A stretch of 64,000 bases of DNA from Tetracentron sinense (Eukaryota > Streptophyta > Magnoliopsida > Trochodendrales > Trochodendraceae). Both the position numbers and the translations under genes were made by a program. Position 1 is the first letter of the stretch. The number at the start of each line of letters is the position of its first letter. Below are positions 1 to 64,000 of the stretch, in pieces. Below the pieces are notes generated by a model. It had not been told where the DNA came from. It worked only from the letters and a program-made list of their open reading frames with translations, and made no database searches. The stretch is from assembly GCA_015143295.1 (NCBI GenBank), contig CM026554.1:53132627-53196626 (forward strand), in the 5' to 3' direction.

Positions 1-510
1 CTGCATCTGGATTTTGAATTCCAATTGAGCGTTGCATGATTAGTTCGAAAATATTTAATTTCTTCAAAGAACAAGACTGACAATTCTCATGAAACTGCAC
101 TCAAGAATCAACTCAAAGTATCATGACTAATTCATATTTGGTAACCGTCAACCAAATTGGAATTGTAAAAAATCGATATAAGACCCCAAAAAAAAAAGCA
201 CGTCCCACTCAAATTATTTCAAATATATATTTTCAACATGTATCTCCAGTTCATCACCATACCAAAGCATCAAAGATAGAACACAAGTAACCAAACATTG
301 TCAAGTTGTTTGCATTTGAAAAAATACAGTTCAATAACCAAAGACATACATGTACATTTTTTCATTCCCCATGCCTTAAATAAGAAAAACTGGAAAATTA
401 GATCTGCATAATAAGCAAAGAAGGGCTCCTAAAAATTAGTGTCTTTTAAATAAATAACTTACCTTACTATCCAAATCAGAAATTTAGGTCCTCTTCAACA
501 AAAATCTGCT
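1..510 (-). other. 3' flank / 3' UTR of the C3H41-like gene
   Basis: This AT-rich stretch lies downstream of the stop codon at 511-513. On the minus strand a strong splice-donor match (AAG then GTAAGT, junction at 463/462) lies about 50 nt after the stop, so the transcript may have an intron in its 3' UTR that continues out of the window. I see no convincing polyadenylation signal and no reading frame of note. Confidence 0.4.
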
Positions 511-1792
511 TTACATAACTGTCTCACACGATGACAATGTGACAGGACTAGACTGGGAAGCTTCTACCAGTTCCACATGCTCAACACCACCATTTATCTC
601 TTCTGAATTCTTAGATTCTCCATTTCCAGTGGCAGCTGCAGCCTGAGAAACATTGCATGTCGATTTTCCTGTTCTCAGAGAAGAACACTCAGATGTCGGA
701 GTCCCAACCCGAACTTCTGCATCTAGAGGCCCCTTGAGAGCAGGAGTTTGAGAATTTTCTCCACCACCATGGTCATTGCTAGAACTAGTGGAGGATGTCA
801 ACCACATAAACTGTAAATCTTGGCTTTGCCAGCATTTACCATTTAAAAATGCCCTCTCAGCTGATCGACGCGATTTGAAAGTTATACGAGCGGAACAATT
901 TATGGATGCCTCCGAACCAGCAGTATCAGTATGGGTTTCTGGAACTTCTAGCTCGACTGCAGAGAGATCATTGTACGATGAGAAGTGCTCCTTCAAAACA
1001 GCAACCTAGGAAACATAAAGAAAATAATTTCAATTTTTTAACGAGTAAATATATTAGTTCCAAATACATTAAAACCAGTGTACTTTACCAGGCATATATA
1101 TAACTCATAAAAAAGGGTCTGAAATTTTTTATAAAGAAATAGATGGAATTTCTCGAACTCCTAAGAGTGTGAATTAATTATATTGAGTTATAGACCAAGG
1201 ATTAAAAATACGGATTCGGGGGATATATTGGTCCCAACCGAAACCTATGCGTATCAGGTTTCAGTATCGATTTCGGTCGATACATATAAATTTTTCTTCT
1301 TTAAGAAATTTTTTTTAAAAAAATCAAATTAAATTTTTAAAAATCAAATGAATTATAGGAACCAAACATAAAGTCATGGAAGTGACTCAAAAACAAAGTA
1401 ACAAACACTTTTACAAGTACACAATGAATTAAAACATAAATAATTAATAAACAATATGTATCGCTCGTTTCGTATCAGTATAAATATTGTACAAGGGACT
1501 ACCGATATTGTTTCATATCACCCGTTTCATATTGGTTTCGGCGATTTTTATTTTCATGTTATAGACGATAATATTCATCAAGAAGACATACAGTCTACAA
1601 TCAGGGTTTGTGATCTGCGATCCAAAGGGTCCCGCCAAGAAATGCAAACCCACACACATACAACACTTGATAAGATACACAAATGCAGATGTGTGCACCC
1701 AACTCCATATATAAAAAGCATATTTTTGTCTTGCGTGTGTGTGTATATATAATAGACACACACATATGTGTGTATATATAACATATTATATA

Positions 1793-1831
<39 letters not shown>

Positions 1832-4800
1832 TGAAAATGAAAATAAAAACTTACATTTGCAAAACCAGCAGGTAAAGGCGGAAGAATTCTAAATGTGGTA
1901 GGGCGGTTGTCCAATTTGAACCTATTCACTCCTAGTGGTGCTGATGGACGACTTGACAGCTTCAAACTCCTAGGTGACAGTAGTGACACGGCTGAGTTTG
2001 TTTTGGAACTGAGGGACACATTATTCTCCGCAGAATTGTTCTTATCAACCATCTTTTCCGCTCCTGACTGTGTCCCTGTCAAACCAGGATTAGTAGGCCA
2101 TGGAGTTACGTCTTTTGCAATGCCAGTTAATGTCCCCACTTTGTGTCTCTTAACAGCTTGCTCAGCAGCTACTTCACCCTTTACTATTGTAGCCTGCACA
2201 AAGCCAACATTTTAGGTTTGCCTGCAGAGACAGAATATATTATAATATTCTAGTTTACTTTATGATTCTATGTATACATATTATTTTATAGTTAGTGATG
2301 AAAAGAAGTAAACACCCTGAATAGACTTCTCACAGTAATCTTCCCTATATCTCCTTTTTTATCTTTTATTTCACTTCAGAACTAATGTGTTGCAACATAA
2401 AAGCTGCCATGAGCCATCGGTTAACAATATTTTAGTAGCTCAACAATATTTTAGTAGCTCTAGTGTTGTACGATGTTCATCAATACATTCCAAGAAACAA
2501 GGAGAAACAGCACACAAAAAACCTTTAGAAGCATGTGTCAAGTATTATAAATACTTGGATATAATGAAATTGGGTCTTACTTGTTTCTCAAGTTTGTCCA
2601 ACTGGTGACGGAAGTCATTTCGTTTCTGATCCAGCATTTCCTGCTTCATGCGGAGTTCCTCCTTCAAAAGTTCCAAACTCTCTAGTTTCTTTTGCAAAGG
2701 AGGTGCAGCTTTGGGAACATTAATGACAACTGGTTTAGGGTGATCAATGGTAGGCACAGGGGATACACTAACCTTAGGAGCTGCAGATGGGAAATTTTCT
2801 TTTCCTTTATTAGCAACAGACGACTGAGGTGGAACAGAAGCGGCTGCCATGGCAAGGGGAGTTGGATACACCGTACTGGCACTGCTTATGCCATCATCAG
2901 GGATGTTATCCCGATTAGCCCACCATAGCTTGATGAATCGGTTGCCCATTACTGCATCAGGTGACTTTAGGGCAGCCTCTGCCTCTTCTCTTTTAGAAAA
3001 TTGAACAAAAGCTCGTTCACAGTTCAGTGGAATATAAATGTCAATAATCTCCCCAAATTTTTGAAAATGAGAATGAAGGGCCTCTCTTTTGTTGTTTTTC
3101 AAGGGAACACCATTGACAAATAGAGTACGTAAGGCCTTCTGGGATGGTCTCCTGACATTACGTACAGGATCACTTCGCATCCTGATGGTTGCAGAAGAAT
3201 TCGCAACTTTTTGTCCAACATCCTCAGTAATATCTCGTTTACCTAGATGGGCAGTACCCTGAACGTCATCGTCCTTTGCTTCATTTTGAAGATAACCTGT
3301 GGAAGTTATTGCGTCATTAATTTTTCCAGTCAATTTATTTCTAGAATTACCAATTCTTCCCCAAACAGATGTACTCTGTGAACCAACAGCAGTCGCAATG
3401 CTTCTACCTGAGCATTCACTGTCAACTCCACCAGAAAACCTGAAATTGTGGCAATCAGAAGGATCAGCATCCCATGCAGGTTCAATCTCACCAATTTTGG
3501 GTGAAGGTAGCCTCAGGAGTGCAGTTGATGTTTCAGGAAAATTCTTATTCCACAGCGGCTGATCAGGATCGTACAATTCAGCCTCACCGGCACCAGCAGA
3601 GGCAGATAACACTCTATCCAAGCCTAATCCATCTTCAGTTGTTCCAAACTTGCTACTTTTGCTATGTAAAACTTTACTGTTTGTCAACACGCTTGAAGAG
3701 GCACTAACGGAAGGTGAAGGTCCAGTTCCAGCTGGAGTTCCCAGTAGGCGCGCACTTGGAAGTGAAACAGGAAGATTGAACTGTGAGAGGCTCTGTAATT
3801 GGCAAAACCAACTATTATTATGGCAGTTCGAACTTCGAACAAACTCACAAACTAAGGACAGACCATAGCCTTATAATTAAATGGCCTGCAGAAACAAGTA
3901 GACTCAAGATAGCTTGGGAAAGACCAAAGCATGGCCTCTTGATGCAACCAATTGGTGAATGCAAAAATGATTCACTGTCACGTAATTGATGAGCTGGCTC
4001 TTGGATGGGCTTGGGCCAAAACACATCAGTAGGACAATCCTAAATTCCTAATCATAAAATGAACCTGACATGGACCATTGTGCGTATGTATTAGGACCGT
4101 CCAGGAGAAAGCAAATGGCGAGACAATTAGGATCATAGAGTTGAGATTTTCTGTATCCTATTAGGTGGATCATTAATAGGACAAGTTGATTTATGGGCAC
4201 ATAAAGAGATTGGCATATTGAAAGAGGAGGAACCACCATCCATGCTCAGCTGCTGTGTTAAGCTAAATATCCTAATATTAGTATTGAAGACGTACAACAA
4301 TCAGATTACGACAGCCAAGAAAGCGTTCACAGGTTGGATGACATCTGCAAGTCAGATTTGTGTGTGGTACGAACCAACAGTTCCCATAAAAGCTAGAAAA
4401 AACTCAAGGAATCCAAACTAACAACGAGAATGTAGCAGCTAGCTAAGATTCAGCTGCCCATCTGAGCATCCCCATGACATCTTCTGATGCCATCTGAGCA
4501 ATGTAAGCGTCAGGTTGTGATCTTTAGGAAGACTCATGCATGACGGAGTCAAACAGTAAGATAAAAGTTGATCCGGAAGTATATCATCTACAAATCAATC
4601 CCAATTCTGGTGGAATTTAAGAGGAATCGAATAAGGAACATCATGAAAAGAAGCCATATTCCCTGCCTCTGACGTAGAGAAGCACATAACCAGGATAGTT
4701 GTAACCAACCATTTCATAGGTCCAATTATGGAGATCTTTCAAGTCAAAGAATCCAATGACGTGCCATTGGTATATTTTCTCCTGGCCATCCAAAGGAGAC

Positions 4801-7800
4801 AAATCAGATGGTTATGTCATTGGATTCAAATGAATTCTGATGTATGAAATCCCCTAAATTAGACCCATTAAATGATCCAGACCCAAGTGTCCGGTATGGA
4901 TACACATGGCATTTCTTTTCTATCTTTCCACCCTTACTAAAGGGTTCTGGTCACAAAATCACATACCTGAACATCTTCAACAACAATCCGATTTACACCA
5001 TGCTCCATTGGGCACATATCCCCCCTCAGACAGAATCCACGCTCCTCGAAGTCTCTACAGCGTTGGCGAGGAATGCCCATATTCAATGAAGGATTGATTG
5101 GTGGTCTAAGCGTTCCCTGCAAACCAAGTGGATGGAATGTATCCAGGACCCCGTTGGGCATTCCTGGAATTAAGCCAAAAGAACCCCAGGATGCATTCTG
5201 TGCAGTTGCAGCATTTGGCAACCCCCTTCCAGTGAACAGACTAGGAGGTGCAGATCCCTGCAGAGCCATTTGTGATGCAAAATCAAGTGTGTCGACAGAG
5301 CTGAATCTAGTATCATGTAGGTTCCAGGGGCCAGAACCCCTTCCTCTTCCTCTACCTATGGGATGACGACCCAGAGATGTAGATGAATCAAAACGAGGAC
5401 CAGGGTCACCCCGAAATGCCTGGTTTACTCTGATCCTCTGGCTTAAATCCAAGGGAGCCCGGACAAACGTTGCTAAACCAGGGGGCCTTTTTTCAAACTT
5501 TGTAGAAAGGTCTCTCTCCAATGGGGAAATATTATATTTTTTCTGGGCCTCGCTTGACTGAGGATCACTTTCCAGGAACAGCTGCACATTTTCCAATGGT
5601 TTGTTACGCTTTCTGTTTGGCCTCCTTAAGAATTCTTGTGCATCTTGGTCAAAAGAATGAGACTGGGTCTCTCGCCTACGATGCTTATGGTTGCGATCAT
5701 CATCATCATCATCGCTGACTTCTTTGTCCTCAGAATCACTGACACAATCAGCAGGAGAAATACCCCTTGGCTTTGGAGATGAAATTTTCAGTTCTATCGG
5801 GTCTTCTTGAATGAGAGAGGGAGATTTGTTTACTTGCTTGACAGCATCCAAACTCTCAGCAGACGCTACAAATGAACCATCTTCTAGGGCCTGAAATAAC
5901 TTTGCTATAAAAGATTTTGTACCTACATAAAAAAAATAAAAAATAAAATTTATTACTTAACTTTTTAACATTAGGAAAGAACAACCTAGAAGTTTCTTTG
6001 TGCTCAATAACTTCAATTCATGTGCATGAGGAAACAATTTTATGTAGGATATCTCAGAAATGATCCTATTACACAAATTTCCAAAAATGATGTCAGCTCT
6101 TATCACCATATTGACAAGATAAAGAAAAGCACAATTACAACAATGAAATATCACAATTCTTACATTAACCTGCCATCCACAAAAATAAATACAAGTTGGT
6201 GAAGACATGTCAATAACCAAAACACCCATTAGCCTGACTGAGTGTCCCCTAAATTCAGACACTTGCAGAGCCATTTAAGCTTATTATTCAAATGAATGTT
6301 TCTCAAACATGACCTTTTGGGCAACCATACAGACTACCTATTTCAATTGGACTTTGGAACATAGTTACCAAAGCGAGAAGTTAATATGAGAAGCGGGAAG
6401 CGAGACTAAAAACAACCCTTAGAAACGAGAAGCAAGAAATGAGATATAGGCATCTCATTCCCATTATAATAGTATGGGCAGCCATACCTTGGGTTTTATC
6501 TTACATGAGATATGTGCGGAGAAATAGGAGCCTTAGGTTTTTGTTTTTTTTTTTATCGATAGGAGCCTTACGTTTTAACCCAATGATACTTGCTCATGAT
6601 CTATACCTTAGGCTATAGACTTGGGTCTATCCCATCACTTCTCACATACATAGCTCACTTTGACCACTCAATGAGACGTAATACAAGCGAGTATGGGAAA
6701 CAAGCTTTTTGGGAAGCGAGCAGCCCATCCTGTGATTATGCTTTGGAACTTAACAGCAAAAGGTGTGCAACCCTACAACACTCTCCTTGATGCGGCTTGC
6801 AGCTCTAAGTAAAATTCTAACAATGATTATCTAGTCGAAAGGAGTGTAGTCAAAACTGGACTTTGGAACTTAACAGCGAAAGGTTGTGCAAACCTACAAC
6901 ACCCTCCTTGATGTGGCCTGCAGCTTTCTATTCAAAGTAAAATTCTAACAGTGATTAGCTAGTCGTAAGGCTCTTAGTTACGTTAGATAGTCCAAGGGAT
7001 CTCATTTGGGCTTTGCTCCAAGGGGCGGTCTCATGGTCTTTGTGGAAAGAGCGGAATAGGAGGGTGTTTGAGAATTCTGAGTCGCCCTTGGTGAAGTGTG
7101 CTCCCAAGCGCAGGAGGTCTTGCGAGATTGGGTCTCCACGAAGTGCGACTTGGTGGAGATAGGGTTTGACGAGATTATATCGTAGTGGGTTTAGGGGAGG
7201 GTTGATTTGTGTTGTTGGTGGGATGTTGTGTTGTCTTTTCTGTAGTTTGGTTTCTGTGGTTGTTCTGTTTTGTGGGGATTCACATTTTGTGAATCTTCCT
7301 TTTTTCTTATTAAATTTGATATTACCGATAAAAAAAAATAAAAAAGCAATGTAGTCAAAATGTCATTTAAGCAATGCCTAGGCCACCGCCTAGCCTAACC
7401 AGGACCCATATTGCCAAAATCATAATCTACATGGGCACTCACTGAATAGTATATCATTTAAATAGGAAAATTAATTTTGGTCTGCTAGGCATCAACCTCG
7501 CCTACAAAGCGTCTTATTACCTAGGCATTGCCTGGACGCTTTGACTACACTGATCGAAAGCAGTTTCAGTGTAGTCAAAGCGCCCAGGTGACACCTAGAT
7601 GACTGAGGGTTCTCTAGGCGAGGCGTTGTTAAGCAACCAAAATTTGGTTTTTTCTGTGAAAATTATAAAAATTGTGCAACTGCTCGGCTAGATCGTGATT
7701 AGGTGATAGGGGTCCTGACTAGGCGAGGTGGTGGCCTAGGCGTTGCCTACACAAAATTTTGACTACACTGGTCGAAAGGAACATGATTGCTATTTTTCTA

Positions 7801-10800
7801 AGAGAATTTAAATTTAAGATCCATTTCATAACTAAGTTAATTGTTCTCAGGCTGAATAAAAATAAACTGTGATGAAAATTCAGTGATGAAGGTGGATATG
7901 AGATTTATTTTAATCAGTGATGAAGGTGGGTGTAAGATTTATTTTAAAATCCACTCACCCTCGCCAATAGGAAGAATTTTTTTAATCAATAACTAGGAAG
8001 ATAGATATCTTGCTATCCTTTATCCTTACTTTCATAGTTTACATGCTTGTAAACCTCTGTAGTTATTTGTAGCTTTGTACTTTAGCTCATATCTAATACA
8101 AGAATGTACAAAAAGGATCACAAGATATTGAACTCAATTAGAAGGAAAATTAAAGCAGTGTGAATAGAAATCTAACTATAAAGTCAAAGGAAACAACAAA
8201 GTTGAGGATCGTAAAGATCTTCCCTAATAGAGCCCCATTCTATAAGCAACCGATGAATCTTGGAACAAATAGGGACATGAGAGCTGGAAATACCATCAAA
8301 GACAAATTGATTTCTTTTCTTCCAAAAAGATCAAGATATCACACCAGGTAGAAGGGTCCAGAGGATGCGACGTTCCACCTTGACCGCGAGCCAACAAGAT
8401 AAGAAGCTCTGGAAGGAGCCAGGGGACCGGGAGACCCATGCAATATTCAAGCATAATAGGAAAAAATTCCAAATGTCACACGCTAAGGAACAACGTAATA
8501 ACAGATGATCAACCAATTCCTCAAATTTGTGGCACAAGAAGCAACAATTAACTATTTTCCATCCTCTAATCATTAAATTGTCATAAGTAAGGAATCTATT
8601 CCAATACGTCATCCATAAGAAAAAAGATACATTCGACTGAGCGATAGGGTTCCACACAATCCTATGAGGAAACAGAGAGCAAGAATAGTCCCACAAGGTT
8701 AAAAGGAAGGATTTTAATGTAAATCGACAACCGCTTTACTTGGGCCCAATCAGCATCGAGCCAGTTATTAGCAAGCAGATTGGGTAGATTTCTCTACAGT
8801 CTTAAATGGAAAAGTCATTTACCAATCATCCCTTTCGAGACCCACTTCTAATCATCTCCCAATTACTCTAGAGTACGGTTGTTTCAAAGGTGGTCCAACT
8901 CCTTTTCGGTTTGAGAATATGTAGCTTGAGGATGATAGATTTAAGAGGGTGGTGGCAGAAATGTGTAATTGTACCAGTGGATGGGGTCCATGAGTACAAG
9001 ATTTGGCCTCAAATTGAAAGCCCTTAAATCCAGATTAAAGGAATGGAATAGAGAGGTGTACGGTAATATCCATGCCAAACTAACTAGTCTACTAGGCAAA
9101 ATTGGAGAGTTGGATCTTGCCCAAGAATTGAGATCTCTAACCGATGAAAAGATCTTGCTAAAGGATGCCAAAAAGGTGGATTATTTACAAGCTATGAGAT
9201 TGGAAGAGATCAATTGGAAGCAGAAGGCTAGAATTCGGTAGCTTAAAGAAGGAGATCGAAGTACGAATTTCTTTCATAGAATGACCAATTTTCATAGGAA
9301 AAGCAATTTTATGTCAAAATTATTGGTGGATGGGGAATGGAGGGAGGGGAATACAGAGATTGTAGATAGCTTTGTTTCTTTCTATCAGGACCTATACAGG
9401 AAGAAGGGAATTTGACGGCCCAATTTAGATGGTCTTCCTTTCGAGAATCTGCCTTTTGAGCAAGCGATGCTTTGGAGGGCCCTTTTGAGGAGGAAGGGGT
9501 TTTGAAAGCAATCTGTGGTATGGCCGGGGACAAGGCTCCTGGTCTGGATGGGTTCACAATAGAATTTTTTCGCTCAAGTTGCGAGATTGTGGGGAATGAC
9601 TTTCTTGCAGTTATGAGAGAGTTGTATGTCTTGATTCAATTTGATAGAGTGTTAAATAGCACATTTGGTATGTTGATTACAAAAAAGACGAGAGAGGTGG
9701 ATATTAAGGACTTCGGGAAATCAGTCTTCTGAATAGTGCATATAAGATACTTTATAAGGTTTTAGCAACCAGACTCAAGGTAGTAATGGGATCTATCATC
9801 TCTCCGCAACAAGCACCTTTTGTGGGGGATAGCCAGATCCATGATGGTTTTTGATAGCCAACAAGTGTATTGATGAGCGGATTAGATAAAAAATTCCTGG
9901 AACTTTGTGTAAAGTCGACATGGAGAAAGCCTATGATTATGACATTAAGAGTTCTTGGGGTCTGTGTTGAAAGAATGAGTTTTGGTCCTAAGTGACAGCA
10001 ATAGATGAAGATATACACAAAGATGTGTATTTCATATGTATCGTTCTCCATTCTCATCAATGGAAGTCTAGCGGGTTACTTCCAAAGCTCGAAGAGCTTA
10101 AGGCAAGGGGATCCCCTTTTTCCTTTCCTCTTAAGCATAGTCTTGGAAGACCTAAGCAAGATGTTGGCCAAAGCAGATGGCTCGGAGTTTGAAGGTAAAG
10201 GCTTCAAACTCAACCCCCCTCTCTCTTTGGACGACCAATTCTATCCCAATCCACGAGATGACATTTGAATCTATCTCCTTTCTCATGATAGAAAAACTCT
10301 TGTTGCATTCGCTAAAGGGACACCGCTATCGATCGAGGGATATTAGGGTGGACATAAAGTAGGTTGGAAGACTGCTAATGGTACTTTGGATAAGGGTTAA
10401 CTTCCCACCTTTCAATAAGGATAATATCCATCATAACAAACGTTTAGCAAATCTCTCCAACACATGGGCCATACCCCCTTGGCTTTGTAACTAGCCTTGA
10501 GAGGCATTTTCGGGTACACCGATGGAAGAGACCTCACTCTACAACCTAGACAGGCTGCAAGATGCTCTAAGTCCAAAACCTCCCCAATCCCTACTAACTT
10601 AGATTTGGACATATTGACATGCATATCCGAGACTGCTTCAAAACATCTGAATAGACACCTCAGAAGGACCAAATCTCAACAAGATCAGGGTGTCATCCGC
10701 AAATTGAAGGTGAGATATGTGTAACTGATCCTTGCTTCCTGGTGAAAAAAAGCTTTGCTAGGTAAATGGGTCTGGAGTTTTGAAGAGGAAAGAGGGGCTT

Positions 10801-13800
10801 TATGGCATGCAGTAATTGTGGCCAAATACGGGAAACAATCCTGGTCGGTTCCGAGGGAGGTAAAGGGCTCTCATGGCATGGGGATGTGGAATCACCAGTC
10901 TTGTAGTACCCTTTTTCGAGTTTAAGGTCAGCGAAGGGACTGAGGTTAGATTTTGGAAGGATGTGTGGTGCAATGTCACTAAACTTCAGGATGATTTTGG
11001 CACCCTATTCCGTTTAGCAGTTAATAGGGATGCAGTTGTATGAGATTGCCTCGAGCGGGGAGGGATGGAACGGTGTGGGGGCCCAAGTTGAGACAGGGCT
11101 TTAATGATTGAGAAATCGGTGATTTCGGTAGGCTCTTAGAGCACCTTGGGTCATTAGTCCTGGTATCTCAAGGCAGTGATCGTAGAACTTGTTCTAAAGG
11201 CAACAATGGTCGATTCTCAATAAGATCTCTAGTACGGTCGCTTGGATCTGTGGCACCTGCCCCATTTGGTTCCTTTCCTCACAGGACTATATGAAATCCA
11301 GGTAGTCCTCCGTTTTTGAATAAGATTCTTACTTGCAACCACTTAAAAAAAGGTGTTTGATAGCCAATCATTGTTTTATGTACCTTCAAGCGGAAGAATC
11401 GGTAGATCACTTTCTCTTGCATTGCCCTATTGCATGTGAGATTTGTGATTTTTTTCTCTCCTTCATAGGGATGGACTAGGTCTTTCCTTTTTTCTTTCAC
11501 AACTTCTTATCTTGTTGGTCTATGGCAAGTGGGGATAATTCCAGGATGGCTATATGGTCAGCTTTGCCATGAGCTCTAGCGTGGTCGATATGGAAAGAAA
11601 TGAACAAGAGAGTTTTTGAGGACTCCCAATCTACTCCTCGCATTTGTTCAAGGATCCAGACGCTTGTTATGGAGTGGTGTTCCAGCTATATTGGAGGAGT
11701 GGATTTGGGAGGGGTGCTAGCTTGACCGCTATGTTTAGCTAGGCTCGGGTGCCTCCAGCTATGGGTGTTTATGTATTTGCCATTTGGCTGTTATTGACTT
11801 GATTCTGTTTCTGGGTTCACGATCTTGTGAACTCTCTTGCTTTCCTACTTTTTATTCCATATTAATATACTTGCTTGATTACTGATCAAAATAATAATAA
11901 TAAAAAAAACACACAAATAATTGATCATTTCCCAATCACTGAGATTGCACCTAAATATAGGACACCAGACAACTGACATATTCACCCATTTAAGATAGGA
12001 CGCTACAAACCCTTTTTATTGGATGCCAATAAATACAAATTTTCAAAGTCCTCTTTCAAAGAAGGACCACACTAAACATCCTTCCAAAATTTCATGTGCA
12101 CCCCATAACCTATTTTGAATCTAATGTGCTTCGAAAATTCACTTTGAACTAGCATTATGACCTTTCATAAGCAAACACCATGGGAACCCCGCACAAGCTT
12201 TGGATTTCAACAAAATGCACACCAATTTTTGCAACGATCACTTCCCTCCACAAAGACTCTATGTCATACCCAAAACACCATAACCACTTACGCATGAGTA
12301 CTTCATTGACCATCACCAAAGATTTCAATCCTAATTTGCCAAACTTTTTAGCGTGCAGATTGATTTCCAGTCAACGAGGTGGAATTTCGATTCTCCATCC
12401 TTGTATTTCAAAGGAAGTCCCTGTGAATTTTTTCTAATCTGTTTGCTACGGAGACCAAAATAGTTAATAGGGATAGAAAATAAGTCGGCAAGCTACTCGA
12501 TGTACTCTAAATCAAAGTGACTTTTCCCCCCATTAGAGATATAGAGATTTCCAACCTAAAAGCCTTTTGAAAAAGTGTTTGACTACAGGATCCCAACTTG
12601 ATTTGGCCTTGAAGTTGGCTCATAGCAGGCCCAAATAGGATGCCGGCGAGCCTATTATAATTCCTTAATGTTTGGGACCTCTCCAATGCTGAAGATAGTG
12701 CTTTTGGAGAGGTTAATCTTAAGGCCCGAAACATCTAAAAGACAGCGGAGATAAGCTAACTGCCTACAAGAAGCATCATACAAAATCAGTGTGTCAAAGT
12801 ACATGGGAAATGGACGGACCCGCACTCCCTAATAGGAAACCCACCACGACTTGTTCTGCAGCTTTGCTGATCAATTTGCTGAGAGGAAGTGACTTAAGGA
12901 CAATGCAAAGAGTATCAACAAAATAAACTAAAACTATTGATAAAAAAATAATTAAAAAATAATAAATAAATAAAAACCTCAACTTCAAGAATTTTATAGT
13001 ACTGCTAAGCGTATGAAACTCGATTGCTTGCATCAGACCCACCCATTTAGTTATTGACTTGCACAGTTAGGACAAAAATCCTCAAATCCATGAAAACAAG
13101 CATGTAATTGCCTCAAAAGAGACATACCCTGACCCAGAAATTCAACTAAGTTCTCAGCACAGAGTGTTTGCAGTTCTTTAACAGGTTTGTCCTTCTTTAA
13201 TAAAGCTGCCACATATTCCGCAAGATTCACAGGGTCAGCCTCTGACCTGCAATGCGACCAACTTTCATCAGATATCTTCATAGTAATGATCAAAGAATTT
13301 TGCTACAGAGCAAATGACATGGCTTTCATAGCAAAAAAAAAATATTCCTTCATAGTTTCATTTGCAAATGATAACATTACATTATGTCCAAGAAGCTTAA
13401 AACAGGTTAAACCCATGCCCCATGTAATATTACAAACAAGAAAGGATCCACAAGGCACAAGCAGAAACATCAAGTAAGCAGAATGACAGAGCGATACCCT
13501 TTAAGTAAATAAATTCCCAATTAGAAGTGGGTGAAAGGAGATCCTGGACATATACAGAGCGTGTAAACTTATTTAATCAATAAGGTATAGCTGTGGGAGA
13601 TGTACAAAAGATTAATATTCAAGGAACTATTAACCAGCAACAACAGATACTTGCAAGATAAGTTGCACAGACACCGATGATTGAAGATGCGAGGTATCGA
13701 ATTCAGCAAACCCAAAAGGGGGAAAAGGATTTGAGGACTCGAGGGATATTTTGATTATCGATAAATAAAAAAAAGTGCATTGTTAATTGAGATAAATAAT

Positions 13801-16800
13801 GATTTATATCTTATACCTAATTTAAGCACATAATGAATGCTGTAGTGTTATATTCACCACCTACAAACCTTCTCAAGCATTAACCAGAACACCTACCCAT
13901 GGTGCATGTCAATTTGTGTTGTGTAAGTTAAACAAAATATATGAAATAAAAATTCAGAAGTGTTCAGCCATAATCTGAAACGTGTCGGAATCCGGCACAT
14001 GTCTCGCATGGGCATTTAACTTGTTTAGAAGAATCCGCAACACAGCTCGCAAGAGATCAAGGGCACCCCTTCCGATGCCAATACTTGGACCATAGTGACA
14101 TGCAACAATCAGCTGATTTCCTTGTGCTATGAGTCCTTTTGGCAACAACTGCCACACGTTTCACTTCTCTCATCTATGTTATAAATTTTATAATTGTTAT
14201 CTCCTGTTTTCTTTATTTCACGTTCACCTAAAGCCCTAATTTAAGGTATCACTCTATTTTGCAATTGCACTTACAAAAGTATACATTCTAACGTTTACAC
14301 ACCTATGGACTATCCAGAAAAGGGACACAAGACCAATAAATAGTCCATCCAAAATCTATATCCCTACATTTTTATTATCAGCTACTTCTAGTTCTATTTC
14401 ATTTTGAAAAGCTACAAATGGAGTCAAAAGTTTGGCAAAACTCAAACAACAATTCTTTTGCTTCAAAGTGCAATCTTGGTCTCTCACATGATACAGGAGG
14501 CCATTATACCAGGTGCAGAAGGAGCCCCAGCACCAGTCCCTATAACCAAATACTTATGCAGACTTTCTTTAGCAATTGTGCTTTTCAAAGCTGACTACTA
14601 CGTGATCCTTTTCTAAAGTTAATTCTTCCCTATTTTTTCTAATCGTTACATTATCCTCCCTCATGATGCAGTTGATGTTCTGATCATGAGCAAGCCTTAA
14701 CTAAGGCAGATCCCACTAAGCTAAGCTTGTAAAAGGCAAGAGATTTGAAATCTTTAACACAATTCAAGAGGATTCAGAAGCAGGAATTTAATCAAGCAGA
14801 AAGAATCTAAAGGCATGGATTTTTAGTAAGTCAAATCAAGTTCTATTCCCTATGGATGAGTGGCACAACTAGTAAGGAAATGATTAGAAACATGAGCATA
14901 AGACAACCTAAATACCTATTAGGTAAGTGATAATATAAAGGAGGACTCATTTGATATGGTTTGTCAAGTGCAATGAAGACCTATGTGACCACCTAGGGGC
15001 AAAGCCAGGGGTGCCCCCCTGAACCTTTGAAAACCAATACATATTTTTTAAAATTATGGGATATAGCCATGGAGAATGGCCCTCAACTTTTGAAAAAATA
15101 AGAATTTTTATTCTAAGTTGTTTAATTATTTAATTGTGCAAAATCATGGGACAAGGGGCAGTTGCACCCCATAATATAATCCTATATTATTTAATTATTT
15201 AATAGGGCATAGCCATGGGCCAAGGAGGCAACTGTCCTTGACTTTCGAAAATTAAATATATCTTTTATACCATGTTATTTAATTATTTAATAGGGCATGT
15301 CCATGAGTGATGAGATAATGGGACATCTCCCCCATAAACAAGGAGAACCAATACCTGTAAGATATATAAGAAATGTCCCACGAACTTAGTTCTCATAAGA
15401 AAAAAAATATGTTGAACCCCATCCCCCTAGACTCATAATATTTCATACTCGCCTAATCATTCTTCACAAATCCAGCAACAATTACTACCATTTTCAATCA
15501 ATCATTGTGTGCCCCCCCTACAAAAAAATCCTAGATCCGCCCCTATGAGCACCTATGAGAAGGATTGCACTAGTACATGTTGAAGGCTCTAAAAAAGACA
15601 AAGGATGACTAAAGAGACATGGATGGATGTAGTGAGAAAAGATCCCTCTAGATATAGTGGATCAGTATAAAAGGACTCGTTGAGATAAAGCTTGGCCAAT
15701 GATTGGTGATGATGATGTTTGTCCCAAAGTTTGAAGTCCCGGTTCATCATTATTATTGCTCCTCGCAGGATATGTAACAAGATCTTGAAAATTCAATACC
15801 TATTTGAACTTTTTTGTTAAAAATATTGGAAGGTCGGTACAACGCTGGATTAAACTGGCCAAAATTTCAAAATCACTCAACATTGAAATCAAACCTTGAA
15901 TGTTACAAACTCTATTTAAATTTTAGAATTTCATATGTTTGGACAACCAATTAGAATTTACCTAGCATAGGTGATAGGGGACACTTAGACTACAATTATT
16001 TTGTTGTGTTAGTATAGCAAGTTTGCATCTATTTCCATAGTTTTTAATGCTTGGGTGATTACACTAAAACACCAAAAAAGCAATTGCATCTTAACGAGAG
16101 CCTTCCTAGCCCCAATATAGGCGCTCATGCCTCAAGGTTCCAGACTCTCAGTTAGGCGAGGCAGTCCCCGAGACGCTTTGACTACACTAGTGTCATGTTG
16201 ACATTGTAAAATCTAAATTTCAACATTGTCGCAAATACAATCGCCCAAAATTCCTAGGTACCAAACATTCTAACAGATAACCCAAACGAAGATGAGTCCA
16301 GATTGGATTACCTTCAAAGCATGTAATTTAGACACAGCATTGGACTTGACCACCAGTTGTCACTTAAGCATGGATATCCCTTTAAGTGCTAATAGGCCGA
16401 CACGGTCATAATGTTAATGGTCATAATGGATGTTATAACATATAAACACGAGATAACTCAAGCGAAAATAGGAATCCAGCTAAAATATATTCCATTCCAA
16501 GCTTCACATTTTTATACCCCTCCTAGTCCTGCATTTCAATCAAATTAGGCATTGGATTCAAGCCCCTCTGTTTTTTTCATAGTTTCGGAGTGATACCTCA
16601 TCTTACTATAACAACATAAAATGAACGAAATCCACTCATCGAACCAGTAGTTTCAGGAACTAGAACAAAAACTCTCGCAAACTATCAATTTAACTCATCA
16701 AACTAAATTTTCCATCGAGTAAGAATTTTTCAAATCAAGAGACTAAACTAAACGCAATTTTTCACCCACGGATCCTAGAAACAAACAAGAACACGATCAA

Positions 16801-16913
16801 CTCTATGCTTTCAACAATCGAAAAGAGCGAAAGAGGATTCGAGTAACGGAATCTTACAGGGGTTTGAGATTCTTCAAGAGGTATCTAGTTAATGAAGACT
16901 CCTCAAACTTCAT
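511..16913 (-). CDS. C3H41: RBM26/27-like protein, PWI-like + CCCH zinc finger + two RRMs (C3H41-like)
   Basis: Six coding exons can be placed by GT-AG sites and continuous frame: 16913-16858, 13246-13128, 5922-4967, 3792-2581, 2193-1855 and 1005-511, giving about 1058 residues. Order of parts: a PWI-like helical region (about residues 1-85, with a KKDKPVKELQ stretch), an acidic and Arg/His-rich linker, a CCCH finger of spacing CX8CX5CX3H (347-366), RRM1 (599-672, RNP2 LFVNGV, RNP1 RAFVQF), a charged coiled coil (745-781) and RRM2 (880-963). The start is the first ATG of the short first exon; that exon ends in phase 2 and joins in frame. Family knowledge: RBM26/27 proteins and plant C3H41 bind RNA in the nucleus and are linked to RNA surveillance. 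The symbol is inferred from resemblance to Arabidopsis C3H41. No frame break is seen. Introns reach 7.2 kb and are full of transposon debris. Confidence 0.88.
1196..1558. mobile_element. hAT-type MITE in the last intron of the C3H41-like gene
   Basis: A 363-bp insert is flanked by a perfect 8-bp direct repeat, TTATAGAC, at 1188-1195 and 1559-1566. An 8-bp duplication is the hallmark of hAT insertion. Its ends, CAAGGATTAAAAAT and the complement of ATTTTTATTTTCATG, form a weak terminal inverted repeat. It has no coding capacity. The CAAGG start resembles the end of the larger hAT at 51448, so the two may share a transposase source. Confidence 0.75.
1732..1832. repeat. Compound microsatellite (TG)n/(TA)n/(GA)n
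   Basis: Runs of TG, TA and finally GA dinucleotides lie in the last intron just upstream (plus sense) of the exon at 1855. Confidence 0.85.
3793..4966 (-). other. Intron 3 of the C3H41-like gene
   Basis: The donor is CAG then GTATGT (junction 4967/4966) and the acceptor AATTACAG (3793). The intron is 1174 bp. I see no repeat with clear ends and no reading frame that continues the gene. Confidence 0.7.
6741..6975. repeat. Imperfect tandem duplication of about 120 bp in intron 2
   Basis: A block beginning CTTTGGAACTTAACAGC occurs at 6741 and again at 6861. Both continue through a shared CTCCTTGATG segment and an AAAATTCTAACA segment. The intervening bases include GTGTAGTCAAA, the end motif of the neighbouring MITE family. 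Confidence 0.65.
6980..7342 (+). mobile_element. 5'-truncated L1 LINE, 3' end
   Basis: A plus-strand frame reads WSLWKERNRRVFE, the signature of the C-terminal part of plant L1 ORF2, downstream of its zinc-binding reverse-transcriptase region. A T-rich 3' UTR and an A-rich tail at about 7329-7346 follow. Everything upstream of the ORF2 C-terminus is missing, as expected for a 5'-truncated insertion. It lies in intron 2, antisense to the host gene. Confidence 0.65.
7350..7549. mobile_element. MITE with TGTAGTCAAA ends, copy 1
   Basis: The 200-bp element starts TGTAGTCAAA and ends TTTGACTACA, a 10-bp terminal inverted repeat. The interior is rich in CCTAGGC/GCCTAGG motifs. No coding capacity. 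Confidence 0.6.
7570..7767. mobile_element. MITE with TGTAGTCAAA ends, copy 2
   Basis: This is a second member of the same family 20 bp away, again bounded by TGTAGTCAAA and its complement, with a TAGGCG-rich interior. The bases after each copy (GATCGAAAG and GGTCGAAAGG) are alike, so the pair may have arisen by local duplication. Confidence 0.6.
8741..11920 (+). mobile_element. L1 LINE (plus strand) nested in the minus-strand L1
   Basis: The plus-strand frames run in L1 ORF2 order. The end of the endonuclease comes first (RPTSNHLPITL, matching the SDHxP motif). The linker follows (LKSRLKEWNREVYGNIH, then a WLEDGDRNTKFFH-like stretch). Reverse-transcriptase blocks come next: KAPGLDGFTIEFF at about 9530 and SLRQGDPLFPFLLS at about 10100. 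The C-terminus (IWKEMNKRVFED) is at about 11590. An A-rich tail ends near 11920. It is 5'-truncated inside the endonuclease and full of stops and frameshifts. It occupies intron 2 of the host gene. Confidence 0.7.
10412..10672 (-). mobile_element. Inverted L1 fragment inside the plus-strand L1
   Basis: Within the plus-strand L1, the minus strand here encodes an L1 reverse-transcriptase stretch: VNMSKSKLVGIGEV, then a CLGCRVRSLP motif. This is the segment expected just after the FADD box. It is therefore a locally inverted piece, consistent either with twin-primed integration or with a separate small insertion. Confidence 0.55.
14985..15530. repeat. Degenerate tandem repeat, about 90-110-bp unit
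   Basis: A unit containing GGGCATAGCCATGGG, followed by a TTTAATTATTTAATAGGG segment, recurs about three to four times with strong divergence. The same TTAAATAATTAA-centred motif reappears at about 17735, 18115 and 21565, so this is a dispersed repeat. Confidence 0.45.
16050..16195. mobile_element. Remnant of the TGTAGTCAAA MITE family
   Basis: The right end reads GACGCTTTGACTACACTAG with a GTTAGGCGAGGC interior, matching the MITEs at 7350 and 7570. The left end is eroded. Confidence 0.45.
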
Positions 16914-17110
16914 ATCTCCAAGCATCCCTCTTCATTGTCCGTGACCGAAAGAGGGGAAGATGAATCCCTAGAACGCCATTAATGGACCGAAATAGTTTCA
17001 GAGAGGATGGAAGAACAGTAACAACCAGACGATCACTAGGGGTTTTGATGTGAGCTTCTTCTGTCAACAGTGGTAGGGTTTTTCAACCTATTTCTTTTCA
17101 CCGGAGAGAA
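16914..17110 (-). promoter_or_regulatory. 5' UTR and proximal promoter of the C3H41-like gene
   Basis: This region is upstream of the ATG at 16913. It has CT-rich minus-strand runs (TTCTTCCATCCTCTC and similar) typical of plant leaders. AT-rich sequence with an AATATATC stretch lies further up at about 17190. A transcription start near 17100 is an inference from composition. Confidence 0.35.
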
Positions 17111-18248
17111 GCTGAGAGGCAAATAGGATCTCTTTTGCTAAACCGGACCGAATGCAACCTGAGCAGAAAAATTAAATAGAAATGCTAAAAATGATATATT
17201 GAATTTTAAAAAAAAATTAGTCCGAATGCCACTCGGATTTATGTGTACAGTGTTATCAAAATAAAAAGACCAAAATATCCTTAATCGAATCACTTAACCA
17301 GCTGATTTACTTACATACACACCTGCCTGCTTATGCCGGGAGCAGTTTGTGTATTGCTTGTAGGTGGTCTGAAATTCATTTCGTGATGTGGGGTTGTTAA
17401 GCCCACTATCTAGCCCCACTTCAAATTTTAGACTCATAGCTCTCATTTAACTAATAAACAATTAATCCGTGTTTGCAACCTAATCGTATTCAAGGGTGGA
17501 GCCAGGATTTTTTTGTAAGGGGTGCGCAATGGTTGATTGAAAGTGCTAATAATCGTTGATGAATGATTAGGCGGATATGGAATATTTGGGGTTTGGGGGG
17601 GGTGAGGGAGCATGGCTCCCCAAAAAAACTGACGCCTAAGTTCGTGGGTTATTTCATCCATACAATATATCCTACAGAGATTGTTTCTCCTTGTTAACGG
17701 GCAATTATCCATTTGACCTATGGCTATGTCATGTTAAATAATTAAGGGTACCTTTTAATCGCCCTAAGTCAAAAATATCACCTAAAATAACATGGTTTGA
17801 AAAGTTTTACCAAATAGGGTATGTATCCCAATATCACCTTTATTAGTGTTTGAGTTTTATATGCATAGTTAAGGGGTAAATATGTCAAAAGCATACTCTT
17901 CTAGGTAATAAAAATGGAAAGGATGCCTTTTTTTATAAATATATGTCAAAACATGCTTTTTTAGCTAGATAATAAAAATGCAAAGCATGACCTTCTAGGT
18001 GAAGTACTGCCCAATGATTAATTAACATAGTATAAAAAATATTTTTTATTTTTAAAACTTCAGTGGCTCCCTTGCCCTTGCCCTTGCCCTTGCCCTCGCC
18101 CAATGTTATGCCCTATTAAATAATTAAAAAATATAGTATACTTTTATTAAAGTTTAACGGGACATCTACCCATTGTCCCATGACTACGCTTCGACTTACC
18201 CTTATGGTACCTTAGTGGCTACCTTAGGTCTGGCTCTGTGTACAAGTT
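17111..18248. other. Intergenic, no gene seen
   Basis: Repeat-derived AT-rich DNA with copies of the TTAAATAATTAA motif and a short GCCCTT hexamer array at about 18070-18100. No supported gene. Confidence 0.5.
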
Positions 18249-19118
18249 TTGTAACGACCCCAAAGCCCCACCTTGGTCATAATGGGACTTTGAGTCCACT
18301 ACATTATTTAGCCCTGCTTAACCCCCATAACAATAAGGCGGAATTAAAAGATAATTGTCCATAAATAATGACCATAAAATATTTTTTCATAAAAATCTCT
18401 CATCCGATATATAATAAATCGATAATAATCCAAATCTATAAACATAAACTGAAATAAGCCTAGCATATCCACCATGATCAGGTAGAATAAGGTCACCAAA
18501 TAACAGTGAACAGTCTAAGCAACATCCTGAACATAACATAAGTCTAAAACAAGACAACTCAAAAAGTAATCTATGATCTATTAGTAGGGATAACTATCAA
18601 CATCTTTGGTTCCCTCCTCTGGAAGCTCATCTACTTCTCCTTCCTCAAAGTACTCATCTTCCACTCAAGTAGCAACTACTTGATCCTACGCTAGACCTGA
18701 ACGACAATAACAGGTCGACTGGGCATTGAATACTCAGCGGATATCTAAACTAACCAACAATAGCACATTCATATATCTAATATACAAATCATGAAACAAT
18801 TGTAAAGTCAATAGCAGTTTAATATAACATGAACATAATCAGAGTGCAGAAACATATGAACATCATGACTTAACTTGACTCGTGTACTTGTGTGACTCTT
18901 GAACTTGTATCATGAATGCAATGCATGCTTGTTTTCCCATAAAAATGGTCAACGAGGTCTTTATATTTAGATCCATGAAAGTGCATCGACATAATGGTAA
19001 GAGCTCTTAGATCCCAAATGTCCATGATAATTATCCAGGACTTGAAATCTTATCCATTGAGAACATCAACGAATATCAGAGTTACTTGAATTTTAGGGTC
19101 CTTGTAAAATCATGCAGT

Positions 19119-19245
19119 GTCCTTATCCTTGTACTTGTATTTCAGTGTTCAGAGTCCTTGTACTTGTAATTCAGTGTTCAGAGTTCTTATACTTGTAATT
19201 CAGTGTTCAGAGTCCTTGTACTTGTTCTTATAATTCAGTATCCAA
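19119..19245. repeat. Tandem repeat, about 29-bp unit
   Basis: About four imperfect copies of a unit containing CTTGTACTTGTAATTCAGTG lie inside the LTR-like block. Confidence 0.7.
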
Positions 19246-20448
19246 TATCCATGCATTGTCCGTGTACCCGTGAGACTTGTAAACTATCACACATGTGCAC
19301 TTGTGTTTGCGTGTCGTGATTAACATCTGAATTCGATCATCACTTAGATTCCATCTTTCGTCAAAAAACTCTGCTAGGTTACATCCGCCTATTTAGAGAA
19401 TTCCCAACATGGAGGACTTCCTCTAAGCATTGGGCTACCCGAATATCAATCACCATGAAACTTGAATAAACATAATTTATCAAAACATACTTCATATCTT
19501 GACATATTCATGCTAACATTTCTAAGCATAATTCATCATAGCATATCGTATTATACTTATACAAGTCTTTCAATATCATCACTTTTCATACTTAGTATTC
19601 GTAGCCATTTCAACAAACACATACAATGCATTAATTATGTATACAATGTTTTTCCCATTTCACATTCTAAACCATATCACTTCTCATTCATAAATCATAT
19701 TCATCATTTCCAAACCTCACACCAATCCACAAATTCATAACTCATCCCTTCTCCATTTGAGCTCATTCACCATTATTTTCATACATCCATAATCCATAGA
19801 CATAATCCATAATTCAATTTAAGTTTATAGCATACAAATCCATCTATATACTTAATTAACAAGCAAATCCATACTCATTCATCATTTATCAAAATAAATC
19901 AATACTCATAATAATATAAGAGTTAGATGAGTGAAGATATAAATCTCAAATCACATTTCAATTCTTTAATTCATTCATAATCATGTAAATCTCTTGATAA
20001 TCCATACACATTCTTATCTAAGCATATAAACATATTACTAGGATTTAGTTAGAAGAGATATCAGCCTTAGGGATCATTCCCCTGATTCCAAATCACTCAA
20101 GAAGGCTTTGGAAAAGATCTCCAAGCTAATCCTCTTCCTTTCTAAGCAAAACTCTTATTCTCCAAGCTAAAACCCTCTTAGAACCCTAGGTTCTCTCTAT
20201 TCCTTTGCTAAATTAGGTTATAAATGGTTTATAACCCTAAAATCCTCAAAATAGAACCCCTATTTATAGCTTCAATGGTTAAAAAACCTAAAAACGTAGT
20301 TTTTGACAAAATCTAGGCGCGAGCGCGATCTATCGCACTTAGACCTGAAAGGAATTCAAAAAAACTCACTTGAATGCTATTGGTCGCATAAATTTGCGAT
20401 AGATCGCACTATTTTGCAATCGATCGCACTTGGTTTGCGATAGATCGT

Positions 20449-20685
20449 CAGGGCCGGCCCAAGCCATTTAGAGGCCTAAAGTGAAAATTCTAAATGGGGC
20501 TTTCTTTTTTTAATTTTTTAATATTATTTGAAAAAATCAACTATAAATGGGGCCTTTTTAATATTCTAAATAGGCCTTTTATTTTTTTTAATATTCTAAA
20601 TGGGGCCTTTTTAATATTATTTTTTATTTTTTTTAATGGGGCCTGAAGCAAAGGTTTTGATGGCCTAATGGACGGGCTGGCCCTG
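20449..20685. mobile_element. hAT-type MITE (CAGGGCCGGCCC ends)
   Basis: A 237-bp element with 12-bp terminal inverted repeats, CAGGGCCGGCCC and GGGCTGGCCCTG (11 of 12 paired). It is flanked by an 8-bp duplication TAGATCGT / TAGATCGC (20441-20448 and 20686-20693). The ends and duplication length fit hAT. It sits in the GATCGCA-rich part of the LTR-like block, so it is younger than that block. Confidence 0.85.
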
Positions 20686-21169
20686 TAGATCGCAACCCTC
20701 CTTTCCGGATTCCGACTGATTTTTACCTCGTTTTGGTATATTGACCATAACTTTTGACTCTCTTATCGGATTTTGACGATTCAACTTGTATTAGACTCGT
20801 CTTTCGAAGGAAAACAAATTTACCTCTAATAAACAAATCCTATTTTTGAGTTTTTAATGGTCTAAATTGGCTCCAAAGCTGACTGGTCTGCAATTTCAGC
20901 AGACAAAACATCGAAAAACCTACTTTTGACTTAGCTTATACTCAAAATCTGAAAAAACATCAAAGGTGAACCTCGAAGAGGGTTTCAATACTTTTCTAAT
21001 GGTTTAAGAATCACTCAATTCTGATAAGCGGTAACAAAACTAGAGCTTCTTAAAGTTGAGGGTATGTTATGACATCCCTCTCTTTACAACTTGATTAAAC
21101 TTTGGTCATACCACACCAGTTAAATATAAATACATACACATTAAAACATCACAAACACTATTATACCCA

Positions 21170-21445
21170 CTAGCGGGTGGCACGTGCGATGCACGTGAGA
21201 GCGATGGGAAGGAGTTAACCATAGTTAATAGGAATTAAAAGGGACACGTGTTAACCCGCGAGTGCGATTGATCTCTCCCTGAGTTCAATCGTGATTGACT
21301 GTTATTCTATTCTTTAAATAGATAGATGAGGGTAGTTTGGAAATTAAAGTAGACCATTAAATTAAAGTTTTGTTTTATATAAGTGTAGTTTAGGAATTTA
21401 TGAAAGTTCAGGCTACGCTTGCCTCTCCCATTATAATAGTATAGA
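21170..21445 (-). mobile_element. Small non-autonomous Helitron
   Basis: On the minus strand the element starts TCTATACTATTATAAT, preceded by A, and ends in CTAG followed by T, the expected A^T insertion. A hairpin (CACGTGC-ATC-GCACGTG) lies 7 bases before the CTAG. These are the three defining Helitron end features. It is 276 bp with no coding capacity. A relative lies at 26816-27212. Confidence 0.75.
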
Positions 21446-21989
21446 TAATACTTGCATTAAAGACATAAAAAAAATTCAGGTCTTTACAAGTTTAGTGCAT
21501 GTGTGTTAGTTACATGATAACCTTTCATGAAAAACAACCATGACTATACCATGTTAAATAATTAAACAATATAGTATAATTTTTTCTTTCTTTCAAAAGG
21601 TTAAGGGGTATTTATGAAAAAAAATTAGTGTTAACAAATACCCTGCTTTGGATTCATAATGATTAAACTACCACTTCCCAAGGTAATTTTTGGGTTGCTC
21701 CGATTGACTATTCAACCAGAGCTCCAGTTCATATATAGTTAATCTCAATATATATTTGTCTCAGCTTATAACTGTGGTGTTTTATCAAAAACATTATCTC
21801 ACTTCATAAATTGTAATACTCTTTGTAAGGCCGGGCAAGACAAGTTTTCACTTAAATCCTTATAACACAGATATGACCCAACCTCTCACTACATGTATAT
21901 GGGTAAGATTGTTTTTTCAGATTCTAAAGTGAGATCAAACGAATATATGCATATAAACTTATTGGCTGATTGGATGCCGAGGGTGTCCA

Positions 21990-23332
21990 CGCTACAAGAA
22001 AGCTACTAACTAGCGACGGAAAAAATTCATATATAATAATCATGTTTCCGTCACTAATAGAATTAGAGATGGAAATATTTCTTTCTCCGATGCTCGCATC
22101 ACTAATGAGTTTGAGTAATTAGAGACGGATTATTTTCGTCTCTAAAAGTATTTTACTTTTAGGGATGGAAATATTTCCATCTCTAAAACAGTTTTTTTTT
22201 TTATAAATACAGTCCTCCCTCTGGTGAGAGAGAGAGATTTTGGGGAAAGGACGATACAGTGTTGTTCGGAGAAAATACCGTGCAACCCCATCATCGATCA
22301 CCATTGACGGCAACAGGTTCACGTCGAACCATCTCGCCTGTATCCCCAAGTGACCTGAAGAACCCGCATCAAAACTCCCTGCAACAACCCAAAAACAAAT
22401 CAAATAATTAAAAGCCAGTTCTTCATAACAAGAACCCTAAAAAAAAATAGAGAAAATGGGTGTTGGATTATCCGAGTTTTACCATTTTCAGTAGGCCATG
22501 AAAGACCTAGTTGCAAAGGTGGATTACGAGGAAAAGGAGCTTACGGATAACTTTCAGAGAGAGAATCAAACAAGAAAAAAAAAAGGATAAAAACCAGAGA
22601 TTTTGGAAGAATCTTACGGATGAGAGATGAGCGATGACAGAGGGAGATGGAGTCGACTCAAAATCCGCCATTAGAACTCGATTTGTCAATCGACTTATCG
22701 ACTAAAATGGAGAAGAAAACAGGACCGAGGAAGTCGAAGAACGGAGAGAGATTTCTTCTCTGTTAGGGTTTGAGACTTTCCTATGAAGGGTAGAGAGAGG
22801 AAGAATAGGATAAAGAACGAGAGAGGGATTTCTTCTATGACGGGAAAACGAAAGCGAAAGGGCCAGTGGGGTGGATTCTAATTTTTTACGGGAAATAACT
22901 CAATTTAATGGTCTTTTACTATTAGAGATGGAAATAAATCCGTCTCTAAAAGTAAATTTATTTTACAAAATAAATTAAATGTCAAAATAAGCATTAGAGA
23001 CGGATTTATTTTCCTGACTAATGGTCTTTTGCTATTAGAGACAAAAATTTTCACCTCTAAATGTAAATTTATTTTAAAAAATGAATTAAATGTCAAAATA
23101 AGCATCAAAGATAGAAATATTTCATCTCTAATAGTAAATATTCCGTTTCTAATAGTTTTTACTAATTAGAGACGGAATATTTGTGTCTCTAAAATTGATT
23201 AAATATCGAAATACTAATTAGAGACAAAACATTAGTGAAGGCACTAGTTTCTGTTTCTAAAAGTATGTATTAGAGACGAAAATATTTGCCGTCTCTATTA
23301 TTCCGTCGCTAGTCGGTAGCTTTCTTGTAGTG
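21990..23332. mobile_element. Defective CACTA (En/Spm) transposon
   Basis: The right end is the complement of CACTACAAGAAAGCTACC; the left end reads CGCTACAAGAAAGCTACT (one change in CACTA). A 3-bp duplication CCA flanks it (21987-21989, 23333-23335). Subterminal arrays of GAGACGGA-type motifs occur at both ends, as in CACTA elements. The 1343-bp element has no transposase. Its interior (about 22200-22880) has a different composition and could be captured DNA. It interrupts the duplicated flank of the P1 gene; the related P2 flank at about 28340 lacks it. Confidence 0.85.
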
Positions 23333-23858
23333 CCAGTTAGAAGATGAGCTTTTACTGTTCTAGATATAGTGCTTGGCCATGAGCGCGCAATTGGAATGAT
23401 ACACATTGAATTAGGGTGCTAACTAGGGTGTGTTAGCAGTTCCTTCCTGCCATGTTTCTAGAGGCACATGGGTTCAATCGTTCCAATTATGAAACCTTTG
23501 GAAGAAGATGATGGATCGAAATATACATAGCTACTATACCAAAATTAGGTGCAAAGAACCAACCATACTGACCTAGTGGATAAATCAGGAATAAATAAAC
23601 AAAAACAACAATTGGAGCAGAACCTTAATTATATATGTTACTTGGCTGTTTATCTTCTTGAATGGGGACTAATTTCTATGATACTAAACATTCATTTAAT
23701 TGATCTTAGCAAGGTTACTCCACAATTATTAACTGTCAAAACAATGCAACTGATCAGTAGGTTGCGCAAAGGAGCCTGGAACCAAGAATTATCTTTGTAA
23801 TCAGCAGAGAAATGCTTTATTTTTTACACGCAAGATAGATAAAGTAACTGGAGTCTCA

Positions 23859-24580
23859 TTAATAAATAATCGGTGGCGGCGGAGCAGGTATTTGTATTCT
23901 AGGTGATTTCCCCTGGTTTCTTGTCGGCGTCGGTGGAGCAGGTCTTCTTGATCTTAGGCTCTGAAATGTTACCTCTTTTTCTCCATTAATCACCTGGCTT
24001 TCACATCCAAAACTACCTTTGTTGCCTGGAGCCACCTTCCTTGAGCTGCCCTGACCGCCGGAAAACCACCATAAACCCTCCTCATCACCTTCAAGCAAAA
24101 AACATATCATAAGAAGAAATTAGTAATTGAAGGAGCTCTGGACAAACGTATTACAAAGTAAACATGTGTGTTTAAACTATCAAAGATCCTATATTATGGT
24201 CATATATGTTTGTGTGTGTGTCCCCATATATTGTAGAGATGTGCCAGCTCTTGAGTGGAACATATCTAGAATATGGATGGACCGATGAACCTAACTACTG
24301 TGGATTGATCGATCAGATGATTAACCTAACTAGTATGGTCTTGTGGGCTATATATATGTAGTATTTCTAAGATGTGGGGCTTATTTTGGATGGTCTAAGA
24401 TCAACGTCATGTTTGGATGGCCATTTACGCAAGCACCATTAGTGGGTATTGGTTAATATAGGAAACAGTGAAAAATAGAAGAATACCAGAAGAAAGCAAG
24501 GGAGAAGTCGCCGGCAAACCACCTAGAAGAAGCAATACAGACAGTGTTGCAGCAACCAGCTTCGCCGGAAAACCAACCAT
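23859..24580 (-). CDS. Putative secreted small protein P1 (four-member tandem family)
   Basis: Two exons, 24580-24487 (94 nt) and 24088-23859 (230 nt), are joined by a phase-1 GT-AG intron and give 107 residues. The ATG is preceded by an in-frame stop. Residues 1-25 form a clear signal peptide (LVAATLSVLLLLGGLPA). A core GLWWFSG follows at 36-42, then a GSFGCESQV motif at 57-65 and the tail RSRRPAPPTPTR. The C-terminus is proline-rich. Unlike P2-P4, which have a Cys in the WFSGCQ motif, P1 has Gly there and so a single mature cysteine. I do not recognise the family. Signalling or defence peptide precursor is an inference from signal peptide, size and RRP-rich tail. Four copies with conserved exon structure support a real gene. 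Confidence 0.7.
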
Positions 24581-24661
24581 GTCGACGACGAGGAAAGTCT
24601 ACCAGTTGGTTCACTTGTTAAGGAAGAGAGAGGTCTGAGGATTTATGCCATGCAAATGAAG

Positions 24662-24669
24662 TATAAATA
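24662..24669 (-). promoter_or_regulatory. TATA-like box of P1
   Basis: TATTTATA on the minus strand, about 85 bp upstream of the P1 ATG, in a segment conserved at P3 and P4. Confidence 0.5.
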
Positions 24670-25547
24670 GATGCATGGCTCTCACAGAAAATATGATTCT
24701 TGACTTTTGACTTTCGCTTTCACATCTATATATAGCTTTTACGGGAGTAAGTAATCATACAACTTGAATCCATTGCTTGAGAGATTTTGCTACAGAAGGC
24801 TTGTTAGCCTTGCAACCTCTGCTTATAGGTTAGGTTTAGGTTAACTTTCTTGAACCCTAACCCTAAAAGTTGAGGTGGCATGGCTGATAGTCCTTCTCAG
24901 CCTTTTTGCACCCAAATCATTTTCGCAGTGTATTCAAGTTAAGTGTGAAACTCAGTTAGCGACGTGGTTTGACTTTAATCCAACAACCACGACTTGGAAA
25001 TAGGAATTAGGAGGAAACTTACAGGCCCTTTCATGTGTGGGAATTCAGGAACGATAGGTGGGAGACTCGGAATTTTCTCAACATCAACCAGGAGGATTTT
25101 CCTCGGGGTTGATCGAAGGTCCACCATCTGTCACATTAACCCTAATTAGTCAGCTTTATTGTTAGGTTTAATGCTGATCTAATCTAAATTTTAGAAAATT
25201 GGATGATAGATGACTGAACATGGAGGAAATCCTCCGGGTTGATACTGAAGAGATCCAGAGTCAGAGGTAGGCATCACAAATCACAAGGGGCCACCAAAGA
25301 GACAAATTGAACTTATAAAGCTAGCTGGTGTTGATCCTAGGTCAGAGATTGTGATAACTTGGAAAAGAAAGAGGCAAATCAACTCAAGAAACTTCAAGTC
25401 TATGACATCAGTACCGGTTCAACCCTAATCGTATGGGGCTTGGTCTGGTCAGTAATATTCTTTCAGGGAAATTGTTATGGCAAAAGAAAATTTTTATGGG
25501 AAATATTTCTCTCTATTTTTAGAGACCGATTATTTTTTTTGGACTTT

Positions 25548-25745
25548 GCTAATGAGACCCCCTTAAGGTCGAGATCATGCTCTAAGAGCATTAGATTTCA
25601 GGTGGGGCCATTTCACATGGTAGGCCCTACCAGAACTCCCATGCTCTTAGAGCATGGTCTCGACCCTAAGGGGTAGGCCCCACTTGAAATCTCATTATCT
25701 TAGAGCATGGTCTTGGTGGTCTCGGCCTAAGGGGGTCTCAGAAGC
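25548..25745. mobile_element. Fold-back MITE (GCTACTGAGACCCC family), copy 1
   Basis: Starts GCTAATGAGACCCCC and ends GGGGGTCTCAGAAGC, with internal complementary blocks (TGCTCTTAGAGCATG). No coding capacity. The better-preserved copy is at 26646. Confidence 0.65.
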
Positions 25746-26645
25746 TTTATATTTTTTGTTTAAACCTCAAATATAAGTAAAACTAAGGGAATGATTTGTT
25801 ATAATTCAGCTTTTCAAATACAAAAATTAGCTTTTCTCATGAAAATAATTTAGTGCACCTAATTTCCCTCCAAATAAACCGTGAAATTTCTTGAGATTAC
25901 CAAAACTGAAGGAATTTTGCTAATAAACATAAGAGAAATATTACACACCAGACCAAGCCCCTGTATTATTAGGGCTTGAACCAGGACTGATGGCGCCTTT
26001 GGGTGTATGTTGGTGTGCTCCCAAAATATTTCCAAATGCCCAACAAATTTTTTAGTTGTTTACGATTGTATTAGTTGTTATTTATCAATGAATAACGAGA
26101 ATCATATTAAGAAAGAAGGGATATACAATAGATGGAGGAATGAGCAAATTTCCTTACGAAAAATCTTACACACTCAAAAAAAGGTTTAGGAGTCAGCAAA
26201 AAATAATATGACTCCACCTATACGAGAAATCAGCACTATCTATGCTCAGAAACTATCCCTCTGTACTTACGAATATATTGATTGTTATATGAGTGAATTA
26301 TGCTTTTTGTTGAATAGACAGATTAATTCATATACGCGTAATGTAACTGCGTGTCTAGGATGTAATGGTTTTAGTACCTCATTTAGTGAATGATAGTTGC
26401 TGGACTTTCTTCATCATACTTTTAGCTTATCTTCGCACTAAAACAACTTTAGTTTTGAATTTCCATGCATTTCTTGTGTTTCTAAAAGTTGTTTATAGCG
26501 CTTCCATGCCCATCTATGATACATTTCCTAATTATGATTAAGCAATATGCACATCATTACAAATATTTTAAACGACGGCAAAGTCGAGATAGAATCTTAA
26601 GAGGGTGAGTCTTGGGTGACTACTTGGATATTAAGAAAGGACTTT
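25746..26645. other. Spacer, no gene seen
   Basis: AT-rich sequence between two MITEs of one family. Short open frames at 26007-26393 lack any recognisable domain or codon signal. Confidence 0.4.
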
Positions 26646-26798
26646 GCTACTGAGACCCCCTTAGGGACCACCACCGAGACCGTGCTCTAATAGCATGGGA
26701 TTCAGGCGGGGCCCATTTCACATGGTAGGCCTCACCTGAAATCTCGTGCTCTTAGAGCACGCTCTAAGTGGTCTCGGCCCTAAAGGGGTCTCAGTAGC
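26646..26798. mobile_element. Fold-back MITE (GCTACTGAGACCCC family), copy 2
   Basis: A 153-bp element with perfect 14-bp terminal inverted repeats, GCTACTGAGACCCC, and extended internal pairing that could fold almost the whole length. Target duplication not resolved. Confidence 0.75.
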
Positions 26799-26815
26799 AT
26801 TTCCCATTAAGAAAA

Positions 26816-27212
26816 CTAGCAGGTGGCACGTGCGATGCACATGAGAGCGAGAGGAAGAAGTTAACCACAGTTAATAGGAGTTAAAAGGGACACATGTTAA
26901 CCCGCGGGTGCGATTGAATTCGCAGTGGCATGTGCGATGCACGTAAGAGTGAGGGGAAGGAGTTAACCACAATTAATAGGAGTTAAAAGGGTCACGTGTT
27001 AACCCGCAAGTGCGTTTGAACTCTCGTGATTGGCTGTGATTGAAAATAGATAGATGAGCAAGGGTAGTTTCGAAATTAAATCAAAGGCAAGGGGTAGTTT
27101 GGGAATTAAAACAAACATTAAATCTAAGTTTTGTTTTTATGTAAGGGTAGTATGGGAATTTCAGAAACATCATCTACGGCTGCCTCTCTCGTTATAGTTA
27201 TAATAGTAAAGA
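26816..27212 (-). mobile_element. Small Helitron with a duplicated 3' end
   Basis: On the minus strand it begins TCTTTACTATTATAAC and ends CTAG with the hairpin just inside, like 21170-21445. The hairpin region occurs twice in plus sense (at about 26823 and 26928, each followed by a GTTAACC/TTAATAGGAGTTAAAAGGG stretch). So the element carries an internal duplication of roughly 100 bp of its 3' terminal region. It is 397 bp with no coding capacity. Confidence 0.7.
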
Positions 27213-28205
27213 TAAGTTACTACTTGGGGCAAAGTGTCTTGCATTAAGCTTGATTTGACTTTTGTACTATACACCCCAGCCCCTCGTAGACCAACAGTCT
27301 CCTTGCCCAGGGGTTCGGGGATGGAGCTCCTGAAATATTTTTTTTTGGTGCACACACATGTGCATCTGTACAGTTTTTTTGTGGATTAATTTCCTAATTA
27401 TACTAAGAGTCTGTTTCAAGTTCGATTTTTTTATCGGTATATAATATAATATTCAATCTACAAAGAACAAGTTATATGAGAGGTTGTGAGAGAGTGATCT
27501 CTGTAATTTTTATCATTTAACTAGTGAAGAAGACGACCTTTCCGTGGACTAATCCACATCGGGTGAACCACGTAAATCTTGTGTGTTTTCGTTTTACTAT
27601 TCGTAAGTTATTTCACCAAATGCATATGCATATTGCTACGGTTTTGTTATAAGTGTTGAACCTTCCTTTACCATGTCACGTCTCCTTTATCCCCTCACTT
27701 GCACAATAGCGTTTGGTTTTGGGAGTTCCACTGCTCTTGAAATGATGTAATACCCATGTTATATTTTGAAAGTGACCAAAGGTTTTATGGTTCCCTTCGT
27801 TAGTGTAACTCTTTAATTCTTTTTCAAACCGGCAAAGAACAAGAGTCAAAGGAAGGAGGAGAAAAGCTAAAATAGCCAACAAATCTGCATGATTGGACTT
27901 TGGGTGTCAATTGGGCCGAATTCGGGCTTTAAGGCCTCTTGTAAATGTGCTGGGCTCGGGCCGAGCCTATTCAAATATCACTAAAATTCAAGTCCAAGCC
28001 CGGCCCATTGACAGTTGTAATTGGAATGCTATTTTTTTTTATCACTTGCCGTGCCATTTTTTCAGCTGCAAGGCATAATTGTTTGCCTTCTTTTTATTGG
28101 TATTAGTAATTCTTTAATTTAGTCTGTCATTTTATATTCAACAATGCCAATTAGGTTATTTGGTTAAATTTTGCTGAAGAATCTGGGAGTATTCAGATAT
28201 TCAAT
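27213..28205. other. Intergenic, no gene seen
   Basis: No frame with domain content. A GGGCTCGGGCCGAGCC palindrome at about 27951 is the only structured stretch. Confidence 0.4.
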
Positions 28206-28572
28206 ACACTAACTTGCCAAAGCTTTTCCCTTTGTGGCCTCCACTACATGTACATGGGTATGTATGATTGCATTTTCAGTTTGTGGAGTGAGATCACAAA
28301 GATATGCAAGTAAACTTATTGGCAGATTGGAGGGATTTACATGCCCAGAGAGTGTGCAGTATTCTAGTGCTTTGATGGACATGACTGAACCCACCCAATG
28401 AATTAGGGACTGTTAATTTTCCTTAGAGAGTTGCTCCTTCCTGCCATATATGTTTGAGCTCGATCTTTACATGTACACACAATTAATTAAGCTCAGATCT
28501 TTCTAGAGGCATATAGGTTCAACGTATTATGAAATCCTTGGAAGAAGAGGATAGATCGAAATATAGTTGTTA

Positions 28573-28961
28573 TGTTAAAACCAAATCGACAAATCTAGAG
28601 AAGTAGGAAAAATGGAATGTAAGCAATCATACAGTACGTAGAGACAATGATTTACTTGATTAGGCAAGATGCCTACGTCCACGGGAGAAAACGGCAAGAA
28701 GATTCACTAAAAACAACTAAGGGAGATTATAGTGGGTACTAGCTCCTTCGAAACCCTACAAAAAACCAATAAAACAGTCTCTCAGAAAACCCTTATATAC
28801 TTGGGGTTATAAGAGACAAAACGGGTCAAATGCCCAAAAAGGGTCAGGGTCAGGTCCAATTTTCGGCCGGGGCTTTGCCCTGGACCCCAAGGCAAGAACC
28901 CAGGTAAGATCCATGCCAACTTCCTAACAAACCCATTTGTTAAATTTGAGCCAAACTCACA
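28573..28961 (-). mobile_element. Solo LTR, 389 bp (fossil)
   Basis: On the minus strand it runs TGTGAGTTTGGC to GGTTTTAACA, the TG...CA form, with a perfect 5-bp target duplication TGTTA (28568-28572 and 28962-28966). A TATATAAG box lies inside on the same strand. The related P1 flank at about 23545 has the empty site, so it inserted after the P1/P2 blocks split. It has no interior and looks like the remnant of internal recombination. Superfamily not assignable; size suggests Copia. Confidence 0.75.
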
Positions 28962-29313
28962 TGTTACACCAAAACTAAGTGTAAAGAACCAACTGGACTG
29001 ACCGAGTGGATTAGATCAGAAATACATAAACAAAAACAACAATTGGATCAGAACCTTGTATATGTAATTTGGATCTTCTTGAATGGACCAAACTTCTAAA
29101 AATCTACTCAATTCTATGATGCTAAGCATTCATTCAGTTGATCTTGGCATGGTCAGTCAATAATTATTGACTCTCAAAACAATGCAATTGATGAGGAGGT
29201 TATAATAAACGAAATGCACTAAGGAGCCTGAAACAAAGGATTATCCATGGATTGATCAGGGAAAGGTTTTATTTAATTTATATAGATAGATAAAGAAACA
29301 GGAGTCTCATTAA

Positions 29314-30014
29314 TTATTCAGAGATGGCCGGTGGAGGAGGATAACGCAAATTAGGTGATATTCCCTCGTTTTTCGTCGGCGTAGCTGGTGGAGGTCGTCT
29401 TGATTTTAGGCTCTGAAATGTTAATCCTTTTTTCCCATAAATCACCTGACTTTCACATCCAAAACTACCTCTGTTGCCTGGAGCCGCCTTCCTTGAGCTG
29501 GACTGACAGCCGGAAAACCACCACAAACCCTTCTCATGATCACCTTTCAAGCAGAAAACATATATCATAAGAATTGTAATAAAGAAATGATCTGCCAATT
29601 GAAGTGAGTATATAAGAATCTCTGAACATACGTACTACAAGTATATATATACATGCATGTCCAAAACCATATCAAGATCCATTATTATACAGTTATGTTT
29701 GTGTGTATGTGGTGTGCCCATATATCCAGGATACTGGATGGACTGGCGAACCTAACAATTGTCGATTAATTGATCGATAAGATGGTCGCGATTAACCCGA
29801 CTAGTATGGTCTGGGGGACTATATGTAGCCCATATTGGATGGTCTAAGAGCAATGTCATAGGATGACCACCATTAGTGGGTATTGGGTAATCTAGGAGAC
29901 AATGAAAAATAGAAGAATACCAGGAGGCGTCAAAGGAGAAGTCGCCGGAAAACAACCTAGAAGAAGCAATACAGACAGTGTTGCAGCAACCAGCTTCTTT
30001 GGAAAACCAACCAT
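29314..30014 (-). CDS. Putative secreted small protein P2 (four-member tandem family)
   Basis: Exons 30014-29921 (94 nt) and 29543-29314 (230 nt), phase-1 intron, 107 residues. The signal peptide is nearly identical to that of P1 (KLVAATLSVLLLLGCFPA). The mature part has GLWWFSGCQ, GSFGCESQV and the tail SRRPPPATPTKNEG. Cysteines sit at about 44 and 61 in the mature part, which could pair. Relative to P1 there is one extra residue before the Trp motif. It lies 5.4 kb from P1 on the same strand, in a block whose flanks align with those of P1. Function unknown; a secreted peptide precursor is the inference. Confidence 0.7.
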
Positions 30015-30543
30015 ATTGATGAGGAAAGTCTTTCAGTCGGTTCACTTGGTAGTGGAGTGAGGCTTGAGGATTTCTGCCTTGCAAATCAAGTCTAAATAGA
30101 CGGCTGTCATAGAAAATGTGATTCTTGACTTTTGACTTTCACTTCCACCATCACTTTCACTTTTATATATATAGTTGACTAGTTGAGGAGTTTCCCCGGG
30201 AGAAAGGTATCATCGAACTTGGATCCACTGCTAAGGGATTTTGCTGCAGAAGGGTTGTTTAGATTTAGTATAGCTTTTCCTAACCCTAAAAGTTGAGGTG
30301 GCATGGCTGACATGCCTTTTATACATTTTGCACCCAAATCATTCTTGCAGTGGATTCAATTTACGTGTGAAACTCAGGGACGCGTTTTGACTTTAATCCA
30401 GAAACCGACATGTAATAGGAGACTTTTTTTGTTTTTGTTTTTTAGGGTAGGCATAATTTATCTTAGGTTAATAATTAGTAGGTTTAGTTAAGAGTTAGTT
30501 TATGTTAGTGCAAATGATGGGCAGTCCCAACCACCCCATCGCC

Positions 30544-30671
30544 AAAAGGACCTGATTTAAGGAAGGTTTGGAGTGGTTGTGTGAGTTTACCCTTATGGCA
30601 CCCCACCAATTGCCTTAGATATGATGTGTGTGTTTAGGTTACCTCTTCAACCAATAAAACAAAAAAAAAAA
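30544..30671 (+). mobile_element. Retroposed fragment with poly(A) tail and 12-bp duplication
   Basis: A 128-bp insert ends in a run of A after CCAATAAAAC. It is flanked by a perfect 12-bp repeat CACCCCATCGCC at 30532-30543 and 30672-30683. This is the signature of L1-driven retroposition. The source could be a truncated LINE, a SINE or an mRNA; the sequence is too short to tell. Confidence 0.75.
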
Positions 30672-31069
30672 CACCCCATCGCCTGGATGCCGGAGTCCTC
30701 CCAAAGGAGATACATCCTACCACTGGAGCAAAACATGGGAGTATAGGAGCCGTAATGAGCGGCCCTTTCATGTGTGAGAATTTAGGTAAAGATGAGAGTT
30801 TTTTCAATAATAAACGAATACCCTCTCTCACCTTAATTCAGGCTCTTTTAATGAGATGTGTTGGGTTATCCATTCAATTGGTTATGTGTATATTGTTGGC
30901 CTGTGTGCGTATGTTGCATGTGTATTGTCTTTTTTTTTTTTAAATTCTAAACAATTTTGTCGCTTGCCAAAGATTGAATAGCATGCAGAACTTCATTTTC
31001 CCTGAATTCACGTTCTAGTTCTTGTCCTATGCTTTGATCGGAAGAGATGGCATCGAATGGGAGACCATC

Positions 31070-32640
31070 TCTATGGGACTTTTTCCAAGTATAAGTCCTT
31101 ATAAGACCCGACCACACAATTTTCTATCTCCTCCAAGTCCATCTTCAAAACCCCATCGATTTCAAGGCCGGATATGAAATTTGATTTTTTTTATGAAAAT
31201 TGGTTATCCGATGGAAGAACTTTGTGTTTCGGTTCCCGTCTTCGAGCCATCTGATTCGAGACTTCAGTTTCCAACTGATCTCCTCAAGCCTAACAGTCTT
31301 TAAGTAGTCAAATTTTGTAGAAACCCTTGCAGTGCTCTCCTCTTCATTGCGGGGTCTAATATTCTTTATGGCATTGAGGACCTCGATATGGTGGAGAAGC
31401 ATGACTTTCTCCTTCGCCACATTCCGAAAGACCTCCTTGTTCAACTTTTAAGTTTGGCATTGAGAGTCTTTAATTTCTGCCCGAAATGGGTGTTGGGCCT
31501 CTCCAACCTACATGAGATTACCAGACCTCCAATACTACAGCTTTAAAACCCTCTGATTGGAACCACATGTTTTCAAACCAAAAGGGAGTAAACCCACCAT
31601 TAAAGCATTCAGATGCCAATAGAATCGAGACATGATCCGAGATAGGTCTGGGTAGGGAGGACTGGATAAGATTAGGAAGCATGTCCTCCCAAGCAACTAA
31701 TACTAGGAATCTATCCAACCTATTGGCGAGTCGGCCAGACGAGAGTTGAGACCAAGTGAATTTAGTTCCTTAGATTGGATAGTCAATTAGATTCTGCCTA
31801 GAGATAAAGTTTTCAAATCTTTGCATCTTGGCCGAGAACGAATGATCACCTCTCTTTTCATAAGGGAACCGGATGCAATCGAAATCCCCGCCCAAGCACT
31901 AAGGAGCATCCCAACAGACACTCACATCTTCGATTTCCTGCTAGCATCAGACACTCCCCCCGATGTACCGTATTGGCATGAGAAAACCCATTGATTTCCC
32001 TCACTCACTAGACGGTCGAGAATAGATATTGAGTATGCCCCTAGTTCCGATTCCAGAACTGTGATTTTTCTCTTATTTCAAGCTAATAGGATACCTCCTG
32101 CAGCTCCTAAAGAAGGGACACTAAGCCAGTCAGCCAGCCTATCGCCTCCTCATAATTCCCGAACAATCTTAGGGTGAATAACCTCCAATTTTGTTTCCTG
32201 AATGCAAAGAATAGAGGGGTTTTTAGAAAAGACAAACTTTGTTATTGCTGCTCATTTTTCAAGGCAGCTAGCCCAAGCCTTTGATATTCCAGGATAAGAT
32301 ACTTATGGCTGACATTGATAATTAAGAGGACCCTTGCCCAACCTAGCAGATTTAGGAACTAGACTACAACGCGACCTATCGTAGTTGACGGAACACTCCA
32401 ACCTTCTTAGCTCCATTACTGATTTCCTCAACAAACTTAGGAAATGCCTTGGTTTGGGCTTGACCACCATCTCACGCCCTGACCTTTCAAGAGAATGAAA
32501 TAATCTCGTGAACTCTTTGTGGCCCTCGACAAAAAGGTCAAGGAAACTACTAAGACCCTTCATTTTTTCAGGACCCACTCAGAGATAGTACCTAAGATCA
32601 CTGTAGGTTGGGGAGAATATGGCCTCCCCTAGGACCCACT
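31070..32640 (-). mobile_element. L1 LINE endonuclease fragment, unit A copy
   Basis: The minus strand reads in ORF2 order: an upstream region, endonuclease motifs (SILCIQETKLEV, LPRPISDHVSILL, containing SDH) and the linker (RLEEISWKLKSRIRWLED, NTKFFHRITNF). It stops before the reverse transcriptase. Frames have several stops. The same fragment with the same right-hand limit recurs at 49765-51300, so it was duplicated with its surroundings. Confidence 0.75.
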
Positions 32641-32720
32641 CAAACTTCCTTTGTGAATTTCAAGAACAATAGAATGACATTCGGTGAAAAAAAACAAAAG
32701 ATGCAACAAAATGACATTAA

Positions 32721-32957
32721 GAGGTGTTTGGTAACACTACTGAAAGCTAATAAGTACTTTTTTTTTTTTTGGTAAATAAGTATTTCATGTAAATAAGTAC
32801 TTTTTATAAGTAGGTATGGAGCTACTTATCAATAAGTATTTTTTTTTTTCTAAACACTTTTACTTTTTACTTATTTTTTTTTAACCAAACAAACTTATTT
32901 ATCAATAAGTACCTATTGATCAATAAGTGCTTAGTAGTAGTGTTGCCAAACGCCACC
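32721..32957. mobile_element. Tourist-like (PIF/Harbinger) MITE, intact copy
   Basis: A 237-bp element begins GAGGTGTTTGGTAACACTAC and ends with the near-complement, finishing CCAAACGCCACC. It is flanked by TAA on both sides (32718-32720, 32958-32960). A 3-bp TAA duplication and GTGTTTGG-type ends fit the PIF/Harbinger superfamily. In unit B the same MITE (51358-58109) is split by two later insertions. Confidence 0.75.
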
Positions 32958-33239
32958 TAACTTGGAAAAAAAAATATCTTAATATGAGCCTGTGCGCGCT
33001 TTACCACGTTGAAGCTAAGCTCCCCTTTTCTACTAATTAAGTTTGATGGCAGTCCTGTACTTATGAGAATACAAAACAACTCCAATTTTCTTAAAATTAC
33101 AGAAATGTCACCAAACATTGGGGAACTCCCTTCACCTCATATTTAAAAAATAATAAAAAAATAAAACCCCACAAAGTAACAAAATTGATAATTGTCAACA
33201 AAAACATTTTACCCCCTCATTGTTTCCTCCTCTCATCAG

Positions 33240-34150
33240 TAGGTGGAAGCGGGGAGGGGCCATGCCCCCCCCCCCCCCCCCCCCCTCCCCCAAAAAAAAA
33301 AGAAAAAAATTGTAAATATAAGGAAACTAATCACCTCCTCGGTCGATGACCCGAGGAGGGGGCGTCTCGGCTCCCATTTTCTTGCCATGTGTCCCTTTCT
33401 AACCTTATTTAACTGTGTTTAAGATTCATCCACCCTTAGGGTTCACCCATCTATCCTTGGTTTTTAGAAAAATAATATAAAATAAATTAACTAAAGGATT
33501 AAAAAAAACTAACCTGAGTTAATTAATGGGAGTTGAAGGGTTGACTATGTGAGAGCGAGGAGGAATAGTCCCCTCCTCAACCAACGAGGGGACTATTGCT
33601 TATAATATAAAGGGATTGAGTCTTTATGCGTGTATCACTTTTAACCCTAGTTAAGATATATTAACTTAGAAGTTAATTTTTTTTTAAAAGTAAAACCCAA
33701 GGGTAGATGTATAAACCTTAGGGATGAGTGAATCATAGCCACAATCACAGTTAATGGGTCTTAAAAGGGACATGTGTCAAACAAGGCAGTGTGCCCATTC
33801 AACTAAATGTGGAACCCGTGTGTGAAAAAACAATCTTTGTAATATAAAAATATAATTAATATAATAGTAGTGATTATCTCACCCCACATTTGATTACATA
33901 ATCAAATGACATCACATTTCATTCTCTCTTTAATTGAGATTAAGCTTAACTAACTTAAAGTTATTATTATTTTCTAAAAATTAAGGTTAAATGGATGAAC
34001 TATACAAATGAGTGAATCTTAACCACAACTAGTGGGAAGTAAAAAGGTGAAGATCGGCATTTCATTATGTAGTGGAAATATACAGCAAGTTAAGCGTTTT
34101 TTTTAATTGTACTTGTATAATGACTTTATCCAAAGGGAGAATTTTATGAG
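33240..34150. repeat. Hairpin-rich repeat block, unit A copy
   Basis: Contains a C homopolymer (about 33264-33286), a perfect 9-bp stem (CCTCCTCGG at 33334-33342 with 33351-33359) and a perfect 11-bp stem (ATAGTCCCCTC at 33565-33575 with 33586-33596). Several TTAACTGTGGTTAAG-like stretches recall the Helitrons nearby. Non-coding; the counterpart is at 58375-59280. Confidence 0.5.
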
Positions 34151-34166
34151 TACAATGGACTCATTA

Positions 34167-34169
<3 letters not shown>

Positions 34170-34226
<57 letters not shown>

Positions 34227-34240
34227 CTCTCTCTCTCTCG
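34170..34240. repeat. Microsatellite (AT)n(CT)n
   Basis: An AT run followed by a CT run. The corresponding place in unit B (about 59720) has only a short A tract. Confidence 0.9.
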
Positions 34241-34351
34241 GGGCTAGGTACCGAAACCCCAAGGCCCCAACACCCATTCTCCTTAATTTTCGTGATATGA
34301 TATATATACTTCACCCCGAAGGAAAAATTCCTGACTCCGCCCTTGGTTAAA

Positions 34352-37300
34352 TCAACGTCTGACCGAGGGCGATGGTGGAGCAGGTGTTCTTGATATTAGG
34401 CTCTGAAATGGTACCACTTTTTCCCTATAAATCACTTGACTTTCACATCCAAAATTACCTTTGTTGCCTGAAGCCGCCTTCCTTGAGCTGCCCTGACAGC
34501 CGGAAAACAACCATAAACCCTTCTCGTCACCTTTCAAGCAGAAAACTCATCATAAGAAGTAAGAAATGATCTGCAAATAGAAATGAGTATATGAAGGAGC
34601 TCTATTACATAGTATACATGCAGTTATGCTTGCGTGTGTGGGATGGTCAAATATTGTACAAATGTGCCAGCTCTTGAGTGGACCATATCCATAACAACGG
34701 AATGACGGATGGACGGGTGAACCTAGACCCCACACCGTACTGTGGGATTAATCCTGACCGCAACCGGATGCAATACCAAAAAGAGCGTTTTACATTCTAG
34801 GCTATATATTGCCCTTCAAGGATGTGAGGCTTATTTTGGAAGGTCTAAGATCAATGTCATTGGATGACCATTTTCACAAGGACCATCAAGCTTTGAAATC
34901 GGTCCCCAACCTGAACTGAAATCTCGAAAATTTCAGTTCTCTCGACAGGATTTTGGATTTTTTATATTTTTTTATTAATATTTTGTTAAAAATATATGTG
35001 TGAGGGGAATTTACCGAAAGGACACACGTCAGCAGCAACTCCTTTCAAGTTCTGATTAGCTGGTAGAAGGCTGGAGTGGAGGGTGTGATACCCTGACCTG
35101 CACTCCGATGATTAAGTCAGTGGGTGTAGGAGATGATGAACAGTAAGAATATAATAGAGAGTTCGAAGGTCTTAGCTCTCCTAATTTTTCGTCCCCCTTT
35201 ACACTGTTCTTCACAGGTTTATATAGAGGTAGGATCAGTCCCAGGCAACTGGGCAGCAACACCAGATCTCATTACGTGTTTTGGATACGCGATCGTGGAC
35301 AATAAGACGATAGGTACGTCGTCAGAGTGAAGACGTGATCGTCGTTCACGAGACCACAGGTCCGTTGCCAGAGTGAGGACGTGATCGTCGTTCACAAGAC
35401 CACGGGTCCGTCGTCAGAGTGAAGACGTGATCGTCGTTCACAAGACCACGACGTGATTGTCGTTCACAAGACCACGGGTCCGTCGTCAGAGTGAAGACGT
35501 GATCGTCGTTCGCAAGACCACGGGTCCGTCGTCAGAATGAAGACGACGGAAATGAGCTCAAGCGATAACACCATACTGAGGACGAGCTCGTTGTTACCAT
35601 ACTTAGGTTTTTACGAAATTTACCAATTACAAATTGCCCCTTTATGATACTTTGAACGTGGTTCAGAGTGTCATAAATATAGCGAAACGTTGGAGGAGAA
35701 GATACAGCTCACATCAGAATGATGATAGGTCACATACTCTGTATGCGAAGGCGTAGCGTCGTGCCAGCTGTATTGCGCGTGCCGAAACGTCATACCTCAT
35801 AAATGTTTGGCAGGCTGCCATCATTATCTTTCGGACGCTTTGCTTTCCCGACGGTTACTTAGCTCGGTCAAAAGACCATCCCGCCCTTCGGGCTGTCTTG
35901 ACGTGTGGACACGCGTACGGTACAGATCGAGGTCATTATCGTCCTTAGAATTACGGAATGGTCTATAAATACCGAATGCCTGGTACTCCATCTTCTTCAC
36001 CCGAATTTGTGCATCCCGTTACTCTGCCGGAATTTCTCCTCACCGACGATCTACTGTTCTGATTTTCTCCCTTCTCCGGCTGTGCCTCCCCTTGCTTCCC
36101 AAATCCAGTTTCGGTAAGAACCTTCTCCTCTCTTTTTATTCTGTGGTCGTCTTCCCTATATTTCTTCTTTTTCTCCCTTGTTTGCGACCATGTCTGCCGA
36201 AATAGTTAGGATAGACAGTGCCGATGAGGCCAGTTGCTCAGGCAGTGCCCCTCACGGTGTTATCACCCGTGTTTCCAAATCCAAAATCAGACCAGTGGTC
36301 AAATACGCACTTGACCACTACAGAACCCTTTTCCAAATTCCTCCTCACGTACACCTGCATTTCGGGGAAGAAGACGTTCTCCCTGACCACCGCTCTTCCT
36401 GCACAATCGTCTACCTCGCTCAGTTCGAGGCTGGACTTCGATTTCCCCTCTCTCCTCTCACGGACTCTGTCCTGTCCGCCCTGCAAATTGCCCCGGGTCA
36501 AATGCACCCGAAGTTCTACAAGTACCTGTCTCTGATGGACAAGTTCAACAGAGACGGGTACAATGTAGATGCCAGGCACGTCTTCCACTTCCGCTTCGTC
36601 GTGAAGTGCCCCGGGGTTGTTGAGGAGGGGAAGAAGACGTACTTCTCCTGGAGACAAAAATCCAAAGTCCCCGACATCATCTCGCACCTCCCCGACGTGG
36701 AACGGGATTGGAAGGAGATGCCCTTCGTGGCTTCGTGGTCTCCGGTGCTTGGAGGGCAGAGACTGCCCGTCCTGTTCCCCACGAATTTACTTCAGGTCTG
36801 TTACTATTCAGTCGTTTCCCGTTGTCGGTTTTTTGAAAACATGCCCCTGTCACATGACTAATAGTATTTTGCTTTTTCTGCAGAGGCTTCTAAGATACAC
36901 TTCTCCGACCTGTCCGCGGAAGAAGAGTACACGCTCCGGAGGATTCGCAGCGAGAAAGGGGACGCCTACGTCACCTGGAAGCCGTCCTCGACTCGAGAGG
37001 CAGGGTCCACTGTAGAAGCAGGGGCCAAATCTAAAAAGTCTCGTCGACAAGCTCGTCCGTCGTCAAAGAGACCGCTCGGACAGGCAGCTGTTCTTGGAGA
37101 AGAAGAAGAAATGGCCGACCAATCTTCTCCACGATCTACACAGGCTCCGGCCTTAACTCGTCCTCCCCGCCCTTCTCGTCTATCTTCAGCGGAGAAGAGG
37201 GCGGAGAAAAGAGAGAGAGTAGAGGCTCTCAAGGCCATAACGGCGAAGAAGGCTCGGCGAGAAGCTGAGCACGATCGACGGGTCCGAGAGCGCGCATCTG

Positions 37301-40300
37301 CCGGGGTGCCATCTACTCAGGCAGTAACGGTGGGCGAGGGGAGTGGTGTCCCCGTGGAGGAACCTCCAATCGTCAACAGCGGCTCTCCCACGGATGTTGT
37401 GACCGCTCCGTCTATTGTGGCAGAGACTGCTGCCCCCGGGATCGTCCCGGCCTCTGCTCCCTCCCCAGCCGCAAATGTGGCCTCGTCTTCTGCCCCTCCT
37501 CGAGAGAGGATTACCAAGGGGGGCCCCGCCGAATTCTGGAATCCCGTCTTCCCCAGAGGGTACACCCGTCCTACCGTTGCCCATTCTGCGATGGAGCACG
37601 ATTCTATCGCCACATCGATGATGTTGGCGATGAGGCTCCCAGCGGATATGGCCGCAACGAGGGACCTGCACTGGATGGGGATGTTCAGTGCTGCGAGCCG
37701 AACTGTTGCTACGGTACGCTCCTTTTTTTTTTTTTTTTACCATTTCTCTTCTTTTGTAGCTGGGCAACATGCTTGCCGGGATGTACGAGGTCACAGCCGA
37801 GAACAGGCGTACCTCCAATGGACTGAGGGACAAGGTCCTTGACCTGGAGAGGAGGGGAGCCGAGGACGTGAAACGGCTGAATCACGAGCTGATGTCCGTC
37901 AAAGCGGATCTTCGGACTGCCAAAGGCACAATTGCCTCGGCTGTGAAACAGCGGGACAAAGCTCGGGACGAGACCCGTAAGGCACAGGAAGGAGAGAAGG
38001 CGGCGGTGGAACAGGCCGAGAGGTCCGTCCTCAGGATCAGTGAGATGGACGAGATCGTGAATTCTCTCCGTCAGCGGCTGGAGACGATAGAAGCCGAAAA
38101 AGCAGCATTGGCCGAACAGCTCGAGGAGGCCACGGCCACGAGGGACAAGGAGGTTGAAGCCGCCAAGGAGGCTTTGACGGAGTCTCTTCGAGCCCACTTC
38201 CAGACGGAGATGGAGCGGCTGATAACTGAAGACCGGGTCGAGACGGAGAGAGAACTCATGAACGAACTCCGAGAGTCGGGACGACTGGTAGAGTCTCCCC
38301 AACAGTCGAAGGACGAGGCCACTCGTTCTGAGGCTGTGGGCATGGGGATCTCGCCTGGCGAAGAACCCGAGGTACAAGGAAGGGGGCAACCCTCGTCTTC
38401 TCTTGGACCGTCTCCCGTCCTGCCCGAGGCTCCTGCTGAAATCGCCTCCGCCGATCCTGCTGCTGACGACGTTTCGACCGTTCTTGATGACGCTGTCATG
38501 ATCGTCGACGTTGTCGAAGACTGATCCTTCCTCCTTTCCATCCCTCTCTTTTCAATTTTGTATCGGCTGTACTCCCGTTCATCTTATATCAATGAAAAAT
38601 TTCTGTTTTATATGTACCTCCTTTCATGATCACTGTGTTGCAACCGATTGGTCCGGAATAATCATCTCGTTCAAATAAGACATGGCACATAATTAACTCG
38701 TGATAGAGTATAAACTTCATAACGAAAATAAGACAAATAGCACATAATTAACTCGTGATTGAGTATAAATCTCATAATGAATATAATTCACATCACTTCT
38801 AATAAGGGGTCGTTAAAGAAGCGGATTAACACTACGGACGTAATTTGACAACAAGTCCATTTCATTAAGACGAACTTATGGTAACTCGTGGTGGGACACC
38901 ATGCTCAGAGGACATTCCATTAGTATAAGCCACCGGTATGCTCAGATGGTAATTCCTTTGTATGAGCCACATGTGTCCCGTGGTGAGTACCCTGTTCGTG
39001 TGAAATGCGCTCGCCGTGGTAACTCGTGGTGGGACACCATGCTCAGAGGACATTCCATTAGTATAAGCCGCTAAGATGCTCAGATGGCAATTCCTTTGTA
39101 TGAGCCTCCTGTGTCCCGTGGTGAGTACCCTGTGCGAGTAAAATGTTCTCGTCGTGGTAATTCGTCTAGAATGTTTTACGACGTACTGTTATTGGAAACA
39201 TTAACTCGTGGTAATTCATAACACAACTTTACTGGAAAAATTGTTTTAAATTCATAATGTTCCACGATTTTTGAATTACATTACCTTGCAAGTCTTTAAG
39301 GTAGTACACCCCGGGACTCCCGACACGGTCCACGATATATGGCCCTTCCCAGTTGGGACCCAGCTTTCCGCTATTGATTTCTCGTGTATTTGGGAAGACT
39401 TTTCGAAGAACGAGATCTCCGACTTGAAGCGCCCTTTTCCGTACTTTCTTGTTGTATGCCTTTCGTAATTGTTGTTGATAGCGTTTCATCTGAATGCTGG
39501 CGTCTTCCCGCTTTTCTTCCAGCAAGTCTAAGTGAATAGCCATCAACTCGACATTTTTGTTTTCCTCTCCATGTTTCTTCCGTGAACGTATTGTTGGCAG
39601 AAAGACTTCAGTGGGAATAACAGCTTCCGCCCCGTATGCTAAAGAGAACGGGGTCTCGTTCGTAGGGCTCCGTGGTGTTGTTCTGTATCCCCACAACGCA
39701 TTACGCAATTCGCTGGTCCACTTTCCCTTGGAATCTTCCAGTCTTCTCTTGAGGGCGTTCAAAATATTCTTGTTGGCTGCTTCGGCAAGGCCATTCCCTT
39801 GAGGATAATAAGGAGAAGAGAAGATGTGCTTGATTTTTAACTCTTGGCAAAAGTCGGCGATGAGCTTTCCTGTGAATTGCTTCCCGTTGTCAGAAATGAT
39901 GGACTGCGGGATGCCGAATCTACAGATAATGTGTTCCCACAAGAATTTCTTCACTTCTTGTTCTCTAATACGCGCTAGGGGAACAGCCTCGATCCACCGG
40001 GAGAAGTAATCCGTGGCTACGAGCTGAAAAATTAAATTACCAGGAGCTCTGGGAAAGGGTCCCACGATGTCAAGTCCCCAACGAGCGAAAGGCCAAGGTT
40101 GAGATACGATGTTGAGTTCTTGAGCGGGGGCATGAATCAACTTCGCATGACGCTGACATTGACTGCATTTTCGTACGTATTTCTGCGCGTCGGCTTGCAT
40201 ATATGGCCAAAAATATCCTTGCCCCAGAGCTCGATGAGCGATAGTCCGTCCACCGGAATGGATGCCGCAAATCCCCTCGTGAAGCTCGGCCAAAATCCTC

Positions 40301-43300
40301 TCTACGTCTTCAGGATGCACGCATCTCAAAAGAGGTCCTCCAAAGGATTTACGGTACAGTTCCCCGTCCACAAGGGTGTAACGGGGAGCTTTATACTGTA
40401 TTCGCCTTGCTTCCTTTGCATCAGAGGGGAGAATTCCATTCTGCAAATAAATAATTATGCCCGTCATCCAGCTCGGCACTTGACTTATAGATAACACCGT
40501 GCGTTGCGTCTGCAGTTCAATAGAGGGATATTCTTGATACTCCATGAGGATTGTTTTGGGCTCATCGGCTTGCATCATCGAGGTGAGGTAGGCCAATGCA
40601 TCAGCATGCCTGTTATCATCCCTTCGGACATGTTTAATCTCGATGACATCAAAGGCCTTTCGTTGTTCTTGTAAAAGTGCAGCGTAGCGTCTCATTCGCT
40701 CATCTCGACATTCATAGGTACCGTTGACTTGGTTCACCACGAGCTGCGAGTCACAAAACACTCGGAGCTTAGAAATTCCTAACTCTCGGGCACTCTGCAA
40801 CCCAAGTATTAACGCTTCATACTCAGCTTCATTATTGGAGGCAGCATAACCAAGGCGCGTCAACTTCTGTACTTTAACATGATCAGGGCTGACAAGAACA
40901 GCACCAAGTCCTAAACCGCTGACATTAGACGACCCATCAACGTACAAGAGCCAATCGCACCACGCCGTCAGTTTCGTTCCTTCTCCTCCCTCGTCTTCCA
41001 CAACGGAATTCTCCTCCGTGTCGTCTGGGAGTTCGTGACGGTCGGACTCCGCTGAAGTTTCGGCCTCCTCCACGGGGAAATCGACTAAGAAGCTTGCAAC
41101 GGCCTGCCCCTTCTCTGCGGTTCGGGCCTGATATTGGATATCGAACTCGCTAAGCGCCACGGCCCATTTCGACATGCGTCCCGCGGTTTCAGGTCGTCCC
41201 AACACAGTTTTCAAAGGGTACGTGGTGATGACGACGATGGTGTGTGCCTGAAAATAAGGACGTAACTTCTCAGCGGAAAAGACAAGAGCCAGGCATACCT
41301 TTTCCATTCTGCTGTAGTTGGATTCTGCCTTGTGGAATGTTTTGCTGACGAAATAAACAGGCTTCTTTACGCCGTCGTGACTTCTGAGCAGCACGGAGCC
41401 AATGGCTCGTCCCGAAACGGAGAGATAGAGGTACAACACTTCACCAGGTTCAGGTACGGAGAGGATCGGAGCAGAGCCTAGATACGTCTTTAAGGCGGCG
41501 AAAGATTGAGAACACTCTTCTGTCCATCTGAAGACGGAATTCTTTCTCAGCAATTCGAACAGAGGTCTGCATCGATCAGAAGACTTTGATATGAACCGGT
41601 TGAGAGCAGCGATACGTCCCGTCAGTTTTTGAACTTCTTTCCTGGTCTTCGGTTCCGGCATATCTATCAGAGCACGGATCTGCGCGGGATTTGCTTCAAT
41701 GCCCCGTTGGCTGACGAGATAACCTAGGAATTTGCCCGAAGCGACGCCGAATGTACATTTCTCAGGATTTAACTTTAGATTGAAAGTGCGTAAAATAGAA
41801 AACGGCTCCGCCAAGTCAGCCACAAGAGAGACCCGAGTTCGGCTTTTCACAACGATATCGTCAATGTACACCTCCACCGATTTACCGAGCAAGGGTCCAA
41901 ACATCAGATTCATCAACCGTTGATAAGTGGCACCGGCGTTCTTCAGGCCAAAGGGCATGACCCGGTAACAGAACAAGCCACGCTCCGTTATGAAGGCCGT
42001 TTTCTCTTGATCATCCTCCGCTAAGAGGATTTGATTGTAACCCGAATACCCGTCCATGAAGCTCAACACCTCGTGACCCGCGGTTGCTGTGATTAGTCTA
42101 TCGATTCTGGGAACTGGGAAGAAGTCTTTCGGGCAAGCTTTATTAACATTGGTGAAATCGATGCAGACTCTGACTTTCCCGTTCTTCTTCGGAACAACTA
42201 CTACATTGGCTATCCACTCCGGATATTGGACCTCACGAATGAACCCGTGCCGAATTAACTTATCGATCTCTTCATTGACGGCCTCATGGTATGCTGGAGC
42301 GAGTCTACGAGGCTTCTGTTTAACTGGATTGACTACGGGATCAACGTTGAGGTGGTGACAGATGATTTCAGGACGGATACCCGTCATATCTTCATGTGAC
42401 CAAGCGAAAACGTCAAGATTCTTCCTCAGAAAATTTACCAACTCTCGCTCTTCATCTGTTGTCAGACAAGTCCCGATCTGTAGCATTCTTGGCTCGTTCT
42501 CTGTCCCGAGGTTGACAAGCTTCGTGGGTTCAACAGAATGGTTTACCTGTGATTCACCCGTGCTCTCCTCTTCCACGGACCCGACCTGTAATTGCTATTT
42601 GAGCGGGTTGGGTGAGGCGTAATCACACTTCTGCGATGCTAGCTGGTCTCCTTTTATTTCACGTGGTCCATCCGGAGTGGGGAATTTCAGTACCTGGTAA
42701 TAGGAAGACGGAACAGCTCTCATTTCGTGAGTCTACCATCGCCCCAAGATAGCATTGTATGGGGACGGCGCGTCGATAACGGAGAACCGGGTAGATAGGG
42801 TGATAGGTCCAGCTTTAACTGGTAAGACGACTTCTCCCAGGGGTTGCATCGAACTTCCTTCGAATCCTATCAAGGGGGTCTGTGCAGGGACAAGAACCGC
42901 TGGATCCAACTCCATCTTAGCGAAAGCATGGAGATACAGGATATCTGCCCCACTCCCAGGGTCAATGAGCACTCGCCTGATGTCGAAATCGCCAATTCTC
43001 ATAGACAGGACAAGAGCATCGTAATGAGGCCTAACCACAGTTGTCATGTCTTGATCAGTGAACGATAGGACCTGCTCGACTTCCTTCGTCGTCGATCGCA
43101 CTTGACAAACTTTTGCCACGTGTGATAACTTCCTTGCCTTCGCTCGATACTGTTGCTCGACATCTACTTCCGGCGCCCGAGCGCGATGGATGACGTTTAT
43201 GACTCCCTTCGGTGCTTCTCCGCCTCGGCTCATATGACCAGATGGCTCTCCCTCGTGAGACCGAGTGGAGGGCTCTGTAGTATGCCCCTCTTCTCTTCCA

Positions 43301-46300
43301 GAGTTCACGTATTCTCCCAGATAGCCCTCACTGACTAATCTTTCCAAGTATTCTCTCAAGATGCGACAACGATTTGTGAGATGCCCATGGCATTTGTGGT
43401 ACTGACAGTATTTGTGCGCCCTGGGTCCCGTGGTGACGTCACGAACGGTCCGCGCTGGCCACTCGAAGTATGATTTGTCTTCCATCGTCTTCATGATCGT
43501 CGCCGGGCTTGCCGAGAAGTTGACTTGACCACCACGAGACGCGAAAGGACGTCTTTCTGTTGCTCGATTCCCCCTCTCCTTGTAATGCCCGGGTTCCTCT
43601 CGTCCCTGATAGGCACGGTCGTCCCTCCGCCGGAAATTGGACCGTAGATCCGTTTTCCTTGACGAGTCTGCATCTTGGCGGATTCCCAACGAGAGTCGGT
43701 TCGGTTCTCCTTGTCGCTCAACGTACACAACTTTTTCCTGTCGTATGCGTCTGCGTGGTTCCTCGTCACTGGAAGATGATTCATACTTTGATCTCTTCCC
43801 TCTCTTTGAGGAGGGTCTGCTTCCCCACTCCACAGCGTCTACCCCTCGTGCTCTGGGCCTCGTCGTTGCTGCAATATCCTCCTCCATCCTTCCGTACTTA
43901 GAGGCACGGACTATCAGCTCGTCCATCTTGATTGGACAGTCAAGGGCAAGAGACTCGTAGAGCTTGGAACTCTTGGGTATGGCGTTCTTGAAGGCTGCTA
44001 TGCAAGTGCAGTCCTCAATCTTGTCGATATTAGAGACTTCATCGGTAAACCGTTGAATAAAATCTCTAAGGGACTCCGCCGACTTCATTCTCATGGCGAA
44101 GAGGGAATCTGCACCTGCTTTCTTCTTCTTGTTGATGATGTACTGGTCAATGAAAACTGATCTCAAATCAGCCATACATCTGATCGACCCCGCGGGTAGA
44201 TTACGGAACCATCTCGCAGCCGCTCCAGTCAGGCTGCTAGGAAAGGCTTTGCAGAGGAGATTTTCATCCGGGTTGCGGACTGCCATAACATTTTTGAAGT
44301 CGGTCAGGTGGTCAATAGGATCTCTCCTCCCGTCGAACTTGACAAAGTTTGGTACCGTGAACTTCGATGGGGTATAGGATTCGACGATCTCCTTGGAGAA
44401 AGGAGACGTCTCCTCCTCGTCCTTATATTTCTGAGCATACTGATCGAGAGAGGCTCCACCTGTCGTTCCTCTGACTCGAGCATTAATCAAAGTTTCCACG
44501 TCTTTGAGGGTCAGGCCTGTCTTCAACCCGTCGTCGCTGACACGGAGATCTCGATGTTCAGCATGTGCACCAAGAGAACGAGGGTGGGTAGCTTCTTCAG
44601 TGGAAGGAGTGAGAGTGAATCTTCTTTCCAGATTCTCTGGCGCAGACGGCGAGGTCGGGGCCGTTCTCTTGGGGGGAGGAGAAGGAGGGAAATTGAGTTT
44701 ACGAGCTGCAGAGCCTCCTCTAGGAGATTCGTCATCGATCTCCAAGTTTCCGTGCTCCAAAGCATCAAGCCGCTCCTGCAGTGACTGTTGTTGGCTGACT
44801 ATCTGGGACAGAGTGGCCTGTTGTTGTTGTAATAGTAACAAGATGGGATCAGACATGGTTATGGGCCTTTCTGGTTGTCCAGAAGATGGGCCTGATGTGA
44901 ACGTTTGCGCGGTGGAAGGAGTGCACGAAATGGCTTGAAGGGGCTGGTTCTCGATGATAGACTGAGGAGTTTGGTCTGCCATGCTGACTGAAAGAAGTGG
45001 TGTGAGCAAAGGGTGGTTTCGGTTAAGTAATTCCCACAGACGGCGCCAATTTTGTGAGGGGAATTTACCGAAAGGACACACGTCAGCAGCAACTCCTTTC
45101 AAGTTCTGATTAGCTGGTAGAAGGCTGGAGTGGAGGGTGTGATACCCTGACTTGCACTCCGATGATTAAGTCAGTGGGTGTAGGAGATGATGAACAGTAA
45201 GAATATAATAGAGAGTTCGAAGGTCTTAGCTCTCCTAATTTTTCGTCCCCCTTTACACTGTTCTTCACAGGTTTATATAGACCACCCTTGCCATGGCCAT
45301 AGGCACCCATTGATGTCCATGCATACCTCGAATCCCTGATGTGTACTTCAGTAATCATTTTAGATAGATCTCCCGGTTCTTCGTACTGCACGCGCATCTG
45401 CACACAAAAAGAGCAGGCAAAGAGTAGGAACTCGTCCGAGGTGACTGGCATTAAATGCAGCATTAAATGCCATTTAATGCCAAGACAATGTTACTCACCT
45501 ACCATCGTAGAGGTAGGATCAGTCCCAGGCAACTGGGTAGCAACACCAGATCTCATTACGTGTTTTGGATACGCGATCGTGGACAATAAGACGATAGGTA
45601 CGTCGTCAGAGTGAAGACGTGATCGTCGTTCACGAGACCACGGGTCCGTTGCCAGAGTGAGGACGTGATCGTCGTTCACAAGACCACGGGTCCGTCGTCA
45701 GAGTGAAGACGTGATCGTCGTTCACAAGACCACGATGTGATCGTCGTTCACAAGACCACGGGTCCGTCGTCAGAGTGAAGACGTGATCGTCGTTCGCAAG
45801 ACCACGGGTCCGTCGTCAGAATGAAGACGACGGAAATGAGCTCAAGCGATAACACCATACTGAGGACGAGCTCGTTGTTACCATACTTAGGTTTTTACGA
45901 AATTTACCCATTACAATATGTTCAAATAATATTTTATTAAAATTTAATATATAAATATTACTATTTTATTTTAATAATAAAATATATAAAATTTCACAAC
46001 ATTTGGTGAAAAATATCCAAATATTTTAGAATATTTCAAAATTTTAATAAATAATAATATAAAAAACATTTAAAATCAAAATTTTGAAATCACAGCCAAA
46101 ATCGTGTTATCAGAAATCCTAACCATATCGGTGGGGTTGGACAAAATCGGGATTTCACGAAATCCCAATGAGATTTTAAACCTTGAGCACCATTAATAGG
46201 TATTGGGTAATCTAAGAAACAATTAAAAATAGAAGAATACCAGGACGAAGCGAGGAAGAAGTGGCCGGCAAACCACCTAGAAGAAGCAATATAGACAGTG

Positions 46301-46334
46301 TTGCAGCGACATTCTTTGCCGGAAAACCAACCAT
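34352..46334 (-). CDS. Putative secreted small protein P3, intron carries a retroelement
   Basis: Exon 1 is 46334-46241 (94 nt) and exon 2 is 34530-34352 (179 nt), encoding 90 residues if the 11.7-kb intron is spliced. The signal peptide is NVAATLSILLLLGGLPATSS. The mature part has GLWLFSGCQ, a Cys-containing GNFGCESQV motif and a shortened tail SRTPAPPSPSVRR. Donor and acceptor match those of P1, P2 and P4. The intron holds a complete Ty3 element in the same orientation (34999-45915). A second LTR-type element (46387-48566) lies between the start codon and the TATA-like box. Both exons remain open, but normal expression is doubtful. SRT replaces the SRR of P1, P2 and P4. Confidence 0.55.
34999..35631 (-). 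repeat. 3' LTR of the Ty3 element
   Basis: 633 bp, starting TGTGAGGGG in plus sense and ending ATTACA. About 230 bp shorter than its partner at 45053. Contains a 46-bp tandem repeat. Confidence 0.9.
35313..35550. repeat. 46-bp tandem repeat in the 3' LTR
   Basis: About five adjacent copies, some partial, of a unit containing GTCGTCAGAGTGAAGACG and GTTCACAAGACCACGG. On the element's own strand this falls in the U3 part, upstream of the expected promoter. Also present at 45598-45830. Confidence 0.85.
35964..35971 (+). promoter_or_regulatory. TATA-like box for the plus-strand open region of the Ty3 element
   Basis: TATAAATA, about 220 bp upstream of the ATG at 36190, in a unique stretch between the LTR and the open region. 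Suggests the additional ORF is transcribed independently of gag-pol. Confidence 0.5.
36190..38524 (+). CDS. Additional antisense open region of the Ty3 element (fossil part)
   Basis: Three long plus-strand open stretches (36190-36861, 37111-37730 and 37769-38524) lie opposite to gag-pol. The first resembles the plant domain filed as 'putative gypsy type transposon' (PF04195): LHFGEEDVLPDH, then a LRFPLSPLTDSVL-like motif. The second is Ala/Pro/Ser-rich with a basic patch. The third is a long heptad-rich coiled coil. Intron-like boundaries separate them, as reported for additional ORFs of Tat-lineage elements. An AT-rich probable polyadenylation region follows at about 38560-38620. Role unknown. 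Confidence 0.65.
38881..39157. repeat. Two copies of a 138-bp tandem repeat
   Basis: Each copy starts GTAACTCGTGGTGGGACACC; the second begins at 39019. They lie between the 3' ends of the two convergent coding regions of the Ty3 element, next to a smaller AT-rich duplication at about 38680-38790. Confidence 0.8.
39229..42576 (-). CDS. Ty3 element pol: RT, RNase H, second RNase H, integrase (fossil part)
   Basis: An open frame of 1115 codons. Order of parts: reverse transcriptase (VCIDFTNVNKACPKD, GYSGYNQI, YIDDIVVKS), the usual RNase H region, a second RNase H-like domain (LLYVDGSSN, NNEAEYEALILGL, VFCDSQLVV) and integrase (zinc-binding HSGG...CSQC, then DIVGPFPRAP and ISDNGKQFTG). The second RNase H marks the Tat lineage. 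It lies downstream of gag-pro on the same strand. No chromodomain is seen at the C-terminus. Confidence 0.9.
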   Translation of the reverse strand: MEEESTGESQVNHSVEPTKLVNLGTENEPRMLQIGTCLTTDEERELVNFLRKNLDVFAWSHEDMTGIRPEIICHHLNVDPVVNPVKQKPRRLAPAYHEAVNEEIDKLIRHGFIREVQYPEWIANVVVVPKKNGKVRVCIDFTNVNKACPKDFFPVPRIDRLITATAGHEVLSFMDGYSGYNQILLAEDDQEKTAFITERGLFCYRVMPFGLKNAGATYQRLMNLMFGPLLGKSVEVYIDDIVVKSRTRVSLVADLAEPFSILRTFNLKLNPEKCTFGVASGKFLGYLVSQRGIEANPAQIRALIDMPEPKTRKEVQKLTGRIAALNRFISKSSDRCRPLFELLRKNSVFRWTEECSQSFAALKTYLGSAPILSVPEPGEVLYLYLSVSGRAIGSVLLRSHDGVKKPVYFVSKTFHKAESNYSRMEKVCLALVFSAEKLRPYFQAHTIVVITTYPLKTVLGRPETAGRMSKWAVALSEFDIQYQARTAEKGQAVASFLVDFPVEEAETSAESDRHELPDDTEENSVVEDEGGEGTKLTAWCDWLLYVDGSSNVSGLGLGAVLVSPDHVKVQKLTRLGYAASNNEAEYEALILGLQSARELGISKLRVFCDSQLVVNQVNGTYECRDERMRRYAALLQEQRKAFDVIEIKHVRRDDNRHADALAYLTSMMQADEPKTILMEYQEYPSIELQTQRTVLSISQVPSWMTGIIIYLQNGILPSDAKEARRIQYKAPRYTLVDGELYRKSFGGPLLRCVHPEDVERILAELHEGICGIHSGGRTIAHRALGQGYFWPYMQADAQKYVRKCSQCQRHAKLIHAPAQELNIVSQPWPFARWGLDIVGPFPRAPGNLIFQLVATDYFSRWIEAVPLARIREQEVKKFLWEHIICRFGIPQSIISDNGKQFTGKLIADFCQELKIKHIFSSPYYPQGNGLAEAANKNILNALKRRLEDSKGKWTSELRNALWGYRTTPRSPTNETPFSLAYGAEAVIPTEVFLPTIRSRKKHGEENKNVELMAIHLDLLEEKREDASIQMKRYQQQLRKAYNKKVRKRALQVGDLVLRKVFPNTREINSGKLGPNWEGPYIVDRVGSPGVYYLKDLQGNVIQKSWNIMNLKQFFQ
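42733..44982 (-). CDS. Ty3 element gag-protease (fossil part)
   Basis: The frame starts at MADQTPQS (ATG 44982). It holds a gag core (VPNFVKFDGRRDPIDHL, then AFPSSLTGAAARWF), an Arg/Glu-rich linker, a zinc-knuckle-like CQYHKCHGHLTNRC, and an aspartic protease (VLIDPGSGADILYL, ending near YNAILGRW). This is the usual gag-pro order for plant Ty3 elements. Confidence 0.88.
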   Translation of the reverse strand: MADQTPQSIIENQPLQAISCTPSTAQTFTSGPSSGQPERPITMSDPILLLLQQQQATLSQIVSQQQSLQERLDALEHGNLEIDDESPRGGSAARKLNFPPSPPPKRTAPTSPSAPENLERRFTLTPSTEEATHPRSLGAHAEHRDLRVSDDGLKTGLTLKDVETLINARVRGTTGGASLDQYAQKYKDEEETSPFSKEIVESYTPSKFTVPNFVKFDGRRDPIDHLTDFKNVMAVRNPDENLLCKAFPSSLTGAAARWFRNLPAGSIRCMADLRSVFIDQYIINKKKKAGADSLFAMRMKSAESLRDFIQRFTDEVSNIDKIEDCTCIAAFKNAIPKSSKLYESLALDCPIKMDELIVRASKYGRMEEDIAATTRPRARGVDAVEWGSRPSSKRGKRSKYESSSSDEEPRRRIRQEKVVYVERQGEPNRLSLGIRQDADSSRKTDLRSNFRRRDDRAYQGREEPGHYKERGNRATERRPFASRGGQVNFSASPATIMKTMEDKSYFEWPARTVRDVTTGPRAHKYCQYHKCHGHLTNRCRILREYLERLVSEGYLGEYVNSGREEGHTTEPSTRSHEGEPSGHMSRGGEAPKGVINVIHRARAPEVDVEQQYRAKARKLSHVAKVCQVRSTTKEVEQVLSFTDQDMTTVVRPHYDALVLSMRIGDFDIRRVLIDPGSGADILYLHAFAKMELDPAVLVPAQTPLIGFEGSSMQPLGEVVLPVKAGPITLSTRFSVIDAPSPYNAILGRW
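45034..45050 (-). other. Primer-binding site of the Ty3 element
   Basis: TTGGCGCCGTCTGTGGG on the minus strand, starting a few bases inside the 5' LTR. TGGCGCC is a common start of plant retroelement primer sites; the tRNA was not assigned. Confidence 0.65.
45053..45915 (-). repeat. 5' LTR of the Ty3 element
   Basis: 863 bp, TG...CA, sharing nearly all of the 633-bp partner apart from one block. Followed by the duplication ATATG. Confidence 0.9.
45598..45830. repeat. 46-bp tandem repeat in the 5' LTR
   Basis: Same array as in the partner LTR, with the same copy order including a partial unit, so it was present in the parent element. Confidence 0.85.
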
Positions 46335-46386
46335 TTCGACGAGTAGGAAAGTCTTTCAGTCGGTTCACTTGGTAATGAGGAGTATT

Positions 46387-48566
46387 TGAAAGTATGCCAC
46401 TTTTTAATTTTAGAAACACAGTTCTTGGGGGGCATACATCGAATCCCAAGATCTGACTAAGATTCTAAATGATTTTATTCAATAAAGGTTAGAATAACAT
46501 TCACCTTTGCGACTTTGAAATTGTTAAGTCAAATCGACGTTAGAATAGTACTCGCAAAACTTCACAAGTGTCAAGTCTCCTGTCGATTCACACGAACCTT
46601 CTTTTTCCTTTAAAGCTTTCTCTAATGGAAGCTAATGGCCCTTCCAAATTTTCAGCTCTAGGAATCTTGAATAAAGATCCAATCTTTATTGATCAAGAAC
46701 TTTTCTTGATGAACAAGATGAATTCTTGCTTTTCCTCAAGATCCAATCAAGAAGACAAAAAGAAGAGAGAGATGGGTGTGACCATACACCTCAAGGAGAG
46801 AGAGGGGAGGGTGTGAGGTTTTTTTTAGGAGAGGGAGAGAAGAAAAAATTCTGGAGAATTATGTATCTTAAAGGGCTGGGCATCCAATCCTTTATATAAG
46901 TTCTCTCTTGGTTGCTTGAATTGTAATCCAATTATAATTCATTAACCTTATCCTAATCCAATTAGGATTCCTCAATAGTTTCCTTTATTGATTATTCTCC
47001 TAATCCAATTAGGATTAATCTTAAAAGAAACTAACCTTATCCATTAGTAACTAATCTTATCCTTATCCAATAAGGAATCTTGAATTAGTAACTAACTAAT
47101 GGAATCCCTAACAATTAGGGAATCTTTAATTAGTAACTAACTAACTAACTAACCTTATCCAATAAGGTGTTAATTAATTAGAAACTAATTAAAATAAAAC
47201 TTCCTCCATAAAGTGGGCGTCCCACCCTAGGTGGGTCCCACTCCACACGCCCAAAGGGTTTCCAAAACCCTTCTTGGTCACTTGAATTATTCTTTTATAA
47301 TAATTCCCAATGGGTCCTACCCATTTGGTTTTTCACATCTAATGTGATTCCACCTTTTAGAGCTTCACTATACCATATAGTGATTACTTAGAGAAATTAA
47401 TTAATTTAATTATAAATTAAATTAAATACTTTAAGAAGGTCCTTGTGTGTGAGATCTAAAGGGATCTCCTATTTCCGGTTGTGGGACCAAGTACTTCACC
47501 TTTTTGGTTGAAGCATTGTCACTAGGAAACAGCTTTCCTAAAACTCCATTAGGATCATAGAATGTTATCTAAGTCCCTGGACTTCCACCAATCACAATTA
47601 ATGTCCATTAACACAATGTGATTAACCTCCAGAAATTAGAGAATTGCTTGTAAGTACCATCTCACAATATATTTACAAATAAATCCTTCCACATTCTGAT
47701 ATCATATGTAAGCTTCCGGGATTGGAACTATTCCACTGTCTTAGTCCCTAACTTATGAATAGAACTCTTTCTCATGATTACTTTTCATTGAACTGAACCT
47801 CCAAAACACTTTTGAAGAAACATTAGAAAAGAACTGACATATATATTTACATATATACTTTTCCATATTAAAAATATCAACTTCGATAAAGACCATTTTA
47901 CCGAAAAGCACCAGTACTGGATTTAACAGTTCAGTTCAACAAGTATCACCTTGATATCATTATCTCCAATTAAGGAGTTGTGGATTCCTTATTGAGTGTT
48001 TACACACTTCTCCAAACATAGTGTACATGACCCAACGTACCCGGAGTTAGTCCTGTGTATTGGACATTGCCGTTTGGCACATCAAAGCCATATAGACAAA
48101 TGTCTGAGAAAATGTTAACCTCTCAGGTCTAAGGACAATTTGTCAAATGGATAACCCTAATACAATCTGACAGTGTATTCCATAGGGTATCCACTAATGA
48201 CCCCGTTCAGTATTATGTACTTGCTACATATACTCACATGTTAGTCAAGAGTCACCACTCTCTGTGAATGAGATTCATCACACTATCTCATAGAACTACA
48301 CATGTGCAAGCCATGATCAAGTACGGCGCCCGACCAGTACTCTAGAGGCTTCGAACAATATTAGGTTTACAAGGAACCGGAAAATCATATCTCCTCGCAA
48401 CCTTTGCATGATTTTCCTACAATGTTACCTATGGAACTTTATGTCATCATCATATGAGACAGTAACTAATATAAATACCCTTTATAGTTGGTTGTGTGAA
48501 TATGATGTTTGTCTAATCAACATAGAAAAGTCTCTTATTGGCTTTCGAGGGCATATATGTCCAACA
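46387..48566 (-). mobile_element. Solo-LTR-like element, 2.2 kb (fossil)
   Basis: On the minus strand it runs TGTTGGACATATATGCCC to GGCATACTTTCA, flanked by a perfect 5-bp duplication GTATT (46382-46386, 48567-48571). There is no coding region. Inside are repeated CCTTATCCTAATCC-type segments. P4's leader (about 60595) has the empty site. Long Copia-type LTR is the likeliest source; family not certain. It separates the start codon of P3 from its TATA-like box. Confidence 0.7.
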
Positions 48567-48589
48567 GTATTTCTGTCATACAAATGAAG

Positions 48590-48597
48590 TATAAATA
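48590..48597 (-). promoter_or_regulatory. Displaced TATA-like box of P3
   Basis: TATTTATA on the minus strand in the same context as at P1 and P4, but now 2.26 kb from the P3 start because of the inserted LTR-like element. Confidence 0.5.
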
Positions 48598-48939
48598 GAC
48601 GACTCTAAGGAGGTCGGGGAATATGTATTGAATTAGTCTAGGATACTCCTAATGTGTATTCCCATATAAAACTCCAAATTCCTAATTGTTTATCTCAATT
48701 ATCAAACGGTTAGGATTAGAGTTTATATGGCATTAGAAAAGACAAACCGGTTATATACGATTAGGATTATGAAGTACATTTGGGAGTATATTTGAGAGTA
48801 CCATGGATCGAGTCATATATATCGCCCAGCACTAAGGAGAATCTTAGCATAGTGGGATACGAAGAATGTCATGGGCCCTCATTACATGACTCTATAGAGA
48901 TGAAGTCTCTTGGTTTTGGAGTCTTGTTTCGATGGGTTT

Positions 48940-49140
48940 ATTTGTGTCCGAGCTTCGTGCCGTGTAGCTGTGTTGTCGTGGCTGCCCTTGGTTGATTCCC
49001 CTTGTGGTAGTCTCTTGTTCTCTTTCCTCGTCTCTCTAGTCTCTCCCTTTCTTTTGTTCATTTTTCCTTTTATTTTTAATAAAATTAGTCCGGTCCACCC
49101 TAACCCCCAGCTTTCTTCGTTCAAACAAAAAAAAGCCTCG
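48940..49140 (+). mobile_element. L1 3'-end-like fragment with poly(A), unit A copy
   Basis: A CT-rich stretch, a TTTTTAATAAAA motif and a tail CAAACAAAAAAAA resemble the 3' end of plant L1 elements. Counterpart at about 60985-61190; P1 and P2 flanks lack it. Confidence 0.45.
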
Positions 49141-49764
49141 CTTTCACATCTGTAGTTAGTTTCCGGAAAGAAGTTGGTCTTTATTCTCCGTGTCCTTTAT
49201 ACGGAAATCAGAGACCAGGGAAGGGAGAATGTATCATCCAACTTGAATCCATTGCTAGAGGGATTTTACTGCGGAAGGTTTATTAGTCATGTCACCTCAG
49301 CTCTTAGGTTAAATTTTCTCGAACCCAAACTAGGCCCTTGGTTTGGTTGCCGAGAAAATAAGTGAAAAAAGAGAAAATGAAAGAAATTTAGATGAAACAC
49401 AACTAAAAATTATATTAAAAATCTGAACTTTTCTTTTCTTTTTCCATGTTTTTACCTATTTTCACCGATCTTTCTTGCAATGGATTCAAGTTCTGTATCA
49501 TTATTATGGTTTGACTTTGACTTCGTAATAAGAGGCAACACTAGGTACCAGCACTTAGCACTTTCATGTGTGGGAAAGCAGTACTAAAGAGATGGAAAGT
49601 TTTTCAACAAAAAAAAATAAAGAAAGTGATACTAGAATGATTTTTCTTTGAGGTACTGGTAGTTCCACCAACTGTCTCATTAACCCTAGTTGGTCAACAT
49701 TGAGAAAAATCGTTAGGTGGATATGAAGAAATCCAGAGTCCATAGGGAGACCATCTACACGAGA

Positions 49765-51300
49765 CTTTTTCGAAGTACAAGTCCTTGTAAAACCCGACCA
49801 CACAATTTTCTATCTCCTCCAGGTCCGTCTTCAAAACCCTATCGATTTCAAGGTCGGATATGAAATTTGATTTTTTATATGAAAATTGGTCATCCGATGG
49901 AAGAACTTTGTGTTTCGGTCCCCCTCTTTGAGTCATCTGATCCAGAACTTCAGTTTCCAACGGATCTCCTCAAGCCTAATAGTCTTGAAGTAGTCAAATT
50001 TCTTAGAAGCCCTTGCACCGCTCTCCTCTTCATTGAGGGGTCTAATATTCTATATGGCATCGAGGACCTCTATATAGTGGAGAAGCATGACTTTCCCCTC
50101 TGCCACATTCCCAAAGACCTCTTTGTTCCAACTTTTAAGTTTGGCATTGAGAGCTTTTAATTTCAACCTGAAATGGGTGCTAGGCCCCCAAACCTACATG
50201 GGATTACCAAGCCTCCAATACTATGGCTTTAAAACCCTCCGATTGGAGCCACATGTTTTCGAACCGAAACGGAGTAAAGCCACCCTTGAATCATTCAAAT
50301 GCCAAAAAAATCGGGACATGATCCAAGATAGGTTTGGGTGGGGAGGACTGGATAAGGTTAGGGAGCATGTCCTCCCAAGCAATTGATACTTGGAATCTAT
50401 CAAACTTACTGGCGAGTGGACCAAACGGGAGTTGAGACCAAGTGAATTTAGTTCCTCAAATTGGATAGTCAATCAGATTCTGCCTACAGATAAAGTTCCC
50501 AAATCTTTTCATCTTAGCCGAGAACGAATGAACGCCTCTCTTTTCATAAGGGAACCGAATACAATTGAAATCCCTGCCCAAGCACCAAGGGGCATCCCAA
50601 CGGATACTCACATCTTCGAGTTCCTGCTGGCATCAGACACTCCCCCGATGTGTCGTATAGGCCTGAGAAAACCCATTGATTTCCCCTACTCACCAGACGA
50701 CCGAGAATAGATATCAAGTATGCCCCCAGTTCTGATTCCAGAACTGTGATTTTTCTCTTATCCCAAGCTAATAAGACACCTCCCGCAGCTCCTAAAGAAG
50801 GGACACTAAGCCAATCAGCCGGCCTATCACCCCATCACTTCCGAACAATCTGAGGGCGAATAACCTCTAATTTGGTTTCCTGAATGCAAAGAATAGAGAG
50901 GTTTTTAGAAAGGACAAACTTTGTTATTGTCGCTCATTTTTCAAGGCAACTCAAGCCTCTAATATGGCCAGTATAAGATACTTATGACTGACATTGATAA
51001 GTGAGAACCCTTGCCCAACCTAGCAAATTTAGGAGCTAGACTACGACGTGACCTATCGTAGTTGACGGAACACTCCAACCTCCTCAACTCTATCACTGAT
51101 TTCCTCACCAAACCTAGGGAATGCCCTGTTTTGGGCTTCACCATCCTCTCACGCCCTGACCTTTCAAGAGATTGAAATAATCTCGTGAACTCCCCTTCAT
51201 TTTTTTCAGGACCCACTCAAAGATAGTACCTAAGATCATTGTAGGTTGGGGGGAATATGGCCTCCCCGGGACCCACTAAAACTTCCTTTGTGAATTGTAA
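49765..51300 (-). mobile_element. L1 LINE endonuclease fragment, unit B copy
   Basis: Near-copy of 31070-32640 with the same order and the same truncation before the reverse transcriptase. Its lower limit abuts the peptide-gene flank at about 49760 (ATCCAGAGTCCATAGG then GAGACCATCT). Stops differ in part from the unit A copy, so it has decayed independently. Confidence 0.75.
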
Positions 51301-52316
51301 GAACAATAGAATGACATTTAGTGAAAAAAAACAAAAGACACAACAAAATGACACTAAGAGGGCGTTTGGTAACACTATTAAAAACTAATAAGTTCTTTTT
51401 TTTGGTAAATAAGTACTTCTTGTAAATAAGTACTTTTTAGAAGTAAGCAAGGTTCGAAATTTCGATTTCGCATGTCATTTCGAGCCTTGGAAAAAAGATA
51501 TATTGAGGATGTTTCGCAAGATATATCGATTTCGAGGGAACAATATCGCACGAGAGGAAAAAATTGAAAAAAATAGTGAAAAACATGGAATTTTCCAATG
51601 AAACTTAAGGAAATGTTAAAATAGATGTTAATACACATCTGAGAATCAAAAAAATTAAAAAAAAATAATGTATGTAAGAGATGCAATGAGAAAGTAGCCA
51701 AAGATGTGCGCTGACACTGACGACAATGTATGGTTCACTAATATTGATGTAACTTATATAAAAAATTGCATTTATTTCTCAATCAAGCATAACATTTAAC
51801 TCAAATACAATCAATTTTATACATAATAATTAATACATTAATAATGATATCTCCAACTTCAAGTTAAATGACATGTTTTCTGCTTGTTTAAGCTATAATT
51901 TCTTCTTGATATTTCTATATATTGTCAATTGATGATCTCAATGTTTTTACAGGACTAAATTAATATGAGAAGAGGATGGGATAGTTGAATTATTAGAGAC
52001 TCTGCTTCAAGACTCAAGAGAAAAAGAAGAAGACTGTAATTTTATTTAAATATGAAGTTGATGTAATTATGTAAAAAGAAGTTAATGTAATTTTATTTAA
52101 ATGTGCAGGACCCCAATTCAAGTATTTTTATTTTATTTTTGATGTAAACAAGCCAGACCTCTATGTCTATTGAGTGTTGTCTATTGAGCTATAATTTTTT
52201 TAGGTTTTTTTAAAATTTAATTTTGATGTAAACAAGCAGGACTTCTAAAAAAATAACATTATGATATATATCTATTAAAATAAGTCCTTCCAACCACAAC
52301 AAGTACAATCACAAGC

Positions 52317-55300
52317 TCACATCCACATGGAGTTACGCGCAGGGTCAAAGTCATCTGTGTCCTGACTAGACTGCTGATAGTACTGATTCTCCACATAAGT
52401 ACAATATTCTGTCCAGTTCATCTGATGAGAGAACAATGATGTATACTCATATACATAACGCTGATAGTCATCTACCCCAACACGAATCAATACTCCCATC
52501 GGTGGATACTCTGGATAATAATTGATAACTGTCACCGGCACTGGCACTGGTACTGGCACTTGCACTTGCACATGAGGTTGTACACCTCCATACGAACCAT
52601 ACCCATAATCATACGGCTCATACCCAGAAACATATCCATATGGATACTGACCCTCTAGCTATGGTTGTTCATAGTCAGATTGTCAAGAGCTCGATGTCTG
52701 AGACTGTTCATCTTGGTCATGGCTGGAGGACCGAGTACGATGATATCCTCTAAAACTAGAGCCTGGATGTTCCCTAGCCTTAAACCAATCATCTGTTAAT
52801 CCATATCTCTCATAAATGGTTCCTCGTCTCGTTCCTTGGCCCTGCCCCTTCCCCTACCCCTGCCCCTGCCCTTGCCACTGCCACTGCCACTGCCCTGCCC
52901 TACCGACGGGAGGTATAATTTATTGGTTGGCTTGCTTCTGGATGTGATAATGGAGCACCATGATCCTGATCCTGTGTAGAATGGTCAAATGAAGCCTCAC
53001 CAGTGAATGGGCTAAGAGGCCTCTGGCTCAACTCTGGTTCGGCGTTGCCTCCATCCCCAGGATTGTCGTCGTCGCCTCCAGACCCTCCACTACTCTCATC
53101 ATCAGTAGCGTGGTCATCACCACCCTCATTAATATCATCAGAATGAGAATCTGATAATCCACCCGTCGCAATGGTTGCAACACCTGAAGTCGTAGGATCT
53201 CTCATCAACTCAGCAAATGAATCTTCGCTAGTGCTCGACCCCACTTCAGTAGCTACGACTCTGTCCACATCAATGCCCATCTCAGTGGCATCCCTAGCTA
53301 TAACTATGTTCAGACGTTCATCATCCTCATCAAGAGCAGAGACCCTAACCCACTCAGAAAGTGGGTTATTCTCATCTCATTATGACCGACTTCCATCAAG
53401 TTTAAGGAATCCTGCTCCGATATTTTTCCAGTTGTGCTTTGCAATCCTCTGAGTCGTAGCTACATATTATAGTGACAGAATACCAACTTTTGTAGCTTTT
53501 TATATCCGAGTCGGTTCCACTGCTTTGTGTGGATGAGAGCAAATGTACTCCAATTACGCTTGCATGCCGAAGATGAAGCATTCTGTGCTAGCACGTGAGT
53601 CGCCAACTTTCTTAGGTGCGGACAGTCAATCCCGTAGCTATCAATTAAACATGATTATCATTAGTTTCATAAATACATTTGATGTGCTGTTAAATATGTA
53701 CTTTCTTATGTACAAGTTGCTCACCTGACATCATCTTACTCCTTGACTCCTTAGCAGCAATTCTACCAAAGCTCCCCCACGCATCTTTGAAGCAAACTAA
53801 CTACAAAGTTTGAAAACACACTTTCTAATTATGCTCAAGCCACAAAGTACTAGAATGCATTCATGCACATAAATATACTATAGTTAAATACGTTTTATGT
53901 TTACCTCATTCCCAAAATCTCCTTTCCTCTTACACTTTGAGCCCAACCTCTCAAACACGTCATGTACGGCTTTTACTAGGTCGTCCCGATTCTCCAGTTG
54001 GTTCTTGTAATGGTACTTGGGGTTCAAATAGTATGCTGACACGTGATCATACAAAAAAAACTATCAACAACACAATAACAATTTAATGTAAACATCTAAC
54101 AAAAATAATAGTACCAACTTACCAGCAGCATGAAGTGGATGCCCCAATGTCTTATCCCATCGATCATTAATAATCTTGTGGACCCACTTGTATCAACGGG
54201 GAGACACATTCTTTATTGACTCCTTCATAACCCGCATCAATTCGTACATAGAACCCATAGTCGGCTACTTATCCACGTCTACTACCTTGAGGACACGATA
54301 GATAGGCTCTAGTATGGCAACCGTGTCACGCGCTTTATCCCAAAATGCATTGCTGATGATGATGTCCTCAACTCTCTTCGCCAAAACAGTGCGACGACCG
54401 GCATACTCTTCCCAAGATGCATTAGTGAACATTGCCTTGAGTCCAACTTTATGGTTCAACAAACTCTCCAAGGCAATGAAATTAGTCGTGAAGCGCGTTG
54501 CCCCTGGCCGTGCTATGTCACCACCACACGTGGCTCTCATCTTTGCAAGAATCCAGCCATGGTTGTATATGAAGTTGGTGACTATCCTTGCCTCTTCAAT
54601 AACAGATTTCACAGTAGGCCTCTCTCCTATGGCCTGTAGCATCAAGTCTATGCAATGGGCGGCGCACGGGGTTCAGTACAGGTGATACTTCTTCATAAGC
54701 ATCTTCCCAGCCTTCACAAAGGCGCTCCCGTTATCAGTCACCACCTGCACTACATTCTTTTTTCCCACCTCTTCAACATTCTTCATTAACCCATAGATAA
54801 ACTTTGCATCCTTTATCTGATCAGATGCATCCACAGACTTCCAAAATATTGTCATTCCCACACAATACACCATGAAGTTAATAATGGAAAGTCTAGTAAG
54901 CCCTGTCCACCCGTCATACATAATTGTAACCCCAAAAATTTCCCATGACGGCCTAAGACTGTCAATATAATCTCTTACCTCCTTCTCCTCTGCATCTAAA
55001 TATTTTCTTGTGATCTCAAATGGAGAGGGAGGCGGTACCCCTGGACCAACTCGTGCGGCCTCGTCGATCATGTTCTTAAACTATGGGGTCGAGGCGGCGT
55101 TAATAGGCACATGACTATGAATAAAGAACTTCGATACAGTTATCCCAAGCATGTCTGCTAAATTTCCCCCACTCCATAGATCTTTCAACCTTCTCTGTTT
55201 TGCATCTCGATTCCTGTAAAGACTTGAATCATGTGGTTGCTCTGGGACCCTCACGCTCTGACTACGTCCAAACATCCTCTGACTCCCAACATTTGTCTTT

Positions 55301-55785
55301 GTGTTACCCCTCGACCGTGATGGTTCTGCACCTGTACTACCTCTAAAACCAGATGACTGTAATTCACACTCCTGCTGCTTTTCCCATTGACTCCGCATAG
55401 ATTCCCGGTAGGTCTGTCGATATGCAATCCTCTCATCAACTCCTGTACAGTCAATTGGGAAAGCACAATCTTAATCCTCATCATCTTCCTCATCCACAGC
55501 TCGTGGTGGACTTATACGATGCCTCAATTCTGCGTGAATCTCTTTCGCACGGTTGGCGGCCTCCTCCCTATTCTTAGCCCAAGCAGCAATGTTTTCCCTC
55601 ATTGCCTTTTTAATTTCTGGTGGACAACTCGTACAGGGTAACACATCTCGATGACTCCCGGCAAGATGTTGCTTTAGCCGAGTCATGCCCCCACTCTTTA
55701 TCACTTTACCACAATAATTACACACCGACCAGTTTTTATTCCCATCCACTGGTTTTCCATGCGACTAACCTATGTCTGGTGCCAT
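52317..55785 (-). pseudogene. hAT transposase: BED finger, DUF659, C-terminal dimerisation
   Basis: From ATG 55785 one reading frame carries a BED-type zinc finger (CNYC and HLAGSH), a linker, a DUF659-like catalytic region (TIMYDGWTGLTRLSIINF, VVTDNGSAFV, then a TPCAAHCIDLML motif) and LNPKYHYKNQLENRDDL. After intron-like gaps (about 54120-54040 and 53900-53650), the hAT dimerisation signature follows (SSACKRNWSTFALIHTKQ, about 53560). An acidic Gly/Asp-rich tail and a Tyr-rich C-terminus end at 52317. In-frame stops appear near 55770, 55475, 55082, 54670, 54268 and 54198, so it is inactive. Several stops fit single C-to-T or G-to-A changes, for example TGA where LYWTP is expected. Confidence 0.8.
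52835..52905. repeat. CCCTGC/CACTGC simple repeat
   Basis: An array of hexamers on the plus strand; on the transposase strand it encodes Gly-Lys-Gly-Arg and Gly-Ser-Gly type runs, so it is probably part of the low-complexity C-terminal coding region. Confidence 0.6.
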
Positions 55786-55789
55786 AATG

Positions 55790-57060
55790 AAAAGAGGCTG
55801 CACAGGTTGAAATATTAATTGTTCAATATAAATGGTACATATATATTTCTATGCACAATAATAATTCTGACTATGTGTACGGTATACCTATTAACATATA
55901 TCATCTTTTGATTTATTTAATTTTTGTTGTCGATTTATTTAATTAGAAAATAGGATATCCTACACGTATATTTAATTAAATATATCTATCTAAAAAAAAA
56001 TAACACTATGATATATATTTAATAAAATATATCTTTCTAAAAAAAAAACACAATGACATATATATTAAATAAAATATATCCTTAAAAGAGATAAACTAAA
56101 CTAAATATTTAATTAAATGTATCCTTAAAAATACTAAGATATATATTTAATAATACTAGTAAAGGTACACGTGTTAATATTTTTTCCATATATAAAATGA
56201 ATATTATTATTTTATTATTAAAAGAATAATAAATATTTATAATAAAATAATATATATTATTATTTTATTATTATACTTTATAATTTTGTAACTTTGATTA
56301 GATATTTAGATGAGACTAAAATAATATCACCTTATATTTACTCATGCTCTAATATTTAAGAATTGTTTAACTAATGCAGAAATTCTAAAAATCTTTTAAA
56401 GAGTCATTTATCTCAAGTACTAGGCCAAAACGTAATGGTGAATAGCAGTGTTATTATTTGATTTAAAATTTTATGAATTAAACTTTTAACGCTTTCAAAT
56501 AAGTAGGAGTGTAGAACGCATTAAAAGGTAGAGATCAATTAATGTTGAGTTGAGCCTACTAAAGTAATATATATTAAATTAAAAAAATAAAATTATAAAT
56601 TTTTATTTTAATGAAACTTATGTAATAGAATCCTTCTAAGTTCTAACTTCTAAGTCTAATATAAAACTCTTCATCATATTGTTAAAAACATTACAATTTA
56701 AATATAAAGTTTTTATTTAATAAAGTAAAGTAAAAGATATTTACGTCCAATTAAAGTGTAATAAATTTTAATTTATGAAATATTATTTTATACAATTTCG
56801 TTAAATATTATTAGTGTGTAAATTTTAATGTAAGGGAGGAGTCTCTCTAAAAACAAAATTATTTATAAATAAGTATATTAATGTAACTATGTAAGGGAGG
56901 AGTCTCTTTCTTAAAAAAAAAAATTATAAATAAGTATATTATAGTTATTGTTGAATAAATAAGGCACTGTTTCGTAAAAACCCAATCTCTTAAGTTTAAA
57001 TCCCTAAATCTACAAAATCATTCAAATCATTCGTAACATTACTAATCAACAGAGAACTCA
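55790..57060. other. AT-rich 5' region of the hAT element
   Basis: Very AT-rich with duplicated GTAAGGGAGGAGTCTCT segments (about 56832 and 56891). An ACTAGTAAAGGTACACGTG stretch at about 56155 could be the end of another small insertion. No gene. Confidence 0.4.
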
Positions 57061-57880
57061 GTGAGAAGAGAAAAGGGGAAGACGGAGAGACTAACAGCGA
57101 TGGCGATGGAACTCGACGACGGAGACGGCGACGACGATGGAGCTCTACGACGGCGACGACGGCGAGGAGGTCCTCTGCGTTGCGGCTCTGCTACGGGTAT
57201 GTACCCTCGCCAAATTCCTTTTTTTTCCCCTTCTTTCCTCCTTCTTACTCGTAGATCTTTCTCATGGATTTTCTTGAGGGGTTTTAGTGTTTTACCATTG
57301 TTTAAATAATGGAGTTCTTCATGCCTTCACAGTTCACACTCACGGGTATTGTCAGTAGTGAGTGATGACTGACTGACTGGTGAGAGACTGAGAGTCTCAT
57401 CAACTCTGAAAGCCTGAAAACCTAAAGTGCCACATATGGTGATATTCCCTTCTCTCAAGCTTTTTCTTTCACGCCTCACAGTCGTCACGAGATCCCTGTT
57501 CTCCCTTTTTTTTTTTTTTTAAATTACAATTTCACATGATATATGCGATATATCGCGAGATATATCCCATATATCGTTAGATACTAAACGAAAAATAGGG
57601 AAAAAAAAATCAAAACAGTGAGTTGAAATTTCGTAAATCTAGCTTGAAATTTTCGAAATATTGTAAAAAAATTAATTTTTGGTTCAGATGTCTCGGGACC
57701 CTCCGAGATCGAGATATCTCGTCGAAATATACGAAATTTCGACAAGATTTTGAACCTGGAAGTAGCTATGAATCTACTTATTAATAAGTACCTTTTTTTT
57801 TTGGATTCTAAACACTTTTACTTTTTACTTATATTTTTTTTTACCAAACAAACTTATTTACCAATAAGTACTTATTGATC

Positions 57881-58066
57881 TTTTTTTTTTGAGTGCAGTT
57901 TATACGGTTAGGCCGCAACCCCAGTTAGAGTGTTAGTATCTGCTCAAGTTAGTGGTACGGGTAGAGAGTAAACCGACTCTCACCCTCGCGGGAATGGATC
58001 CCGGAACCACTTCCTTACGGAAGGGGTACACTTACTATTGGGACAAAGCCCTGATGTGTACTTACC
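57881..58066 (-). mobile_element. tRNA-type SINE
   Basis: On the minus strand a 186-bp insert begins GGTAAGTACACATCAGGGC. It has a B-box-like GGTTCCGGGATCC, continues through CTAACTGGGGTTGCGGCC and ends in a 10-base A tract. It is flanked by a perfect 7-bp duplication ATTGATC (57874-57880, 58067-58073). The empty site is preserved in unit A at about 32927-32940. The tRNA-like head and A tail indicate a SINE; it recalls plant Au-type SINEs, not verified. Confidence 0.75.
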
Positions 58067-58374
58067 ATTGATCAATAAGTGCTTACTAGTAGTTTTGCCA
58101 AACGCCACCTAATGGAAAAAAAAAGTCTTAATATGAGCCCGAACAGGCTTTACGAGCTAAGCTCCCCTTTTCTACAAATTAAGTTGATGGCAGTCTTGTA
58201 ATTATGAGAATACAAAACAACTACAGTTTTCTCATAATTACAGAACTACCACCAAACATTGGGGAGCTCCCTTCACCTCAGATTTAAACAAAAAATAAAA
58301 CCCCAAAAACTAACAAAATCGATTATTGTCAACAAAAACTTTTTATCCCCTCATTGTTTCCTCCTCTCATCAAT

Positions 58375-59280
58375 AGGCGGAAGAGGGAGGGGGGGGGGGG
58401 GGGGAAGCGGAGAGGGGCCATGCCCCCCCTCCCCCCAAGATTTTCAAAATTTTATTATAATGTGGGTATAAAAAAAATTGTAAACTTTTTTTTATGTATA
58501 ATATAAGAAAACTAATCACCTCCTCGGTCGGTGACGTGAGGAGGGGGCGTCTCGGCTGCCATTTTCTTGCCACGTGTCCCCTTCGACCCCATTTAACTGT
58601 GGTTAAGATTCATCCATCCTTAGGGTTCACCCATCTATCCTTGGTTTTTAGAAAAATAATATAAATTAACTAAAGGGTTAAAAAAAAAAAACTAACCTGA
58701 GTTAATTAATGGGAGTTGAAGGGTCAACTATGTGAGAGTGAGGAGGAATAGTCCCCTCATCCGCCGACGAGGGGACTTTGCTCATAGTATAAAGGGATTA
58801 AGTCTTTACACGTGTATCACTTTTAACCCTAATTAAGATTTATTGAATTAGAAGTTAATTGTTTTTAAAGTAAAAACCAAGGATAGATGTATAAACCTTA
58901 GGAATGAGTGAATCATAACCACAACCACAGTGAATGGGTGTTAAAAGGGACATGTGTCAAACAGGGAGGCGCACCCGTTCAACTAAATGCGGAACCTGTG
59001 TGTGAAAAATCAATATCTATAATATAAAAATATAGTTAATTTAATAGTAGTGATTATCCCACCCCACATTTGATGACTACATAATCAAATGACTTCCCAT
59101 TTCATTCTTTTTAATTGTGGTTAAGCTTAACCAATTTAAAGTTATTATTTTCTAAAAAATAAGGCTAAATGGATGAACTATACAAGTGAGTGAATCTCAA
59201 CCACAGCTAGTGGGAAGTAAAAAGGTGAAGATTGGCATTTCATTACATAGTGGAAATATGCCATAAGTTAAGCATTTTCT
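58375..59280. repeat. Hairpin-rich repeat block, unit B copy
   Basis: Counterpart of 33240-34150. Here the homopolymer is G on the plus strand (about 58387-58404), followed by a separate C tract. The second hairpin keeps a 9-bp stem (AGTCCCCTC ... GAGGGGACT at about 58750-58777); the first has lost part of its pairing. Non-coding. Confidence 0.5.
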
Positions 59281-59284
59281 TTAT

Positions 59285-59656
59285 GGGTGCTTTTGGATTT
59301 ATGGAATTGAGGAACAAAATTGTCAATTCCATCACACAATTTTCATTTTCATCATCTGGGACACATTAATAATAGGCTGAAATTAGAATTTTCTAATTCC
59401 ATAGAGAATTCAAACAGTGATTTTAAAGGCAAATTTATGAGATTCAATTCCATAGTAAAATGGTTTTATTTGACAATTCCACACTGTTTTGGAATTTAAA
59501 AACAAAAGAGAAGTCCGATGTTTCATTTCTCCAGGAATTTAATAGTGCATCCAAAAGATAGAATTCTGAATTTCGTGGAATTTAATTCAGTGGGTTTAAA
59601 TTCGATGGAATTCAATTATTTGGCTCAATTCCAATTCCATAAATCCAAACACACCC
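59285..59656. mobile_element. MITE (GGGTGTGTTTGGATTTATGG ends)
   Basis: A 372-bp element whose first 25 bases and the complement of its last 25 match at 23 positions. The interior is rich in GGAATT motifs. Unit A lacks it at about 34100, so it came after the duplication. The flanks could give a TA or TTA duplication; ends like these are usual for Tourist-type elements. Confidence 0.75.
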
Positions 59657-59833
59657 TAATTTTACGTATATAATGACTTTATCAAAAGGGAAAATTTTAT
59701 GACTGCAATGGACTCAAGACAAAAAAAAAAAAAATCTCGGGTTAGGCACCGAAACCCAAGGCCCCATACACCCATTCTCCTTAATTTTTGTGATATATAT
59801 AAGGAAAAATTCCTGACTCCTCCCTTGCTTAAA

Positions 59834-60288
59834 TCAACGTCTGTGAACGACATCTGGTCCATCATTTCTCATGGGCGGCGGTGGAGCAGGCCTTCTTGAT
59901 ATTGCTAGGCTCTGAAATGGTACCAATTTTTCCCCATAAATCACTTGACTTTCACATCCAAAACTACCTTTGTTGCCTGGAGCCGCCTTCCTTGAGCTGC
60001 CCTGACAGCCGGAAAACCACCATAAACCCTTCTCGTCACCTTTCAAGCAAAAAACATATTATAAGAAGTAAGAAATGATCTACAAATAGAAATGAGTATA
60101 TGAAGGAGCTCTATTACAAAGTATACATGCAGTTATGTTTGTGTGTGTGGAATGGTCAAATATTGTACAAATGTGCCAGCTCTTGAGTGGACCATATCCA
60201 TAACAACGGATGGACTGGTGACCTAGCTAACAGTTGTTGATTGATCCATCATATGGTCAGGATTAACCCCACAGTACGGTGTGTGGGC

Positions 60289-60320
<32 letters not shown>

Positions 60321-60544
60321 GATAAGCTTTGGTTAGGCAGACCCCAACCAGATGCAATACCAAAAAGAGCGAATTACATTCTAGGCTATAGGTGCTGCAC
60401 CATTAGTGGGTATTGGGTAATCTAGGAAACAATTAAAAATAGAAGAATACCAGGAGGAAGCAAAGAAGAAGTGGCCGGCAAACCACCTAGAAGAAGCAAT
60501 ATAGACAGTGTTGCAGCGACAATCTTTGCCCGAAAACCATCCAT
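59834..60544 (-). CDS. Putative secreted small protein P4 (four-member tandem family)
   Basis: Exons 60544-60451 (94 nt) and 60039-59834 (206 nt), phase-1 intron, 99 residues. Signal peptide AKIVAATLSILLLLGGLPA, then GLWWFSGCQGSSRKAAPG, GSFGCESQV and the tail AISRRPAPPPPMRNDG ending VVHRR. It has two mature cysteines like P2 and P3. It is closest to P3 in sequence and flanks, but its intron (411 bp) and leader lack the two LTR-type insertions, so it shows the ancestral layout of P3. A TATA-like TATTTAAA lies about 70 bp upstream. Product function unknown. Confidence 0.7.
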
Positions 60545-60614
60545 TTCGACGTGTAGGAAAGTCTTTCAGTCGGTTCACTTGGTAATGAGGAGTATTTCTG
60601 TCATACAAATGAAG

Positions 60615-60622
60615 TTTAAATA
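60615..60622 (-). promoter_or_regulatory. TATA-like box of P4
   Basis: TATTTAAA on the minus strand, in a context conserved with P1 and P3. Confidence 0.45.
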
Positions 60623-60803
60623 GACGACTCTAACGAAGTCGGGGAATATGTATTGAATTAATCTAGGGATACTCCCTATGTGTATTCCCATATAAACTTC
60701 AAAATCCTAATTGTTTATCTAAATTATCAAATGGTTAGGATTAGAGTTGATGTAACATTAGAAAAGACAAACCTTAGTGGTTGGTTATAAACAATTATGA
60801 TTA

Positions 60804-60976
60804 TGAGCTCGGATGGGCAACAGCGCTTGGTGTTGCGCTGTTGCCACCTTTGTATGAAAAATTGAAAGCCCCACCCCACTCACCGTTGATGTGGGGGCTA
60901 CCCTTTATTACATGCTAGAACAATTTTTCATACAAAGGGGGCAACAGTGCAACAGCAAGTTACCCATCCGAACTCG
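60804..60976. mobile_element. MITE in the upstream region of P4
   Basis: The left end has CTCGGATGGGCAACAG and the right end the complement of CGAGTTCGGATGGGTAAC. Pairing extends inward through a TTTGTATGAAAAATTG block on both arms, so the element can fold back over about 55 bp. The unit A flank at about 48770 lacks it. Confidence 0.75.
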
Positions 60977-61189
60977 TTTATTTGTTTCCGAGCTTCGTGC
61001 CGTGTAGCTGTGTTGCTGTCGTGGCTGCCCTTGGTAGGTCCGTTGATTCGCCTTGTGGTAGTCTCTTGTTCTCTTTCCTCCTCTCTCTAGTCTCTCCTTC
61101 TTTTTTTGTTCATTTTTCCTTTTATTTTTAATAAAACTAGTCCGGTCCACCCTAACCCCAGCTTTCTTCATTCAAACAAAAAAAAAAAA

Positions 61190-62330
61190 CTAGCTTTCAC
61201 ATCTTAGTTTCCGGAGGGAAGTTGGTCATTATTCTTGCCGTGTCTTTTATATGGAAATCAGAGGGCAGGGAAGGGAGAATGTATCATCCAACTTGAATCC
61301 ATTGCTAGAGGGATTTTACTGCAGAAGGTTTATTAGTCATGTCACCTCAGCTCTTAGGTTAAATTTTCTCAAACCTAAACTAGGCCCTTGGTTTGGTTGC
61401 CGAGAAAATAAGTGAAAAAAGAGAAAATGAAAGAAATTTAGATGAAACACAGCTAAAAATTATATTAAAAATCTGAACTTTTCTTTTCTTTTTCCATGTT
61501 TTTACCTATTTTCACCTATCTTTCTTGCAATGTATTCAAGTTCTGTATCATTATTATGGCTTGACTTTGACTTCGTAATAAGAGGAAACAACAGGTACCA
61601 GCACTTAGCACTTTCATGTGTGGGAAAGCAGTACTAAAGAGATGGAAAGTTTTTCAACAAAAAAAATCGAGAAAGTGATACTGGAACGATTTTTCTTTGG
61701 GTACTGGTAGTTCCACCAACTGTCTCATTAATCCTAATTGGTCAACATTGAGGAAAATCATTAGGTTGATATGAAGAAATCCAGAGTCCATAGGAAAGAG
61801 GAAAGATGTAACAGGGAGGTGTCACATACCCTTACCTTGAACATAGCAATCGAGACCTCGGTTTGCGTGCCTACGTCTCGGGTACGTGGCACCTCACCAG
61901 CAACAAATGGAGAGGATCCCAAATTAAGAGAAAAATGGAACTTATACCGCCGATAGGTCAGAGATTGTGATAAATAAAAACGAGTGCGAGCCTTACTCTT
62001 AGTCAACTCAAGCTCTCAGCGTTTACCAACCGCTTAATCATTCTATTTTGTATTGGTTAAAGCATTTTCTCTTACCAATAATGGACATGTGCATTCCTCA
62101 TGTGGTTGGTAGAGGTTCAGAGTATGCCTAATATTCCTCTTGTGATAAATTGTAAAAGAAAGGAGGCGAATCAACTCAAGAAAATTCCAGGTCTATAAAA
62201 TCAGTCTCCGTTCAACCATAATGGTACAGGGCTTATTCTTTTGTTTCCGAAATTTCCTGAGATTACCGGTCAGAAGCTGAATAATTTCACTAATAAAAAT
62301 AAGATAAATGTGATGCACGTGTTTATTTTA
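61190..62330. other. Upstream flank of P4, no gene seen
   Basis: Aligns by eye with 49140-49760 (unit A) and, further on, with the P1 flank at about 25250-25480 (shared segments such as GAGATTGTGATAA and GGCAAATCAACTCAAG versions). No domain-bearing frame. Confidence 0.5.
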
Positions 62331-62639
62331 TTTTATTTATTTTAGATCATCAAGATAAAAGAATATTATTCATCTGAAATAGAAGCTATAGGAAAAGAAC
62401 TTCAAGATTCATAAGGAGAATCTGAACTAGCCTAACAGAAAGACAAAAGACCTATGCTTTGAATGAGAGCTTCTTGCGCAGCCTCATGGGCTTCAAAATT
62501 AAGAACACGGGGAGTAAAAGAGAACATCACCCGTATGCTTTGAAATGTGATGCACATGTATGGATTTTTTTTCCAAATAATTTTCTCGTATTTCAAAAGT
62601 CCTTTGGATTAATCAAAATAATTTTTCTATGCTTTCACA

Positions 62640-62740
62640 TGTACATGTGTGAAGCCCATAAACATGTGAACCTTAACCATTATTAGACGAAATTGTACCC
62701 ACAGGTGTGAAGCCCATAAACATATGAACCTTAACAAAGT
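62640..62740. repeat. Short tandem duplication, about 62 bp
   Basis: GTGTGAAGCCCATAAACATG and the following GAACCTTAAC occur twice. Confidence 0.75.
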
Positions 62741-62749
62741 CAGTCATAG

Positions 62750-63160
62750 GGTGCACCTACCGCTTGTGTAGATCCACTCTACACCACCATCATATTGGTA
62801 GAGGTATACCAACCCTGGTACACCCTTATCACACCCTAACTAGTTTGATATGAGTGTATCAATTTTGGTGCACCCACCCAACACCCAAGCCAAATTAAAA
62901 AAAGGCGGGTGGATCAATTTTGATATACAAGCTCCATACGAATTATAGGGGCATGGTGTATCGAATCACACCCCTCGTTCTCTCTCTCTCACATGTAATC
63001 TCTCTACATGGGAGTGTATCAAGCTTGATACGCCCACCCAACTCCCACACTATCTCTCATCTCTCCACACCCACTTGCATTCTCTCTCTATATGGGTGGT
63101 GTATCAAGCATGATACACCCATCCCACACTCTCTCTCATCTCACCCCCCCTACTTCCACT
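62750..63160. repeat. Degenerate array of palindromic GTGTATCAAGC-TGATAC units
   Basis: Repeated short units (GTGTATCAATTTTGGTGCAC, GTGTATCAAGCTTGATACGC, GTGTATCAAGCATGATACAC) are separated by CACCCAACTCCCAC-type spacers and CTCTCTCTC stretches. Spacing is irregular. Confidence 0.6.
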
Positions 63161-63210
63161 CTCTTTCTAAGTCATTTCTATTTTCTATATACAACCACCC
63201 ATACCTAGGA

Positions 63211-63358
63211 AGCAAATCGTTCAGTGTTCTTATTCTTCCTGTGGCCTTGAGTGTTAGAAGGTTAGGATCTTTTGTCTTATACGAATTTAACAGTTGTAAC
63301 CAATTCTACAAGAAATCTTGACCTTCCAACACTCAGGCCATATACAGGGAAGGCCACA
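63211..63358. mobile_element. Fold-back element, copy 1
   Basis: Begins TCAGTGTTCTTATTCTTCC and ends with GGCCACAAAAAAGAACACAG. Inside, GAGTGTTAGAAGGTTAGGAT pairs with TCTTGACCTTCCAACACTC. No coding capacity. Confidence 0.7.
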
Positions 63359-63504
63359 AAAAAGAACACAGATGATTTGGTTCCCCGTACCTATGTCTCC
63401 CACTCTATCTCCCCAAAATTCCCTAGCATTTCCCTTCTTTCTCTGTATTGAGTTTGCAGCAAGAGAGTTGTCTCTTCCTTGTTCTCTTCCTTGAATGACG
63501 AAAC

Positions 63505-63656
63505 CACATCATCTTTGTTCTTTCCTGATACTTGCCAATGGCTTAAGTGTTGGAAGGTCAGGATTTCTTCTACAACTGGTTACAATTGTTAAATTCGTAC
63601 AATACAAGAGATCAAGATCTTTAAACACTCAAGGCCACAGGAAAGAACACAGGCGA
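63505..63656. mobile_element. Fold-back element, copy 2 (inverted to copy 1)
   Basis: Contains AAGTGTTGGAAGGTCAGGAT, GGTTACAATTGTTAAATTCG and a right end GGCCACAGGAAAGAACACAG. The central loop is the complement of the one in copy 1, so the two copies lie in opposite orientation 150 bp apart. Confidence 0.7.
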
Positions 63657-63659
63657 TTT

Positions 63660-64000
63660 GCTGCCCCCTATGACTATCCCTTACCAACCCCACTCACACC
63701 TAGCCACCTTTCTTACTCACCCTCTCTTTCCCTCGCCTACTCTCTTCTCACCACTTGTCCCTAACCCTCATCTCTCTCACGTTTTCTCACCTTCTCTCTC
63801 TCACAATCCGTATTGAAGAGGTGTTCACAAAGAACACCTCTCTTTCTCTCATCTCTCCATGTGCCCCTCGACTCCCATCTTGATTCCCTTTCTTCCCTTT
63901 AAAACCCAAAGGCCAAAATAGCTATATGGTGTTGTCATGGTCGTGCAGGCCTTGAGTCTCTTCATCTCAGCTCCCCCAAAAGGGAGTCGCGCAGGCCAGC
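63660..64000. other. Right edge, CT-rich, no gene seen
   Basis: Strong CT bias with CTCTCTCTC runs and no recognised coding frame. Confidence 0.4.

Follow-up and report, generated by a model that had tools for sequence, protein, structure and literature searches.

The peptides of the PROSCOOP/SCOOP system carry a conserved serine motif of the SxS type and are perceived by MIK2, and CTNIP/SCREW peptides are perceived by HSL3/NUT together with BAK1. As described in the passages cited here, PROSCOOP genes have two or three exons and encode precursors of 72-117 amino acids with a signal peptide and a conserved motif that is internal rather than C-terminal, and they lie in tandem clusters with transposon remains (PMC6382344). 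A section of PMC11663584 reports that PROSCOOP4 carries WRKY sites and is partly WRKY70-dependent, and names the W-box and the WT-box as the WRKY70 sites. For CTNIP/SCREW, a section of PMC9191895 states that two cysteines are needed for activity and that its authors filtered for 9-11 residues between them. Many of the secreted peptides predicted in plants belong to no known family, in tomato about half of them, according to an excerpt of PMC10515272.

Here we describe a family of small, putatively secreted proteins from Tetracentron sinense, four copies of which (P1-P4) lie in the window, that is, the whole stretch of 64,000 nucleotides that was analysed (C4:53132627-53196626; positions given without a chromosome are those of the window). 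Like the PROSCOOPs of the Brassicaceae, the family consists of short proteins (90-107 aa) encoded by two exons in tandem clusters of four (P1-P4) and three (M1-M3) accompanied by transposons, with a conserved motif that is internal and not C-terminal and, as in PROSCOOP4, with WRKY-type sites in its promoters. Unlike the PROSCOOPs, it belongs to a different plant lineage, has two cysteines in some copies, and has SxS in 5 of 11 sequences (P2, P2h, P3, P4h and P5h; copies named below), where its place differs, and not in P1, P4 or M1-M3. By analogy, the family may work like the PROSCOOPs without being one of them, the SCOOP serine motif being unconserved.

Four tandem two-exon genes

All four copies lie on the minus strand and consist of two exons separated by a phase-1 GT-AG intron (4 of 4). 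The first exon, which in P1 encodes the predicted signal peptide, is 94 nt long in each (P1, 24487-24580; P2, 29921-30014; P3, 46241-46334; P4, 60451-60544). The second, which in P1 holds the core and the proline-rich tail including the stop codon, spans 23859-24088 in P1, 29314-29543 in P2, 34352-34530 in P3 and 59834-60039 in P4. The frames are open, giving products of 107, 107, 90 and 99 aa, respectively. In tblastn comparisons of exon 2 between different copies, E values ranged from 1e-30 to 7e-21, and the likeness of the four is therefore far above chance. These results bear out the first-pass annotation, which had described four tandem two-exon genes with a shared 94-nt first exon, a phase-1 intron and open frames. 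Two of its motifs were likewise recovered, GCESQV in all four copies and an SRRP-type tail (SRRP in P1, P2 and P4; SRTP in P3). The GLWWFSG core, which it had given for all four, is found in P1, P2 and P4, whereas P3 reads GLWLFSG, the first tryptophan pair being WL.

The introns measure 398 nt in P1, 377 nt in P2, 411 nt in P4 and 11,710 nt in P3. The distance of 11.7 kb between the P3 exons is due to a Gypsy-type element in the intron, about 10.9 kb long (34999-45916, strand not assigned). RT, RNase H and integrase domains are recognised in the ORF of this element. Its LTRs (34999-35632 and 45053-45916) show 6 mismatches over 638 aligned bases; with the synonymous rate that a passage of PMC7709256 gives, 3.25e-9 per site per year, this corresponds to about 1.4 My.

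A wider family on old duplicate segments

The Tetracentron genome (1.16 Gb) was searched with P1, M3 and P5h as queries, the resulting counts being lower bounds. The four members described at first are real, but the family is larger, with at least eight loci (P1-P4, P5 and M1-M3). P5 is on the opposite strand at C4:52.951 Mb, about 205 kb away from P1; M1-M3 are found at C18:31.996-32.009 Mb. P1 and P2 have alternative copies (P1h and P2h) on contig C676, which carries a single P3/P4-like copy (P4h), the copy number differing between contigs (4 versus 3), and contig C307 holds P5h, a second copy of P5. P5 on C4 has a stop codon at the first core tryptophan; the frame of P5h is open. All copies found share an exon 1 of 94 nt followed by a GT-AG intron in phase 1 (for P4h, the acceptor was read); in P5 this intron is 222 nt long. 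These searches found no family copy on C10 or C23, and no relative appeared among 40 pattern matches in viral contigs or 78 in prokaryote genomes. Two candidate paralogues at C4:1.93 and 1.95 Mb were rejected, with genome-wide E values of 0.04 and 0.09, 36% identity and stops; they reached E 5e-8 with composition correction off and a 3-kb database, and are treated as chance matches or a decayed relic and left uncounted.

Single-gene searches were then used for synteny, a tblastx scan having been set aside because its sum statistics linked distant pieces. The anchor in the window is a CCCH/RRM gene (511-5956, minus strand), with an RRM_1 match at 2560-3870; its CCCH finger was recognised by eye in the ORF at 4937-5956, where Pfam gave no match. 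The gene has one paralogue at C10:39.42 Mb (83%) and another at C18:31.864 Mb (71%), with none elsewhere at E 0.001. The closest paralogues of a LOB-domain gene at C18:31.955 Mb are at C23:5.119 Mb (86%) and C10:39.527 Mb (81%), and those of a histone-deacetylase gene at C18:32.094 Mb are at C23:4.992 Mb (80%) and C4:53.258 Mb (78%); Pfam confirms RRM, LOB and Hist_deacetyl in these anchor genes. Taken together, the paralogues therefore indicate that C4, C10, C18 and C23 hold four related segments. C4 was absent among the 11 matches of the LOB search at E 1e-30 and C23 among the 3 matches of the CCCH/RRM search, so that no one anchor marks all four. On C4 and on C18 alike, the CCCH/RRM and histone-deacetylase genes stand on either side of the family, with the CCCH/RRM gene inverted on C4 relative to C18. 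Together with the LOB-domain gene, these flanking genes identify C4 and C18 as old duplicate segments.

According to passages of PMC7709256, T. sinense has 24 chromosomes of 33-65 Mb in a 1.17-Gb assembly, chromosomes 4, 10, 18 and 23 are collinear, and Tetracentron has in common with Trochodendron duplications dated to about 82 and 59 Mya. Between the C4 copies (P1-P4 and P4h) and those on C18, dS is 0.61-0.95, with a large error from about 70 synonymous sites, and at the rate taken from that paper this corresponds to 94-146 My. Within this large error, the C4 and C18 copies would therefore have split at or before the older duplication.

Selection on the internal core

When the copies on C4 are compared with those on C18, their exons align at 74-85%, whereas the introns (377-411 nt on C4, P3 excepted, versus 91-104 nt in M1-M3 on C18) and flanks do not align. 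Pairwise dN/dS is 0.28-0.56 between the two sets, 1.0-1.8 within M1-M3 and 1.3-3.3 among P3, P4 and P4h. Codon models were fitted with a custom script, not PAML, and the one-ratio and two-ratio fits, the regional fit to old and recent branches and the fit to groups of recent duplicates used 9 of the 12 sequences, leaving out P1h and P2h as near-identical and P5 for its nonsense codon. A single omega for the whole protein came to 0.78 and did not differ from 1 (p = 0.07). When two ratios were allowed, old branches had an omega of 0.54 (p = 3e-4 against 1) and recent branches, picked after the pairwise values were seen, one of 1.58 (p = 0.07 against 1). By region, old branches gave 0.44 for the signal peptide, 0.26 for the core (p = 5e-8) and 1.02 for the linker and tail (residues 67 to the end), and recent branches gave 0.89, 1.22 and 2.84 for signal peptide, core and tail. 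A separate fit to four sequences, over ungapped columns only, gave 0.40 for the signal peptide, 0.31 for the core (GLWWFSG...QVI; p = 1.5e-6) and 0.96 for the tail. By these regional omegas, the signal peptide and the GLWWFSG...QVI core are constrained and the proline-rich tail is not; what selection has preserved is therefore the core rather than the tail. We note that the tail alignment is gappy, a feature able to raise omega.

The first-pass annotation had taken the open frames of all four copies as a hint of selection on the products, and had named dN/dS near 1 as a result that would speak against it. Selection is supported by the old-lineage comparisons but not for all four copies: in the P3/P4 group the branches have an omega of 1.79, which does not differ from 1 (p = 0.15), and P3 and P4 also lack the paired W-boxes. 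Values near 1 were found among recent copies and not among old ones. For recent duplicates omega was 1.79 and 1.46, in neither case different from 1, and several copies may therefore not matter; P3 and P4 look relaxed or decaying. Allelic constraint in P1/P1h and P2/P2h was considered and dropped, differences in exons (3/648) being no different from those in introns (4/775) and 1-kb flanks (42/3,874). A contrast between exons and the whole 12-kb block (p = 8e-9) came from a misaligned left end at 18.9-21.3 kb.

Paired W-boxes in the promoters

Between -180 and -100 of the ATG, W-boxes (TTGACY) number two in P1, M1 and M2 and three in P2, M3 and P5h; there are none in this interval in P3, P4 and P4h, and the 1,000 nt upstream of P4 are free of W-boxes. 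Paired W-boxes 110-170 nt upstream are found in 6 of 9 promoters, on both segments, and among background 80-nt windows two or more occur in 0.74% and three or more in 0.06%. The P1 pair, at -132 and -125 (24700-24712, plus strand), overlaps a WT-box; the P2 pair stands at -123 and -116 (30125-30137, plus strand), with a third W-box at -166 (30175-30180). WT-boxes (YGACTTTT) accompany the W-boxes in 5 of the 6 promoters (P1, P2 and M1-M3, not P5h). When all hexamers were tested in 300 nt each of P1, M3 and P5h, AAAGTC came first (p = 6e-6) and TTGACT second (p = 1e-5), values that precede correction for about 2,080 hexamers and follow on W-boxes having already been seen. The W-boxes are common to the copies partly by descent, with about three independent lineages.

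Predicted products and known peptide families

In 11 of 11 sequences the 12-residue hydropathy maximum, the measure behind the predicted signal peptide, is 2.45-3.01 at residues 8-15. Pfam gave no family at E 0.001 in any of eight members, the only match up to E 10 being DUF5336 in one member (E 0.016), and the PDB gave no meaningful match. AlphaFold, run on the P1 exon-2 product with nine relatives, predicted no fold (pLDDT 55.1, pTM 0.16). In the literature, as far as the indexed text and excerpts of reviews extend, the motif strings had no relevant occurrence and nothing alike was described. An unrecognised family of small, putatively secreted proteins, as had been suggested, is what these searches indicate.

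The family resembles IDA/IDL, CLE, PIP, CEP, RGF, PSK and PSY in having a putatively secreted precursor of similar length. When the mature parts of 11 sequences were compared with general consensus patterns for IDA/IDL, CLE, PIP, CEP, RGF/GLV, PSK, PSY, PEP, CAPE and RALF, none matched, and the earlier finding that the proteins could not be placed in CLE, IDA, CEP, PSY, RGF or PIP stands on those patterns. A comparison with CTNIP/SCREW had also been invited on the grounds of two mature cysteines. Like those peptides, the family has a small, putatively secreted precursor, and two mature cysteines are present in P2, P3, P4, M1 and M3; unlike them, it does not keep the cysteines, with one in P1 and P4h and none in M2 and P5h, and where there are two they are separated by 16 residues. 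The pattern C.{9,11}C had no match in 11 sequences, and CTNIP/SCREW identity is ruled out by the unconserved cysteines and their spacing.

Discussion

With a probability of roughly 45%, we propose that P1-P4 are members of a small and old family of WRKY-switched precursors whose internal core is released or exposed as an apoplastic defence signal. This proposal builds on the observed gene structure, family, synteny, core constraint and paired W-boxes, from which we infer secretion, stress induction, processing and signalling. WRKY-type promoter sites would switch on the genes, exon 1 would supply the signal peptide, and exon 2 would encode a basic and unstructured proprotein, about 64-81 residues long, in which an internal core of about 35 residues (GD-E-K-GLWWFSG...SRK..PG..GSFG..SQVI) would be the part that matters. 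This core would most likely be released or exposed in the apoplast to give a defence-linked, phytocytokine-like signal, and the proline-rich tail after the basic residues would be a fast-changing flank and not a conserved ligand. Tandem copies would arise and decay, P1, P2, P5 and M1-M3 retaining core and promoter and P3 and P4 appearing to drift. A conserved core alone does not imply a ligand. That the family is an undescribed group of phytocytokines, with the core as ligand, with WRKY-driven tandem birth and death as in the Brassicaceae PROSCOOPs, and with an age at least that of the older Trochodendrales duplication, is a tentative suggestion that we hold to be rather unlikely in this full form.

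A basic defence protein containing tryptophan and arginine or lysine, putatively secreted and WRKY-induced, could instead act directly on microbes or membranes with no receptor. All 11 sequences have a basic mature part (net +4 to +9, pI 9.6-12.0), LW.F is invariant in the family, and the paired W-boxes are equally compatible with such a role. Tandem copies, copy-number differences, nonsense alleles and omega above 1 are usual in defence genes, and all are seen here, with tandem copies, 4 versus 3 copies between contigs, the nonsense allele of P5 and a recent-branch omega above 1. The tryptophan content is small, however, and the proteins have no conserved cysteines, no predicted fold and no Pfam antimicrobial family; we regard direct action as a serious but improbable alternative.

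The active product might also be a proline-rich C-terminal peptide following a basic pair, hydroxylated like HypSys or similar, in keeping with the processed tail suggested by the first-pass annotation. As in HypSys and systemin-like peptides, basic residues precede a proline-rich tail in most copies, the pair being dibasic in P1, P2 and P4 (RR) and M2 (RK), and the specificity of such a peptide could diverge fast, as the recent-branch tail omega of 2.84 would allow. Unlike HypSys, the proline-rich part is unconserved, with omega about 1 on old branches; moreover, P3, P4 and P4h have a shortened tail, P3, P4h, M3 and P5h have no dibasic pair at this position, and no CLE, IDA, PIP, CEP, RGF, PSK, PSY or PEP motif was found with general consensus patterns. 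The partitioned fits (1.02 and 0.96 for residues 67 to the end, against 0.26-0.31 for the core) led us to drop the tail as first choice of ligand, and we judge it a poor prospect.

A small cell-wall or structural proline-rich protein would account for the 8-16% proline of the mature part and the runs of 3-5 prolines in most copies, but there is no extensin-like repeated SPPPP and the proline-rich part is the least constrained, which makes this very unlikely. Equally hard to credit is that the genes are remnants of a once functional family decaying throughout, since the P5 nonsense allele, the invaded P3 intron and lost P3 promoter block, the lost W-boxes of P4 and a recent-branch omega at or above 1 stand against frames, splice sites and W-boxes intact in P1, P2, M1-M3 and P5h and an old-branch core omega well under 1.

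Returning to the core-signal proposal, we see in the family a good candidate for a plant peptide of defence or signalling that has so far gone unrecognised. It comes from a lineage outside the usual model plants, and it offers a marked candidate active region, a promoter element that is conserved, an origin that is dated, and decaying copies that serve as internal controls. If the phytocytokine reading is true, it would imply a novel receptor in an early-diverging eudicot, and if the core acts as a signal, PROSCOOP-like peptide systems would have arisen independently in separate plant lineages.

Copy number and divergence of the P3/P4 unit

A large tandem segmental duplication, with many blocks at 87-93%, occupies 31059-34114 and 49745-59292 of the window and carries the P3/P4 units of the secreted-protein family, together with LINE-like fragments. 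Because C676, the contig with the alternative copies, holds only a single P3/P4-type unit, the copy number of this unit is unequal between the two versions. When P4 was compared with P4h, the copy on C676, exon 2 (59834-60039 in P4; 8978-9177 of stretch L014 in P4h) showed 91% identity, as against 98% over 220 nt of adjoining intron. This lower identity in the exon may reflect either a local conversion event with another copy as donor or a rapidly changing tail.

Surroundings of P3 and P4

The P3 intron contains a Gypsy-type LTR element (34999-45916), which is young; its LTRs differ by 6 mismatches in 638 aligned bases, and it has an uninterrupted 1,121-aa ORF that encodes RT, RNase H and integrase domains. 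Between P3 and P4 lie minus-strand pieces of a hAT-like transposase (54268-55764; Pfam zf-BED and DUF659). Additional tandem pairs of W-boxes (TTGACY) are found upstream of P3 (49511, ~3.2 kb from the ATG) and P4 (61561, ~1.0 kb), in each case beyond a repeat common to both flanks (49188-49450 and 61238-61500), and these distal pairs could represent a displaced promoter or be unrelated.

A possible null allele of P5

P5, a further family copy on the contig holding the window (C4:52.951 Mb; L012 3083-3418), has a TAG at the first Trp of the core and its second copy, on contig C307, has an open frame; the TAG-bearing P5 is possibly a segregating null allele.
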